Of a stretch of DNA of 43,478 nucleotides, positions 1 to 43,478 are shown piece after piece. Every line of letters begins with the position of its first letter. The first letter of the stretch is position 1. The stretch is taken from NCBI GenBank assembly GCA_011526015.1, contig WYBG01000401.1:1-43478 (forward strand). Reading direction: 5' to 3'. Origin of the DNA: Deltaproteobacteria bacterium. Lineage in GTDB: Bacteria > Calditrichota > Calditrichia > RBG-13-44-9 > J075. A program made the position numbers and the translations under genes. A model generated the notes under the pieces. The model was given only the letters and a program-made list of their open reading frames with translations, was not told the origin of the DNA and did no database searches.

Positions 1-282
1 CCCATGCCGCGCCGGAGCGTCTATCCCCTTGAGTACACCGCGATTGGGGGTATCAAAGCCGAACTCAAAGAACTGGCCGTTCCGGCAGGCTCGCCGGTGG
101 TGGGCAAAACTATTGTTGAGTTGGGGCTTCCGGCCGGATTTCTCATCGTGCTGATCGATAGAGACGGAGAGTTTATCCTGCCGGGCGGCGGAACCACCCT
201 GCTGGCCAACGACCGGTTGTTGGTATTAGCGGAAAAAGAGACCTTCGAGCAGGTTCGGGCGCAAATCAGCGCTGAAGGTTGA
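1..282 (+). CDS. C-terminal end of a TrkA-C (RCK_C) domain transporter, 5' truncated
   Basis: The frame is open to the left edge, so the gene begins outside the window; the ATG at 4 is probably internal. The visible 93 residues form one TrkA-C domain: a strand-rich stretch with VGKTIVELGLP, then LIVLIDRDGEFILPGGGTTL and the closing DRLLVLAEKETFEQV. This regulatory, ligand-binding domain is found at the end of CPA-type K+/H+ antiporters, Trk uptake regulators and some SLC13/DASS carriers. The run PLEYTAIGGIKAEL just before it resembles the linker seen in K+/H+ antiporters of the CvrA/NhaP2 type, which is my preferred reading, but the membrane part is not visible. The gene faces the P5C dehydrogenase gene (convergent), with a palindrome in between. 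Confidence 0.75.
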   Translation, partial: PMPRRSVYPLEYTAIGGIKAELKELAVPAGSPVVGKTIVELGLPAGFLIVLIDRDGEFILPGGGTTLLANDRLLVLAEKETFEQVRAQISAEG

Positions 283-306
283 ATAACGGGGAACGGGTTT
301 CCCGCC

Positions 307-328
307 GGGGCGGTTCGTGAACCGCCCC
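307..328. repeat. 10-bp perfect palindrome between convergent genes
   Basis: Arms GGGGCGGTTC and GAACCGCCCC are separated by 2 nt. It lies 25 bp after the transporter stop and 49 bp before the end of the convergent P5C dehydrogenase gene, so it could act as a bidirectional transcription end. From memory, very similar palindromes are scattered in unrelated bacterial genomes; I cannot verify that here. Confidence 0.7.
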
Positions 329-341
329 CGCGACGTTTTTA

Positions 342-368
342 ATTCGTGAAATTAGTGCAATTCGTGGT
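342..368. repeat. Three 9-nt units of the ATTCGTG word
   Basis: Units ATTCGTGAA, ATTAGTGCA and ATTCGTGGT follow each other without gaps just before the end of the convergent pruA gene. A related set with 10-nt spacing lies at 43118-43147. Confidence 0.55.
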
Positions 369-376
369 TGAAACCG

Positions 377-2008
377 TTATTTCTCCGCCATAAACGGGTA
401 GCGCCAGTCCTTCGGCGGCGACAGGGTTTCCTTGATGGTGCGGGCGGTCATCCAGCGCAGCAGGTTCATGGCACTGCCGGCTTTGTCGTTGGTGCCGGAA
501 GCGCGCCCCCCGCCAAAGGGCTGCTGCCCGACTACCGCGCCGGTGGGCTTGTCGTTGATGTAGAAATTCCCCGCGGCGTTGCGCAGGGCGTCGGAAATCT
601 TGACAATTGCGGCGCGATCCTGCGCGAACACCGCGCCGGTAAGCGCGTAGGGCGAGGTGCTATCGCACAGTTCCAAAGCCTCATCTAATTTGCTGTCCTC
701 GTACACGTAGATGGTCATCACCGGCCCGAAAATCTCTTCTTCCATGCTCTTGAATTTGGGATTGCTGGCGACGATGGTAGTCGGCTGGATGAACCAGCCC
801 TTCTTGTCGTCATATTCCCCGCCGGTGATGATTTCCGCTTCCTTCGATTTCTTTGCATGGTCGATGTAGGCGGTAATGCTCTCGAAAGCGCCTTTATCGA
901 TCACCGCTCCCATAAAGTTGCTGAAATCCTCCGGGTCGCCCATCTTGATTTTCTTCACTTCCGCCACGTATTTCTCCTTGAACCTCGGCCAGATGGATTG
1001 GGGAACGTACATCCGGGAAGCGGCGGAGCATTTCTGGCCCTGGTATTCGAACGCCCCCCGCAGCGCCGCGACCACCAGGGCGTCAATATCTGCGGAATTG
1101 TGCGCGAAGATAAAATCCTTCCCCCCGGTTTCCCCCACGATGCGCAGGTAATATTTCATTTTAGAAATATTCTCTCCGATGGTTTTCCACATATCCTGGA
1201 ACACTGCGGTGGAGCCGGTGAAGTGAATGCCGGCCAGGTGGGGGCTGTTCATCACCGGGTTGCCCACCTGTCCGCCGGAGCCGGGCACGAAGTTGATCAC
1301 TCCATCGGGCAGGCCCGCTTCTTGCAGCAATCTCATAATATGGTACGCGGAATAGACCGCGCTGGAGGCCGGTTTCCACAAGGTTACGCAACCGACCATG
1401 GCCGGGGCGGTGGGCAGGTTGCCGCCGATAGAGGTGAAATTGAACGGGGTCACCGCAAACACAAACCCCTCCAGGGCGCGGTATTCCAGGCGGTTCCACA
1501 CCCCGGTGGGCGAATAGGGCTGGTCGCCCATGAGCTGCGCCATATAGTAAGCGTTGAAACGCCAGAAATCGATCAGCTCGCAGGCGGAATCGATTTCCGC
1601 CTGGAACGCGGTTTTCGACTGTCCCAGCATGGTGGCGGCGTTGAGAGTGGAGCGCCAGGGGCCGGCCAGCAGTTCCGCGGCTTTCAAAAAGATCGAGACG
1701 CGGTGCTCCCAGGGCATTTCCGCCCAGGTTTTGCGGGCTTTCAGGGCCGCTTCGATGGCCATGTTTACTTCTTTTTCCCCGGCTTTATGGTACACGCCCA
1801 ATTTTACGGAGTGGTCGTGGGGCACCAGCAGGTCGGCGGTTTTGCCGCTGCGAACTTCCTTTTCCCCGATGATCAGGGGCGCTTCGATCTGGCGGGATTT
1901 CATTTCCTTGAGTTTCGCTTTCAGGGCCGCTCGTTCCGGCGAGCCCGGGGCGTAGGACAATATCGGTTCATTGATGGGGTGAGGGACTTTGAAATACGCG
2001 TTGGACAT
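377..2008 (-). CDS. pruA: L-glutamate gamma-semialdehyde (1-pyrroline-5-carboxylate) dehydrogenase
   Basis: NAD+-dependent aldehyde dehydrogenase (543 aa) that oxidises glutamate semialdehyde to glutamate in proline and arginine catabolism. The whole chain has the ALDH fold. Visible motifs are VFAVTPFNFTSIGGNL (cofactor binding), HFTGSTAVF, VGETGGKDF with the general-base Glu, and GQKCSAASR with the catalytic Cys, followed by EEIFGPVMTIYVY and the C-terminal PFGGGRASGTNDKAG. The length fits the stand-alone human/Thermus-type P5CDH family rather than the bifunctional PutA. The ATG at 2008 has GGAGG 7-8 nt upstream. No proline dehydrogenase is seen nearby. It lies on the same strand just downstream of the first R-M island and may be read from it or from its own promoter. 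Confidence 0.93.
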   Translation of the reverse strand: MSNAYFKVPHPINEPILSYAPGSPERAALKAKLKEMKSRQIEAPLIIGEKEVRSGKTADLLVPHDHSVKLGVYHKAGEKEVNMAIEAALKARKTWAEMPWEHRVSIFLKAAELLAGPWRSTLNAATMLGQSKTAFQAEIDSACELIDFWRFNAYYMAQLMGDQPYSPTGVWNRLEYRALEGFVFAVTPFNFTSIGGNLPTAPAMVGCVTLWKPASSAVYSAYHIMRLLQEAGLPDGVINFVPGSGGQVGNPVMNSPHLAGIHFTGSTAVFQDMWKTIGENISKMKYYLRIVGETGGKDFIFAHNSADIDALVVAALRGAFEYQGQKCSAASRMYVPQSIWPRFKEKYVAEVKKIKMGDPEDFSNFMGAVIDKGAFESITAYIDHAKKSKEAEIITGGEYDDKKGWFIQPTTIVASNPKFKSMEEEIFGPVMTIYVYEDSKLDEALELCDSTSPYALTGAVFAQDRAAIVKISDALRNAAGNFYINDKPTGAVVGQQPFGGGRASGTNDKAGSAMNLLRWMTARTIKETLSPPKDWRYPFMAEK

Positions 2009-2067
2009 GAGTGGGCCTCCATTGGTAAAGGTGAGTAAGGGTTAGTTTAAACTTTGTCAGGCGTTTA

Positions 2068-3870
2068 TTAAGACTTTTTGGCATCCTGATCGCGTTCAAA
2101 AAGCTTTAACTGGGGATAATGCTTCTGATTGGGTGCGCCTGAATGTTTCTTTTCGGTCATGCCGGTTGTTCGCGCTGCGGCGCAGGCTTCACCCCAATCG
2201 ATGAAGTACTGGTCAAAATATTCAATCGGATATTCACTATGTAATCGAACCTCTTCGCGCGATGGAATTTTACCTAATTTCTGAAAAATCTTCTTTATCT
2301 CAAGCTGAAGGATCTTTTTGCTTACTTTGTATTTTTGTTTAGGGAGTCTTTTTACCCGGCTGTTTTTGGCGTTTGGCACCTTTTCATTTTTTCTGAACGG
2401 ATCGATACCGGAGCGCAGTTCTAAATGCCTGTTCTTAGAAATTCCGTAATAATAGGACGAGATTTCGATACCGATGAATTTCCGGTTGAGTTTTTCAGCA
2501 GCCAATGAAGTGGTGCCGACGCCGTTGAAGGGGTCTAAAACTATCTCCCCTTCGTTAGTAAACAATGAAATTAATCGATACATCAGGCGCGGAGGCAGTT
2601 GAGTAGGATGGTCAACTCTTTTGCTGTTATGCTTAAGCCTGTGGATGTCCCACCAGAGATTGGTTATATGTTCCTGGTCTTGAATTCCGGCTTTTTTACG
2701 AGATTGAATGCAGGAAGAGCGCAGACAGTAATCGTCCTTTAGAGTCAGCAATGAATCCAGTTCCAATGGAGAGTGTGAATCCCTGGTCAGGCCGGGTAAA
2801 GGGCTGGCAGATCCTTTTGAAAACGTTAAAAGTGCATAATGGGCGGGCATTATAAGCCTTACCGGAAGGCTTAAACCATCCCAAACGATCCAATTATAAA
2901 AAGCCATTATTTTTGTCAAATACGAATAATGCCGGATCGCCCAGAGAGGAATATTCAATATACAACAAAACCTTCCGGGTTTTAAAACCCTGGCAAGCTC
3001 TGAAAGCCATAAATCACACCAGTCAAAATATTCCTTTAGATCAAGGGAATCATCCCAGTTGTCATACTTTTTGGCGATGTTATAGGGAGGATCGGCAAAA
3101 CAAAAATCAATGCTTTCGGATGGAATTTCTCGCAGCGCTAAAAGACAATCTTGATGAATTAGTTTGGATTCCCGGGCAATTTCATGATTATTATTCTTGA
3201 ATAAATTATCATAGATATTGGGGGGTTCGTTGACAGAGAAAACCGCATTGGAAATATTTCTTAGATCTACAACTTTTAATACTTTATGAGGCAAAATTCC
3301 AAACATATCCTGCAATCGCTGAGTGATTTGTTCCGGAAACTCATTTAATTTATAGCTGATGTCTCTCCAAATATCAGACATCAACGTTCCATACTCATGG
3401 TACAGGTGCTTTTTACCGCCATAATCTTTTGTAGTTCGCTCACAAAAGGGGCAATAAGTATAGGATACTCTCGTTCTGGTATGTTTTAATGAATCGGAAT
3501 ATTTGCTAAGCACAAGAAGGGCTGCGTGATTTGAAGGAAGAGCACCCGGGGTTGAAACAGGGGAATCCAGTTTGATGACAACCCATAATTGAAACTTCAG
3601 ATACGGCTTAAGCTGCAAATAAATTTCTGCCGCCTGCCCAGGAGAGGTAAGTATGGTTAATACGCTGTCGTCTTTTAATCTTTGGGCTAAGTCAACAAGA
3701 TATGGGATTGCTTCATTCTTAATCTTTGCATTATTTTGATGGGTAAGGTATGGCAATAGTAAACACCATACTTCCGCTTCAGCGGATTCAATGCTCTTTA
3801 ATTCTGAATGACTTTTTAGATTGAAGATCAAGCGCTCTAAAGGCCGGGTATTTTCACTTAAATGAGCCAT
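2068..3870 (-). CDS. Beta-class DNA methyltransferase of R-M island 1 with a C-terminal homing-endonuclease-associated repeat
   Basis: A 600-residue site-specific DNA methyltransferase. Motif IV, CFADPPYN, is at about 258-265. Motif I, LDPFNGVGTTS, comes after it at about 445-455, followed by RKFIGIEI. Motif IV before motif I marks the beta class (adenine-N6 or cytosine-N4; DPPY favours adenine-N6). The first 230 residues are not catalytic and hold a Cys pair (YCPFC, about 139-143) and the stretch HEYGTLMSDIWRDI. Residues about 528-568 (KIPSREEVRLHS ... YFDWGEACAAA-like) resemble the small DNA-binding repeat often attached to homing endonucleases. It starts 3 nt after the stop of the nuclease gene, so the two are surely co-transcribed. 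AT-richer composition than the flanking core genes suggests horizontal transfer. Confidence 0.88.
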   Translation of the reverse strand: MAHLSENTRPLERLIFNLKSHSELKSIESAEAEVWCLLLPYLTHQNNAKIKNEAIPYLVDLAQRLKDDSVLTILTSPGQAAEIYLQLKPYLKFQLWVVIKLDSPVSTPGALPSNHAALLVLSKYSDSLKHTRTRVSYTYCPFCERTTKDYGGKKHLYHEYGTLMSDIWRDISYKLNEFPEQITQRLQDMFGILPHKVLKVVDLRNISNAVFSVNEPPNIYDNLFKNNNHEIARESKLIHQDCLLALREIPSESIDFCFADPPYNIAKKYDNWDDSLDLKEYFDWCDLWLSELARVLKPGRFCCILNIPLWAIRHYSYLTKIMAFYNWIVWDGLSLPVRLIMPAHYALLTFSKGSASPLPGLTRDSHSPLELDSLLTLKDDYCLRSSCIQSRKKAGIQDQEHITNLWWDIHRLKHNSKRVDHPTQLPPRLMYRLISLFTNEGEIVLDPFNGVGTTSLAAEKLNRKFIGIEISSYYYGISKNRHLELRSGIDPFRKNEKVPNAKNSRVKRLPKQKYKVSKKILQLEIKKIFQKLGKIPSREEVRLHSEYPIEYFDQYFIDWGEACAAARTTGMTEKKHSGAPNQKHYPQLKLFERDQDAKKS

Positions 3871-3873
3871 TGA

Positions 3874-4908
3874 TCAAACACCATCGTTTTCAAATTGTAG
3901 CAGAAAATCTGCTAATTTGTTTAAATCATCTTGTCGAAAAGTGACGGTGCAATCACTAAATTGCATGATCGTTGAGAGCGCGGATTTGCGTTTGAAGTTT
4001 CCTGCCCCGTCAATCACATAGGCAATCTTGTGTCCGCCATTTTTTATTTTCAGGTATCGTGAACGGGCCTGGCCGGCTTTTCTTTCAATGGTACTATTGG
4101 TGGTAACCTGGAAGCTGACCTCTATAGCGCAATATTTTAGATTGGGTGAGACTGCGACAATATCAAAGCCAACCGGCGTTCGACCATCATTCTGGCTGAT
4201 ACCGGGAATATGTTTTGAGGTGAAATCCCAATCAGGCAACTTGTTGATCAAATATTCCTTTACATATTCCTGGGCTAATTGACCCATCATATTTGCTTTG
4301 GCGCCGCCAGTTATTCTACTTACCCATATATATCTCTGGCGAACGAAGAGATCAAGTTCTTCTTTCTTGCCTAATAAAGTTCCTATGATACAGCGTTCAT
4401 AGATTTCCTGTGGTAAATTCTCCGCGGTGCAAAGCCCCCCATACAAGAGAAGCATACTTACGTCTTCGATAAGCGGGGTTAACGGTTGGGGGTTGACGAT
4501 ATTTTCCCCATCAACGTATAAATTCTTATTGTTCCAACTCCTTCCATCAAAAAAACTTTGAAAAGAATAGATGTACGAATTTCCCTCCCAGGTAAATTCC
4601 ATTTGTGGCTCCATTAAGCTCGATTCCAGTTCATTCTTAAATCGTTCCAATCTTTCTCCCCCAATGTCCGACAGCACCATTAGATGCTTTAGAAAAAGAT
4701 TTGCCGGAAGGCTTCTGGAATTTTGCAAAATGTTCTTCCACGCGATCGGATTTGCATCGGATATGTTGAGTAAGCTGATAAATTTATCCTGGGATTCTAA
4801 AAGCGCAGGAATGATGCTGGCTGCTTTTTCCTTCTCTGACAATGCTACAGGCCAGAATTTCAAGCCTTGTTTTTCTAAGGTTTTGTAATCGCCCATACCG
4901 GAAATCAT
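3874..4908 (-). CDS. Putative type II restriction endonuclease, PD-(D/E)xK-like (R-M island 1)
   Basis: A 344-residue protein of no family I can name, read as the nuclease partner of the methyltransferase 3 nt downstream. The C-terminal third looks like a PD-(D/E)xK core: a helix (GQLAQEYVKEYL), then GFDIVAVSP with Asp249 and, after a strand turn, CAIEVSFQVTT with Glu263, i.e. D-x13-E-x-S-F-Q. A Gln in place of the usual Lys is known in some restriction enzymes. The N-terminal 200 residues are helical and probably recognise DNA. The ATG at 4908 has no clear ribosome binding site and sits 15 nt after the HicB stop, so translation may be coupled to hicB. AT-rich relative to neighbours. Confidence 0.65.
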   Translation of the reverse strand: MISGMGDYKTLEKQGLKFWPVALSEKEKAASIIPALLESQDKFISLLNISDANPIAWKNILQNSRSLPANLFLKHLMVLSDIGGERLERFKNELESSLMEPQMEFTWEGNSYIYSFQSFFDGRSWNNKNLYVDGENIVNPQPLTPLIEDVSMLLLYGGLCTAENLPQEIYERCIIGTLLGKKEELDLFVRQRYIWVSRITGGAKANMMGQLAQEYVKEYLINKLPDWDFTSKHIPGISQNDGRTPVGFDIVAVSPNLKYCAIEVSFQVTTNSTIERKAGQARSRYLKIKNGGHKIAYVIDGAGNFKRKSALSTIMQFSDCTVTFRQDDLNKLADFLLQFENDGV

Positions 4909-4923
4909 TCTTTACGCAAGTGT

Positions 4924-5247
4924 CTAATTCGCAGCGTGAGTAAGCACCTCGGTTATCCATGATTCCACATTTTTCCCGGATTTTTCAGCCGCCAGGATAA
5001 TTTTTTTATGCTGATCGGGAGAAAGGTGAATCGTAAAACGGCCGCTGAAGGGCTTATCCGGTTCTTCACCGCGTTCGGCGCAGAAAGCTAAATAATCTTC
5101 CACGGAATCGTGGAATGCTTTTTTAAGCTCGCCAACAGATTGGCCTTGAAAAGTAATAACATCCCGCGTGTTAATGACTTCACCATGAAAGATGTTTGCG
5201 TCCGCATCGAATTCAACACGGGTTAAATAACCTTTGTATTGCATCAT
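4924..5247 (-). CDS. hicB: HicB-family antitoxin-like protein, solitary
   Basis: 107 residues. The N-terminal half is the partially degraded RNase-H-like HicB domain (YLTRVEFDADANIFHGEV ... DVITFQGQSVGELKKAFHDSVEDYLAFC). The C-terminal part (SGRFTIHLSPDQHKKIILAAEKSGKNV, split here around a ribbon-helix-helix DNA-binding fold) is the usual HicB operator-binding tail. HicB normally neutralises the HicA mRNA interferase encoded just upstream, but no hicA frame exists in the upstream 400 bp or downstream. Instead hicB is the first gene of an operon with a nuclease and a methyltransferase. It may be an orphan, or may have been recruited as the transcriptional regulator of the R-M genes (inference). 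Confidence 0.85.
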   Translation of the reverse strand: MMQYKGYLTRVEFDADANIFHGEVINTRDVITFQGQSVGELKKAFHDSVEDYLAFCAERGEEPDKPFSGRFTIHLSPDQHKKIILAAEKSGKNVESWITEVLTHAAN

Positions 5248-5555
5248 GGCTCTACAATTGCCTGCAAGGTTTTACGTTGCTTCGAGTTCATTCAGAGTCA
5301 ATTTATCTTCTAACAACCGATGAATTTTAGGCTTTTTCCTTTTTGATGTCAAGGCAATTGGCAGATTTCAGGCGAGACGAACGCCCATCCAACCGGGCAG
5401 GTTCTCTGAGCGGGAACGAATTTTATAAACAAGCATGTCGTCCAAGCAAACGGATTAATCCAACCATTGAATTTGTACCCCGCTTAGCAGTACATTCCCC
5501 GGCGCAGGCGAATGCAGCGACGTTCGACCTGCAATTTGCCCTGCGCTGAAAATTT
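5248..5555. other. Intergenic stretch with a possible gene remnant on the minus strand
   Basis: No convincing gene. On the minus strand an open frame from 5367 to the TAA at 5272 encodes a Lys-rich then acidic tail (KIHRLLEDKLTLNELEAT at its end). It has no ATG, has a TGA directly in front, and looks like the last residues of a decayed protein. It ends 25 bp before hicB, where a hicA toxin would be expected, but the tail does not resemble HicA. The promoter of the hicB-R-M operon should also lie here; I see no clear hexamers. Confidence 0.35.
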
Positions 5556-5590
5556 GCAGCAAGCAGCAGGCAGAAAGCAGTAGGCAATGT
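5556..5590. repeat. Phased heptamer array (GCAGNAR word), 5 units
   Basis: Five contiguous 7-nt units (GCAGCAA, GCAGCAG, GCAGAAA, GCAGTAG, GCAATGT) are followed by a short inverted counterpart (TGCCTGC, near 5623-5630). It lies upstream of the dodecin gene. Confidence 0.7.
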
Positions 5591-5657
5591 CTGCCGTTCA
5601 TTGCTTACAGAGCGGCGAAAACTGCCTGCTTAACCCTAAACTCCACAGGAGGTCGTC

Positions 5658-5873
5658 ATGGCGGAAAGTGTGTATAAGATCATCGAACTGGTGGGAACCA
5701 GCACGGTATCCTGGGAAGACGCGGCCAAGAACGCGGTCGATCTGGCCAGCAAAAGCCTCCGCGATCTGCGGGTGGCGGAAATTGTGAGCCTGGACCTGAA
5801 AATCGAAGATGGACGGGTAACCGCTTACCGGGCGAAAGTGAAGGTTTCCTTCAAATTCGAGGGCGACAAGTAG
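5658..5873 (+). CDS. Dodecin family flavin-binding protein
   Basis: A complete 71-residue dodecin. These small proteins assemble into hollow dodecamers that bind flavins (FMN, riboflavin) or CoA-related ligands and are thought to store or buffer them. The typical order is visible: VYKIIELVGTST, then SWEDAAKNAVDLASKSL, then LRVAEIVSLDLKIEDGRV and YRAKVKVSFKFE. A near-perfect ribosome binding site (AGGAGG) lies 7-8 nt before the ATG. Phased repeat arrays sit on both sides, so it is likely a monocistronic unit. Confidence 0.93.
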   Translation: MAESVYKIIELVGTSTVSWEDAAKNAVDLASKSLRDLRVAEIVSLDLKIEDGRVTAYRAKVKVSFKFEGDK

Positions 5874-5909
5874 AGGGCATTGGAAAAAGATATAGGGTAT
5901 GAGGTATTC

Positions 5910-5984
5910 GGAGAATGGGAGAGTGGGAGAATCGGAGAACGGGAGATCCAAGTCTCCGTTTCTCTCGCGCTCCCATTCTCCGAT
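5910..5984. repeat. Phased octamer hairpin (GGAGAATG word)
   Basis: Five exact 8-nt steps at 5910-5949 (GGAGAATG, GGAGAGTG, GGAGAATC, GGAGAACG, GGAGATCC) are followed after 3 nt by four inverted steps at 5953-5984 (TCTCCGTT, TCTCTCGC, GCTCCCAT, TCTCCGAT). A second, outer pair of arms surrounds it (about 5891-5908 with ATAGGGTATGAGG, and 6025-6045 with TTATACCCCATGCCC), so the whole gap folds as a nested imperfect hairpin. Confidence 0.8.
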
Positions 5985-6006
5985 TCATCTTTTCAAATTT
6001 TCATTT

Positions 6007-6024
6007 GTCAGGTGATCGTACACC
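6007..6024. repeat. 18-nt dispersed motif GTCAGGTGATMGTACACC, copy 1
   Basis: It is identical at 17 of 18 positions to 42087-42104. In both places it directly abuts the right arm of an octamer-type hairpin. Confidence 0.65.
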
Positions 6025-6102
6025 TTATACCCCATGCCCTATTCCCCTCCACCCGTTGCCTCCACACCCATTTGACCCCCATTCCCCCAGAGGAGAGAAC
6101 GC

Positions 6103-6828
6103 ATGCGCAGAGAAATTCACAATTGGTGGAGCCACCGTTTGCAAAAGGAGATGCCTATTGCGGTGTACGGCCATTACGGATTCGCGGTGCTCATTTTTCC
6201 CACCGCCGCGGCGGATTTTTTGGAACTGGAGCGCTTCCAGATGATCCACGTGCTCGCCCCGTTGATCGAGAGCGGCAAATGCAAGGTCTTTTCCATCAAT
6301 ACTGTGAACAGCGAAAGCTGGCTGAATAGCCACATGAATCCCTACGACAAAGGGGTGCGGCACCAGGCATTCAACGAGTACGTGGTGGAGGAGGTGGTTC
6401 CTTTCATTCATGACGACTGCAAAGGGCTGGTTCCGATCATCACTTCCGGCGCTTCCGTGGGGGCGCTGCACGCCGCCAACAGCTTTTTCCGCCGCCCGGA
6501 TATTTTCTCCGGCGCTATTGCCATGAGCGGGATTTACGATCTGCGCTATTACACTAAAGGGTATTTCGACGACAACGTCTATTTCAACTCTCCGGCGCAC
6601 TATTTGCCCGGCTGGAATGATGAATATATGTTGAACAAAATGCGCGAGGGCAAAATCGTTATTGCCTCCGGCCAGGGCGATTACGAAGACCCCGGCGCCT
6701 CCGTCTATCTCTCCAACATCTTGAACAGCAAAGGCATCAAACACTGGCTGGATTTGTGGGGCCAGGACATGCGCCACGACTGGCCCACCTGGCGGCAAAT
6801 GCTGCCCTATTTTATCAGCAAGATGTGA
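6103..6828 (+). CDS. Putative esterase (esterase D/S-formylglutathione hydrolase-like alpha/beta hydrolase)
   Basis: A 241-residue cytoplasmic alpha/beta hydrolase of the PF00756-like esterase group. The nucleophile elbow is GASVGA with Ser118. The acid is probably Asp in ASGQGDYED, and the His is in RHDWPTW close to the end. The conserved context (FSGAIAMSGIYDLRYY after the elbow) matches proteins annotated 'esterase family protein'. The natural substrate cannot be inferred. There is no signal peptide. The ATG at 6103 has GGAGAG 7-10 nt upstream. It stands alone between repeat-filled gaps. Confidence 0.8.
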   Translation: MRREIHNWWSHRLQKEMPIAVYGHYGFAVLIFPTAAADFLELERFQMIHVLAPLIESGKCKVFSINTVNSESWLNSHMNPYDKGVRHQAFNEYVVEEVVPFIHDDCKGLVPIITSGASVGALHAANSFFRRPDIFSGAIAMSGIYDLRYYTKGYFDDNVYFNSPAHYLPGWNDEYMLNKMREGKIVIASGQGDYEDPGASVYLSNILNSKGIKHWLDLWGQDMRHDWPTWRQMLPYFISKM

Positions 6829-6954
6829 ATTATGGGAAGATTTTAGATTTCGGATTACGTTTCCACCCATGATCTGCAATCTGGTATCGCATCCGAAATA
6901 ACTTGAGTGTAACAAAACCGTTTTGCCTGCTCCTGTTACCTGCCGCTGCCCCTG

Positions 6955-7956
6955 TCAGTTTTCTTCCTTGGCATCCCGGGTCATCAGCTCCGCAACGGCA
7001 TCGTGCGGGCGTTTATCATCGAAAAGCACCCGGTACACCTGCCCGGAAATGGGCATTTCCACCCCTAATTTTTCGGAAAGCTGGTGCACCGAGCGGGTGG
7101 TTTTCACTCCTTCGGCGACCATTACCATGCCGTCCAACACTGCTTTGAGGGTTTTCCCCCTCCCGATCTCTTCCCCCACGTAGCGGTTGCGGCTGTGCTT
7201 GCTCATGCAGGTCACGATCAAATCGCCGATGCCGGACAGTCCCGCGAAGGTCTCCGGCTGGGCGCCCATTATCACTCCTAAGCGGCTGATCTCCGCCAGT
7301 CCCCGGGTGAGCAGCGCCGCTTTGGTATTGTCGCCGAACCCGGCCCCGTCGCAAATCCCTGCGGCAATGGCAATCACGTTTTTCAAGGATCCCCCGCACT
7401 CTACCCCGATGATGTCGGTACTGGAATAGACCCGGAAATAATCGCTGCGAAACAGTTCCCGCACCCGCCGGGCGGTGTTCAGGTCGCCGGAAGCCGCCAC
7501 CACCGCGGTGGCGATTCCCCGGCTGACCTCTTCGGCGTGGCTGGGGCCATAGAGGGAGGCGATTTGCTTCTCCGGCAGCGCGAGGGTTTCTGAGATCACC
7601 TCGGACATCCGCTTTAGCGTATCATTCTCGATCCCTTTGGCCACGTTGACCAGGTACTGGTCTTTGCGTACGAATCCGGCAATCTGGCCGCACACACTGC
7701 GCATGGCGTGAGAGGGCACCGCCATGATCAAAAATCGGGCGGAAGTGACCGCCTCCTGCAAATCGCCGATCAATTTTAACTCGGCGGGCAGGGGGACGCC
7801 GGGCAGGTAACGCGCGTTCACCCGTTCAGCTTGCATCGCGGCTAAAATTTCCGGTTCATACACCCACAGGGTAACCGGGTAGCCTTTTTTCGCCAGCAGA
7901 ATGGCCAGGGTGGTTCCCCAGCTTCCCGCGCCGATTACGGAGATGGTTTCGGGCAT
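6955..7956 (-). CDS. gpsA: NAD(P)H-dependent glycerol-3-phosphate dehydrogenase
   Basis: Reduces dihydroxyacetone phosphate to sn-glycerol-3-phosphate, the backbone for phospholipid synthesis. At 333 residues it is full-length. The Rossmann motif VIGAGSWGTTLA starts at residue 5. The substrate and catalytic motifs are VAKGIEND, LYGPSHAEEV, GVECGGSLKNVIAIAAG with the catalytic Lys, and GFGDNTKAALLTRGLAE. It is on the minus strand, separated from the upstream purC gene by an octamer hairpin, so it is probably a separate transcript or depends on readthrough. Confidence 0.95.
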   Translation of the reverse strand: MPETISVIGAGSWGTTLAILLAKKGYPVTLWVYEPEILAAMQAERVNARYLPGVPLPAELKLIGDLQEAVTSARFLIMAVPSHAMRSVCGQIAGFVRKDQYLVNVAKGIENDTLKRMSEVISETLALPEKQIASLYGPSHAEEVSRGIATAVVAASGDLNTARRVRELFRSDYFRVYSSTDIIGVECGGSLKNVIAIAAGICDGAGFGDNTKAALLTRGLAEISRLGVIMGAQPETFAGLSGIGDLIVTCMSKHSRNRYVGEEIGRGKTLKAVLDGMVMVAEGVKTTRSVHQLSEKLGVEMPISGQVYRVLFDDKRPHDAVAELMTRDAKEEN

Positions 7957-7976
7957 GGCATTTTCCTATCTGGTTA

Positions 7977-8064
7977 TTTGGCGATTTGGTGATTGGGCGA
8001 TTGGGCAATTTGGCGATTGGGTAAACGATAACTCAATCACCAGATCACTCAATCGCCAAATCCC
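7977..8064. repeat. Phased octamer hairpin (TTTGGCGA word)
   Basis: Six 8-nt steps at 7977-8024 (for example TTTGGCGA, TTTGGTGA, TTGGGCGA) are followed by four inverted steps at 8033-8064 (TCAATCAC, CAGATCAC, TCAATCGC, CAAATCCC). It fills the gap between the end of purC and the start of gpsA. The array at 12711-12774 uses the same word. Confidence 0.8.
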
Positions 8065-8071
8065 CTGAACA

Positions 8072-8971
8072 CTATAACACCGTTTTCCCGGTCAGGATGC
8101 GCAAAATCTCCCGGTATTTTCGAGAGGTATTCTGCACCACGGTTTCCGGCAGCGGCGGCGGCGGGGGGGTTTTGTCCCAATCCAGGGTTTCCAAATAATC
8201 GCGGAGATATTGTTTGTCGTAGCTGGGCTGGGATTTGCCAGGCTGGTACTGGTCCCCTGGCCAAAAGCGCGAGGAATCGGGGGTGAGTACCTCGTCGATC
8301 AGAATCAATTCGCCATCCATCAAGCCGAACTCGAATTTGGTATCAGCGATGATGATCCCTTTTTCTTCCGCCACTTCCACTCCCCGGCGATAGATTTGCA
8401 GGCTTTTTTCCCGCACCGCTTCGGCAATTTTGCGGTTCACAAGCTTCAGCATTTCTTCGAAGGTGATATTCTCATCATGCCCTTCTTCCGCTTTGGTGGA
8501 GGGCGTGAACAGCGGTTCCGGCAGCCGGGAGGACTCTTGCAATCCTGCGGGCAGCTTCATTTTGTGCAGAGTGCCGGATTTGCGGTACTCCTTCCAGCCG
8601 GAGCCGGCCAGGTAGCCGCGCACGATGCACTCCACCGGCAGCGGCTGCGCTTTTTTGACTAACATGGCCCGCCCCTGCAACTGCTCCGGGTAGCGGTTGA
8701 AGGGGGCCGGGAATTCCCGAACCTCGCCGGTGACGAAGTGGTTGGGGACAAGGTCGCGGGTCAGCGAAAACCAGAATTTGGAGACCTGGGTGAGCACCGC
8801 GCCCTTGCCGGGAATGCCTTCCGCCATCACCACGTCGAAGGCGGAGATGCGGTCGCTGGCGACGATGAGGAGATGCTCCCCGGCGTCGTAAATATCGCGC
8901 ACCTTGCCGCGGTTGCGCAGTTGGGCGCCGGGGATGTCGGTTTTTAAGAGAACGTTTGCCACGATATTCAT
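8072..8971 (-). CDS. purC: Phosphoribosylaminoimidazole-succinocarboxamide (SAICAR) synthase
   Basis: ATP-dependent ligation of aspartate to CAIR in de novo purine synthesis. At 299 residues this is the longer, yeast-like form. Signature stretches are [10 protein letters not shown] (ATP site), [49 protein letters not shown] and [28 protein letters not shown]. The ATG overlaps the TGA of the Dam-like methyltransferase by 4 bp (ATGA), so purC is now the distal gene of R-M island 2 and probably translationally coupled to it. No other pur gene is in the window. Confidence 0.95.
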
Positions 8972-9594
8972 TCCTTTCCATTTTCCGAATCTGATGCTTC
9001 AAATACCGGGATGAAACTTTCCTGTAAGCTTGTTCTTTCCGGGCCGATTATTTCACCCCGCAGATGGGTGACATCAACAACGGCGCCATAGCGAATGAAA
9101 ACATCATAAAATTTTTGATGCTTCTTCCCCCAGTAAATCATGGCGCAGGACATGGGCGCTCCTTTTCCGCCATCCTGGCCGTATTCTAAAAATTTTAGTC
9201 GGGTATCATATAAAAAGCAGATTGCAGCTGCCTTTCCAAAGACGAATTTTTTCCAATGATTTGTATTCGTTGCTACGGGAACCAATGCTAAAACCTCCGA
9301 ACCAAATTTCCGATGGGCTTCGGCGCACTTTGCCAACCAATTTTTTATCGTTGTATTTCGTTCTTTATCCTTCCCGTAAGGCGGATTCACGTAAATAGTA
9401 GGGAAATCCCATGTCTCTTTTAGACCGTCCTTTTCGGGCAGCATGAATTCAACCGTAGCATCTACAATTGAGTATTCATTTGAGCAAGGATCAAGATCGA
9501 TTTTACCGCCAAAGACTTCTTTGACGGCTTCAACATATCTCCTGGGAGTACCCCAATCTTTATTCTCTGTAAGCATTTTGCGCCCGGCAGTCAT
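8968..9594 (-). CDS. Phage-type DNA N6-adenine methyltransferase (Dam family), R-M island 2
   Basis: 208 residues resembling the phage/prophage Dam family (PF05869-like). [16 protein letters not shown] is near the start, followed by the [11 protein letters not shown] motif (about 31-41), the catalytic IYVNPPYGK (about 67-75) and [11 protein letters not shown]. It transfers a methyl group from AdoMet to adenine; its target site is unknown. Its start overlaps the preceding 41-codon ORF (ATGA) and its stop overlaps purC, so it is embedded in a tightly packed operon. AT-richer than purC, consistent with acquisition upstream of a resident housekeeping gene. Confidence 0.85.
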
Positions 9595-9716
9595 ACGATT
9601 TTACTCCAATCAACCAGCGTTCCAATCGCTGCCTGCGACCTTTTTTTATCTTGCGCGTAATGAAAGACCTCGTCGGTAAGAATTTTCTGTAGTTGATCTA
9701 CAGATTGATAGCCCAT
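9591..9716 (-). CDS. 41-residue ORF resembling the N-terminus of a type II restriction endonuclease, probably truncated
   Basis: A short frame between the two methyltransferase genes. It has a perfect Shine-Dalgarno (GGAGGT) 5 nt before its ATG, overlaps the end of the upstream methyltransferase and shares ATGA with the next gene, so translation is very likely. The product begins MGYQSVDQLQKILTDEVFHY and contains AIGTLVDW. This recalls, from memory, the front of some type II nucleases (pattern D-E/V-F-x-Y-x-x-D-x-K-K ... A-L-G-T-L-V-E). A full nuclease would need some 200 more residues, so I read it as a remnant whose body was lost. It could instead be a genuine small protein. Confidence 0.55.
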   Translation of the reverse strand: MGYQSVDQLQKILTDEVFHYAQDKKRSQAAIGTLVDWSKIV

Positions 9717-10882
9717 CCGTTACCTCCGATTAATATTTGCGTGCTCGCACTCTTCCCCAACCACGATTTTACCTCATTCAGAATGATTTCAATGTATGAA
9801 GGCTCTTTTTCGATCAAAACAAAACGCCGGCCTGATTTTACGGCCGCTTTTCCGGTAGTACCGATGCCCGCAAAAGGATCGAGAACCACGTCTCCTTTGA
9901 ATGAATAATAAGCGATGACTTTTTCTGCCAGCTCTAACGGGAATATGGCCGGATGCCTTTTATCATGGGCGGGTTTGATTTTCCAGACGTTGGTTTTTTC
10001 ATATTCATCATCGATTCGGGACTGCTTGACGATCTCCGGTTCAGGGTGGGCGCGAATATTCCAATCAATCAGCTTATCGCTCTCCTTGCGGTAAACCAGG
10101 ATATATTCCGTAACCGGCACGGGTTTGTACTGTAACGGATTCCGGTCGGCTGCAAACCGCCGCCCTCTCCCGGTGGCCCAGCCGGCGCCTTCCGGTTTTA
10201 CCCAGATAATGTCATCCACAAATTCATACCCTTCTTCGATAAAAAGCCGGTGCATGTCAAAAGGAACCGCGATCCTTTTGGATGACTGATTTCGATGGCT
10301 TCTTCGGATCAATACCGGCGAAACATTCATCACGAAAAAACGCCCTTCGGCTAAAATGCGATGTACTTCCCGGATGATTTTGCGAATCTTTAAAAGATAC
10401 TCTTCATAATCGAGGTAATCGTTGTATTCAGGGCGAGCATTAAAATAGGGCGGCGAAGTGAATACTAAATCTATAGATTGAGCGGGCAAATCTTGAAGTA
10501 TCTCTTCACTATCGCCTGAAGCGATGGTATTTCGTAAACTCGATAATGTGTATTGTCCGTTCCTTTTCTTTTTTTTCTTTGCCAAAGAATCATTTCGACC
10601 CAGTAAACGCGCTTCCAATGTATTTGCATCGGTTGATTTATCTTGAAGTATTAACGAGGTTCTGGCGTCGATTACAATTTCCCCCACGTGCTCCTGGCTG
10701 GTTTTATGAAGGATCGGAACCCGCCACACATGATAGCGATCATCAATTTCCGGCAACCCAAAATCGATTGCATTTTCCAATTGCGCTCTTTTAAGCCAGA
10801 CAAACGCCACCTCTTTGGCGGATTGCACGTTTATCACCGAATAATTCCGCCGTTCGGCGACGGTTTTATTTGCAGGCTTCAT
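9698..10882 (-). CDS. Beta-class DNA methyltransferase with SPPY motif, R-M island 2
   Basis: 394 residues. Motif IV is LVFTSPPYFNARPEY (about 139-153) and motif I, VVLDPFAGIGTTGKAA, is at about 332-347, followed by RRFVLIEKEPSY. This is beta-class order, and the SPPY variant is typical of, though not exclusive to, N4-cytosine enzymes. Residues 1-110 form an extra N-terminal domain (KEVAFVWLKRAQ ... VGEIVIDARTSLILQ) and a Lys-rich linker that I do not recognise. It is first in the order methyltransferase, 41-aa ORF, Dam-like gene, purC, all overlapping. The cognate nuclease appears lost, so the enzyme may act as an orphan methylase. Confidence 0.85.
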   Translation of the reverse strand: MKPANKTVAERRNYSVINVQSAKEVAFVWLKRAQLENAIDFGLPEIDDRYHVWRVPILHKTSQEHVGEIVIDARTSLILQDKSTDANTLEARLLGRNDSLAKKKKKRNGQYTLSSLRNTIASGDSEEILQDLPAQSIDLVFTSPPYFNARPEYNDYLDYEEYLLKIRKIIREVHRILAEGRFFVMNVSPVLIRRSHRNQSSKRIAVPFDMHRLFIEEGYEFVDDIIWVKPEGAGWATGRGRRFAADRNPLQYKPVPVTEYILVYRKESDKLIDWNIRAHPEPEIVKQSRIDDEYEKTNVWKIKPAHDKRHPAIFPLELAEKVIAYYSFKGDVVLDPFAGIGTTGKAAVKSGRRFVLIEKEPSYIEIILNEVKSWLGKSASTQILIGGNGWAINL

Positions 10883-10946
10883 AACCGTTCAAACTCCCAG
10901 GTTTTGCATAATTTAATCATAATAACCCCGTATCCCCAAATAAAGC

Positions 10947-11050
10947 TGAATAGATGAATGGCTAAATGGTTAAATTGCCCAATTGCTAAATTGTTATCCA
11001 ACCCTTCAACATTCAGCTATCCAACCATTTAACCATACAGTCATCCATTA
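10947..11050. repeat. Phased octamer hairpin (TGAATGGC/TAAATTGC word), 13 steps
   Basis: Six 8-nt steps at 10947-10994 (such as TGAATGGC, TAAATGGT, TAAATTGC) run straight into seven inverted steps at 10995-11050 (such as ATTCAGCT, ATCCAACC, ATTTAACC, ATCCATTA), with no break in the 8-nt register. The last three bases are the stop codon (TTA on this strand) of the Gx-transporter gene. The word is nearly the same as at 41783-41830. Confidence 0.85.
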
Positions 11051-11581
11051 TTTCTCCCCAAAGTCCTCCCCGATCCGCCGCAGCAGATAGTAGCTGAACA
11101 GCCCGGTGATTACCCCGGTAATAATCCCGGTCAGGAGCAGGTAGGGCAGCAAATACCACAAAATCGCGTTTTTGAAGAGCAGGTAAATCGCCGCTAAAAG
11201 TTGCCCCAGGTTATGCGCCAGCGCCCCGGCAATGCTCACGCTCAGGAGGCTGAAAATTCGCAGGTGATACATCGCTCCCATCACCAGCACCGCGCTCATT
11301 CCCCCGCCCAGCGATAAAAAAAAGCCCGGGGTGAAGAGGTTCCCGGTGAAAAAAGAGCCGATCAAAATGCGATACAACGACACCAGGAACGCCGCTCGCC
11401 AACCCATCCAATAGAGCGCCACCAGGGTAGCGATATTGGCCAGGCCGAATTTCAACCAGGGAACCGGGCGCGGAAGATAGGCTTCGAAGATGAACAACAG
11501 CAGCCCCACCACCACCAATCCCGCCAGGCGCGCCTCTTCCCGATCAGCCGGTAATTGCCTTAACAGATTTTTTTGTTCCAT
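11048..11581 (-). CDS. Gx transporter family membrane protein (heptaprenyl diphosphate synthase component I family)
   Basis: 177 residues with about five hydrophobic segments after a short charged N-terminus. The family signature is visible: FEAYLPRPVPWLKFGLANI, then GSFFTGNLFTPGFFLSLGGG, and AHNLGQLLAAIYLL. The family (PF07456) was named from a supposed link to prenyl diphosphate synthase but looks like a small ECF/Gx-type substrate-binding membrane component; its substrate is unknown. It overlaps the upstream NusG-II gene by 38 bp. That pairing is very common and argues for joint function, possibly in electron-transport or redox-cofactor handling. Confidence 0.8.
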   Translation of the reverse strand: MEQKNLLRQLPADREEARLAGLVVVGLLLFIFEAYLPRPVPWLKFGLANIATLVALYWMGWRAAFLVSLYRILIGSFFTGNLFTPGFFLSLGGGMSAVLVMGAMYHLRIFSLLSVSIAGALAHNLGQLLAAIYLLFKNAILWYLLPYLLLTGIITGVITGLFSYYLLRRIGEDFGEK

Positions 11582-11936
11582 GATGCACGGGAATGTAGAT
11601 GAGAATTTTCTTAGGCACGCAGACGATCATTTGCCCGGGGCGGGAAATCGCTCCCATTTTGATGCATATTTTCTGCACACAGTCATTCCTGATGATGGCG
11701 AGATGGCCGCCGCCGGCCGCAACCTGTACCGGGGGATGAAATTCATCCAGCTCATATTGCCGGTTGAGTTTCAGATCGATCCGGTATTTTACCTCCCCGG
11801 CAATTTCTACCAGCGCAAGGTTATCTCCCGCGGCAGAAGAAGCGATAATCGACCGGTAAAACCAGGCCGCGCTGAGCAGCGCCAGCCAAAACAGAATATC
11901 ACCGATTTTGAACAGCGCCAAAACGTTCTTTTTCAT
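11544..11936 (-). CDS. NusG domain II-containing membrane-anchored protein
   Basis: 130 residues: one N-terminal membrane anchor (about 8-28) and an exported NusG-II domain (PF07009). Its hallmark is CVQKICIKMGAISRPGQMIVCVPKKILI, quoted in spirit: a Cys-x4-Cys pair, the GAI-x-RPGQ turn, then a third Cys before the P(N/K)K strand. The domain is usually encoded next to the Gx transporter, as here, and related domains occur near Rnf-type and FMN-binding systems. The biochemical role is unknown. Confidence 0.8.
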   Translation of the reverse strand: MKKNVLALFKIGDILFWLALLSAAWFYRSIIASSAAGDNLALVEIAGEVKYRIDLKLNRQYELDEFHPPVQVAAGGGHLAIIRNDCVQKICIKMGAISRPGQMIVCVPKKILIYIPVHHGTKKSVKAITG

Positions 11937-12030
11937 ATCCGGATGCTTCCCTTCCCCGGGCGCGCTCCCCCGAACCCCCGGAAATTTTCCCCGGGGGGGA
12001 TTTGATGTGAAATGGCGATGGTTTCACCGC

Positions 12031-12288
12031 CTACCGGCTGCGAACTTTGTCGATGACGCGCTTGATCACGAACGCCAGCAGGGCGGCGTCATCGGCGAAT
12101 CCCAATGGCCCCAGCAGCGCCTCGGGGAGCAAGTCGAGCGGGGAAAAGAAATAGATCGCCGCGAAGATCAGCAATCCCCAGAACTTCCAGTCGAATTTTT
12201 GCAGCGATTTGTCAGGCTCTTTGCGGTTCACTTCTTTTACCGCTACAACTTCCGCCTCATCCTTAATTTCACGATTATTTGTTGCCAA
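12031..12288 (-). CDS. DUF1232 (YkvA-like) membrane protein
   Basis: About 85 residues. The DUF1232 core is visible: LLIFAAIYFFSPLDLLPEALLG, here read as a membrane helix followed by the S-P-x-D-L-(L/I)-P turn, then GFADDAALLAFVIKRVIDKV. I choose the TTG at 12288 because GAGGAG lies exactly 6 nt upstream; an upstream ATG at 12336 has no such site. The N-terminal 25 residues are charged. Function is unknown; the family is widespread. Confidence 0.75.
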   Translation of the reverse strand: MATNNREIKDEAEVVAVKEVNRKEPDKSLQKFDWKFWGLLIFAAIYFFSPLDLLPEALLGPLGFADDAALLAFVIKRVIDKVRSR

Positions 12289-12355
12289 GACAGGCTCCTC
12301 GGTTTTTATTTGAGTGCAGCCCAGATAGTGTAACAAGTAATTGGTTTGTACGAGA

Positions 12356-12703
12356 TCACTCTTTACTGCACGCCGTCACCCAACCGGAATCGGCGCTGGT
12401 GAACACCCAGTCGCCGTCGCGCGATCCTAACACGCTGACGCCGTCCGCCGCCACCCGGGCTCTCAAGTAACCGGAATTGGATTGTTTCCGGACTGTAATG
12501 CACACCGGAAGTTGGTAGTCCGGCCCCCTGGGAGGTATTTGAAGAAACTCATTGCCAAAACCGCTGATGGTTTCCTCGTTTACCTGCGCTTTCCAATGGG
12601 TATCGGACTGAATCTCCGCCACGTATTCGATATCATGCTCCAGCGGGCAGCCCGGTAAACAGAAGGCGGCTGCGATGAATAAAATTTTGGCGGCTTTTCT
12701 CAT
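12356..12703 (-). CDS. Hypothetical lipoprotein
   Basis: 115 residues. The N-terminus is a lipoprotein signal: basic MRKAAK, a hydrophobic stretch, then the lipobox LPGC with Cys19. The mature part is beta-rich (HWKAQVNEETISGFGNEFL ... GYLRARVAADGVSV) with two further Cys. I recognise no family. It probably sits in the envelope. An octamer array lies directly in front of the start codon. Confidence 0.6.
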   Translation of the reverse strand: MRKAAKILFIAAAFCLPGCPLEHDIEYVAEIQSDTHWKAQVNEETISGFGNEFLQIPPRGPDYQLPVCITVRKQSNSGYLRARVAADGVSVLGSRDGDWVFTSADSGWVTACSKE

Positions 12704-12710
12704 ATGGTTA

Positions 12711-12774
12711 TTTGATGATTTGGCGATTTAGCGATTTATGGAAGCGCTCACTCACCCCATCGCTCAATCACAAG
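12711..12774. repeat. Phased octamer hairpin (TTTGGCGA word), second site
   Basis: Four 8-nt steps at 12711-12742 (TTTGATGA, TTTGGCGA, TTTAGCGA, TTTATGGA) are followed by inverted-like steps to 12774 (ATCGCTCA, ATCACAAG). It runs from just upstream of the lipoprotein start into the stop codon of the next gene (TCA at 12768-12770 on this strand). Confidence 0.7.
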
Positions 12775-12992
12775 ACCTCCACATTCTGGCTGTTTTCGAC
12801 GTAGGTGTACTTGTTGTTCATCTTGGAGGTAGACACTTTCAAGCGGGCGTTGCGTTTATTCCCGGTGGTGTGATAAAAGTTGTCCATGAAAGGAATTTTG
12901 ACGTACACATAAGGTTTTCCACTGTAGGGATCGATTTTGCCGGGGAGTTGGAAGGCCTCACCCTCTTTCAATTCTTTGAACAGTTTCTGCAT
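12768..12992 (-). CDS. Small conserved-looking hypothetical protein
   Basis: 74 residues with no membrane segment or known motif. The sequence is basic and beta-prone, with EGEAFQLPGKIDPYSGKPYVY near the start. The phrasing resembles a small single-domain binding protein, but I cannot assign a family. I choose the ATG at 12992 because AGGAG lies 7 nt upstream; the frame extends 15 codons further to 13037 without such support. Its stop codon lies inside an octamer repeat array. Confidence 0.5.
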   Translation of the reverse strand: MQKLFKELKEGEAFQLPGKIDPYSGKPYVYVKIPFMDNFYHTTGNKRNARLKVSTSKMNNKYTYVENSQNVEVL

Positions 12993-13201
12993 CGCCTCTC
13001 CTTTGTGTTTTATGATTCGGCGCTCAAAGATAATCATAAAGTAAAAAAAAAAGCATCAGCTACGGAAAATCACGAAAAATTTTTTTGAGAAGGATAGCAA
13101 TTTTTGTCTATGATAGTCTGCGAATTTCCTGTAAATTCGTCACTTGCGAATCTGGCTGCATCAAAAATTTGCTTAATTTCCTTGAAACACTGGAGCGCCG
13201 T

Positions 13202-14251
13202 ATGAACTTTTCCGCCCTGCTGAAAAAACGGGAAGCGCGCATCATCATCGTCGATCTGCTGATGATCGTTCTCCTGATCATCAACCTGAACCTGATCGTT
13301 TTCGACTGGATTTTTGCCATCCAGGCCGTGCAAAACCTGTTCGCAAAGTATCTTCCTTCCTTTTTTCATTATTACAACGAGAATATCCACAAGAACTTTT
13401 TGAATATCGACCTCTATTTCGTGGCCATTTTTGTGGTCGAGCTGCTGCTGCGCTGGCTTCTCGCCATCATCGAAAAAACCTACCCGCGCTGGTTTTATTA
13501 CCCCTTTTTCCACTGGTACGACGTGTTGGGCTGCATCCCGGTAGGGGAACTTCGTTTCCTGCGAATCCTCCGGGTAGTTTCCATTCTGCTCCGTCTGCAA
13601 AAGCTGGAAATCATCGATTTGACCAAAACCTACCTCTTCGACCGCTCCGCCCGGTATCTCAACGTCCTGGTCGAAGAAGTCTCCGACCGGGTGGTTGTGA
13701 ACGTGCTGGAAAACGTTCAGGAGGAGATCCGCATGGGGAACCCGCTATCCGGCCGGGTAATCAAAGACGTGGTGGTGCCCCACAAACTGGCGCTGGTGGA
13801 CTGGCTTTCCCGGAGATTGCAGCGGGTATCTGGCGACGCCCACCGTGCTTATCGAGAGGACATCAAAAAATACGTGGAAAAACGGATTGCCGAGGCGGTA
13901 AAACAGAACCGGGAGATCCGGGATATTACTCTGATACCTATCCTGGGCGACCGCATCGCCGCGAACCTGGAAAAAGCCATCGGCGATATTGTGTTCAGCG
14001 TGGTGAACGGGATTGTCGAGGATCTGGCCTCGGACAACAACAAAATCATCGTGGAAGACCTCACCAACCTGACTCTGGAAACGCTGCTGGCAAAGGATGT
14101 AGATTCCCGGATGACTGAGATGGTCAAAGACATGGCCCTGCAATCCATCGAATTGGTCAAGGAGCAGGTGAAGGTCAAAAAGTGGAAGGTTCGGGAGGCT
14201 GCGGAACAGGAGGAAAGAATTAAAAGTCGTCTGAAAGAAGCGCTGGAATAA
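13202..14251 (+). CDS. Voltage-sensor-like (ion transporter family) membrane protein without a visible pore
   Basis: About 349 residues. Hydrophobic helices lie near 14-38 and 69-90, then a short segment, then RFLRILRVVSILLRLQKL, an arginine-every-third-residue helix like the S4 of voltage-gated channels. After that comes a 200-residue soluble, highly charged helical region (EEVSDRVVVNVLENVQEEI ... VKVKKWKVREAAEQEERI) with coiled-coil character instead of a pore domain. It could be a voltage-sensor-only protein or simply an 'ion transporter' family membrane scaffold. The ATG at 13202 has GGAG 6-7 nt upstream; the frame opens earlier, at 13085, without support. Confidence 0.6.
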   Translation: MNFSALLKKREARIIIVDLLMIVLLIINLNLIVFDWIFAIQAVQNLFAKYLPSFFHYYNENIHKNFLNIDLYFVAIFVVELLLRWLLAIIEKTYPRWFYYPFFHWYDVLGCIPVGELRFLRILRVVSILLRLQKLEIIDLTKTYLFDRSARYLNVLVEEVSDRVVVNVLENVQEEIRMGNPLSGRVIKDVVVPHKLALVDWLSRRLQRVSGDAHRAYREDIKKYVEKRIAEAVKQNREIRDITLIPILGDRIAANLEKAIGDIVFSVVNGIVEDLASDNNKIIVEDLTNLTLETLLAKDVDSRMTEMVKDMALQSIELVKEQVKVKKWKVREAAEQEERIKSRLKEALE

Positions 14252-14285
14252 AACGCAGAGTGGTAGTTATTATTCAGCCATTCTT

Positions 14286-14357
14286 GAAATGGCAAAACCA
14301 TTGGATGGCAAAATAATTCAAAAATCATTTTGTCATGGAATCATTTTGCCTTTTGAA
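14286..14357. repeat. Phased octamer array (CATTTTGC / GGATGGC word)
   Basis: Nine consecutive 8-nt steps. The first half has GAAATGGC, TGGATGGC and AAAATAAT types; the second half reads the complement (CATTTTGT, CATGGAAT, CATTTTGC). It occupies the gap between the voltage-sensor-like gene and the convergent serine hydrolase gene. Confidence 0.65.
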
Positions 14358-14399
14358 TCTGAATATTTACGAGCGGTAAAAAATTAATTCCGCTAAAGA

Positions 14400-15335
14400 T
14401 TATCGGTTGAGGGTTAACAAGTTGTGGTGAGACAGTACCTCCTCCGCCGCCGGTACCAGTTCTTGCAATATTTTACCGCCCTCGCCGTGTTCGATGATGG
14501 CGACCAAAATATAGTGGCGCTTCCCCTCTTCCCAGACCAACGCGGAGTCGGAGTGCCAGGCCCGCCAGGTGCCGGATTTGCGAAATACCCGGGCGCCGGG
14601 CGCCAGCGAATCCAGGGCGTGAACGAATTTGTGGTGCAATCCCGGCTCGGACATGATTTCCAGCATCTCCCGGCTACGCTCCGGATTCACCAACCGGCCG
14701 GTGGCCAGCAGATAGTAGAACCGGCACACCTGGTCCACCGTGGCCGCGTGGGATAATCCTTCCATGGGATCGGGATGGCGCTCCCCGGATTTGGCATACC
14801 GTTTTCCCACCCACAAACCCCCGCCGTTTTTGGGATCATATAATTTGTATTTGGGGGAGCGGAGCACGGTTTCGATCTTTTTGAAGCCCAGGAAATCGAT
14901 CAGGCGGGTGGCGGCCTCGTTGCTGGAGTAGCGGATCATATTCACCAGATCTTCGATAATCGCCGGGGTTTCCTTCAAAATTCCTTCTTCCATGGACTGG
15001 CAGGCTGCTAACATTACCGCGATTTTGGGGAGGCTGGCGGCGTACATCATCCGGTCGCCGTTTACGCGGGCAAATTTAGGATCGAGGGGGTTGCGCAGAT
15101 CTACCAACCCGACCGCCATTTTGTGATCGTTCACCAGGGAACGCCACCGCGGGTTTTGGGCGATTTTATTCTCCAATCGCTGCTGCAAGTCTGCATTCAA
15201 AGCCCTGTCGAGCGGTTTCCATTGCTGCTCCGGGATGGAGAGCGGCAACCCCCGGTGGGGAGAGTCGGAGTTGGTCTGGTAAGGGATTAATAAAACCAAA
15301 CTGATCAAGAGTATTGAAAAGACAATTTTTCTCAT
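14400..15335 (-). CDS. Class-A-beta-lactamase-like serine hydrolase, exported
   Basis: 311 residues with an N-terminal signal (basic MRK, then FSILLISLVLLIPY). The penicillin-binding fold motifs are present: SLPK with nucleophile Ser101 and Lys104, YSSN (about 136-139, the SxN element) and KSGT (253-256). This matches the PF13354 'serine hydrolase/beta-lactamase 2' group. Members include true class A beta-lactamases and many D,D-peptidase-like or unassigned proteins. The Glu166 element of class A enzymes is not evident, so I would not call antibiotic resistance. The protein is periplasmic or outer-surface. Monocistronic. Confidence 0.8.
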   Translation of the reverse strand: MRKIVFSILLISLVLLIPYQTNSDSPHRGLPLSIPEQQWKPLDRALNADLQQRLENKIAQNPRWRSLVNDHKMAVGLVDLRNPLDPKFARVNGDRMMYAASLPKIAVMLAACQSMEEGILKETPAIIEDLVNMIRYSSNEAATRLIDFLGFKKIETVLRSPKYKLYDPKNGGGLWVGKRYAKSGERHPDPMEGLSHAATVDQVCRFYYLLATGRLVNPERSREMLEIMSEPGLHHKFVHALDSLAPGARVFRKSGTWRAWHSDSALVWEEGKRHYILVAIIEHGEGGKILQELVPAAEEVLSHHNLLTLNR

Positions 15336-15665
15336 ATAATTTCCCGTAACAATCTACCACGCGCACATTCACAAGCCGTTTATTCCGGTTGAATTCCCTT
15401 TTCTGCGGCTCCGAAATACCGGTAAACAAATTGCTAAATCTAAACTTCCGTTTTAAACCACCCTTGACAGGCGTTATAAAAACCGATAAAAAAACCCTGA
15501 AAACCAGGGTGAAAGCAGAAGATAAGGGTCTTGAGGGAAATATGCAAAAAAATTTTGCGATAAAAACTTTTTTTGCCTTGTAAAACTTCCTTCAGGGTGA
15601 TATATTTTTGTCTTTTTATGTGAATGTCGTCACAATTTGTTGAATAAATTGGAGTTACAGGTGAT
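15336..15665. other. Divergent intergenic region between the serine hydrolase and sco genes
   Basis: 330 bp that must hold both outward promoters. A TTGACA at 15464-15469 is followed 17 nt later only by TAAAAA. A small hairpin (ACCCT ... AGGGT, about 15494-15511) follows. The better candidate for the cox operon is listed at 15578-15606. No coding frame is convincing. Confidence 0.4.
15578..15606 (+). promoter_or_regulatory. Candidate promoter of the sco-cox operon
   Basis: TTGTAA, a 17-nt spacer and TATATT, 60 bp upstream of the sco start. The same -10 word and spacing recur ahead of the act operon (33697-33725). Confidence 0.4.
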
Positions 15666-16520
15666 ATGTGCTGCTTAAATTCCTCAACCTTATCCGCTAA
15701 ATCGGCGGTTGGAATATTCCGTATTTACCTGAGATCCTGCCTGGCATTTTTCCTGTTATTGATGCCGGCAGCGGTGCTAAACCAGCCCCTTTTCGCCAAT
15801 GAGACCGGCAAAGAAACGCCCATCGGCCTGAATGAACGGCTGGGTCACGTCGTCAACCTGGATTATACTTTTTTTAATGAACAAGGCGAGAGTGTAAGGC
15901 TGCGGGACCTGGTGGATCGCCCCACCATTCTCAATTTCGTCTATTATAACTGCCCCGGCATTTGTACCCCGGTGTTGAGCGAATTGCAAAATATGATCGA
16001 TAAAGTGGACCTGGAACCGGGAAAGGATTACCGCATTCTCACCATCAGCATCAACGAGGATGAGACCCCGGAATTGGCCGCGCGGAAGAAAGCGAACTAC
16101 GTGAAAGGGCTGAAACGCCCCTTCCCGGAAGAATACTGGACCTGGATGACCGGCGACAGCGCCAGCATCAAAGGCATCACCGACGAAGTGGGATTCGTCT
16201 TCCGGCGCACCGGCAACGATTTTGCCCATCCCGCTTCGCTGATGGTACTCTCCAAATCGGGCAAGATCGCCCGCTACCTGCCCGGGGTGGCCTTCAACCA
16301 GTTCGACGTGAAAATGGCGCTATTGGAGGCTTCCGAAGGCCGGGTTGGCCCCACCATCGCCACGGTGATCAAATTCTGTTTCAGCTATGACCCGGCCGGG
16401 CGGAAATACGTGTTCAACTTCCTGAAAGTGGTGGCCACCCTGATGATCGTCTTTGCAGTCGGATTCGTGGTATTGATTTCCCTGACCTCTAAACGTCGAA
16501 ATGATAAGGAGACCTCTTAG
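15666..16520 (+). CDS. SCO1/SenC family copper chaperone for cytochrome oxidase
   Basis: 284 residues. An N-terminal membrane segment (about 22-42) is followed by a periplasmic thioredoxin-like domain. The copper site is visible: FVYYNCPGICTPVL with the CxxxC pair, and the distal His in DFAHPASLMVLS. A second hydrophobic helix (LKVVATLMIVFAVGFVVLI) closes the protein, as in many bacterial Sco proteins. Sco delivers copper and redox equivalents to the CuA centre of subunit II. It is the first gene of the oxidase operon; its stop is 1 nt before the subunit I ATG. The exact start is uncertain because the ATG at 15666 has a weak ribosome binding site. Confidence 0.9.
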   Translation: MCCLNSSTLSAKSAVGIFRIYLRSCLAFFLLLMPAAVLNQPLFANETGKETPIGLNERLGHVVNLDYTFFNEQGESVRLRDLVDRPTILNFVYYNCPGICTPVLSELQNMIDKVDLEPGKDYRILTISINEDETPELAARKKANYVKGLKRPFPEEYWTWMTGDSASIKGITDEVGFVFRRTGNDFAHPASLMVLSKSGKIARYLPGVAFNQFDVKMALLEASEGRVGPTIATVIKFCFSYDPAGRKYVFNFLKVVATLMIVFAVGFVVLISLTSKRRNDKETS

Positions 16521-16521
16521 T

Positions 16522-18150
16522 ATGGCCAGTCATGCAATCGTCGAAACGACGCATGAAGAAAATTATCTTCAGTATAAAGGACGGCATGGCGGTTTATGGT
16601 CCTGGATCTTCTCCACCGACCACAAACGCATTGGCATCCTTTATATGATCGGAATGTTTGCCTTTTTCGTCGTCGCTATTACCCTGGGGCTTCTCATGCG
16701 CCTGGAGCAGCTTACCATGGGCCCCACCATCATGCAGCCTTCGACCTATAACAAGGTTTTCACCCTGCACGGGGTGATCATGATTTTTCTGTTCATCGTT
16801 CCGGGAATTACCGCCACCTTCGGCAATTTCTTCCTGCCCATTCAGATCGGGGCCAAGGACGTGGCCTTCCCGCGCCTGAACCTGTTCTCCTGGTGGCTTT
16901 ACGTCATCGGGGCGGTCACGGCGCTGGTGGCCGTGTTTACCGGCATGGCCGACACCGGCTGGACCTTTTACGTTCCCTACAGCGTGCGCACCGGCACTAA
17001 CGTTACCCTGGCGGTGCTGGCCGCGTTTATCCTGGGATTTTCATCCATCCTGACCGGGTTGAACTTCGTCACCACCGTGCACCGGATGCGCGCCCCGGGA
17101 ATGGGCTGGTTTCGTATGCCCCTGTTCGTCTGGGGATTGTACGCCACCGCCTGGATCCAGGTGCTGGCCACCCCGGTGGTGGGGATCACCTTATTATTGA
17201 TCATTCTGGAAAGAACCCTGGGCATCGGGATTTTTGACCCGGCGCTGGGCGGCGACCCCATCCTCTATCAGCACCTGTTCTGGATTTACTCCCATCCGGC
17301 GGTGTACCTGATGGTACTGCCGGGCATGGGAGTGGTTTCGGAAATCATTCCCACGTTTGCGCGGCGAAACATTTTCGGCTACAAAGCCATCGCTTACTCC
17401 AGCGTGGGCATCGCCCTGGTGGGAACCCTGGTGTGGGGCCACCACATGTACACCAGCGGCCAGAGCTATACCGCGGCCGTGGTGTTCTCCTTCCTGACCT
17501 TTCTGGTCGCCATTCCCACCGCCATTAAAGTGTTCAACTGGGTGGCGACTCTCTATAAGGGATCGATCCGGGTGGAATTGCCGCTATTATACGCCATGGC
17601 GTTTATTTTCCACTTCTCCATCGGCGGGTTTACCGGGCTGATGAATGCCGCCATCTCCGTGGACGTGCACATTCACGATACCTACTTCGTGGTGGGGCAC
17701 TTTCATTATACCATGTTCGGGGGAACCGTGTTTGCCATGTTCGGGGCGCTCTATTACTGGCTGCCCAAAATGTTCGGCAGAATGTACGGCCAGAAGATCG
17801 GCATCACCGCGTTTGTCTTGCAGGTCATCGGTTTCAATATGCTCTATTTCACCATGATGGTGATGGGCTACATGGGCATGCCCCGCCGCTATTACGATCA
17901 CCTGCCCCAGTTCCATGACGGCCACATCATCGCCACGGTCGGCTCCTGGTTCCTGGTCGCGGGTTTGTTCCTGATGATCGGAAACCTGGTCTGGTCGGTC
18001 TTCAAAGGTGCGAAAGCGGAAGATAATCCCTGGGGCGGAACCACCCTGGAATGGCAAATCCCCTCTCCGCCGCCCCTGGAAAACTTTGATAAAATTCCCC
18101 AGGTGGAGCGCGGGCCGTACGAACATACCCCCGTGGAGGTGAGCAAATGA
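16522..18150 (+). CDS. ctaD: Cytochrome c oxidase subunit I (heme-copper oxidase, A2 type)
   Basis: About 542 residues with twelve or more membrane helices, the catalytic subunit reducing O2 to water and pumping protons. Metal ligands by sequence: low-spin heme His83 (TLHGVIMIF), CuB His258 with cross-linked Tyr262 in YSHPAVY, CuB His307/His308 (WGHHMYTSG), heme a3 His393 and heme a His395 (VGHFHYTM). The K-channel Lys is in IPTAIKVFNW. YSHPxV instead of xGHPEV places it in subfamily A2, which lacks the D-channel glutamate. The start at 16522 is chosen because AAGGAG lies 9-10 nt upstream; an in-frame ATG at 16501 lies inside sco. The stop overlaps the subunit III ATG. Confidence 0.96.
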   Translation: MASHAIVETTHEENYLQYKGRHGGLWSWIFSTDHKRIGILYMIGMFAFFVVAITLGLLMRLEQLTMGPTIMQPSTYNKVFTLHGVIMIFLFIVPGITATFGNFFLPIQIGAKDVAFPRLNLFSWWLYVIGAVTALVAVFTGMADTGWTFYVPYSVRTGTNVTLAVLAAFILGFSSILTGLNFVTTVHRMRAPGMGWFRMPLFVWGLYATAWIQVLATPVVGITLLLIILERTLGIGIFDPALGGDPILYQHLFWIYSHPAVYLMVLPGMGVVSEIIPTFARRNIFGYKAIAYSSVGIALVGTLVWGHHMYTSGQSYTAAVVFSFLTFLVAIPTAIKVFNWVATLYKGSIRVELPLLYAMAFIFHFSIGGFTGLMNAAISVDVHIHDTYFVVGHFHYTMFGGTVFAMFGALYYWLPKMFGRMYGQKIGITAFVLQVIGFNMLYFTMMVMGYMGMPRRYYDHLPQFHDGHIIATVGSWFLVAGLFLMIGNLVWSVFKGAKAEDNPWGGTTLEWQIPSPPPLENFDKIPQVERGPYEHTPVEVSK

Positions 18151-18938
18151 GCCAGCATACCGAATCAGTCGTGGCGCACAAACACCCCAGCGACTTCGTG
18201 GGCGCTAAAATTGGGATGTGGTTATTCCTGTTCACGGAAGTGCTCCTTTTTGGCGGGTTATTTTTGCTCTACGCCGTTTACCGCGCCAAATACCCGGTAG
18301 ATTTTCACCTTGCGGCAACGGAGCTGGATACCTTCATCGGGACGGTAAACACCCTGTTGCTGCTCACCAGCAGCTTGACCGTGGTGCTCTCCATCGAAGC
18401 CCTGCAGCGGGGGAACCGCAAGCTCTCTATCGGGATGTTGGCGACGACCATCCTCTTCGGGCTGGGGTTCATGGTCAACAAGTATTTTGAATGGGGCCAC
18501 AAGATCGAACACGGCCTTTATCCCGGCTCGGAGAAGCTGCTGTCCCACAGCCAGGGTGAAATCACTTTCTTTCAACTCTATTACGCCATGACCGGCCTGC
18601 ACGGGCTGCACGTGCTGGTAGGGATGGCCGTTCTGGGAGGAGTGCTCTATTTCATTGCCCGCAAGCCGGTGAATAAAGAGCACATGAACCCGACTATTCT
18701 CAGGCGCTTCCAGGGCGCGGCCCGCCTGGCGGTTATTTCCGATAACGGCAACGAATTGGGTACCGTGGCGCGCATCGACGAGGACGTGCGCAACATAGAT
18801 ATTCGGATTTCTTATGAACACGGGGAGAAGCGTTTCGATCCCCGCAATTTAATCAAGTTAGAAAACTCCGCCCTGTATTGGCACCTGGTGGACGTGATCT
18901 GGATTTTCCTGTTCCCGCTGTTTTATTTGATTACCTGA
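18147..18938 (+). CDS. ctaE: Cytochrome c oxidase subunit III with an extra soluble insertion
   Basis: 263 residues. The family core is clear: KIGMWLFLFTEVLLFGGLF, then TVNTLLLLTSSLTVVLS, FEWGHKIEHG, YYAMTGLHGLHVLVGM and the last helix YWHLVDVIWIFLFPLFYL. This subunit stabilises subunit I and sustains proton uptake. Between the penultimate and last helices, residues about 180-240 form a non-membrane stretch (RLAVISDNGNELGTVARIDED ... in part) that subunit III normally lacks; it looks like a small beta domain. The ATG overlaps the subunit I stop (ATGA). A 155-bp block of hairpins follows in the operon. Confidence 0.93.
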   Translation: MSQHTESVVAHKHPSDFVGAKIGMWLFLFTEVLLFGGLFLLYAVYRAKYPVDFHLAATELDTFIGTVNTLLLLTSSLTVVLSIEALQRGNRKLSIGMLATTILFGLGFMVNKYFEWGHKIEHGLYPGSEKLLSHSQGEITFFQLYYAMTGLHGLHVLVGMAVLGGVLYFIARKPVNKEHMNPTILRRFQGAARLAVISDNGNELGTVARIDEDVRNIDIRISYEHGEKRFDPRNLIKLENSALYWHLVDVIWIFLFPLFYLIT

Positions 18939-18940
18939 AA

Positions 18941-19095
18941 GGAGTGCATCTCCGAAGGCCGGGATGCACTCCACGACTCGTTCACCCGCTCTGCGGGTGA
19001 ACGCCGCTGATGGCGCTCTGCGCCGAGTCGTAACGTGACGCGATGCAGAGCATCGCGTAGTGCGTTCCAACGGAGACCGTTGGAACGAGAACGTT
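18941..19095. repeat. Cluster of nested palindromes inside the cox operon
   Basis: Three units stand back to back. (1) GGAGTGCATC at 18941-18950 pairs with 18963-18972. (2) An outer stem ACGACTC/GAGTCGT (18973-18979/19025-19031) encloses two hairpins, TTCACCCGC-tct-GCGGGTGAA and GGCGC-tct-GCGCC. (3) An outer stem AACGT/ACGTT (19032-19036/19091-19095) encloses CGCGATGC-aga-GCATCGCG and the 11-bp CGTTCCAACGG-aga-CCGTTGGAACG. All four inner hairpins have a three-base TCT or AGA loop. It separates subunit III from subunit IV. Confidence 0.85.
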
Positions 19096-19133
19096 CTGCG
19101 TAACATCAGCTTGTAATATTCAAGGAGATGAGC

Positions 19134-19469
19134 ATGCAACACGAACATCATGATCCTGCCGCCCATGAACAGGCCCTGCACGGGCTGGGTTACGGCATTT
19201 ATATATTGATTTGGATCGGGCTGGTGGTTTTGACCGGGGTGACCGTGGCGATTGCCGGGGTGGACGTGCGGCAATTGGCGGTGCTGGTGGCGATGCTGGT
19301 GGCCAGCGTCAAATCTACCCTGGTGATGGCCTATTTCATGCACCTCAAGTATGAGCCGCCGGTATTCCGGTGGATGTTCCTGGTTCTGCTGGTCACTTTT
19401 GCGATTTTTATGATTCTGTTGTTCTCCGATGTTTTATTCAGATCCTCTCCGAATGTATTGTTCGGATGA
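19134..19469 (+). CDS. Cytochrome c oxidase subunit IV family protein
   Basis: 111 residues with three membrane helices: YGIYILIWIGLVVLTGVTVA, LAVLVAMLVASVKSTLVMAYF, and FRWMFLVLLVTFAIFMILLF. A His-rich N-terminus (MQHEHHDPAAHEQ) precedes them. VKSTLVMAYFMHLKYE is the signature of the bacterial caa3 subunit IV (CoxF/COX4_pro type). It supports assembly and stability of the oxidase. I prefer the ATG at 19134, because AAGGAG ends 7 nt before it, whereas the ATG at 19128 directly abuts that site. Confidence 0.88.
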   Translation: MQHEHHDPAAHEQALHGLGYGIYILIWIGLVVLTGVTVAIAGVDVRQLAVLVAMLVASVKSTLVMAYFMHLKYEPPVFRWMFLVLLVTFAIFMILLFSDVLFRSSPNVLFG

Positions 19470-19476
19470 ATCGGCT

Positions 19477-19567
19477 GACCAGCTTTCAGCGACCAGCGGT
19501 CAGCTTTCAGCCGGTTGTCAGTTGATAGCGGATTGCTGACAACTGAAAGCTGACCGCTTTCAACTGA
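19477..19567. repeat. Phased heptamer hairpin (TTTCAGC word)
   Basis: Five 7-nt steps at 19477-19511 (GACCAGC, TTTCAGC, GACCAGC, GGTCAGC, TTTCAGC) and, in the same register, inverted steps at 19533-19567 (TTGCTGA, CAACTGA, AAGCTGA, CAACTGA). It lies 7 nt after the subunit IV stop, between two oxidase genes. Confidence 0.85.
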
Positions 19568-19614
19568 CGGCTTCTTCAAACCACAAAAATTTTTAAGGCC
19601 CAAGAGGAAAACCT

Positions 19615-20556
19615 ATGTTCTCAGGTTCTTCGACGTTTGTTTCCGAGGTAGATCAGGCGTTTTTGTTCATTTTGATCATTTCGGTGATCTTCTTCCTGGG
19701 GATTACATTTGCGATGATCTATTTTGTGGTGCGCTATCACCACAAAAAGAACCAGACCGTCTCCCAGTCCTCCGGCAACCTCACCCTGGAGCTTCTCTGG
19801 ACCGTCATCCCGACGATTCTGGTGCTGGGGATGTTCTATTACGGATTTATCGGCTACCGGCACATGAAAACCATCCCGCCGGATGCCCTGGAGATTCAGG
19901 CCCTGGGGCGGATGTGGTCCTGGCTCTATACTTATGAGAACGGCTACCAGACCGATACCCTGACGGTGCCGCTGGGCAAGCCGGTCAAAATTCGGGTAGA
20001 GTCCGCCGACGTGCTGCACAGTTTTTACATCCCCGCTTTCCGCATCAAACAGGACGCCGTGCCGGGCATGAAAAACTACGTCTGGTTCGAGGCCACCGAA
20101 ACCGGGATTTTCGATATTTTCTGCGCCGAGTATTGCGGCGACCGCCATTCCTACATGCTCTCACTTGTAAAAGTGATACCCCAGGAAGAGTATGCTACCT
20201 GGTATGATGGAACCGCGCAATTTGCGCCTGCGGCCGGTCCCGCCGGCGACGCGGAGCGGAAACCGGGCAGCCGCGGGCCCATGCTGGTTAAAATCAAAGG
20301 CTGCGTGGCCTGCCATTCTATTGACGGCGCTCCCCTGGTCGGGCCTACTTTCAAGGGGGTTTTCGGGCATCAGGTGACGGTCATTACCGACGGCCAGGAG
20401 CGAGAAATTTTAGCGGATGAGGAATATTTGCGCCGTTCCATCCTGGAACCGCAGGCGGACAGGGTCAAGGGATTTGAAAATATTCCCATGCCTCTACAGA
20501 ATCTGACCGAGGATGAGTTGGCCGAAATCATCGCCTATATCAAAGAATTGCAATGA
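19615..20556 (+). CDS. ctaC: Cytochrome c oxidase subunit II fused to cytochrome c (caa3 type)
   Basis: 313 residues. Two membrane helices (about 14-40 and 57-80) are followed by the periplasmic cupredoxin domain. The CuA site is CAEYCGDRHSYM (C-x3-C-x3-H-x2-M), preceded by the fourth ligand in DVLHSFYIP. Residues about 215-313 form a class I cytochrome c with CVACHS and a candidate distal Met in NIPMPLQNL. This fusion defines caa3 oxidases: electrons enter through heme c, pass to CuA and then to subunit I. No lipobox or long signal precedes the first helix. The ATG of ctaB overlaps its stop. Confidence 0.96.
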   Translation: MFSGSSTFVSEVDQAFLFILIISVIFFLGITFAMIYFVVRYHHKKNQTVSQSSGNLTLELLWTVIPTILVLGMFYYGFIGYRHMKTIPPDALEIQALGRMWSWLYTYENGYQTDTLTVPLGKPVKIRVESADVLHSFYIPAFRIKQDAVPGMKNYVWFEATETGIFDIFCAEYCGDRHSYMLSLVKVIPQEEYATWYDGTAQFAPAAGPAGDAERKPGSRGPMLVKIKGCVACHSIDGAPLVGPTFKGVFGHQVTVITDGQEREILADEEYLRRSILEPQADRVKGFENIPMPLQNLTEDELAEIIAYIKELQ

Positions 20557-21452
20557 TCTATAGCCACAGCATTTCTACGCTTGCTGGCCGGGTCAAAATC
20601 GCTGTTGAACTGAGCAAAGTCCGAATTTCCCTGCTGGTAGCCCTCTCTACCCTGGTGGGCTATCTCCTGGCCGCGGACGAGCTTTCCTTGCATATCCTGG
20701 TTCCTACCATCGGCGTTTTTTTGCTGGCCTGCGGCTCGGCGGCGCTCAACCAGTACCAGGAGCGGGAATTCGACCGCTTAATGGATCGCACCCGCGGCCG
20801 CCCCCTTGCTTCCGGGCGGATATCCCCCGCGGAGGGCTTGTTCGTCGCCCTGTCCCTTATGCTCGCCGGGGCGCTGATTTTGCTGCGGGGCGCTAACCTC
20901 ACCGCCTTAGGGCTGGGACTGCTGAACGTTTTGTGGTACAACGGTTTTTATACTCCCCTGAAACGTAAAACTCCCTTCGCGGTGGTGCCGGGGTCGGTTA
21001 TCGGCGCTATTCCCCCGGCCATCGGCTGGGTGTCCGGGGGAAGAAGCCTGGCGGATCCCCAGATTCTGGGATTGGCATTTTTTTTCTTCATCTGGCAGGT
21101 TCCCCACTTCTGGCTGCTATTGTTGAGCTTCGGCGATGATTACCGGAAAGCCGGTTTCCCCTCCCTCACGGAAAAATTTTCTCCCCCGCAACTGGCGCGG
21201 ATCACCTTTGCGTGGATCATCGCCACCGCCATGGCCTGCCTGCTGATTCCGCTCTTCGGGCTGGGCGATACCATCATTCTCTACCTGGTATTGGCGCTTT
21301 CCGCCATCTGGCTGGTTTGGAAGAGCCGGAAATTGCTCCATCACCCGAAAAATAATTTTTCTTTCCGCCCTGTTTTCCACACCATAAATATTTATATTCT
21401 GGTGATCATGTTCGCGCTCTCGCTGGAAAAGCTGGTTTTGAGTTACCGGTAG
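20553..21452 (+). CDS. ctaB: Protoheme IX farnesyltransferase (heme O synthase)
   Basis: 299-residue membrane prenyltransferase of the UbiA superfamily that adds farnesyl to heme b, giving heme O for the oxidase. The first Asp-rich site is NQYQEREFDRLMDRTRGRP (prenyl-diphosphate and Mg2+ binding). The second conserved loop is SFGDDYRKAGFPSL. Eight to nine hydrophobic helices are visible, and GFYTPLKRKTPFAVVPGSVIGAIPP-like text, shortened here, matches the family. The 4-bp overlap with ctaC points to translational coupling. No ctaA (heme A synthase) is in the window. Confidence 0.95.
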   Translation: MIYSHSISTLAGRVKIAVELSKVRISLLVALSTLVGYLLAADELSLHILVPTIGVFLLACGSAALNQYQEREFDRLMDRTRGRPLASGRISPAEGLFVALSLMLAGALILLRGANLTALGLGLLNVLWYNGFYTPLKRKTPFAVVPGSVIGAIPPAIGWVSGGRSLADPQILGLAFFFFIWQVPHFWLLLLSFGDDYRKAGFPSLTEKFSPPQLARITFAWIIATAMACLLIPLFGLGDTIILYLVLALSAIWLVWKSRKLLHHPKNNFSFRPVFHTINIYILVIMFALSLEKLVLSYR

Positions 21453-21455
21453 AGG

Positions 21456-21541
21456 GATTGAAGATTGAAAATCGAAGATTGAAGTTTTTTTACGCAATAC
21501 GCAATACGTAATGCGTAATACGTAACTCGTAATCTGTAATT
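21456..21541. repeat. Two adjoining phased heptamer arrays (GATTGAA and CGTAATA words)
   Basis: Four 7-nt steps at 21456-21483 (GATTGAA, GATTGAA, AATCGAA, GATTGAA), a T-run, then seven perfect 7-nt steps at 21493-21541 (CGCAATA, CGTAATG, CGTAATA, CGTAACT, CGTAATC, TGTAATT types). It starts 3 nt after the ctaB stop. The second word is the same as at 23799-23897 and 35815-35894. No inverted arm is present here. Confidence 0.85.
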
Positions 21542-21573
21542 CCTTTCAATTCGAACACAACGGAGATGATGAT

Positions 21574-22962
21574 ATGGATTTTGACGTGCTGGTAATCGGT
21601 TCCGGGCCGGGCGGATACGTGGCGGCGATCCGGGCGGCGCAGTTGGGAAAGAAGGTCGGCATTGTGGAGCGGGCGGAATTAGGCGGCATCTGCCTGAACT
21701 GGGGGTGTATCCCCACCAAAGCGTTGCTGCGCAGCGCGGAGGTGTACGAATTGATCAAGCACTCCCATGATTTCGGTTTTACGGTGGAAAATCCTTCGAT
21801 TGATTTCCCGAAGGTGATCCAGCGCAGCCGCGACGTCGCCGGGCGGCAGGCCAAGGGGGTGGCCTTCCTGATGAAAAAGAATAAAATTGAAGTCATCGCG
21901 GGAACCGCCCGCCTGAGCGGAAAAAACAGCGTGGAGGTGAAGCTGAACGACGGCGCCGCCCGCAGCGTCACCGCGACGAACATCATCATCGCCACCGGGG
22001 CGCGGGCGCGCCAGTTGCCGGGAATGGAGATCGACGGCAAGCGCGTGCTCGGCTACCGCGAAGCGATGGTAATGAAAGAACTGCCTCCTTCCATCGCCAT
22101 CGTCGGGGCGGGCGCGATTGGGGTAGAATTCGCCTATTTCTTCCGCTCCCTCGGCGCGGAAGTGACCCTGATCGAAATGCTGCCCCAGCTCCTTCCCATC
22201 GAGGATGAGGAGATTTCCATCGAACTCGGAAAGTCCTTCAAGAAAAAGGGAATCAAAATACACACTTCCACCCGGGTGGAAAAGATGGAAAAGGGCAAAA
22301 AAGAGGTGAAGCTCACCCTCGGCAAAGACGGGAAGAGCGAGACCGTCGCCGCGGAATACGTGTTGATGGCCATTGGGGTGCAGGGCAACGTCGAGGGCCT
22401 GGGATTGGAGGAACTGGGCATCCAGGTAGAAAAGGGCTGGATCAAGGTCAACAAATTCTACCAGACCAATCTTCCCAACGTTTACGCCATCGGGGACATC
22501 ATCGGGCCGCCCTGGCTGGCGCACGTGGCCTCTCACGAGGGGATGCTGGCCGCGGAACATATCGCCGGGCGCGACGTCGTGCCCCTGAATTACAACACCA
22601 TTCCCGGCTGCACCTATTGCATTCCCCAGGTGGCCTCGGTGGGTTACACGGAAAAAAAGGCGCTGGAAGCCGGTTACAAGATCAAGGTCGGCAAATTCCC
22701 CGTGCGGGTAAACGGCAAGGCCCAGGGAATGGGGGAGACGGAAGGTTTCGTCAAAATCATCTATGATGAAAAATACGGGGAGCTGTTAGGCTGCCATATC
22801 ATCGGCCCGGAAGCGACCGAATTGATCACCGAAGCGACCCTGGCGAAGTCCGTGGAGGCCACCTACCTGGAAATTCTCCATACCGTGCATCCCCACCCCA
22901 CCCTCAGCGAGATCGTGGCGGAAGCCACCCACGCGGCGATGGGGGAACCGATCAATATTTGA
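21574..22962 (+). CDS. lpdA: Dihydrolipoyl dehydrogenase (E3)
   Basis: 462-residue FAD flavoenzyme that re-oxidises dihydrolipoyl groups of 2-oxo acid dehydrogenase complexes (or glycine cleavage) with NAD+. Domains in order: FAD Rossmann VIGSGPGGYVAAI (about 6-18); redox disulfide GGICLNWGCIPTK (about 39-51); NAD motif IVGAGAIGVEFAYF (about 176-189); second FAD contact VYAIGDIIG; C-terminal dimer interface with the catalytic His-Glu pair HTVHPHPTLSE. It is the first gene of a lipoate-related group (lipB, E2 and lipA follow), without E1. Confidence 0.96.
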   Translation: MDFDVLVIGSGPGGYVAAIRAAQLGKKVGIVERAELGGICLNWGCIPTKALLRSAEVYELIKHSHDFGFTVENPSIDFPKVIQRSRDVAGRQAKGVAFLMKKNKIEVIAGTARLSGKNSVEVKLNDGAARSVTATNIIIATGARARQLPGMEIDGKRVLGYREAMVMKELPPSIAIVGAGAIGVEFAYFFRSLGAEVTLIEMLPQLLPIEDEEISIELGKSFKKKGIKIHTSTRVEKMEKGKKEVKLTLGKDGKSETVAAEYVLMAIGVQGNVEGLGLEELGIQVEKGWIKVNKFYQTNLPNVYAIGDIIGPPWLAHVASHEGMLAAEHIAGRDVVPLNYNTIPGCTYCIPQVASVGYTEKKALEAGYKIKVGKFPVRVNGKAQGMGETEGFVKIIYDEKYGELLGCHIIGPEATELITEATLAKSVEATYLEILHTVHPHPTLSEIVAEATHAAMGEPINI

Positions 22963-23095
22963 TGAAGGAGCCAATATGAGCTTTGAATAAGTAATCGTAA
23001 TAGATCTGAAGAACGCGATTGAAATGATTGGAATTAGCGTTCCTTCGCCCTGAATGGCGGTTGCTCTGGCGAACCAGGATTAAAAATCAAGGACC
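22963..23095 (+). other. Short gap with a vestigial gene start
   Basis: AAGGAG followed 7 nt later by ATGAGCTTTGAATAA gives a well-placed start but only four codons. The rest has no frame of note. It may be a relic of a lost gene or a leader-like site. No repeat array is seen. Confidence 0.25.
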
Positions 23096-23803
23096 ATGGT
23101 TTCATTCCCTTATAAAACCCTCTCGATTATCGATCTGCACCGTCGGTCCTACCGGCCGGTGTGGGATTTCCAGCGCCGGCTGCAACAGTTGCGGATCGAT
23201 CAGGAAATCCCCGATACGCTCATTTTCGTGGAGCACGACCCGGTTTACACCATCGGGAAGAACGGTTCGGATCTGCACGTGATCGCCTCGGGGGAATTTC
23301 TGAAAGAAAAAGGGATCGAAGTGGTACACGTGGATCGCGGCGGCGACGTGACCTACCACGGCCCCGGCCAACTGGTCGGTTACCCGATCTTCGATCTGCA
23401 TCAGCACCGCCAGAGCGTTTCTTATTTTATGCGCCAACTGGAACAGGTTTTCATCGAAACCCTGGCGGAATGGGGGTTGCAGGGCAGCCGGATGGAAGGC
23501 TACACCGGGGTGTGGATCGGGGATGAGAAGATTACCGCCCTGGGGGTGCGCATTTCCCGCTGGGTAACCATGCACGGCTTCGCTTTCAACGTGAATACTG
23601 ATCTGAGCCATTACGCCGGGATCATTCCCTGCGGCATTTTCCACAAGGGGGTAACTTCTCTGGAAAAAGAACTGGGACGCCCGGCGGACATGGAAGCGGT
23701 GAAAAAAACGGTGCTGCAATCTTTTCAAAACGTATTCGGATTTTCGGAAGTGCGAGCCGCACCGGTTGATACGGAAGCGGTGGCCAATGAAATGGAAGGG
23801 TAA
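23096..23803 (+). CDS. lipB: Lipoyl(octanoyl) transferase
   Basis: 235 residues. It moves octanoyl from acyl carrier protein to the lipoyl domains of E2 or GcvH. The family signature GGDVTYHGPGQLVGYPIFDL is intact; the nucleophilic Cys lies in the IIPCGIFHKGVTSLEKEL block with the following Lys. HDPVYTIGKNG and KITALGVRISRWVTMHGFAFN also match the family. The ATG at 23096 has AAGGA 6-7 nt upstream. The stop codon TAA is part of the heptamer array that follows. With lipA about 2.9 kb downstream, the cell has a complete endogenous lipoylation pathway. Confidence 0.95.
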   Translation: MVSFPYKTLSIIDLHRRSYRPVWDFQRRLQQLRIDQEIPDTLIFVEHDPVYTIGKNGSDLHVIASGEFLKEKGIEVVHVDRGGDVTYHGPGQLVGYPIFDLHQHRQSVSYFMRQLEQVFIETLAEWGLQGSRMEGYTGVWIGDEKITALGVRISRWVTMHGFAFNVNTDLSHYAGIIPCGIFHKGVTSLEKELGRPADMEAVKKTVLQSFQNVFGFSEVRAAPVDTEAVANEMEG

Positions 23804-23897
23804 TGCGTAATAGAAACGGAATACGCACTACGCAATAAACGTTCACTCCGTATTGCGTATTTCGTATTCCGTTACGTTTCACGCAATACGTATTACC
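23799..23897. repeat. Phased heptamer hairpin (CGTATTG/CAATACG word), 14 steps
   Basis: Seven left steps from 23799 (GGTAATG, CGTAATA, AATACGC, ACTACGC types) are matched by seven right steps at 23849-23897 (CGTATTG, CGTATTT, CGTATTC, CAATACG, TATTACC). The arms pair over about 40 nt with small bulges. The lipB stop codon is inside the first unit. Confidence 0.88.
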
Positions 23898-23926
23898 AAA
23901 ATCGAGAACGATCAGGAGCAAATATT

Positions 23927-25657
23927 ATGAAAACCGAGGTACTGATGCCCATGTTAGGGGAGGGGATCACCGAAGGCACCATCGTGCGCTGGTGGAAAAA
24001 ACCGGGCGATTTGGTGAAGAAAGATGAAACCCTGTTGGAAATTTCCACCGATAAAGTGGATTCGGAAATCCCCAGCCCTTTTGAGGGCACGGTGGTAGAA
24101 ATCAAAGCGCAGGAGAACGAAACCGTGGCGGTGAACACCGTCATCGCCGTTATCGACGCCGCTGCCGCCGGCGGCGCGGAAGCGCGCGAGGAAGCGCCCC
24201 GCCCTGCCGCCGCAACGAAGCCTGCTCCTGCATCGCCGCCCCCCGCTCCTGCCCCGGCGCAGCCAAAACCCGCTCCGGCCTCCCCGCCGGCCGCGGCTCC
24301 TTCTCCCGCCGGCGCGATGGAAGTGGAGATGCCCATGCTCGGCGAAGGCATTACCGAGGGCACCATCGTGCGCTGGTGGAAAAAGCCGGGCGATTTCGTC
24401 AAAAAAGATGAAACCCTGTTAGAAATTTCCACCGACAAAGTGGATTCGGAAATCCCCAGCCCCTTCGAGGGCACAGTGCTGGAAATTTTGGCCGCGGAGA
24501 GCCAGACCGTCACCGTCGGCAGCGTCATCGCCAAAATTAGCGCTGGAAAGGGTGTTTCAGCATCGAAAACCGAAAAACCCTCTGCTCCTGCCCCCGCCCC
24601 TGCCCCTGCCCCTGCTCCTGCTCCTGTTTCTACTCCTGCCCTTCAACCGGCGGCGGCCACCAACGAAACTCCCCGGCGCGAGAGCGGGGGGCGCTTCTTT
24701 TCGCCCCTGGTGCGCAATATTGCCCGCGCGGAAGGGATCGGCAAGGATGAGCTGGCAGAGATTCCCGGCACCGGTCTGGAAGGCCGGGTGACCAAGCAGG
24801 ACATCTTGAGCTACCTGGAAACGCGCGGCGCAGCGCCTTCCCGCCCTGCGCCAGCCCCGGCGGCGGCGTCCCGGCCGTCCCCGCCCCAACAGCCTGCCGC
24901 CCCCGCCCGGCCGGCGCCCTCGGCTGGGGAGGTAACGGAGAAATGGCAAGGAGAGCGGGTGGAAGTGCTGCCCATGGACGCCATCCGCAAGAAGATCGCC
25001 GACCACATGGTGTTGAGCAAGCAGACCTCGCCCCACGTGTACGGGGTGGCGGAGTGCGATTTCACCGCGGTGTTGAACCTGGTGAGCAAGCATAAAAACG
25101 CTTTTCAGGGGCGGGAAGGGTTCAAGCTGACCGTCAATCCCTTTATTCTCTATGCCGTAACCAGGGCGGCAAAGGATTTTCCGGGCGTCAACGCTTCCGT
25201 GGAAGGGTACAATGTCATCCGCAAGCGCTTCATCAATATCGGCATGGCGGTGGCGACCGAGCGGGGATTGATCGTGCCGGTGCTCAAAAATGCCGATGAG
25301 CTGAACTTTACCGGCATCGCCCGCACTGCGTACGACCTGGCCATCCGCGCCCGGGATAAGAAATTGAACATCGAAGACGTGCAAGGTTCCACCCTCACCG
25401 TGACCAATTACGGGGTATTCGGCAATATCATCGGCTTCCCGATCATCAACCAGCCCAACGTGGCGATCATGGGCGTGGGAGCGATCAAAAAGCGCCCGGT
25501 GGTGATCGAAACCGGGCAGGGAGACATGATCGGCATCCGCGCCATCGGCTTCTTAACCCTTTCTTACGACCACCGCATTGTGGATGGAGAATTGGGGGAT
25601 AAATACCTCCAGCGGGTGCGGCATTATTTGGAGACGTTTGAAGAAGCGTGGATGTGA
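23927..25657 (+). CDS. 2-oxo acid dehydrogenase E2 (dihydrolipoyl acyltransferase) with two lipoyl domains
   Basis: 576 residues. Lipoyl domain 1 spans about 1-76 with Lys43 in STDKVDSE; Ala/Pro linker; lipoyl domain 2 spans about 131-206 with Lys171 in the same motif; linker; E1/E3-binding domain about 255-295 (SPLVRNIARAEG ... EGRVTKQDILSYL); linker; acyltransferase core with SYDHRIVDGELGDKY (catalytic His and Asp). The two lipoyl domains are almost identical in DNA too, indicating recent duplication or gene conversion. The substrate (pyruvate, 2-oxoglutarate or branched-chain) cannot be fixed, as no E1 is adjacent; the layout resembles branched-chain or Bacteroidota-type E2s. Confidence 0.92.
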   Translation: MKTEVLMPMLGEGITEGTIVRWWKKPGDLVKKDETLLEISTDKVDSEIPSPFEGTVVEIKAQENETVAVNTVIAVIDAAAAGGAEAREEAPRPAAATKPAPASPPPAPAPAQPKPAPASPPAAAPSPAGAMEVEMPMLGEGITEGTIVRWWKKPGDFVKKDETLLEISTDKVDSEIPSPFEGTVLEILAAESQTVTVGSVIAKISAGKGVSASKTEKPSAPAPAPAPAPAPAPVSTPALQPAAATNETPRRESGGRFFSPLVRNIARAEGIGKDELAEIPGTGLEGRVTKQDILSYLETRGAAPSRPAPAPAAASRPSPPQQPAAPARPAPSAGEVTEKWQGERVEVLPMDAIRKKIADHMVLSKQTSPHVYGVAECDFTAVLNLVSKHKNAFQGREGFKLTVNPFILYAVTRAAKDFPGVNASVEGYNVIRKRFINIGMAVATERGLIVPVLKNADELNFTGIARTAYDLAIRARDKKLNIEDVQGSTLTVTNYGVFGNIIGFPIINQPNVAIMGVGAIKKRPVVIETGQGDMIGIRAIGFLTLSYDHRIVDGELGDKYLQRVRHYLETFEEAWM

Positions 25658-25670
25658 CCGTAAACTGTAG

Positions 25671-25734
25671 GGGCGAAGCATTCAGAAAAAAAATCCTCAG
25701 AAAAATTATAGATTCTCTTCTGAATGCTTCGCCC
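25671..25734. repeat. 17-bp perfect inverted repeat between E2 and the UPF0175 gene
   Basis: Left arm GGGCGAAGCATTCAGAA (25671-25687) and its exact complement at 25718-25734 flank a 30-nt A-rich loop. It is placed 14 bp after the E2 stop and could serve as an mRNA 3' end or be a small mobile palindrome. Confidence 0.8.
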
Positions 25735-25769
25735 GTAGGGAAAGTTGGATATAATCAGGAGAAAGTATC

Positions 25770-26042
25770 ATGGCCGTTATCGAAATCGAAATTCCCGAGA
25801 TCATTCTGGAAAATCATCAAAACCTGGATGAGATCAAGAAGGAGCTTTTCGAAAACCTGGTCATTGATGAATACCGCAAGGGAAATCTTACCATCCGGGA
25901 ATCTGCCAGGCTGCTGGGATTGACGTATGTGGAATTCATGTATTTCCTGGGGAAACGGGGAATTTCTTTCTGTAACGCCAGCAAAGAAGAACTTGATGAA
26001 GATATGGAATCTTTGCAGAAACTGTTGGCTGAGAATAAATGA
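25770..26042 (+). CDS. UPF0175 family protein (antitoxin-like)
   Basis: 90 residues. The C-terminal half has the UPF0175 helix-turn-helix-like pattern: YRKGNLTIRESARLLGLTYVEF, shortened in places, then FLGKRGISFCNASKEELDED. UPF0175 proteins are usually DNA-binding antitoxins paired with a DUF3368/PIN-like nuclease encoded next door. No such partner is present here; instead a second antitoxin-like gene and a MazF-like toxin follow. CAGGAG lies 8-9 nt upstream of the ATG. Confidence 0.8.
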   Translation: MAVIEIEIPEIILENHQNLDEIKKELFENLVIDEYRKGNLTIRESARLLGLTYVEFMYFLGKRGISFCNASKEELDEDMESLQKLLAENK

Positions 26043-26058
26043 TTAAAGGAACAATACC

Positions 26059-26301
26059 ATGAATATTATAACCTTAACTGCTCATTTTGACGGCAAACAA
26101 ATCAAATTAGATGAGCCGTATAAATTAGAGCCGGGCGCTAAACTGCTTGTTGTTCTCCTGCCCCAACAACAACCTGACAGCGAACGCGAAGGATGGTTGA
26201 TGCTATCGACAAGAGGTTTAGATAATGCCTATGGCGAAGATGAGAATGAGTATCCATTGCACCTGATCAAAGAGGCGAATCCTGATTATGAAGGAAGGTG
26301 A
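26059..26301 (+). CDS. Probable antitoxin of a MazF-type toxin-antitoxin pair
   Basis: 80 residues, acidic at the C-terminus. The N-terminus (LTAHFDGKQIKLDEPYKLEPGAKLLVVLL) resembles the short beta domain of DUF104/AF2212-like antitoxins, with the acidic tail (GEDENEYPLH ... NPDYEG) that in such proteins wraps the toxin. It overlaps the next gene by 14 bp. I infer the antitoxin role from that overlap and from the toxin's identity. Confidence 0.7.
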   Translation: MNIITLTAHFDGKQIKLDEPYKLEPGAKLLVVLLPQQQPDSEREGWLMLSTRGLDNAYGEDENEYPLHLIKEANPDYEGR

Positions 26302-26599
26302 TGTAATACTTACACCAGTTCCACAAGCGGATGGAAATGTAAAAAACCGGCCGGCGATAATATTACATACGATGCCGGGGTATGGGGATTTCCTTGTCTG
26401 TGGTGTAAGTACCCAAACCCATCAATATATTCAAGGTTTTGATGAAATTATCTCTCCTGCTGATACCGACTTTGTATTGAGCGGTCTGGCGTCAGAATCC
26501 ATTATGCGGAAAAGTATCGCAGGATCTATCGGCAGAATATCGCCGAAACGCCATAAACGATTGCTGAAAACCCACAGTGACTATCTTGTGCAGCCGTAA
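26288..26599 (+). CDS. MazF/PemK-like endoribonuclease toxin
   Basis: 103 residues of the PemK/MazF fold: EGDVILTPVPQADGNVKNRPAIIL opens the SH3-like barrel (shortened), then CGVSTQT, DFVLSGLASESIMRKS and a final helix RHKRLLKTHSDYL. This family cleaves mRNA at short sites and halts growth when freed from its antitoxin. The upstream 80-codon gene overlaps it. The pair sits between the E2 and lipA genes and is probably an acquired module. Confidence 0.8.
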   Translation: MKEGDVILTPVPQADGNVKNRPAIILHTMPGYGDFLVCGVSTQTHQYIQGFDEIISPADTDFVLSGLASESIMRKSIAGSIGRISPKRHKRLLKTHSDYLVQP

Positions 26600-26659
26600 T
26601 GACCATTAATCAGAGAACCGATTTTTTCTTAACCGAAGACTTTTAAGGCACAATAACCC

Positions 26660-27565
26660 ATGCAACCCAAACGCACCCGCCCCGACTGGCTCAAAATCCG
26701 CTTTGCGGTGAATGATAACTTCCGGGAGCTGAACCGGATCGTGAAAGACAACGCCCTGCACACGGTCTGCGAAGAAGCCCGCTGCCCCAATCAGAGCGAA
26801 TGCTGGGGCAAAGGCACCGCTACCCTGATGATCCTCGGCGACGTCTGCACCCGCTCCTGCGGCTTCTGCGCCGTGAAAACCGGCCGCCCGCCACAATACG
26901 ACCGCCAGGAACCCCACCGGGTGGCCCTGGCAGTGCAGAAAATGAACCTTCGCCACCTGGTCATCACCTCGGTTAATCGCGATGAGCTGCCCGATCAAGG
27001 CTCCGAGGTCTGGGCGGCCACCATCGAGCAGGTGCGCCAGCTCAACCCCGCGACCTCGGTGGAGGTGTTGATCCCTGATTTCAAAGGGGTTTGGGAACCT
27101 TTGGAACGGGTGATCGAGGCCCGGCCGGATATTTTAGCCCATAACATCGAGACGGTTCCGCGCCTCTACCGCCGGGTGCGCCCGCAAGCCAAATACGACC
27201 GCTCCCTGCGGGTTTTAGAGCAGTCGAAACTCCACGGGATGACCACCAAGACCGGCATCATGGCCGGTTTGGGGGAAACGTATGCGGAAGTGATCGCAGT
27301 GATGAAAGATTTAGTCGCCGTGGGAGTGGATATTTTCACCATCGGGCAATACTTGCAGCCTACCAAACGCCATTTGCCGGTAGAACGGTTCGTGCATCCC
27401 GATGAATTTGCGGAATACAAGCGCGTCGGCGAGGAATCGGGGCTTAAGCACGTGGAATCCGGCCCTTTAGTGCGCAGCTCCTACCATGCGCAGGAACAGG
27501 TGGAGAAGATGAATGGAGCTCCGTGTGGTGAGCCGATTGCAAATGTGCGGGTGAATATAGGTTAG
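26660..27565 (+). CDS. lipA: Lipoyl synthase
   Basis: 301-residue radical-SAM enzyme inserting sulfur at C6 and C8 of protein-bound octanoyl groups. The auxiliary cluster motif C-x4-C-x5-C is in CEEARCPNQSEC (about 34-45). The radical-SAM CxxxCxxC is in CTRSCGFCAVKTG (about 61-73). Family blocks LRHLVITSVNRDELPDQG, HNIETVPRLYRRVRP and IGQYLQPTKRHLPVERFV are intact. The third-Ser ligand region near the end (VRSSYHAQEQ) is conserved. Works after LipB. Confidence 0.96.
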   Translation: MQPKRTRPDWLKIRFAVNDNFRELNRIVKDNALHTVCEEARCPNQSECWGKGTATLMILGDVCTRSCGFCAVKTGRPPQYDRQEPHRVALAVQKMNLRHLVITSVNRDELPDQGSEVWAATIEQVRQLNPATSVEVLIPDFKGVWEPLERVIEARPDILAHNIETVPRLYRRVRPQAKYDRSLRVLEQSKLHGMTTKTGIMAGLGETYAEVIAVMKDLVAVGVDIFTIGQYLQPTKRHLPVERFVHPDEFAEYKRVGEESGLKHVESGPLVRSSYHAQEQVEKMNGAPCGEPIANVRVNIG

Positions 27566-27689
27566 CCGGCAACAACCTTTGCAGTGTAACAGTGATACAA
27601 TATTTACGTTTGTGGCCCGCGCCGGTTAAAACAGCATTAATCGGCCAGGCATGGTGGTTGCCAGGAGGCAGATCTATAAGGATAGGGTT

Positions 27690-29258
27690 ATGAGGCAGAT
27701 GGCCAACAAAACACTACGCGAGCAAGAACGCATGCACGCCGCCCATACCTTTCTGGATGCCGTGGAAGAGACGCGGCGCAGCGTCTTGAAACGCCTGGAG
27801 CGGCGTCGCCGCGCCCTTATGGGACAGTTTTTCACTCCGGCGCCGCTGGCGCTCTTCATGGCAGGGATGTTCGAGGCGCGGCAGCCGGTTCTTCGGGTAT
27901 TAGACGCCGGCGCCGGGATCGGGTCTCACTCGGCCGCTTTCGTGGCCGAGGTGTGCCGCCGAGTTCATCAGCCGCAAGCCATCTCGCTCACCGCCTACGA
28001 AATCGATTCTATGCTTGTTGACCATCTTCAGGCGACGCTTGACCTCTGCCGGGCAGCCAGCCTGGAGGCAGGCATTCAATTCGAATTCCGGGTCATTGAA
28101 GAGGATTTCCTTGAAGCCGGGAAGAGATCCCTGGCTGAAGATCTCTTCACGCCGAGGATTGAGGAACCATTCGACTGCGCCATTCTCAATCCACCTTACC
28201 GGAAAATTCGCTCGCAATCCCGGGAACGCAAGCTCCTGCACGCAATCGGTTTAGAAACAAGCAATCTCTACACCGGTTTTCTGGGGATCGCCATGAAACT
28301 TCTCGCCCCCAAAGGTGAAATAGTCGCGATTACACCCAGGAGCTTCTGCAACGGTCCTTATTTCGAGCCTTTTCGCCATTTTTTCCTGAATGACATGCGC
28401 TTCCGGCGTGTTCACGTGTTTGACGCGCGAGATCGCGTTTTTGCCGATGACGAGGTCTTGCAGGAAAACATCATATTCCGGGCCGTTAAGATATCCGATT
28501 GGTCTGATGACGTGGTTGTTTCGTCGAGCCGCGATCCCGGCGATTTCGCTCTGCGCAGTCGAACGATAAAGCACGAGGATCTTGTTCGACCCGGTGATCA
28601 GCATCTCATCATCCACATCGTCCCGGACGGGGATGGAGATTCAATCCGCCGCCAGATTCGCAAGCTGGATTCCACCCTGGAGGATCTCGGCCTGGCGGTA
28701 TCCACCGGGCGAGTGGTGGATTTCCGGGCAAAACACCTCCTTCGCCGCCAACCGGGAGCGGAGACCGTGCCTCTTATCTATCCCTGCCACCTTCAGCGCG
28801 GTTATGTGGAATGGCCTGGCGGTGGGACGCGCAAGCCGAATGCCCTTGCGCCTGGCCCGGGAGCGGAAGATCTTCTTGTCCCTCGCGGCTACTACGTTCT
28901 CGTTAAAAGGTTTTCGGCTAAGGAGGAACCGCGCCGGGTGGTGGCGGCAGTGTACGATCCTCTGCGCATCCCCTCCGACAGCATCGCTTTCGAGAACCAC
29001 TTGAACTTCTACCATGTTCAAGGCTCCGGCTTACCGGTGAGCGTAGCCAGGGGCCTCGCCGCCTTCCTCAATTCGACGCTGGTAGATTCCTACTTTCGCC
29101 AGTTCAGTGGCCATACCCAGGTGAACGCCGCGGACCTTCGTGCATTGCGCTATCCGGCGTGGGAGAGGTTGGTGATACTTGGTGAGCGAATCGGCGAGAC
29201 CTTTCCCGATCAAGAAGCGCTTGACCGGCTTGTAGAGGGGGTAATCTACCGTGGCTAA
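27690..29258 (+). CDS. N6-adenine DNA methyltransferase of a BsuBI/PstI-type R-M system
   Basis: About 522 residues. The order of motifs is GQFFTP (motif X, about 45-50), VLDAGAGIGSHSAAF (motif I, about 70-84), then CAILNPPYRKI (motif IV, about 163-173), with the target-recognition part at the C-terminus: gamma-class. It is followed in overlap by a BsuBI/PstI-family nuclease, whose characterised members cut CTGCAG, so that is the likely site (inference from family). The ATG at 27690 is preferred because AAGGAT is placed about 6 nt upstream; the frame extends to 27651. The overlap with the next gene is 8 bp. Confidence 0.88.
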   Translation: MRQMANKTLREQERMHAAHTFLDAVEETRRSVLKRLERRRRALMGQFFTPAPLALFMAGMFEARQPVLRVLDAGAGIGSHSAAFVAEVCRRVHQPQAISLTAYEIDSMLVDHLQATLDLCRAASLEAGIQFEFRVIEEDFLEAGKRSLAEDLFTPRIEEPFDCAILNPPYRKIRSQSRERKLLHAIGLETSNLYTGFLGIAMKLLAPKGEIVAITPRSFCNGPYFEPFRHFFLNDMRFRRVHVFDARDRVFADDEVLQENIIFRAVKISDWSDDVVVSSSRDPGDFALRSRTIKHEDLVRPGDQHLIIHIVPDGDGDSIRRQIRKLDSTLEDLGLAVSTGRVVDFRAKHLLRRQPGAETVPLIYPCHLQRGYVEWPGGGTRKPNALAPGPGAEDLLVPRGYYVLVKRFSAKEEPRRVVAAVYDPLRIPSDSIAFENHLNFYHVQGSGLPVSVARGLAAFLNSTLVDSYFRQFSGHTQVNAADLRALRYPAWERLVILGERIGETFPDQEALDRLVEGVIYRG

Positions 29259-29847
29259 GCGGGTTAGTGGGAAACAAGCGGATGCGGCCAGGATGGTGTC
29301 GGAGGCGCTGAGCATCCTCCAGGCGCTTGAGGTTCCTAAAGAGCAGCAGAATGAGCGGTCTGCCCTGGCGCTTCTCGCCCTGCTGGGTATGATCCCACGC
29401 AAGCGATGGGCGGACGCGGAGGCGCCGCTGCTCGGCATCACAGAAATGATGAACTACTTCGAGAAACACTTTGGTAAGAAGTATGCCCCGAATACCCGCG
29501 AAACAGTGCGCCGGTTCACCATTCACCAATTTGTCCAGATGGGCTTAGTCCTGGCGAATCCCGATGATCCTGATCGCCCGGTGAACAGCCCCGACAATCG
29601 TTACCAGGTTGCTCCGGCCCTCTTGAAGCTCGTTCGAGAAGATGGCTCACATTCCTGGAGCGAGTCGCTTAAGAACTTTGTGAACAGTTCCGAGATGCTC
29701 CGCCGTCTCCAGCCGAGGGAGCGCCAAATGGCGCTGATTCCGGTGAGGCTCCCTGATGGCCGGGAACTAAAGCTCACTGCCGGCGGGCAAAACGAGTTGG
29801 TCAAGAAGATTGTCGAGGAGTTCTGCCCGCGCTTCACGCCTGCCTGA
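29251..29847 (+). CDS. BsuBI/PstI-type restriction endonuclease, N-terminal half (interrupted by TGA)
   Basis: 198 codons from a GTG start that overlaps the methyltransferase stop. It matches the helical N-terminal domain of BsuBI/PstI nucleases: KQADAARMVSEALSILQAL, LALLGMIPRKRWADAEAP, and YAPNTRETVRRFTIHQFVQ (winged-helix-like). It ends FCPRFTPA at an in-frame TGA (29845-29847). The following codons continue the family sequence in the same frame with no gap or shift (29848-30222). Together they would make 323 residues, close to the family's usual 316-326. A single change of a sense codon to TGA, most simply GGA to TGA, explains the break. No catalytic residues lie in this half. Confidence 0.82.
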   Translation: MAKRVSGKQADAARMVSEALSILQALEVPKEQQNERSALALLALLGMIPRKRWADAEAPLLGITEMMNYFEKHFGKKYAPNTRETVRRFTIHQFVQMGLVLANPDDPDRPVNSPDNRYQVAPALLKLVREDGSHSWSESLKNFVNSSEMLRRLQPRERQMALIPVRLPDGRELKLTAGGQNELVKKIVEEFCPRFTPA

Positions 29848-30222
29848 GTGCTTGTGTACGTGGGCGACACCGGCAACAAACAGCGACACATCGCAGCAGA
29901 TTACCTCGCCAGGCTCGGTATGGCTTTCGACGAGCACGGCAAGATGCCGGACGTCATTGTGCATTTGCCGGACAAAAAGTGGCTTGTTCTGATCGAAGCC
30001 GTTACCAGCCATGGTCCCATTGGCATCAAGCGGCAGAACGAGCTAAGAGGTCTGTTCAAAGGGGTCAAGGTCGGCTTAGTCTTCGCGACCGCATTTCTCA
30101 CCCGCCGAGCGATGGCGAAGTATCCCTCCGAAATCGCGTGGGAGACGGAGGCCTGGGTCGCAGAGGCGCCGAGCCACGTTATCCATTTCAACGGTGAGCG
30201 ATTCCTTGGTCCTTACGAGTGA
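29848..30222 (+). CDS. BsuBI/PstI-type restriction endonuclease, C-terminal catalytic half
   Basis: 124 codons directly after the TGA, in the same frame. The catalytic domain is complete: LVYVGDTGNKQRHIAADYL, then HGKMPDVIVHLPDKKWLVLIEAVTSHGP, written here only in part, which carries the PD ... E-A-V PD-(D/E)xK-type centre, then LVFATAFLTRRAMAKY and HFNGERFLGPYE. GTG codons at 29848, 29854 and 29860 could restart translation, but no Shine-Dalgarno is near. Alternatives are stop readthrough, reassembly of two peptides, or a dead gene. I favour recent inactivation, because both halves are otherwise undamaged. Confidence 0.82.
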   Translation: MLVYVGDTGNKQRHIAADYLARLGMAFDEHGKMPDVIVHLPDKKWLVLIEAVTSHGPIGIKRQNELRGLFKGVKVGLVFATAFLTRRAMAKYPSEIAWETEAWVAEAPSHVIHFNGERFLGPYE

Positions 30223-30510
30223 GGGAGACAAGGAAGCCTGGGTAACCCCGGACCAACACAAGAAAATTATCCGCCTGGTCGGAAAAATCTGCTGCGCATG
30301 ATCCGTCCCCGAAATTACAGGCTGATCCGCAATTTTTTTTCTCCCCATGACAAAAATCATCTAAAAACCTAACCAAAGTCATTGTTTTTGTGCCTCAAAA
30401 GCGTGAACTTCCTTTCTTAAGTTTAAAATATGCTGGTTCAGGGAGTCTTTTTATGATTTTTTTTTAATTCACCGTAACTTCATTAAGTATAGAAAGAACG
30501 GAGATAGCCT
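30223..30510. other. Intergenic region before the transhydrogenase operon
   Basis: 288 bp, AT-rich in its second half, with no repeat array and no convincing frame. The promoter of pntAA should be here; I see no strong hexamer pair. ACGGAG lies 7 nt before the pntAA ATG. Confidence 0.4.
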
Positions 30511-31665
30511 ATGATCGCAGGTGTGCTCAAGGAAACTTTCCCCGGCGAAAAACGGGTTGCTATAATTCCCGTGGGAGTTCAAACGCTGGTCAAAAACGGA
30601 TTGGAAGTGCTGGTAGAATCCGGCGCAGGCGAAGCCGCGGGTTTTCCGGACGCGCAATACCAGGAAAGAGGCGCGAAAATCGCTAAGGACCGCAAGGAAG
30701 TGCTCTCCACTGCGGATATTTTGTTGCAAGTGCGCAGCCTGGGCGCCAATCCGGAGAAAGGCCTGGCGGACGTGGCGAACATGAAGCCGGGGCAAATCCA
30801 GGTCGGTTTTATGGAGCCGCTCACCGCTAAAAAAGAGCTGGAAGCGCTGGCAAAACAAAAGGTGACCAGCTTTTCTATGGAACTGGTTCCCCGGATCACC
30901 CGCGCCCAGAGTATGGATGCGCTTTCGTCCATGGCCAACCTGGCCGGTTACAAAGCGGTGCTGTTAGCCGCCAATTACCTGCCCAAAATTTTCCCCATGA
31001 TGATGACCGCCGCCGGCACTATCGTCGCTGCCAAAGTATTCATCGTCGGCGCGGGAGTGGCCGGTTTGCAGGCGATAGCCACCGCCCGGCGAATGGGCGC
31101 GGTGGTTCACGCTTATGACGTGCGCCCGGCTGTAAAAGAGCAGGTACAAAGCCTGGGAGCCAAATTCGTCGAGATGGAATTGGACGCCGCAGGGGCACAG
31201 GACAAGGGCGGCTACGCCAAAGAAATGGGCGAGGAATTCTACCGCAAACAGCGCGAGCTGATGGCCAAAGTGGTGGCGGAAAGCGACGTGGTCATCACCA
31301 CGGCCGCGGTACCGGGCAAGAAGGCCCCGGTGCTGGTCACCGAAGAGATGGTCAAACACATGCACCCCGGTTCGGTGATCGTGGACCTGGCCGCGGAACG
31401 GGGCGGCAATTGCGAGGCCACCGAACCCGGCAAGGTGGTGCAAAAGCATGGCGTCACTATCGCCGGCCCCCTCAACCTGGCCTCGGAAATTCCCTTCAAC
31501 TCCAGCCAGACCTACTCCAAGAACCTTACCAACTTTATGGCCCTGCTGGTGAAGAAAGGGCAGTTGGAGCTGAACATGGAGGATGAAATCATCCGCGAAT
31601 CCATGGTCACGCGCGACGGCCAGGTGGCCAATCCCCGGGTGAAGGAAGCGCTGGGGTTGGGGTAG
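30511..31665 (+). CDS. pntAA: NAD(P) transhydrogenase subunit alpha part 1 (NAD(H)-binding)
   Basis: 384-residue soluble domain dI of the proton-translocating transhydrogenase, which couples hydride transfer from NADH to NADP+ with proton flow. It begins MIAGVLKETFPGEKRVAIIP, typical of the alanine-dehydrogenase/PntA fold. The nucleotide site is VFIVGAGVAGLQAIATARR, followed by AYDVRPAVKEQVQSLGAKFVE and the RQD-loop region (GGYAKEMGEEF). The alpha subunit is split, as in Rhodospirillum and Thermus, with the membrane part in the next gene. An octamer hairpin separates them. Confidence 0.95.
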   Translation: MIAGVLKETFPGEKRVAIIPVGVQTLVKNGLEVLVESGAGEAAGFPDAQYQERGAKIAKDRKEVLSTADILLQVRSLGANPEKGLADVANMKPGQIQVGFMEPLTAKKELEALAKQKVTSFSMELVPRITRAQSMDALSSMANLAGYKAVLLAANYLPKIFPMMMTAAGTIVAAKVFIVGAGVAGLQAIATARRMGAVVHAYDVRPAVKEQVQSLGAKFVEMELDAAGAQDKGGYAKEMGEEFYRKQRELMAKVVAESDVVITTAAVPGKKAPVLVTEEMVKHMHPGSVIVDLAAERGGNCEATEPGKVVQKHGVTIAGPLNLASEIPFNSSQTYSKNLTNFMALLVKKGQLELNMEDEIIRESMVTRDGQVANPRVKEALGLG

Positions 31666-31683
31666 CCTTCCGGGTTGATAGAA

Positions 31684-31789
31684 GAGTGGAGGAGTGGATA
31701 GATGGATGAATGGAGTATTGGATGAATGGATTAATAGATGGTTCAGTTCTCCAATAATCCATTAATCCAATGATCCAGGACACCATTAT
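31684..31789. repeat. Phased octamer hairpin (GAATGGAT / ATCCATTA word), 12 steps
   Basis: Seven 8-nt steps at 31684-31739 (GAGTGGAG, GAGTGGAT, AGATGGAT, GAATGGAG, TATTGGAT, GAATGGAT, TAATAGAT as single words) and five inverted steps at 31750-31789 (TCCAATAA, TCCATTAA, TCCAATGA types). It lies inside the pnt operon, between pntAA and pntAB. Confidence 0.88.
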
Positions 31790-31836
31790 TCCAAAGTCAA
31801 TAAACTTCTGATGAAAAAACGATTGGAGGAGTTTTT

Positions 31837-32163
31837 ATGGATTTCGTAGTCATATTGACGATCTTCGTGCTCGCCATTTTTGTCGGGTGGGAGGTGATCA
31901 CCAAGGTTCCCCCCATCTTGCACACCCCTTTAATGTCCGGATCGAACGCAATCTCCGGCATTACCATTGTCGGGGCGCTCCTTTCTGCCGGCGGGGCCAT
32001 GGTCGCGAATGAACACGTTTTTTTAACCATCCCCGGCCTGGAAATACACCTTTCCCTGGCCAAACTGTTAGGATTTTCGGCGGTGATATTCGCGACGATT
32101 AACGTGGTCGGCGGGTTTTTGGTGACTCACCGGATGTTGGAAATGTTCAAGAGAAAGGATTGA
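31837..32163 (+). CDS. pntAB: NAD(P) transhydrogenase subunit alpha part 2 (membrane)
   Basis: 108 residues, three membrane helices: VILTIFVLAIFVGWEVI, SGITIVGALLSAGGAM, and LLGFSAVIFATINVVGGFLV. KVPPILHTPLMSGSNAISGI is the hallmark of this subunit, and VVGGFLVTHRMLEMFKRKD closes it. With PntB it forms the proton channel (domain dII). The stop is 3 nt before pntB's ATG. GGAGGA is found about 10 nt upstream of its ATG. Confidence 0.95.
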   Translation: MDFVVILTIFVLAIFVGWEVITKVPPILHTPLMSGSNAISGITIVGALLSAGGAMVANEHVFLTIPGLEIHLSLAKLLGFSAVIFATINVVGGFLVTHRMLEMFKRKD

Positions 32164-32166
32164 GCC

Positions 32167-33570
32167 ATGGTATTGCCACAAGCGATTATAAACATTGCCT
32201 ACTTGATTGCTTCGATTTTGTTTATTGCCGGCTTGAAGGGACTCTCCCATCCCCGCACCGCCATTCGCGGGAATTTGATGGGGGGATTGGGGATGCTCAT
32301 TGCCATCCTGGCCACCGTGGCCTCCAAAAAACTGGATCTTGAGCTGATCATCCTCGGCATCGTTGTCGGCTCTGCCATTGGCGCGGTGCTGGCCACCAAA
32401 ATTCAAATGACCGCCATGCCGCAAATGGTCGCCCTGCTGAACGGTTTCGGGGGCATCGCCTCCGTGCTGGTGGCCGGGGCGGAGCTGCTGAAATCGGTGC
32501 TCAACCCGGAAACTCCCGATCCGGATCTGCAAACCCTGGTGGCGATTGCAGCCTCCGGGTTTATCGGCGGAGTCACCTTCTGGGGCAGCCTGGTTGCTTT
32601 CGGAAAACTCCAGGGGGTGGGGGTGCCGGACCGCCCGGTGCGTTACTCCGGGGAACAAATCGTTAAAGTTCTCTTGCTGCTCATCAGCATTGCGCTCGCG
32701 GTATTGATCGTGATGGATCCCCATGACACCTACCTGTACTGGGTTTTAGCCGGCGTCGCCTCCGTTTTGGGGGTGCTGTTGGTGATTGCCATCGGCGGGG
32801 CGGACATGCCCGTGGTGATTGCGCTGTTGAACTCTTACTCCGGTTTGGCCGCTGCGGCGACCGGCTTCGTGCTCTCCAACAACGTGCTGATCATTGCCGG
32901 CTCCCTGGTGGGGGCTTCGGGAATTATCCTGACCGACATCATGTGCAGAGCCATGAACCGTTCCCTGGCCAATGTGTTATTCGGCGGCTTTGGAGAAATT
33001 GTCATATCGTCCACCGGCGACGATGTGTACGGCGGCAAAGTAAAGTCAACTTCTGCGGAAGAATTGGCCATGCTGCTGGAAACCGCCCAGCGGGTGGTGT
33101 TCGTGCCCGGTTACGGAATGGCGGTGTCGCAGGCGCAACATGCGGTGCGGGATATGTTCAACCTGCTGGAATCCCGGGGCATCACGGTAGAGTTTGCCAT
33201 TCACCCGGTGGCGGGACGGATGCCCGGGCACATGAACGTTCTGCTTGCGGAAGCGGACATCCCCTACGATAAACTCATCGAAATGGATGATATTAATCCC
33301 ACCATGGGACAGGTGGACGTGGCCATCGTGTTAGGCGCCAACGACGTGGTGAACCCGCTGGCGCGCACCGATCCCAAAAGCCCCATCGCCGGGATGCCCA
33401 TCATCGATGTGGACCGGGCCAAAACCGTGATCATCATCAAGCGCAGCCTCAGCCCCGGATTTGCCGGCATCCCCAACCCGCTCTTTGCCGCGGACAACGC
33501 CCTGATGCTCTTCGGGGACGGCAAAAAAGTGATCCAGGAATGCGTGGCGGCGCTCAAAGAGGCTTCCTGA
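32167..33570 (+). CDS. pntB: NAD(P) transhydrogenase subunit beta
   Basis: 467 residues. The N-terminal 265 residues are membrane helices of domain dII (LKGLSHPRTAIRGNLMGGLGM, GGADMPVVIALLNSYSGLAAAATGF-like text, shortened). The C-terminal NADP(H)-binding domain dIII has VPGYGMAVSQAQHAV, HPVAGRMPGHMNVLLAEA and GANDVVNPLARTDP. It completes the enzyme encoded by the two genes upstream. A strong rho-independent terminator follows 14 bp after the stop. Confidence 0.96.
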   Translation: MVLPQAIINIAYLIASILFIAGLKGLSHPRTAIRGNLMGGLGMLIAILATVASKKLDLELIILGIVVGSAIGAVLATKIQMTAMPQMVALLNGFGGIASVLVAGAELLKSVLNPETPDPDLQTLVAIAASGFIGGVTFWGSLVAFGKLQGVGVPDRPVRYSGEQIVKVLLLLISIALAVLIVMDPHDTYLYWVLAGVASVLGVLLVIAIGGADMPVVIALLNSYSGLAAAATGFVLSNNVLIIAGSLVGASGIILTDIMCRAMNRSLANVLFGGFGEIVISSTGDDVYGGKVKSTSAEELAMLLETAQRVVFVPGYGMAVSQAQHAVRDMFNLLESRGITVEFAIHPVAGRMPGHMNVLLAEADIPYDKLIEMDDINPTMGQVDVAIVLGANDVVNPLARTDPKSPIAGMPIIDVDRAKTVIIIKRSLSPGFAGIPNPLFAADNALMLFGDGKKVIQECVAALKEAS

Positions 33571-33583
33571 AAAGCCGTGAGTC

Positions 33584-33623
33584 AAGACCTCAAAGGTTTT
33601 GAAAACCTTTGAGGTCTTTTTTT
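33584..33623 (+). terminator. Rho-independent terminator of the pnt operon
   Basis: A 17-bp perfect stem (AAGACCTCAAAGGTTTT and its complement at 33602-33618) with one unpaired central base runs into seven T residues. The stem is AT/GC mixed and could work in both directions. Confidence 0.88.
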
Positions 33624-33696
33624 CTCCGAATGGCAACTCACAATAACACCTGAACACCTGAGCACTACTTTATCCTCCAAATAATTTTTTCCGGTT

Positions 33697-33725
33697 TTGA
33701 TATTTCAAAGGCGCTTTGTTATATT
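33697..33725 (+). promoter_or_regulatory. Candidate promoter of the act operon
   Basis: TTGATA, exactly 17 nt of spacer, then TATATT, about 150 bp upstream of the first act-operon gene. The same spacing and -10 word are found before sco-cox. Confidence 0.45.
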
Positions 33726-33873
33726 TACGCCTGTTTTTTGTGAAGTTTTTATCTTCCCGGTTTGCACAGGAGTTATCCCTTCCGCCAGGAAAGAGGGTTG
33801 GGGTGCGTTTTTGCAAGCAATTTTTCCGTCACAGTAATGATTCCCCGGTCTAACCTATTCAAGGAGACGGTAT

Positions 33874-35175
33874 ATGAACTTTCTGGACAGCTTTATTTCT
33901 CCTCCCAGGGCCGATCATATCTTGATTGCCAAATATATTATCATTGCCGTTTCGTTATTCTTTATCCCATATATGAGCATTCTGCTCGGCAGCACCCTCT
34001 TTTCCCTGGGGTTCAGCTACCGCGGGAAATCGGAAAATAATCCTGTTTTCACGCGCTTCGCAAAAGATTTGGCGGAGACCTTTCTCGGCAATACCGGCGC
34101 GGCGCTGATTATGGGCGTTCTGCCGGTAATCGCCATGGCAATCTGTTTTGCGCAAATTCTTTACGCTACTCCCTACAATACCGGGCAATACTTTACCATC
34201 ACCCTGCTGTTGGTCGCGCTGGCCTTGATCGCCGCCCGCTTATACCGGAACAGCTTCAATAAGCCGGATGAGTCGCCAATGCTTCATTACGGCCTGGGCA
34301 TCGCCGCGCACGGGTTGACGGTGCTGGCCCTGTTGGCTTTCGCCGGTTCCGTGACGTTTGTGCTTTTCCCGGAAGAGTGGCCGATCAACAAAGAGCCGAT
34401 TCCCTTGTTATATGACTGGAACGTGATCGCCCAGTTCATGTTCGTAACCGGCTCCGCCGTGGCCTTAACCTGCCTGGCCATTCTGTTTTTCTTCTTCAGT
34501 TGGATGGGCGGCAAGCAGGACGTTAGCGGGGAATACGCCGTTTACGTGCGAAAATTCAGCAGCATCACCGGCTTGATTTTCACGATTCTGCAAACCCCGC
34601 TTTTCCTCTGGGCGATCGGCACCCTGCCTTTTTCGGCTAAATCCTACATGGTTTATTATCTCGCCTTCGCTGCGCTGGCGGTATTGTTTGTGGTTAGCTA
34701 CCTGCTTTACCTGCTCATCCGGGACGCAAACGCCGGCTTGAGCGCGCTCATTTTTCCGCTGTTTCTCATCTTCTGGCTGGTGTTTTTGGTGAATGAGAAC
34801 TTTGCCCGGGAGAACGCCCTGGTGTACCAGAACTACGCCCTCAAAAAGATCGATACCGAGCTCCGTGCAAAGATGGAAGCCGAGCGGGAGGAGCGCGGCG
34901 GGGTGGTTGCTGCAAACGTGGAGTTAGGCGAACAGGTTTACACCGCCAAGTGCACCGCCTGCCATCAATTTGAGCAGAGAGTGGTCGGCCCCCCTTACGT
35001 GGAGGTGCTGCCCAAATACGCCGGGGACGTGCAGAAGCTCAAAGCGTTTATTCTGAATCCCGAGAAAGTGAACCCGGAGTACATCCAGATGCCCAATTTG
35101 GGGTTGAAGCCCAACGAAGCGGAATCGGCGGCGATGTACCTGATCAAACATTATGAAGAATTATCGAAGAAGTAG
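33874..35175 (+). CDS. Polytopic membrane protein with C-terminal class I cytochrome c domain
   Basis: 433 residues. Seven or eight membrane helices fill about 18-310. After a charged linker (LRAKMEAEREERGG) comes a periplasmic cytochrome c with heme motif CTACH (360-364), VGPPYVEV and a likely axial Met in YIQMPNLGLKP. I do not recognise the membrane part as a named family. It is the first gene of the act operon. Because the usual monoheme actE gene is missing from the operon, this protein may supply the mobile or terminal cytochrome c of alternative complex III (inference). AAGGAG lies 8 nt before the ATG. The stop codon lies in a perfect palindrome. Confidence 0.8.
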   Translation: MNFLDSFISPPRADHILIAKYIIIAVSLFFIPYMSILLGSTLFSLGFSYRGKSENNPVFTRFAKDLAETFLGNTGAALIMGVLPVIAMAICFAQILYATPYNTGQYFTITLLLVALALIAARLYRNSFNKPDESPMLHYGLGIAAHGLTVLALLAFAGSVTFVLFPEEWPINKEPIPLLYDWNVIAQFMFVTGSAVALTCLAILFFFFSWMGGKQDVSGEYAVYVRKFSSITGLIFTILQTPLFLWAIGTLPFSAKSYMVYYLAFAALAVLFVVSYLLYLLIRDANAGLSALIFPLFLIFWLVFLVNENFARENALVYQNYALKKIDTELRAKMEAEREERGGVVAANVELGEQVYTAKCTACHQFEQRVVGPPYVEVLPKYAGDVQKLKAFILNPEKVNPEYIQMPNLGLKPNEAESAAMYLIKHYEELSKK

Positions 35176-35200
35176 AGACGTTGCACTGCAACGTCTCTAC
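35172..35200. repeat. 14-bp perfect palindrome containing the stop codon
   Basis: Arms GTAGAGACGTTGCA and TGCAACGTCTCTAC are separated by one base. The TAG of the membrane cytochrome gene is in the left arm. From memory, near-identical palindromes occur in many cyanobacterial and other genomes. Confidence 0.85.
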
Positions 35201-35235
35201 CATCTGTGAAAAGCATAGATTCGGGAGAGACAGCA

Positions 35236-35787
35236 ATGCGGATCATTCTTCCTCTGTTATTGGTAGCGGTTTTTGGAATATTTGCGCTGGTGATAGTAGG
35301 TTTTGCCTATAACTGGGTCAGTTTTGAAAAGCCCCTGGGGGTACAGCCGGTGGCCTTTCCCCATGATATTCACGCCGGTTCCGGGCTGGGCTACCTCAGC
35401 GACGGAACCCAGGTCGGACAGTTGAACCTCCCCTGCGTTCAATGCCACCTGTACGTCGAAAAATCCCGTTTCGCCACCGTTCCGCCCATGCAGGTCTGCA
35501 AAAACTGCCACCAGAATCTTCCTGCCCGCACCCCGGAACAGCAAAAGCTGAAAGTGTATCTCGATAATAACGAAGCGATTCCCTGGGTAAAAATCCACAA
35601 CGTGCCCAAGCATGTCTATTTTTCCCACAAACGCCACATCAAAGCCGGGGTGCAGTGCGAATCCTGCCACGGGGACATGACCGTGGTGAAAACCGTTACC
35701 CGGGTGCGCTCCTTCGAGATGGGTTTTTGCGTATCCTGCCACCGGGCCAACAACGCGCCGCAAGATTGTTGGACCTGCCATCATTGA
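35236..35787 (+). CDS. actA: Alternative complex III subunit ActA, pentaheme cytochrome c
   Basis: About 183 residues. An N-terminal membrane anchor or signal (ILPLLLVAVFGIFALVIVGFAY) is followed by five CxxCH motifs: CVQCH, CKNCH, CESCH, CVSCH and CWTCH. The pattern and size are those of ActA, which receives electrons from the ActB iron-sulfur chain and passes them to cytochrome c or the oxidase. Conserved text includes QPVAFPHDIHAG and YFSHKRHIKAGVQC. The ATG at 35236 is chosen for GGGAGAG about 7-9 nt upstream. The in-frame ATG at 35206 lacks one. Confidence 0.92.
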   Translation: MRIILPLLLVAVFGIFALVIVGFAYNWVSFEKPLGVQPVAFPHDIHAGSGLGYLSDGTQVGQLNLPCVQCHLYVEKSRFATVPPMQVCKNCHQNLPARTPEQQKLKVYLDNNEAIPWVKIHNVPKHVYFSHKRHIKAGVQCESCHGDMTVVKTVTRVRSFEMGFCVSCHRANNAPQDCWTCHH

Positions 35788-35814
35788 GCCGGGAACAGTT
35801 AATGCCTGGAGTCA

Positions 35815-35894
35815 CGTATTGCGTATTCCGTATTGCGTAAAACATAATACGGAATACGAAATACGAAATACGAAATACGAAATACGGAATGCGT
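35815..35894. repeat. Phased heptamer hairpin (CGTATTG / AATACGA word), 11 steps
   Basis: Four left 7-nt steps at 35815-35842 (CGTATTG, CGTATTC, CGTATTG, CGTAAAA) and, after 3 nt, seven right steps at 35846-35894 (AATACGG, four AATACGA, AATACGG, AATGCGT). It lies between actA and actB. Confidence 0.9.
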
Positions 35895-35941
35895 AAACCG
35901 AGTCAATCAACCGAGTGAGTAATCCGAAGCGAGGAAACTCC

Positions 35942-38830
35942 ATGAATAGACGTGATTTCTTGAAATTCGTAGGAATGGCTTCCAGCGCTACTGTCCTGGC
36001 CTCCTGCGGCGTTCAGCGGAGCAATGAAAGGCTCATCCCCCTGCTGCTGCCCGCCGAGGAAGATTACCTGCCCGGGGAGGCGATGTTCAAGCCCTCCGCC
36101 TGCACCGAATGCCCCGCCCACTGCGGCGTCTCCGTCAAACTGGTCGAATATAACCCCATCAAATTAGAGGGACTGGAGAACCACCCCCTGAACGACGGCG
36201 CGCTGTGCCTGCGCGGGCAGTCTTCTTTGATGCGCTTATATCATCCCGCGCGAATCCGCGGTCCCCTGCGGGGGAGGCAGTACGAACTGGTGTTAGACCA
36301 GATGTCCGGCAGCCCCTTTCAACCCGTTTCCTGGGAAGAAGCCTACCAATTGCTGGCCGATAAAATGAAAGAAGCAGCGCAGGCCGGGCGGAAAAACGTC
36401 TATTTATCCGGCAGAACCAGCGGCTCTCTTTCGGTTTTGATCGATGAATTCTGCCGCGCCGCCGCGGTGGAGCGCCTCCCGGAATACGAAGCGTATTCCC
36501 ATGCTAACCTGCGGGAAGCCTACAACCTGCTCTTCGGAAGACGGGAAATACCCGCCTACAACATCGAAAATAGCGACTTCCTCTTGACCGTGGGCGCAGA
36601 TCTGCTGGAAACCTTTATCTCCCCGGTGAATTACGGGGTGCAGCTCCGGCGCGCCCGGGAGCGCCAGCCCCGCTTTCATTGGATGCACCTGGAACCGCAC
36701 GCTTCCCTCACCGGCTTCAAGGCCGGCCAGCGTTTGACCCTCAAACCGGGCAGCGAACCGTTTTTGCTGAGCTACCTGTTGAATTTCATTATTACCAGCA
36801 ACCTGACGGAAAATGGTCTCCCGGATACGGTGCGGCAGGCGATTCCCCGGGTAAACCTGGCCCAGGCCGCGGAAAAAACCGGCATCGCGCAGGAAAAGAT
36901 CAATGAAATTACCCAGCGCCTTGCCGCGGCCCAAAATCCCCTGCTGATTGCCGGCGGGGTTTCCGCCATGCAGGCCAACGGGTTGGAAACTGCCCTGCTG
37001 GCCGGGCTGGTGCAATGGGCTACCGGCATGGCCGGCTCCACGGTGGATTTCTCCCGGGCGGAGGATTACGCCCGGGTGGGAACCCTGAACGATATGGAGA
37101 ATCTGTCCCGCCGCCTCGACGGGGGTGAAATCGGGGTGGCCTTTGTCTCCCGAACCGATCCCCTGCTGAGCACCGTTCCCGCCGGTCTGCAATTAGGCGA
37201 GCGCCTGAAAAAAGCCGCTTTCCGGGTAGCTTTTACCGATATTATGGCCGATGAGCACGTCAAAGCGTACGCGGACGCTTATGACCTGATCCTTCCCCTC
37301 TCGCACGGCTTCGAGAGCTGGGGAGACGTGGAGCCGCGCAAAGGGCTGGTGAACGTATTGCAGCCGGCGCTGCGCGAAACGCTCTTCGATACCCGCAGCG
37401 AAGGCGATATTCTGTTGAGCTTGAGCCAGATTGCCCGGGGGCAGCAGCCCTCCCTGGCTTACAAAGATTGGCTGACGGCGCAATGGAACAAGCGCTTTGG
37501 GGAAGCCCGGGTCGCGGAACTCCTGAAACAGGGATACAGCGCGGAGACCGTTCCGCCCGTCACGGTGGCCCTGAACGCTGCCGGAACCGCCGCTTTCTTG
37601 CGCGGGGCGAAGTTCGACGTCCCCGCCGCCGGCGCGACGCTCTACGTAATGCCCTCCATTCGCTCTTTTGACGGGCGCAGCAAAGTTCTGCCCCTGGCCA
37701 CGGAAATTCCCGATCCCCTCACCACCATCAGCTACGGGACCTGGGTCTCGATGCCGGAAGCTTCCGCCCGGGAACTGGGAGTGTCCGATAAGACCCTGGT
37801 GCACAAGCAGCGCGATGAGGTGCAGTTGGAAGCCAACGGGGCCGCCGGGAAATTCGCCGCCATGGTGCAGCCGGGGTTGCCGGAAAACGTCTATACCGTG
37901 CAGCGGGAGCAAATACCCGCGGCCATGCAGGCCTACGATCCCCGCAGCGGCGAGGCCCTGGCGCGCATCGACGGAGCGGCGCTTTCCAAAACCGGGGCCA
38001 CCCGGCCCCTGGCGATTTTGGCCGGCGCGTTGGAGCAGGGACAGCGCAACATCATCCCACGCGGGCATGAAGAGCACAAACACGGGCAGGAATACCTCAA
38101 AGGGGATGAAACCCTCTACCCGCAGCCCAATCACCCTCTCTATCGCTGGGCGATCTCCGTGGACCTGGAGACCTGCACCGGCTGTTCCGCTTGCGTGGCC
38201 GCCTGCCACATGGAAAACAATATCCCCTGCGTGGGCGAAGAAGAACACATTCGCGGCCGGGAGATGTCCTGGATTCGGGTGCAGCCCTATTACCACGAAG
38301 ACGGCGGAATGGACCACCTGATAATGATGTGCCAGCAGTGCGATTTTGCCCCCTGCGAAAACGTCTGCCCGGTGTTCGCAACCTACCACAACGACGAAGG
38401 CCTCAACGTAATGGCCTATAACCGCTGCGTGGGCACGCGCTACTGCCATAACAACTGCCCCTACAAGGTGCGGCGCTTCAACTGGTTCGATTGGACCGAC
38501 CGCGGCGCCTGGCAGGAGCCGATGACCCGGATGCTGAACCCGGATTTATGGGTGCGCCCCAAGGGGGTGATGGAGAAATGCACCTTCTGCGTGCAGCGCA
38601 TTCGCCACGCCAAAGACCGGGCGAAAGACGAAAATCGCCCCGTGCGCGACGGGGAAGTTACCCCGGCCTGCGCCCAGACCTGCCCCGCCAACGCCATCAG
38701 CTTCGGCAATATTCTGGATACGGAGTCGGAAGTGTATAAAAAATCCCAATCGAAAAGAAAATTCCGGGTTCTGGAAGTATTGGGCACCGGCCCGGCGCTA
38801 CATTACTTGCGCAAGGAGGAACACGCATGA
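35942..38830 (+). CDS. actB: Alternative complex III subunit ActB (MopB-like plus iron-sulfur domain)
   Basis: 962 residues. A Tat signal (RRDFLKF at 3-9) ends in LASC, a lipobox-like site. Residues about 50-730 resemble molybdopterin oxidoreductases (ActB1); an N-terminal C-x2-C-x3-C ... C set (CTECPAHCG ... LCLRG) is present. The C-terminal ActB2 domain has four cluster motifs: CTGCSACVAACHMEN with a distal Cys, CQQCDFAPCENVCPV, GTRYCHNNCPY and CTFCVQRI ... CAQTCPANA. In known complexes this domain carries three [4Fe-4S] and one [3Fe-4S] clusters, passing electrons from the quinol site to ActA. The ATG at 35942 has GAGGAAA upstream. The stop overlaps actC. Confidence 0.95.
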   Translation: MNRRDFLKFVGMASSATVLASCGVQRSNERLIPLLLPAEEDYLPGEAMFKPSACTECPAHCGVSVKLVEYNPIKLEGLENHPLNDGALCLRGQSSLMRLYHPARIRGPLRGRQYELVLDQMSGSPFQPVSWEEAYQLLADKMKEAAQAGRKNVYLSGRTSGSLSVLIDEFCRAAAVERLPEYEAYSHANLREAYNLLFGRREIPAYNIENSDFLLTVGADLLETFISPVNYGVQLRRARERQPRFHWMHLEPHASLTGFKAGQRLTLKPGSEPFLLSYLLNFIITSNLTENGLPDTVRQAIPRVNLAQAAEKTGIAQEKINEITQRLAAAQNPLLIAGGVSAMQANGLETALLAGLVQWATGMAGSTVDFSRAEDYARVGTLNDMENLSRRLDGGEIGVAFVSRTDPLLSTVPAGLQLGERLKKAAFRVAFTDIMADEHVKAYADAYDLILPLSHGFESWGDVEPRKGLVNVLQPALRETLFDTRSEGDILLSLSQIARGQQPSLAYKDWLTAQWNKRFGEARVAELLKQGYSAETVPPVTVALNAAGTAAFLRGAKFDVPAAGATLYVMPSIRSFDGRSKVLPLATEIPDPLTTISYGTWVSMPEASARELGVSDKTLVHKQRDEVQLEANGAAGKFAAMVQPGLPENVYTVQREQIPAAMQAYDPRSGEALARIDGAALSKTGATRPLAILAGALEQGQRNIIPRGHEEHKHGQEYLKGDETLYPQPNHPLYRWAISVDLETCTGCSACVAACHMENNIPCVGEEEHIRGREMSWIRVQPYYHEDGGMDHLIMMCQQCDFAPCENVCPVFATYHNDEGLNVMAYNRCVGTRYCHNNCPYKVRRFNWFDWTDRGAWQEPMTRMLNPDLWVRPKGVMEKCTFCVQRIRHAKDRAKDENRPVRDGEVTPACAQTCPANAISFGNILDTESEVYKKSQSKRKFRVLEVLGTGPALHYLRKEEHA

Positions 38831-40203
38831 GTTCACGCACCACCGAGACATTTGCAGCAGGTGGCCATGCTCACGAGCACGTCAGCGATCCGAAAGCGGT
38901 AAAGGACCAGATCGAACAGGACATTTACGCCTCGGTTGGCAAGCCCGGGCGGCTTTTCTGGATTGCCCTGGCGCTTTCGTTGGGAGCGGTGGGGATCGGG
39001 GCGGTTTGCTGGGCCTACCAGATCTATACCGGCCTGGGCGTGGCCGGGATTACCAACCCGGTGGGATGGGGAGTTTACATCGTCGATTTCGTATTTTGGG
39101 TCGGTATCGCCCACTCCGGCACCCTCATCTCCGCGATTCTCTTTCTCTTCCGCGCCAAATTCCGCAGCAAATTCAACCGCGCCGCGGAAGCCATGACGGT
39201 TTTTGCGGTATTGACCGCGGGTCTTTTTCCGCTGGTGCACTTAGGCCGGGTGTGGTTTTTCTACTGGCTGTTTCCCTACCCTAACCAGCGCCTGTTGTGG
39301 ATCAACTTTCGCTCCCCGCTCATCTGGGACGTTTTTGCAGTCAGCACTTACCTCACCGTGAGCGTGGTATTCTGGTACATCGGTTTGGTGCCGGATATTT
39401 CCCTGGCCCGCCGCCTTAAACAAGTAAAAGAAGGGAAAATTGCCCGGGTGTTGTACGGAATCTTCTCCGGGGGGTGGAGCGGTTCCTTCAAAGAGTGGCA
39501 GCATTACGGGCAGCTTTACAAATACATGGCCGCGCTGGCCGCGCCCCTGGTGTTGTCGGTGCACTCGGTGGTGTCCTGGGACTTCGCCATGGGGGTGGTG
39601 TACGGCTGGCATACCACCATTTTCGCTCCCTACTTCGTGGCCGGGGCGATCTTTTCCGGCTGCGCCATGGTGCTCACCCTGGTCATTCCCATGCGCAAAA
39701 TCTACCGCCTGGAAAAGTACATTTCCATCGACGATCTGGAAAAACTGGCCAAACTGCTGATGTTCACCGGCTTGATCGTGGGGTACGCCTACATCATCGA
39801 GCTGGCCCTGGCGGTTTATTCCGGAAACGTGTATGAGTATGAGCAGTTCATGTACCGCATGGGCGGGGATTACGCCTGGGCTTATTGGACCATGATGATC
39901 TGCAATATCGGAACGCCCCTGCTCTTGTTTTTCCGCAAGCTGCGGCGCAGCATCGCCTTTCTCTTTGCCATTTCCATCCCGGTCAACATCGGGATGTGGT
40001 TCGAGCGCTTCAATATCATCATCATCTCCCTGGCGAAAGACTTCGATCCTTATGCCTTCGGGCTTTATACGCCTTCTCTTATCGAATTGGGAATCACCTT
40101 AGGCAGCTTCGGGTGGTTTTTTACCTACTATTTAGGATTCACCAGGACCCTCCCGGTGCTATCCGTTACCGAGTTGAAGGAGGAAGTGGAGCACGGAAGG
40201 TGA
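38827..40203 (+). CDS. actC: Alternative complex III subunit ActC (NrfD/PsrC-like quinol-binding membrane protein)
   Basis: 458 residues, about ten membrane helices of the NrfD/PsrC family: FWIALALSLGAVGIGAVCWAYQIY-like first helix (shortened), GWGVYIVDFVFWVGIAHSG, HLGRVWFFYWLFPYPNQR and HSVVSWDFAMGVVYGWHTT. It houses the periplasmic-side quinol oxidation site and a proton path. The His-rich N-terminus is cytoplasmic. ATGA overlap with actB. A heptamer array begins on the first base after its stop. Confidence 0.94.
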   Translation: MSSRTTETFAAGGHAHEHVSDPKAVKDQIEQDIYASVGKPGRLFWIALALSLGAVGIGAVCWAYQIYTGLGVAGITNPVGWGVYIVDFVFWVGIAHSGTLISAILFLFRAKFRSKFNRAAEAMTVFAVLTAGLFPLVHLGRVWFFYWLFPYPNQRLLWINFRSPLIWDVFAVSTYLTVSVVFWYIGLVPDISLARRLKQVKEGKIARVLYGIFSGGWSGSFKEWQHYGQLYKYMAALAAPLVLSVHSVVSWDFAMGVVYGWHTTIFAPYFVAGAIFSGCAMVLTLVIPMRKIYRLEKYISIDDLEKLAKLLMFTGLIVGYAYIIELALAVYSGNVYEYEQFMYRMGGDYAWAYWTMMICNIGTPLLLFFRKLRRSIAFLFAISIPVNIGMWFERFNIIIISLAKDFDPYAFGLYTPSLIELGITLGSFGWFFTYYLGFTRTLPVLSVTELKEEVEHGR

Positions 40204-40231
40204 ATTGATGATTGATGATTTATGATTGGCA
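40204..40231. repeat. Phased heptamer array (ATTGATG word), 4 units
   Basis: ATTGATG, ATTGATG, ATTTATG, ATTGGCA start immediately after the actC stop codon. No inverted arm. Confidence 0.7.
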
Positions 40232-40251
40232 AAGACGGGATTAGCCTGAAA

Positions 40252-40289
40252 AATCGGAGTGCAAAGCGTCAGCTTTGCACTGGCCGATT
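40252..40289. repeat. Hairpin between actC and actD
   Basis: A 6-bp outer stem (AATCGG/CCGATT) and a 9-bp inner stem (GTGCAAAGC/GCTTTGCAC) with a GTCA loop. It lies inside the act operon, 13 bp before the actD ribosome binding site (AAGGAG at about 40304). Confidence 0.75.
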
Positions 40290-40319
40290 ACGTTAGCGAT
40301 TTGAAGGAGAAAATAGATC

Positions 40320-40751
40320 ATGGAATACCGGTTCGATAACAAAAAAGATTTCATGGAAAAGTTGGAAGCGCTTTTCAAAGACGGGATGCGCCTGAAAAGG
40401 ATGAAAATTTACATGCCCCATCCCGAGCACGACGTGGAACACCTGGTGGAAAAATACGAAAAGCCCAGCCGCTTGAAGTTCTTCACCCTGGTGGGCGGGT
40501 TGACCGGGTGTTTGACCGGCTTTGCCTTCACTACTTACACGGTATTCAGCTGGCCGCTGGTTACCGGGGGAAAGCCGTTCATTTCTATTCCTCCCTTTAC
40601 GGTTATTGCCTTCGAGCTGACCATCCTGTTGGGGGCGCTGTTCTCGTTTGCCGGCATCATGATCCTGGCGCGGCTTCCCAAAATCAGTAAAATGTTCGCC
40701 GAAGAGGTGCACGGGAATGAGTATATAATCATCATTGATGACGCGAGGTAA
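40320..40751 (+). CDS. actD: Alternative complex III subunit ActD (DUF3341)
   Basis: 143 residues. An N-terminal soluble part (FMEKLEALFKDGMRLKRMKIYMPHPEHDVE, given in part) is followed by two membrane helices (LVGGLTGCLTGFAFTTYTV and FELTILLGALFSFAGIMIL). This matches ActD, a structural subunit at the membrane interface. AAGGAG is placed about 12 nt upstream of the ATG. actF follows after 2 nt. Confidence 0.93.
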   Translation: MEYRFDNKKDFMEKLEALFKDGMRLKRMKIYMPHPEHDVEHLVEKYEKPSRLKFFTLVGGLTGCLTGFAFTTYTVFSWPLVTGGKPFISIPPFTVIAFELTILLGALFSFAGIMILARLPKISKMFAEEVHGNEYIIIIDDAR

Positions 40752-40753
40752 GA

Positions 40754-41785
40754 ATGCAGATATCCAGAACCATCCTCATCGGGGCGTATGCCGGCTGCGC
40801 CCTGCTCATTGCGATATTGGAATGGACTTTCGCCGAGAGCGGCTCGCTGATGTATTCCATGCTCTTTTTCGTGGCCCTGTCCCAGGGGCCGTTGGCGATT
40901 GTGGCGGCGGCGGACATTTCCCGTTCCGATTGGCTTCGCGCGTACCGCCGGGAGTTGCTCTCGGTGCGCCACATGATCCTCTTTGTTACCCTGTTATTTG
41001 CTATTTTTGCCGCCAGCGGCAAAGTGAGTCTGTACGGTTGGACCAAACACCCCAACGCCTGGCTGAACCCGCAATTTTTTATCATCCGGAATATTGTTTT
41101 GCTGCTGCTGGCCTGGCTGGTGGCCAATCGCTTCGCCCGGGAATCCCTTAATGACGGGCCCCGCAAAACCACGTGGGCGATTTTCTGGGTTATCACCTTC
41201 GTGGCCAGCCAGACCATCGTCGCCTTCGACTGGGTAATGTCCCTGGATTACCCCTGGATCAGCACCCTGTTCGGGGCTTATTTCTTTGTGGAAGCGTTTT
41301 ACGCCGGCCTGGCCCTGGCGGCGATTATGACCTACTTTAACCATCACAATTTCGTGGAAGAGTTCAGCGAAAAAACCTTCCAAAAAAGCCAGATGGATAT
41401 GATGACTATGTTTTTCGGGTTCAGCATCTTCTGGGGTTACCAGTTTTTCTCCCAGTACATCGTCATCTGGTACGGCAACATTCCCGAAGAGGTGGCTTAC
41501 ATTCAATATCGCTTGAACGAATATTCCGCGCTGCTCTACCTGGTTATTCTGATGCTCTTCCTGGTTCCCTTCGTGCTCATGCTCTCCCGGAAAATCAAAG
41601 CGAATCCCCGGCTGGTTATGCCCCTGGGTTTTTGGGTGTGGGGCGGGATTTTGCTGGAGCGCTATTTCATGATCGGCCCGCACCTGAATTTGCACCCCCT
41701 CATCGCGCCGGTGGAGCTTATTCTTGCCGCGCTGGTCTTCCTGGTTACGCTTTTATATACCCGCCGGGCGGCGCTGGCGGGATGA
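40754..41785 (+). CDS. actF: Alternative complex III subunit ActF (NrfD-like membrane protein)
   Basis: 343 residues with nine or ten membrane helices, a short paralogue of ActC. Recognisable blocks are YGWTKHPNAWLNPQFFIIRN, TIVAFDWVMSLDYPWISTLFGAY-type text (shortened) and GFSIFWGYQFFSQYIVIWYGN, and these match ActF. In known complexes it forms the second half of the membrane core. GAGGTAAG is located 5-6 nt before the ATG. In the usual order actE (monoheme cytochrome c) lies between actD and actF; here it is absent. An octamer array begins on its TGA stop. Confidence 0.93.
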   Translation: MQISRTILIGAYAGCALLIAILEWTFAESGSLMYSMLFFVALSQGPLAIVAAADISRSDWLRAYRRELLSVRHMILFVTLLFAIFAASGKVSLYGWTKHPNAWLNPQFFIIRNIVLLLLAWLVANRFARESLNDGPRKTTWAIFWVITFVASQTIVAFDWVMSLDYPWISTLFGAYFFVEAFYAGLALAAIMTYFNHHNFVEEFSEKTFQKSQMDMMTMFFGFSIFWGYQFFSQYIVIWYGNIPEEVAYIQYRLNEYSALLYLVILMLFLVPFVLMLSRKIKANPRLVMPLGFWVWGGILLERYFMIGPHLNLHPLIAPVELILAALVFLVTLLYTRRAALAG

Positions 41786-41830
41786 ATGGTTGGATGGTTA
41801 AATGGCTAAATTGTTAAATTGTTAAATTGT
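41783..41830. repeat. Phased octamer array (TAAATTGT word), left arm
   Basis: Six 8-nt steps: TGAATGGT, TGGATGGT, TAAATGGC and three TAAATTGT. The first three bases are the actF stop codon. The matching right arm is split: 41831-41848 and 42102-42128 (ATTCAGCC, ATTTAACC, ATCCATTT). Confidence 0.85.
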
Positions 41831-41848
41831 CATCTTAACCATTCAGCC

Positions 41849-42101
41849 TGTCTTATCACGTGGTCTCTGACAATTCGGCGAGTATCAAGTAGCGGCGACT
41901 CCCATTCCCCTCCTGGGAGGGGATTAAGGGGTGGGTCGGTGGGTCAAGGAGGGCGAACATTACCCAACTTTAAGGAGATTTCGCCAACTCCGCCCGGGAA
42001 TTTACCCACCCCCAACCCCTCCCAGGAGGGGAGTTTCTACAAGGCGCTCCGCAGATTCTCATGGCGAAGCCATCCCTTTGGGATAGGTCAGGTGATAGTA
42101 C
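41849..42101. mobile_element. 253-bp inverted-repeat (MITE-like) insert flanked by an 11-bp direct repeat
   Basis: ACCATTCAGCC occurs at 41838-41848 and 42102-42112, immediately flanking this segment. Removing the insert with one copy restores a right arm that pairs well with the octamer array at 41783-41830. The ends are imperfect inverted repeats (GTCTTATCAC at the left; GTACTATCAC read inward from the right). Inside, two palindromes in mirror order, CCCCTCCTGGGAGGGG (41907-41922) and CCCCTCCCAGGAGGGG (42016-42031), lie in a longer inverted pair with ACTCCC and GGGTGGGT parts. There is no transposase, so any movement would be in trans. Confidence 0.6.
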
Positions 42102-42104
42102 ACC
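42087..42104. repeat. 18-nt dispersed motif GTCAGGTGATMGTACACC, copy 2
   Basis: It forms the right end of the 253-bp insert and its junction with the direct repeat. Copy 1 is at 6007-6024. Confidence 0.65.
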
Positions 42105-42128
42105 ATTCAGCCATTTAACCATCCATTT
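42102..42128. repeat. Displaced right arm of the octamer hairpin at 41783
   Basis: Contains the second direct-repeat copy and the steps ATTCAGCC, ATTTAACC, ATCCATTT, the same words as in the right arm of the array at 10995-11050. Confidence 0.7.
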
Positions 42129-42140
42129 ATGCCTCTATAG

Positions 42141-42170
42141 AAGCCCGATTCGCTTGAATCGGGCTTTTTT
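42141..42170 (+). terminator. Rho-independent terminator downstream of the act operon
   Basis: An 11-bp stem AAGCCCGATTC/GAATCGGGCTT with loop GCTT is followed by a T6 tract. It probably ends the act transcript after the repeat-filled gap. Confidence 0.88.
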
Positions 42171-42344
42171 ATGCCCGGAAAGCAAATCGGCGAAAAAAAT
42201 CCTTGCACAATCAGCAGCCGTTTATCATATTCCATCGTGCCTGCTTGTAGTAATACTCATCGCACGTTTGAGATTGGTGTATTCCCGGCGCCTCGTTGAA
42301 AGCTTGAAGAAGTTGTTCATACTCGTTAACCGGCAGTGCAAAAC

Positions 42345-42407
42345 TTTATCCTTTTTCTTTTTACCTTTTACCTTTTACCTTGTATTACCCTTATCCTTCA
42401 ACCTTTA
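42345..42407. repeat. Phased heptamer array (TTTTACC word)
   Basis: Clear 7-nt steps at 42345-42379 (TTTATCC, TTTTTCT, then TTTTACC three times), continuing with drift (TTGTATT, ACCCTTA, TCCTTCA, ACCTTTA) to just before the ribosome binding site of the CBS gene. No inverted arm. Confidence 0.65.
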
Positions 42408-42425
42408 TAACCCGGGGAGCCGCTT

Positions 42426-42869
42426 ATGATCAAAATCAAAGATGTTTTGGCAAGGAAAGGAGCGGAGGTGGTGACAATTCATGAAAACCAGAGCATCCAT
42501 GACGCCATAAAATTTCTGGTGCAGCACAACATCGGGGCGGTGCTGGTGCGCGACGAGGGGGGCGAGGTTGTCGGGATCGTCAGCGAGCGGGATATTCTGC
42601 GCGAGGGAAGCCGGAATAGCGATAAGTTGAAAGCGACCCCGGTTAAGACGGTGATGACCCGCGACCTGATCGTCTGCGAGCCGGAGCACACCATTGAATA
42701 CGTGGAGCAGGTGATGGTGAAGAACAACATCCGCCACCTGCCGGTGATTGCGGACAACAAACTGGTGGGAATACTCTCCATGCGCGACGTGGTGCGGGCG
42801 CGCCTGAAGGACGCGGAAGTCGAGAACCGTTACCTGCGGGAGTACATCGAGGGGAAGTACCCGGGGTGA
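42426..42869 (+). CDS. CBS-domain protein (two CBS motifs)
   Basis: 147 residues made only of a Bateman module. CBS1 (about 7-60) has NQSIHDAIKFLVQHNIGAVLV and IVSERDILREG; CBS2 (about 76-130) has HTIEYVEQVMVKNNIRHLPV and GILSMRDVVRARL. Such stand-alone pairs usually bind adenosine nucleotides or AdoMet and regulate a partner protein, which is not identifiable here. GGGGAG is 6-9 nt upstream of the ATG. The transcript is separate from the act operon, as a terminator lies between. Confidence 0.9.
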   Translation: MIKIKDVLARKGAEVVTIHENQSIHDAIKFLVQHNIGAVLVRDEGGEVVGIVSERDILREGSRNSDKLKATPVKTVMTRDLIVCEPEHTIEYVEQVMVKNNIRHLPVIADNKLVGILSMRDVVRARLKDAEVENRYLREYIEGKYPG

Positions 42870-42963
42870 GAGCTGGCGCAAAGCCCGGGGTGTACGGCGC
42901 GCGGGGCAGGAGGGCGGCGTTGCTCACGCCAGGTGTTTTTTGGCCGAAGTAAGCACTTTTTTT
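42870..42963. other. Short non-coding stretch after the CBS gene
   Basis: GC-rich at first, then TTGCTCACGCCAGGTG and a T-run at about 42957-42963. I see no gene or clear terminator stem. Confidence 0.35.
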
Positions 42964-43005
42964 AATTGCCAATTGTCAATTATCAATTGCCAATTGCCAA
43001 TTGGC
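42964..43005. repeat. Phased heptamer array (AATTGCC word), 6 units
   Basis: AATTGCC, AATTGTC, AATTATC, AATTGCC, AATTGCC, AATTGGC in perfect 7-nt register; the last unit closes a small palindrome (GCCAATTGGC). Confidence 0.85.
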
Positions 43006-43117
43006 AAAGGGGTGGCTGGAGGTAATAGACCTGTTGCGAAATAACGTTTTCGGAATTCCGGGTTGTATATTGGCCCCGAATGAACACCGATAAAAACAAA
43101 TACGATTATGAAAAGTG

Positions 43118-43147
43118 ATTCGTGCCGATTCGTGATTATTCGTGGCT
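43118..43147. repeat. Three 10-nt units of the ATTCGTG word
   Basis: GATTCGTGCC, GATTCGTGAT and TATTCGTGGC in tandem. The flanking GTTGCGAAATAA (about 43031) and TTATTTTGCAAC (about 43155) form an imperfect inverted pair around them. Confidence 0.55.
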
Positions 43148-43225
43148 TATTTCTTATTTTGCAACAACTCTAATCAAGAAAGCGAAGATAACCATCCTGG
43201 TGATCTCCTTATCTGTGCGAGTCTT

Positions 43226-43357
43226 CTAGTACTCCCCGGCAGAGAAAGTCCGTCGATCCTCGTGCCGAAGTTCAACTTCGGCACGCAATTGGGTTGCGAA
43301 GTTGAACTTCGCAACCAGTAAGCCTGGCGGCGGACTAACTCTGCCGCGATGTACTAG
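43226..43357. repeat. 132-bp nested cruciform: one outer stem, two inner palindromes
   Basis: The outer stem has three parts: CTAGTAC/GTACTAG (43226-43232/43351-43357), CGGCAGAG/CTCTGCCG (43237-43244/43339-43346) and AGTCCG/CGGACT (43247-43252/43331-43336). Inside are two 12-bp palindromes, at 43261-43285 (CGTGCCGAAGTT) and 43292-43316 (GGTTGCGAAGTT), sharing the core CGAAGTT-S-AACTTCG. No coding frame. Confidence 0.88.
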
Positions 43358-43388
43358 TGCGACAAACACTAAGTTCTTGCACCCCTTT

Positions 43389-43465
43389 GTCATGCCCGAA
43401 TGTCTTTATCGGGCATCCACAGGCCTAAAACTTATAGATTCCCGATAGAAACATTCGGGAATGAC
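43389..43465. repeat. Inverted pair of GTCATKCCCGAATGT hairpins
   Basis: 43389-43417 and 43437-43465 are inverted copies of each other with 25 of 29 positions matching, and each is itself a hairpin (ATGCCCGA/TCGGGCAT and ATTCCCGA/TCGGGAAT, both with 9-nt loops). From memory, sequences like this are widely dispersed in several phyla. Confidence 0.75.
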
Positions 43466-43478
43466 CCAGGAGAAAGGG

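Follow-up and report, generated by a model that had tools for sequence, protein, structure and literature searches.

Period and location of the arrays

What fills the gaps between genes with short words repeated in strict 7- or 8-nt register? This question is raised by the window, that is, the whole 43,478-nt stretch of contig WYBG01000401.1 analysed here, where a preliminary description had named 15 such sites and had tentatively attributed them to a process that writes or maintains period rather than sequence. The host is an uncultured Calditrichaceae bacterium; we refer to its genome as G000 and to the sister genome of the same genus as G001. A 7- or 8-nt register array is present at 14 of the 15 sites, and 14286 is a hairpin instead. 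The sites are as follows (z, folding relative to shuffles).

5556..5630: GCAGNAR heptamer array (5556-5586) with a 9-bp complementary stretch at 5622-5630; weak hairpin, z -1.5
5889..6045: nested locus, z -10.2; outer 7-mer arms, TATAGGG from 5889 and CCCTATA-type from 6025; inner octamer hairpin GGAGA-NNN, 5908-5938 / 5953-5983; putative MITE end GGTGATCGTACACC, 6011-6024
7967..8068: ATTTGGCG octamer array (7967-8021) with mirrored arm 8034-8068, 27/35 pairs; z -6.2
10944..11048: AATGGYTA octamer array (10944-10996) with mirrored arm 11011-11048; z -6.8
12702-12738: GATTTRGC octamer array with short mirrored arm 12759-12769; z -1.6
14284..14357: imperfect hairpin, not an array, 27/35 pairs; z -2.7
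19477..19575: TCAGC-NN heptamers with mirrored GCTGA arm; perfect 16-bp core, 19495-19510 / 19543-19558; z -5.6
21456..21560: nested; outer GATTGAA heptamers (21456-21487) closing on CTTTCAATTC; inner TACGNAA heptamers (21491-21540); z -2.96
23803..23895: CGTAA/CGTATTN heptamers, arms 23815-23837 / 23851-23873; z -4.5
31681..31793: TGGATGAA octamer array (31681-31740) with mirrored arm 31757-31793, 29/37 pairs; z -4.8
35812..35897: CGTATTN heptamers (35815-35839), then AATACGN to 35896; arms with 22/25 pairs; z -4.5
40204..40227, + strand: lone ATTGATG heptamer array
41780-41830: AATGGTTA octamer array overlapping the stop codon 41783-41785, with mirrored arm 41837-41848; z -3.7
42344..42384, + strand: lone TTTTACC heptamer array; no hairpin, z +0.5
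42964..43007: AATTGNC heptamer array, a near-palindromic word; z -0.8

Three scans found no 8-nt array at 14286, where some periodicity is flagged when the threshold is set very low. The register at 19477 is seen only as two 14-nt copies by Tandem Repeats Finder and falls below a stricter threshold, and the regular stretch of the site named at 23799 is 23845-23872. An Rfam search of the window gave no match at gathering score.

In the window, segments in which 17 or more of 21 positions match number seven at period 7, six at period 8, one at period 6 and none at periods 9, 10 and 11, compared with 0-0.05 in first-order Markov sequences. We also counted arrays in 40 contigs of the genome picked by number, which total 333,305 bases and include one masked contig. 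There were 35 at period 7 and seven at period 8, with multiples at 14 (six), 16 (three), 21 (two) and 24 (one); other periods gave five at 6, four at 9, two at 10 and none at 5 and 11, and a Markov-3 control gave none at any period listed. The 39 readable contigs plus the window contain 48 intergenic arrays at 7, 14 or 21 and 19 at 8 or 16, versus one at 6, three at 9 and three at 10. The excess of the 7/8 period thus extends beyond the window. Array bases are 92.7% intergenic, versus 17.9% for all bases. Tandem units of fixed length at periods above chance, as found here, are also the mark of long simple sequence repeats.

A shared vocabulary of words with conserved cores

The words had been thought unrelated between many sites. 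Instead, a list of 19 words (match of at least 0.80) fits 54 of 67 intergenic G000 arrays and 45 of 63 in G001; read backwards, the same list fits 17 and 10. Typically, an array word joins a conserved core to a freer spacer, as in GTGTT-NNN and CGTAA-NN. In 23 GTGTT arrays, whose 89 units were assigned with a lenient match to the core, each core position carries 1.42-1.91 bits and the NNN positions 0.28-0.37. The drift between units falls mainly on particular positions within the word. The arrays are not a case of period rather than sequence, since the same few words, with their conserved cores, come back from site to site.

Four tandem GTGTT-NNN units match 123 and 180 times, overlaps included, in the genus's two genomes and never in the other 38 genomes of the phylum. 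Two related viral contigs carry a mirrored GTGTT array whose units are all the same, which is what slippage or a recent origin would produce.

Mirrored arms and fixed orientation

When the 15 window sites were folded, nine gave an array-based hairpin with z at or below -2.96. No comparable hairpin was found at 5556 (-1.5), 12711 (-1.6), 42964 (-0.8) or 42345 (+0.5), and the z of -3.4 at 40204 is due to an adjoining palindrome, not the array. Across both genomes, 89 of 193 array loci, some of them on contigs chosen for AATACG arrays, have periodic hairpin arms of at least three units. Mirrored arms, described earlier as usual, are thus common but not general; in co-directional gaps, 173 arrays are partnered, 66 lone and 44 intermediate.

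GTGTT comes first (5') and the AACAC arm 3' in 43 of 43 pairs. Orientation counts for other words, which like this one refer to pairs rather than loci and include contigs chosen for GTGTT or AATACG matches, are 9:0 for TGGTT, 8:0 for GGAGA, 6:0 for TCAGC, 2:0 for TGGATGG, 1:0 for GTAGGC, 0:2 for AATGGNG, 30:5 for CGTAA and 9:9 for the near-palindromic AATTG; ten further words that were tried formed no pair. A writer of period alone leaves the GTGTT orientation unexplained.

Compared by eye, 24 GTGTT loci have no flanks, loops, ends or target duplications in common, and these loci thus lack the fixed ends or terminal repeats that copies of a MITE share. Twelve CGTAA loci have inner AATACGN/CGTATTN arms in common. 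All-against-all BLAST (E<=1e-8) returned 297 GTGTT and 507 CGTAA pairs, the longest of 133-155 nt at 68-75%.

Slippage and template switching

Could the arrays be ordinary long simple sequence repeats, made by 7-8 nt slippage and hairpin template-switch copying and blurred by point mutation? Such an origin would fit the strict register and the whole-unit length changes seen between the sisters in some cases. AATTG arrays and the pure runs of AATACGC also have the look of ordinary slippage products: neighbouring AATTG-NN spacers are identical above chance in G000 (0.439 of 82 versus 0.297 +- 0.048) and weakly so in G001 (0.293 of 75 versus 0.242 +- 0.045). The class relatives G017 and G036 have CGTAATT and CGTAATG arrays that are nearly exact (the reversed control also scores in G036).

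However, adjacent spacers show no likeness beyond chance in GTGTT-NNN (identical in 0.054, n=130, versus 0.057 +- 0.020 when shuffled) and CGTAA-NN (0.224, n=76, versus 0.255 +- 0.044), which bears out the earlier remark that the units are not as slippage alone would leave them. Lag-1 matches hardly exceed all-pair matches in 230 heptamer arrays (5.67 versus 5.57 of 7) and do not in 135 octamer arrays (5.47 versus 5.63 of 8). In arrays that were detected solely at the fundamental period, lag 1 exceeds lag 2 (5.85 versus 5.68; 6.35 versus 5.89), as their selection would produce. Hairpin template-switch correction, suggested at the outset, predicts that opposite arms have their variable letters in common, but spacer matches between arms are close to chance for GTGTT (17 versus 13.3 +- 2.7) and CGTAA (14 versus 13.7 +- 1.9), despite a small excess in a unit-order test (19.1 versus 16.8; P<=0.05 in 10 of 86) on arms that had been chosen for their match. 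Because GTGTT and CGTAA spacers resemble both their neighbours and the opposite arm only as chance would have it, slippage and template-switch copying are disfavored as the present maker. The 43:0 orientation of GTGTT also speaks against slippage, and we consider this explanation of the arrays unlikely.

The GGAGA-NNN family

Ordinary copies of a few fixed-sequence elements had been set against the initial proposal. That objection holds in part: copies of a fixed-sequence, MITE-like element carry the GGAGA-NNN family. At least 21 places in G000 match a 171-nt GGAGA element at 84-100%, with 21 candidates out of 76 scored, and window 5918-6024 is one of these places; in G001, 26 of the 33 matches listed cover the ends only. 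Several of the seven loci shown have matching ends, and inverted terminal repeats in multiple similar copies are MITE-like. Comparison of locus L063 with G001:C40 reveals an empty site for a 160-nt insert, the flanks of which resemble, by eye, an imperfect target duplication. The family (window 5910) thus lies inside what its ends and copies suggest is a MITE-like element.

We counted 4 Y1_Tnp matches in G000 and 6 in G001, but 9, 7 and 7 in G019, G016 and G032. A REP/RAYT system is not supported, as array abundance does not track Y1 transposase copy number; these counts link no transposase or binding protein to the arrays as candidate reader.

Inheritance and gene context

G001 is approximately 92% identical to G000 in the longest block. 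For 61 mapped arrays, the sister gap has a 7/8 array at 38, with a similar word at 31; ten of the other 23 have a two-unit remnant in the sister (shuffled gaps, 0). For intergenic mapped arrays, an array or remnant is kept at 44 of 55 and neither at 11. Most mapped sites thus retain an array or a remnant in this close relative, with partial turnover. Among the window sites, the sister carries the same octamer word at 7967..8068 (ATTTGGCG) and 31681..31793 (TGGATGAA) and the outer GATTGAA word at 21456..21560, and it keeps a hairpin at 41780..41848 without the insertion that follows in the window. Its arrays in the gap of 10944..11048 are AACCATCC/AACCATTC, and the gap of 35812..35897 has CGTAANN-type mirrored arms. 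Its TTTTACC array at 42344..42384 is interrupted by a TCAGC-NN hairpin, and the gap matching 40204..40227 has neither array nor clear remnant.

Core divergence between the sisters is 15/136 = 0.110 for GTGTT and 15/148 = 0.101 for CGTAA, versus 0.155 at fourfold sites taken as neutral; this may arise from choosing intact cores in G000 and so does not demonstrate purifying selection. Spacers diverge more than neutral (20/57 and 13/43, respectively), maybe through unit turnover or misalignment. Turnover of arrays between the sisters is modest, which fits a host function equally well.

Arrays crowd behind stop codons. In co-directional gaps, the array starts at most 9 nt after the upstream stop at 26 of 45 in G000 (expected 15.1) and 19 of 38 in G001 (expected 11.3). 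Arrays per kb are fewer in divergent than in co-directional gaps in both genomes (by gap, 3 of 29 versus 47 of 144 in G000 and 3 of 16 versus 40 of 119 in G001).

These patterns bear on a second alternative, that the paired arrays serve the host as regulatory or nucleoid sites to which an IHF/HU-like protein, or another one, binds. Its model would be the closest known system, 'global regulator sites' made of paired octamers or heptamers in Geobacter metallireducens (PMC2700814). The part of that paper used here describes 'predicted global regulator binding sites' of classes 1-3 and a TWGTTGAY set, with GTTGCTYN octamers x4 (the outer two poorly conserved), TCTCCGTS[Y] 8-9-mers x3 and MTYCTGA heptamers x5; classes 1 and 2 form opposite-strand pairs at variable distance (47-48 sequences each), and IHF/HU binding is a prediction. 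Our arrays likewise consist of tandem 7/8-mers in opposite-strand pairs with differing loop lengths, although not all are paired, and, going by the consensus words in the legends, class 2 would share its TCTCC core with the GGAGA family. In contrast to that organism of another phylum, with three or four words in the part described, a dozen or more occur here; that part mentions no spacer freedom, neighbour independence, or tests of turnover and mismatches. A role as host sites would also fit the core/spacer profile, the fixed orientation, the retention at 44 of 55 sites and the scarcity in divergent gaps. On the other hand, some arrays are lost at about 92% identity, the gap classes also resemble tolerance of insertion where no promoter stands, and the words are many; we regard host sites as a doubtful alternative.

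RNA hairpins selected in transcripts, as terminators or intercistronic stabilisers, would explain why nine window arrays fold well below shuffles and why arrays crowd behind stops. However, the sense strands of 199 hairpins contain 210 G.U and 209 A.C mismatches (control hairpins, 129 and 129). A structured RNA under pairing selection should have an excess of G.U, and the equality points to the DNA rather than the RNA level. None of the 22 terminator-like sites in 19001-39000 coincides with an array, so arrays there are not intrinsic terminators (stem plus T run), and pairing needs no word common to many loci. We judge selection on RNA to be quite improbable.

Inverted pairs of uptake sequences (DUS, USS) form stem-loops in Neisseria and Haemophilus, the DUS pairs in fixed orientation, and such sequences are unlike arrays of many words that keep a tandem register and are rare in coding DNA. 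For these differences, uptake-like molecular drive, in which a DNA import system preferring the words would enrich them, is highly improbable here despite the stem-loop families built of DUS repeats described in part of PMC2267715.

Discussion

Our leading reading, still a tentative one, is that the arrays are dispersed palindromic elements whose arms are iterated candidate DNA recognition sites. A mirrored locus would consist of (word)n, a loop and (complement of word)m, each word being a conserved core of approximately 4-6 nt plus 2-4 freer positions. Since the core comes with a freer spacer, an arm would string together similar recognition sites at a spacing of 7 or 8 bp, and the sites of both arms would point towards the loop. 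Fixed orientation and the core-plus-spacer design point to a sequence-specific reader: a putative DNA-level factor that reads the core and ignores the spacer, which could be (i) a transposase-like enzyme moving non-autonomous copies, or (ii) a DNA-binding protein. Cores that stay alike in fixed orientation while loops, flanks and spacers drift would follow from such a factor, and families other than GGAGA would be dispersed likewise. To read the dozen or more words of a single genome, either many factors would be required or one that is promiscuous.

MITEs and REP/BIME are small non-coding intergenic palindromes present in many copies. The GGAGA family, with its matching ends and empty site, is like MITEs; the GTGTT family, without visible fixed ends or loop, is unlike both. 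Degenerate heptamers also make up the cyanobacterial STRRs, alongside the class found in stem P6b of the Nostoc trnL intron. Those P6b units, TDNGATT (class I) and NNTGAGT (class II), are degenerate and build a stem, as here, but are confined to one intron stem, with an 8-nt class not mentioned in the part of PMC4476775 used, whereas our arrays fill many gaps.

The preliminary description knew of no named family, which overlooks both the Geobacter pairs and a heptamer literature. Heptamers are the most abundant intergenic tandem repeats in a wide range of prokaryotes, with no clear functional clue in the portion of the SPADE paper used here (PMC6344855), and long simple sequence repeats have a heptamer excess (Mrazek 2007, as quoted in PMC4692102 and PMC4679880). 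As far as those excerpts describe the latter, our arrays differ in being often mirrored and degenerate, in having 7 and 8 both enriched and, for GTGTT and CGTAA, in lacking a slippage signature. TAACTGA heptamers are dispersed, intergenic and patchily distributed in Beggiatoaceae, cyanobacteria and Bacteroidetes, with sister-strain indels mostly in 7-nt steps; in the part of PMC4679880 used, they are one word, mostly in direct repeats without predicted structure and often just upstream of start codons, whereas our arrays are often mirrored and often lie just after stop codons.

It is conceivable, though we would not yet expect it, that convergent arrays with a core of about 5 nt and a free spacer of 2-3 nt form a general class of bacterial element, read by a putative DNA factor in 7-8 bp steps; with like reserve, the class would take in the Geobacter octamers, the Nostoc P6b heptamers and the mirrored GTGTT array of the viral contigs. 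Polymerase slippage is the standing idea for intergenic heptamers; sister genomes allow it to be tested, and it fails for the mirrored GTGTT and CGTAA families. The two sister genomes thereby make an old question about heptamers testable in a culturable Geobacter. If the proposed class is real, recognition modules, or what is left of them, would make up much of the heptamer excess long noted in bacterial gaps, in place of slippage products.

Excess of periods 7 and 8

The window is contig C311 of a 5.04-Mb draft genome in 624 contigs, and the genome of a same-genus sister (G001) is collinear with it, in aligned blocks of 82-95% identity (91.6% in the longest). The 971-aa protein encoded at 35915-38830 shares 95% identity with Calditrichaceae bacterium MAG_33, the sole relative found in the scan. 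The surrounding genes are unremarkable, encoding cytochrome oxidase subunits, a QrcB/QrcC-like molybdopterin/iron-sulfur protein, lipoamide dehydrogenase and glycerol-3-phosphate dehydrogenase. A restriction enzyme gene of BanI type (Pfam RE_BanI) and, beside it, one for an N6/N4 DNA methylase occupy 2068-4908. A second N6/N4 methylase gene lies mostly within some 1.2 kb (9602-10803) in place of which the collinear sister contig has only 61 nt.

By strict matching, the window contains seven segments of period 7 and six of period 8, against one of period 6 and none of periods 9-11. Forty contigs picked by number gave 35 arrays of period 7 and seven of period 8, with 0-5 at periods other than their multiples; one masked contig among them (2,540 bases) counted at period 2 and was omitted from later counts. 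A Markov-3 control of the 40 contigs yielded no arrays at periods 3 to 22. Intergenic arrays in the number-picked contigs and window numbered 48 for periods 7/14/21 and 19 for 8/16 (6, 9 and 10: one, three and three), and those in the sister sample, which takes in the contig collinear with the window, numbered 32 for 7/14/21/28 and 31 for 8/16/24 (6 and 9: three and five). Array densities in the number-picked sample were 14.2 and 4.2 per 100 kb; extrapolated from this sample, arrays probably number in the hundreds per genome. The excess of periods 7 and 8 extends beyond the window to the number-picked contigs and the sister. The octamer array that the preliminary description placed at 14286 proved to be a hairpin lacking an octamer array at the thresholds used.

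Word arrays of 9 nt (TAAAGTGAC) and 10 nt (ACACGAATGA) occur more rarely (contigs L044, 4825-4912 and 9553-9642; L054, 1809; L048, 1388); 7 and 8 are far commoner. Sampled parts of three other genomes of the phylum (G004, G006 and G017) held fewer arrays, mostly without good hairpins. Long arrays of almost perfect repeats in G004, a relative within the family, sit at the ends of contigs or close to them (L120, 9588; L121, 1; L122, 94 and 15292; L123, 1). Arrays like these may therefore interrupt assemblies, leaving their number underestimated.

Conserved cores and free spacers

Many words consist of a conserved block and free positions. In the position profiles, which arrays entered by lenient core match, GTGTT-NNN carries 1.42-1.91 bits in GTGTT and 0.28-0.37 in NNN, and TCAGC-NN, GGAGA-NNN, AATTG-S-C and TTCAAT-Y are built likewise. 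Uneven variation among columns reached P<=0.05 in 32 of 118 arrays of heptamers and in 5 of 65 of octamers.

We counted runs of four units across 40 genomes of the phylum as overlapping pattern matches on both strands. GTGTT-NNN gave 123 in the window's genome, 180 in the sister (pattern read backwards, 3) and 0 in the other 38. CGTAA-NN gave 92 and 68, with 31 in G005, 9 in G017 and 71 in G036; its reversed control gave 49 in G036, and 9 in G006, where the pattern itself gave 0. AATTG-N-C, which reads on both strands, gave 81 and 60, with a few in G004 and G005. TCTCC-NNN (GGAGA-NNN on the opposite strand) gave 36 in the window's genome and 0 in the other 39, its control giving 16 in G003. 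AATACGN, searched in the window's genome only, gave 55 against a reversed control of 0. A match of at least 0.80 to a list of 19 words, drawn up by inspecting these same two genomes, was reached by 54 of 67 intergenic arrays in the window's genome (17 when reversed) and by 45 of 63 in the sister (10 when reversed). These counts replace a coverage of 147 of 166 arrays at a threshold of 0.66, discarded because reversed arrays fitted too (55 of 67).

Slippage and template switching

Recent slippage would leave identical neighbouring units. Adjacent GTGTT-NNN spacers were identical at a frequency of 0.054 (n=130; shuffled, 0.057 +- 0.020) in the window's genome and 0.070 (n=57; 0.054 +- 0.029) in the sister; for CGTAA-NN the values were 0.224 (n=76; 0.255 +- 0.044) and 0.062 (n=32; 0.218 +- 0.064). 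By this test, arrays of these two families do not look like present-day slippage products. AATTG-NN behaved in the opposite way, neighbours in the window's genome being alike at 0.439 (n=82) against 0.297 +- 0.048. None of 23 adjacent GGAGA-NNN spacers were identical, but these arrays are copies of one element; TCAGC-NN had too few for the comparison (8 and 13). CGTAA-AA was followed by CGTAA-TG 23 times (10.9 expected); alternating units of 14 or 16 nt were rejected as a general design, since GTGTT classes lack alternation.

The preliminary description had also proposed hairpin template-switch correction. This was rejected: spacers of opposite arms, compared directly, correspond no better than chance, and a unit-order test gave a small excess only, on arms selected for their match. 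Taken as a whole, the arrays are real and, in the samples seen, genome-wide; the reading given to them in that description was partly wrong.

Fixed direction of mirrored arms

Periodic hairpin arms of at least three units were present at 89 of 193 array loci. The word arm stands before the complementary one in 43 of 43 GTGTT pairs, 9 of 9 TGGTT, 8 of 8 GGAGA, 6 of 6 TCAGC and 30 of 35 CGTAA; near-palindromic AATTG runs in both directions, nine and nine. If an existing array were duplicated in inverted form, either direction should turn up. Counted by loci rather than words, the G-rich arm came first in 137 of 168 periodic hairpins (16 the reverse, 15 equal), against 95:54 among 179 array-free controls. 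Because TCAGC and an ATTC-CC word break such a rule, we limit the claim to a fixed orientation per word.

Other palindromes accompany the arrays. One without 7/8 register, GTGCAAAGC..GCTTTGCAC or near it, lies at 40259-40280 beside the array at 40204, and in another gap near 4960 of contig L031. The palindromic string CCCTGAGCTTGTCGAAGGG is repeatedly inserted within TTTTCAC-word heptamer arrays (L028, 12680-12924; variants in L022, 1300-1534); similar strings occur in other bacteria.

Gene context

With genes called by a simple in-house finder, 92.7% of array bases in the window's genome and 88.4% in the sister were intergenic. In the window's genome, arrays occupied 47 of 144 co-directional gaps, 4 of 19 between convergent genes and 3 of 29 between divergent ones; the corresponding sister counts were 40 of 119, 2 of 16 and, for divergent gaps, 3 of 16. 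Array starts tended to lie at most 9 nt after the upstream stop, as in 26 of 45 co-directional gaps (expected 15.1) and 19 of 38 (expected 11.3), respectively. Both biases fit insertions tolerated away from promoters equally well as function.

Sense-strand mismatches in 199 co-directional hairpins comprised 210 G.U and 209 A.C, and this equality gives no support for selection on RNA pairing, so RNA-level selection was rejected. Rfam gave no family matches in the window. A terminator role was also rejected, no array lying at terminator-like sites within 19001-39000. A convincing intrinsic terminator (16-pair stem and T run) stands at 33584-33618, in a gap but outside any array. Promoter-like matches numbered 8 (10.9 expected), one of which, at 31731-31758, overlaps an array. 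A RAYT/REP origin was dismissed, array abundance being unrelated to Y1_Tnp counts.

Turnover and a probable mobile carrier

Sister gaps could be mapped for 61 arrays (55 intergenic). A 7/8 array was there in 38, with the same period in 35 and a similar word in 31; 10 of the other 23 left a two-unit remnant (shuffled gaps, 0), and 11 of the 55 intergenic arrays had neither. Divergence between the genomes was 0.155 at fourfold sites (n=14,865) and 0.156 in other intergenic DNA (n=10,685). With 41 and 34 unaligned positions excluded, differences were 15 of 136 in GTGTT cores and 20 of 57 in their spacers, and 15 of 148 and 13 of 43 for CGTAA; these figures do not prove core constraint, because cores were picked as intact in the window's genome.

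Arrays are nested: at 5889-6045 the outer TATAGGG arms are common to both genomes and the inside differs, and a TTTTACC array that runs unbroken in the window is split by a TCAGC-NN hairpin in the sister. Among 32 aligned length differences, nine inserts bore arrays at a lenient threshold. Arrays of the GGAGA family lie within a MITE-like, probably mobile element. Its 171-nt copy (contig L153) recurs at 84-100% in at least 21 places in the window's genome, 5918-6024 of the window included (21 of 76 candidates scored), and contig L063 holds a 160-nt insert against an empty site in sister contig C40. Among 33 sister matches listed, 26 cover the ends of the element only. MITE DNA searched in plasmids gave no match. 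A perfect 17-bp inverted pair, TCCCCTCCTGGGAGGGG, lies at 41906-41922 and 42016-42032, in DNA missing from the sister's octamer-hairpin gap.

In viral contigs, GTGTT-NNN runs of four formed 68 stretches against 33 in the reversed control. Two related IMG/VR contigs, L238 (6131-6250) and L248 (4095-4210), carry a mirrored GTGTT-TCA octamer array, GTGTT first, in the same gap between a stop codon and the apparent next ribosome-binding site, their left arms agreeing and their right arms having diverged.

Discussion

We tentatively see the arrays best as dispersed palindromic elements with iterated putative recognition cores. That they are instead host sites seems to us unlikely, although the two-unit remnants, which show less turnover than the counts of arrays alone suggested, shifted our judgement slightly toward host sites and slightly away from dispersal.

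Arrays of this kind have precedents. In the portions consulted, Geobacter metallireducens is described as having multicopy tandem octamer/heptamer sites, mostly paired, in classes 1 and 2 on opposite strands at variable distance, with predicted IHF/HU binding (PMC2700814); intergenic tandem repeats of many prokaryotes as mostly heptamers of function not known (PMC6344855); heptamers as possible products of slippage at a 7-nt polymerase footprint (Mrazek 2007, quoted in PMC4692102 and PMC4679880); and Nostoc P6b stems as made of NNTGAGT or TDNGATT heptamers (PMC4476775). The kind is therefore already known, and unexplained. No paper in the collection searched joined Calditrichaeota, intergenic and tandem repeats, and among the titles and abstract openings consulted none described such arrays for this phylum. 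The present arrays contribute a vocabulary of both 7 and 8 nt with free spacers, its fixed direction and, for two families, failure of the slippage test.
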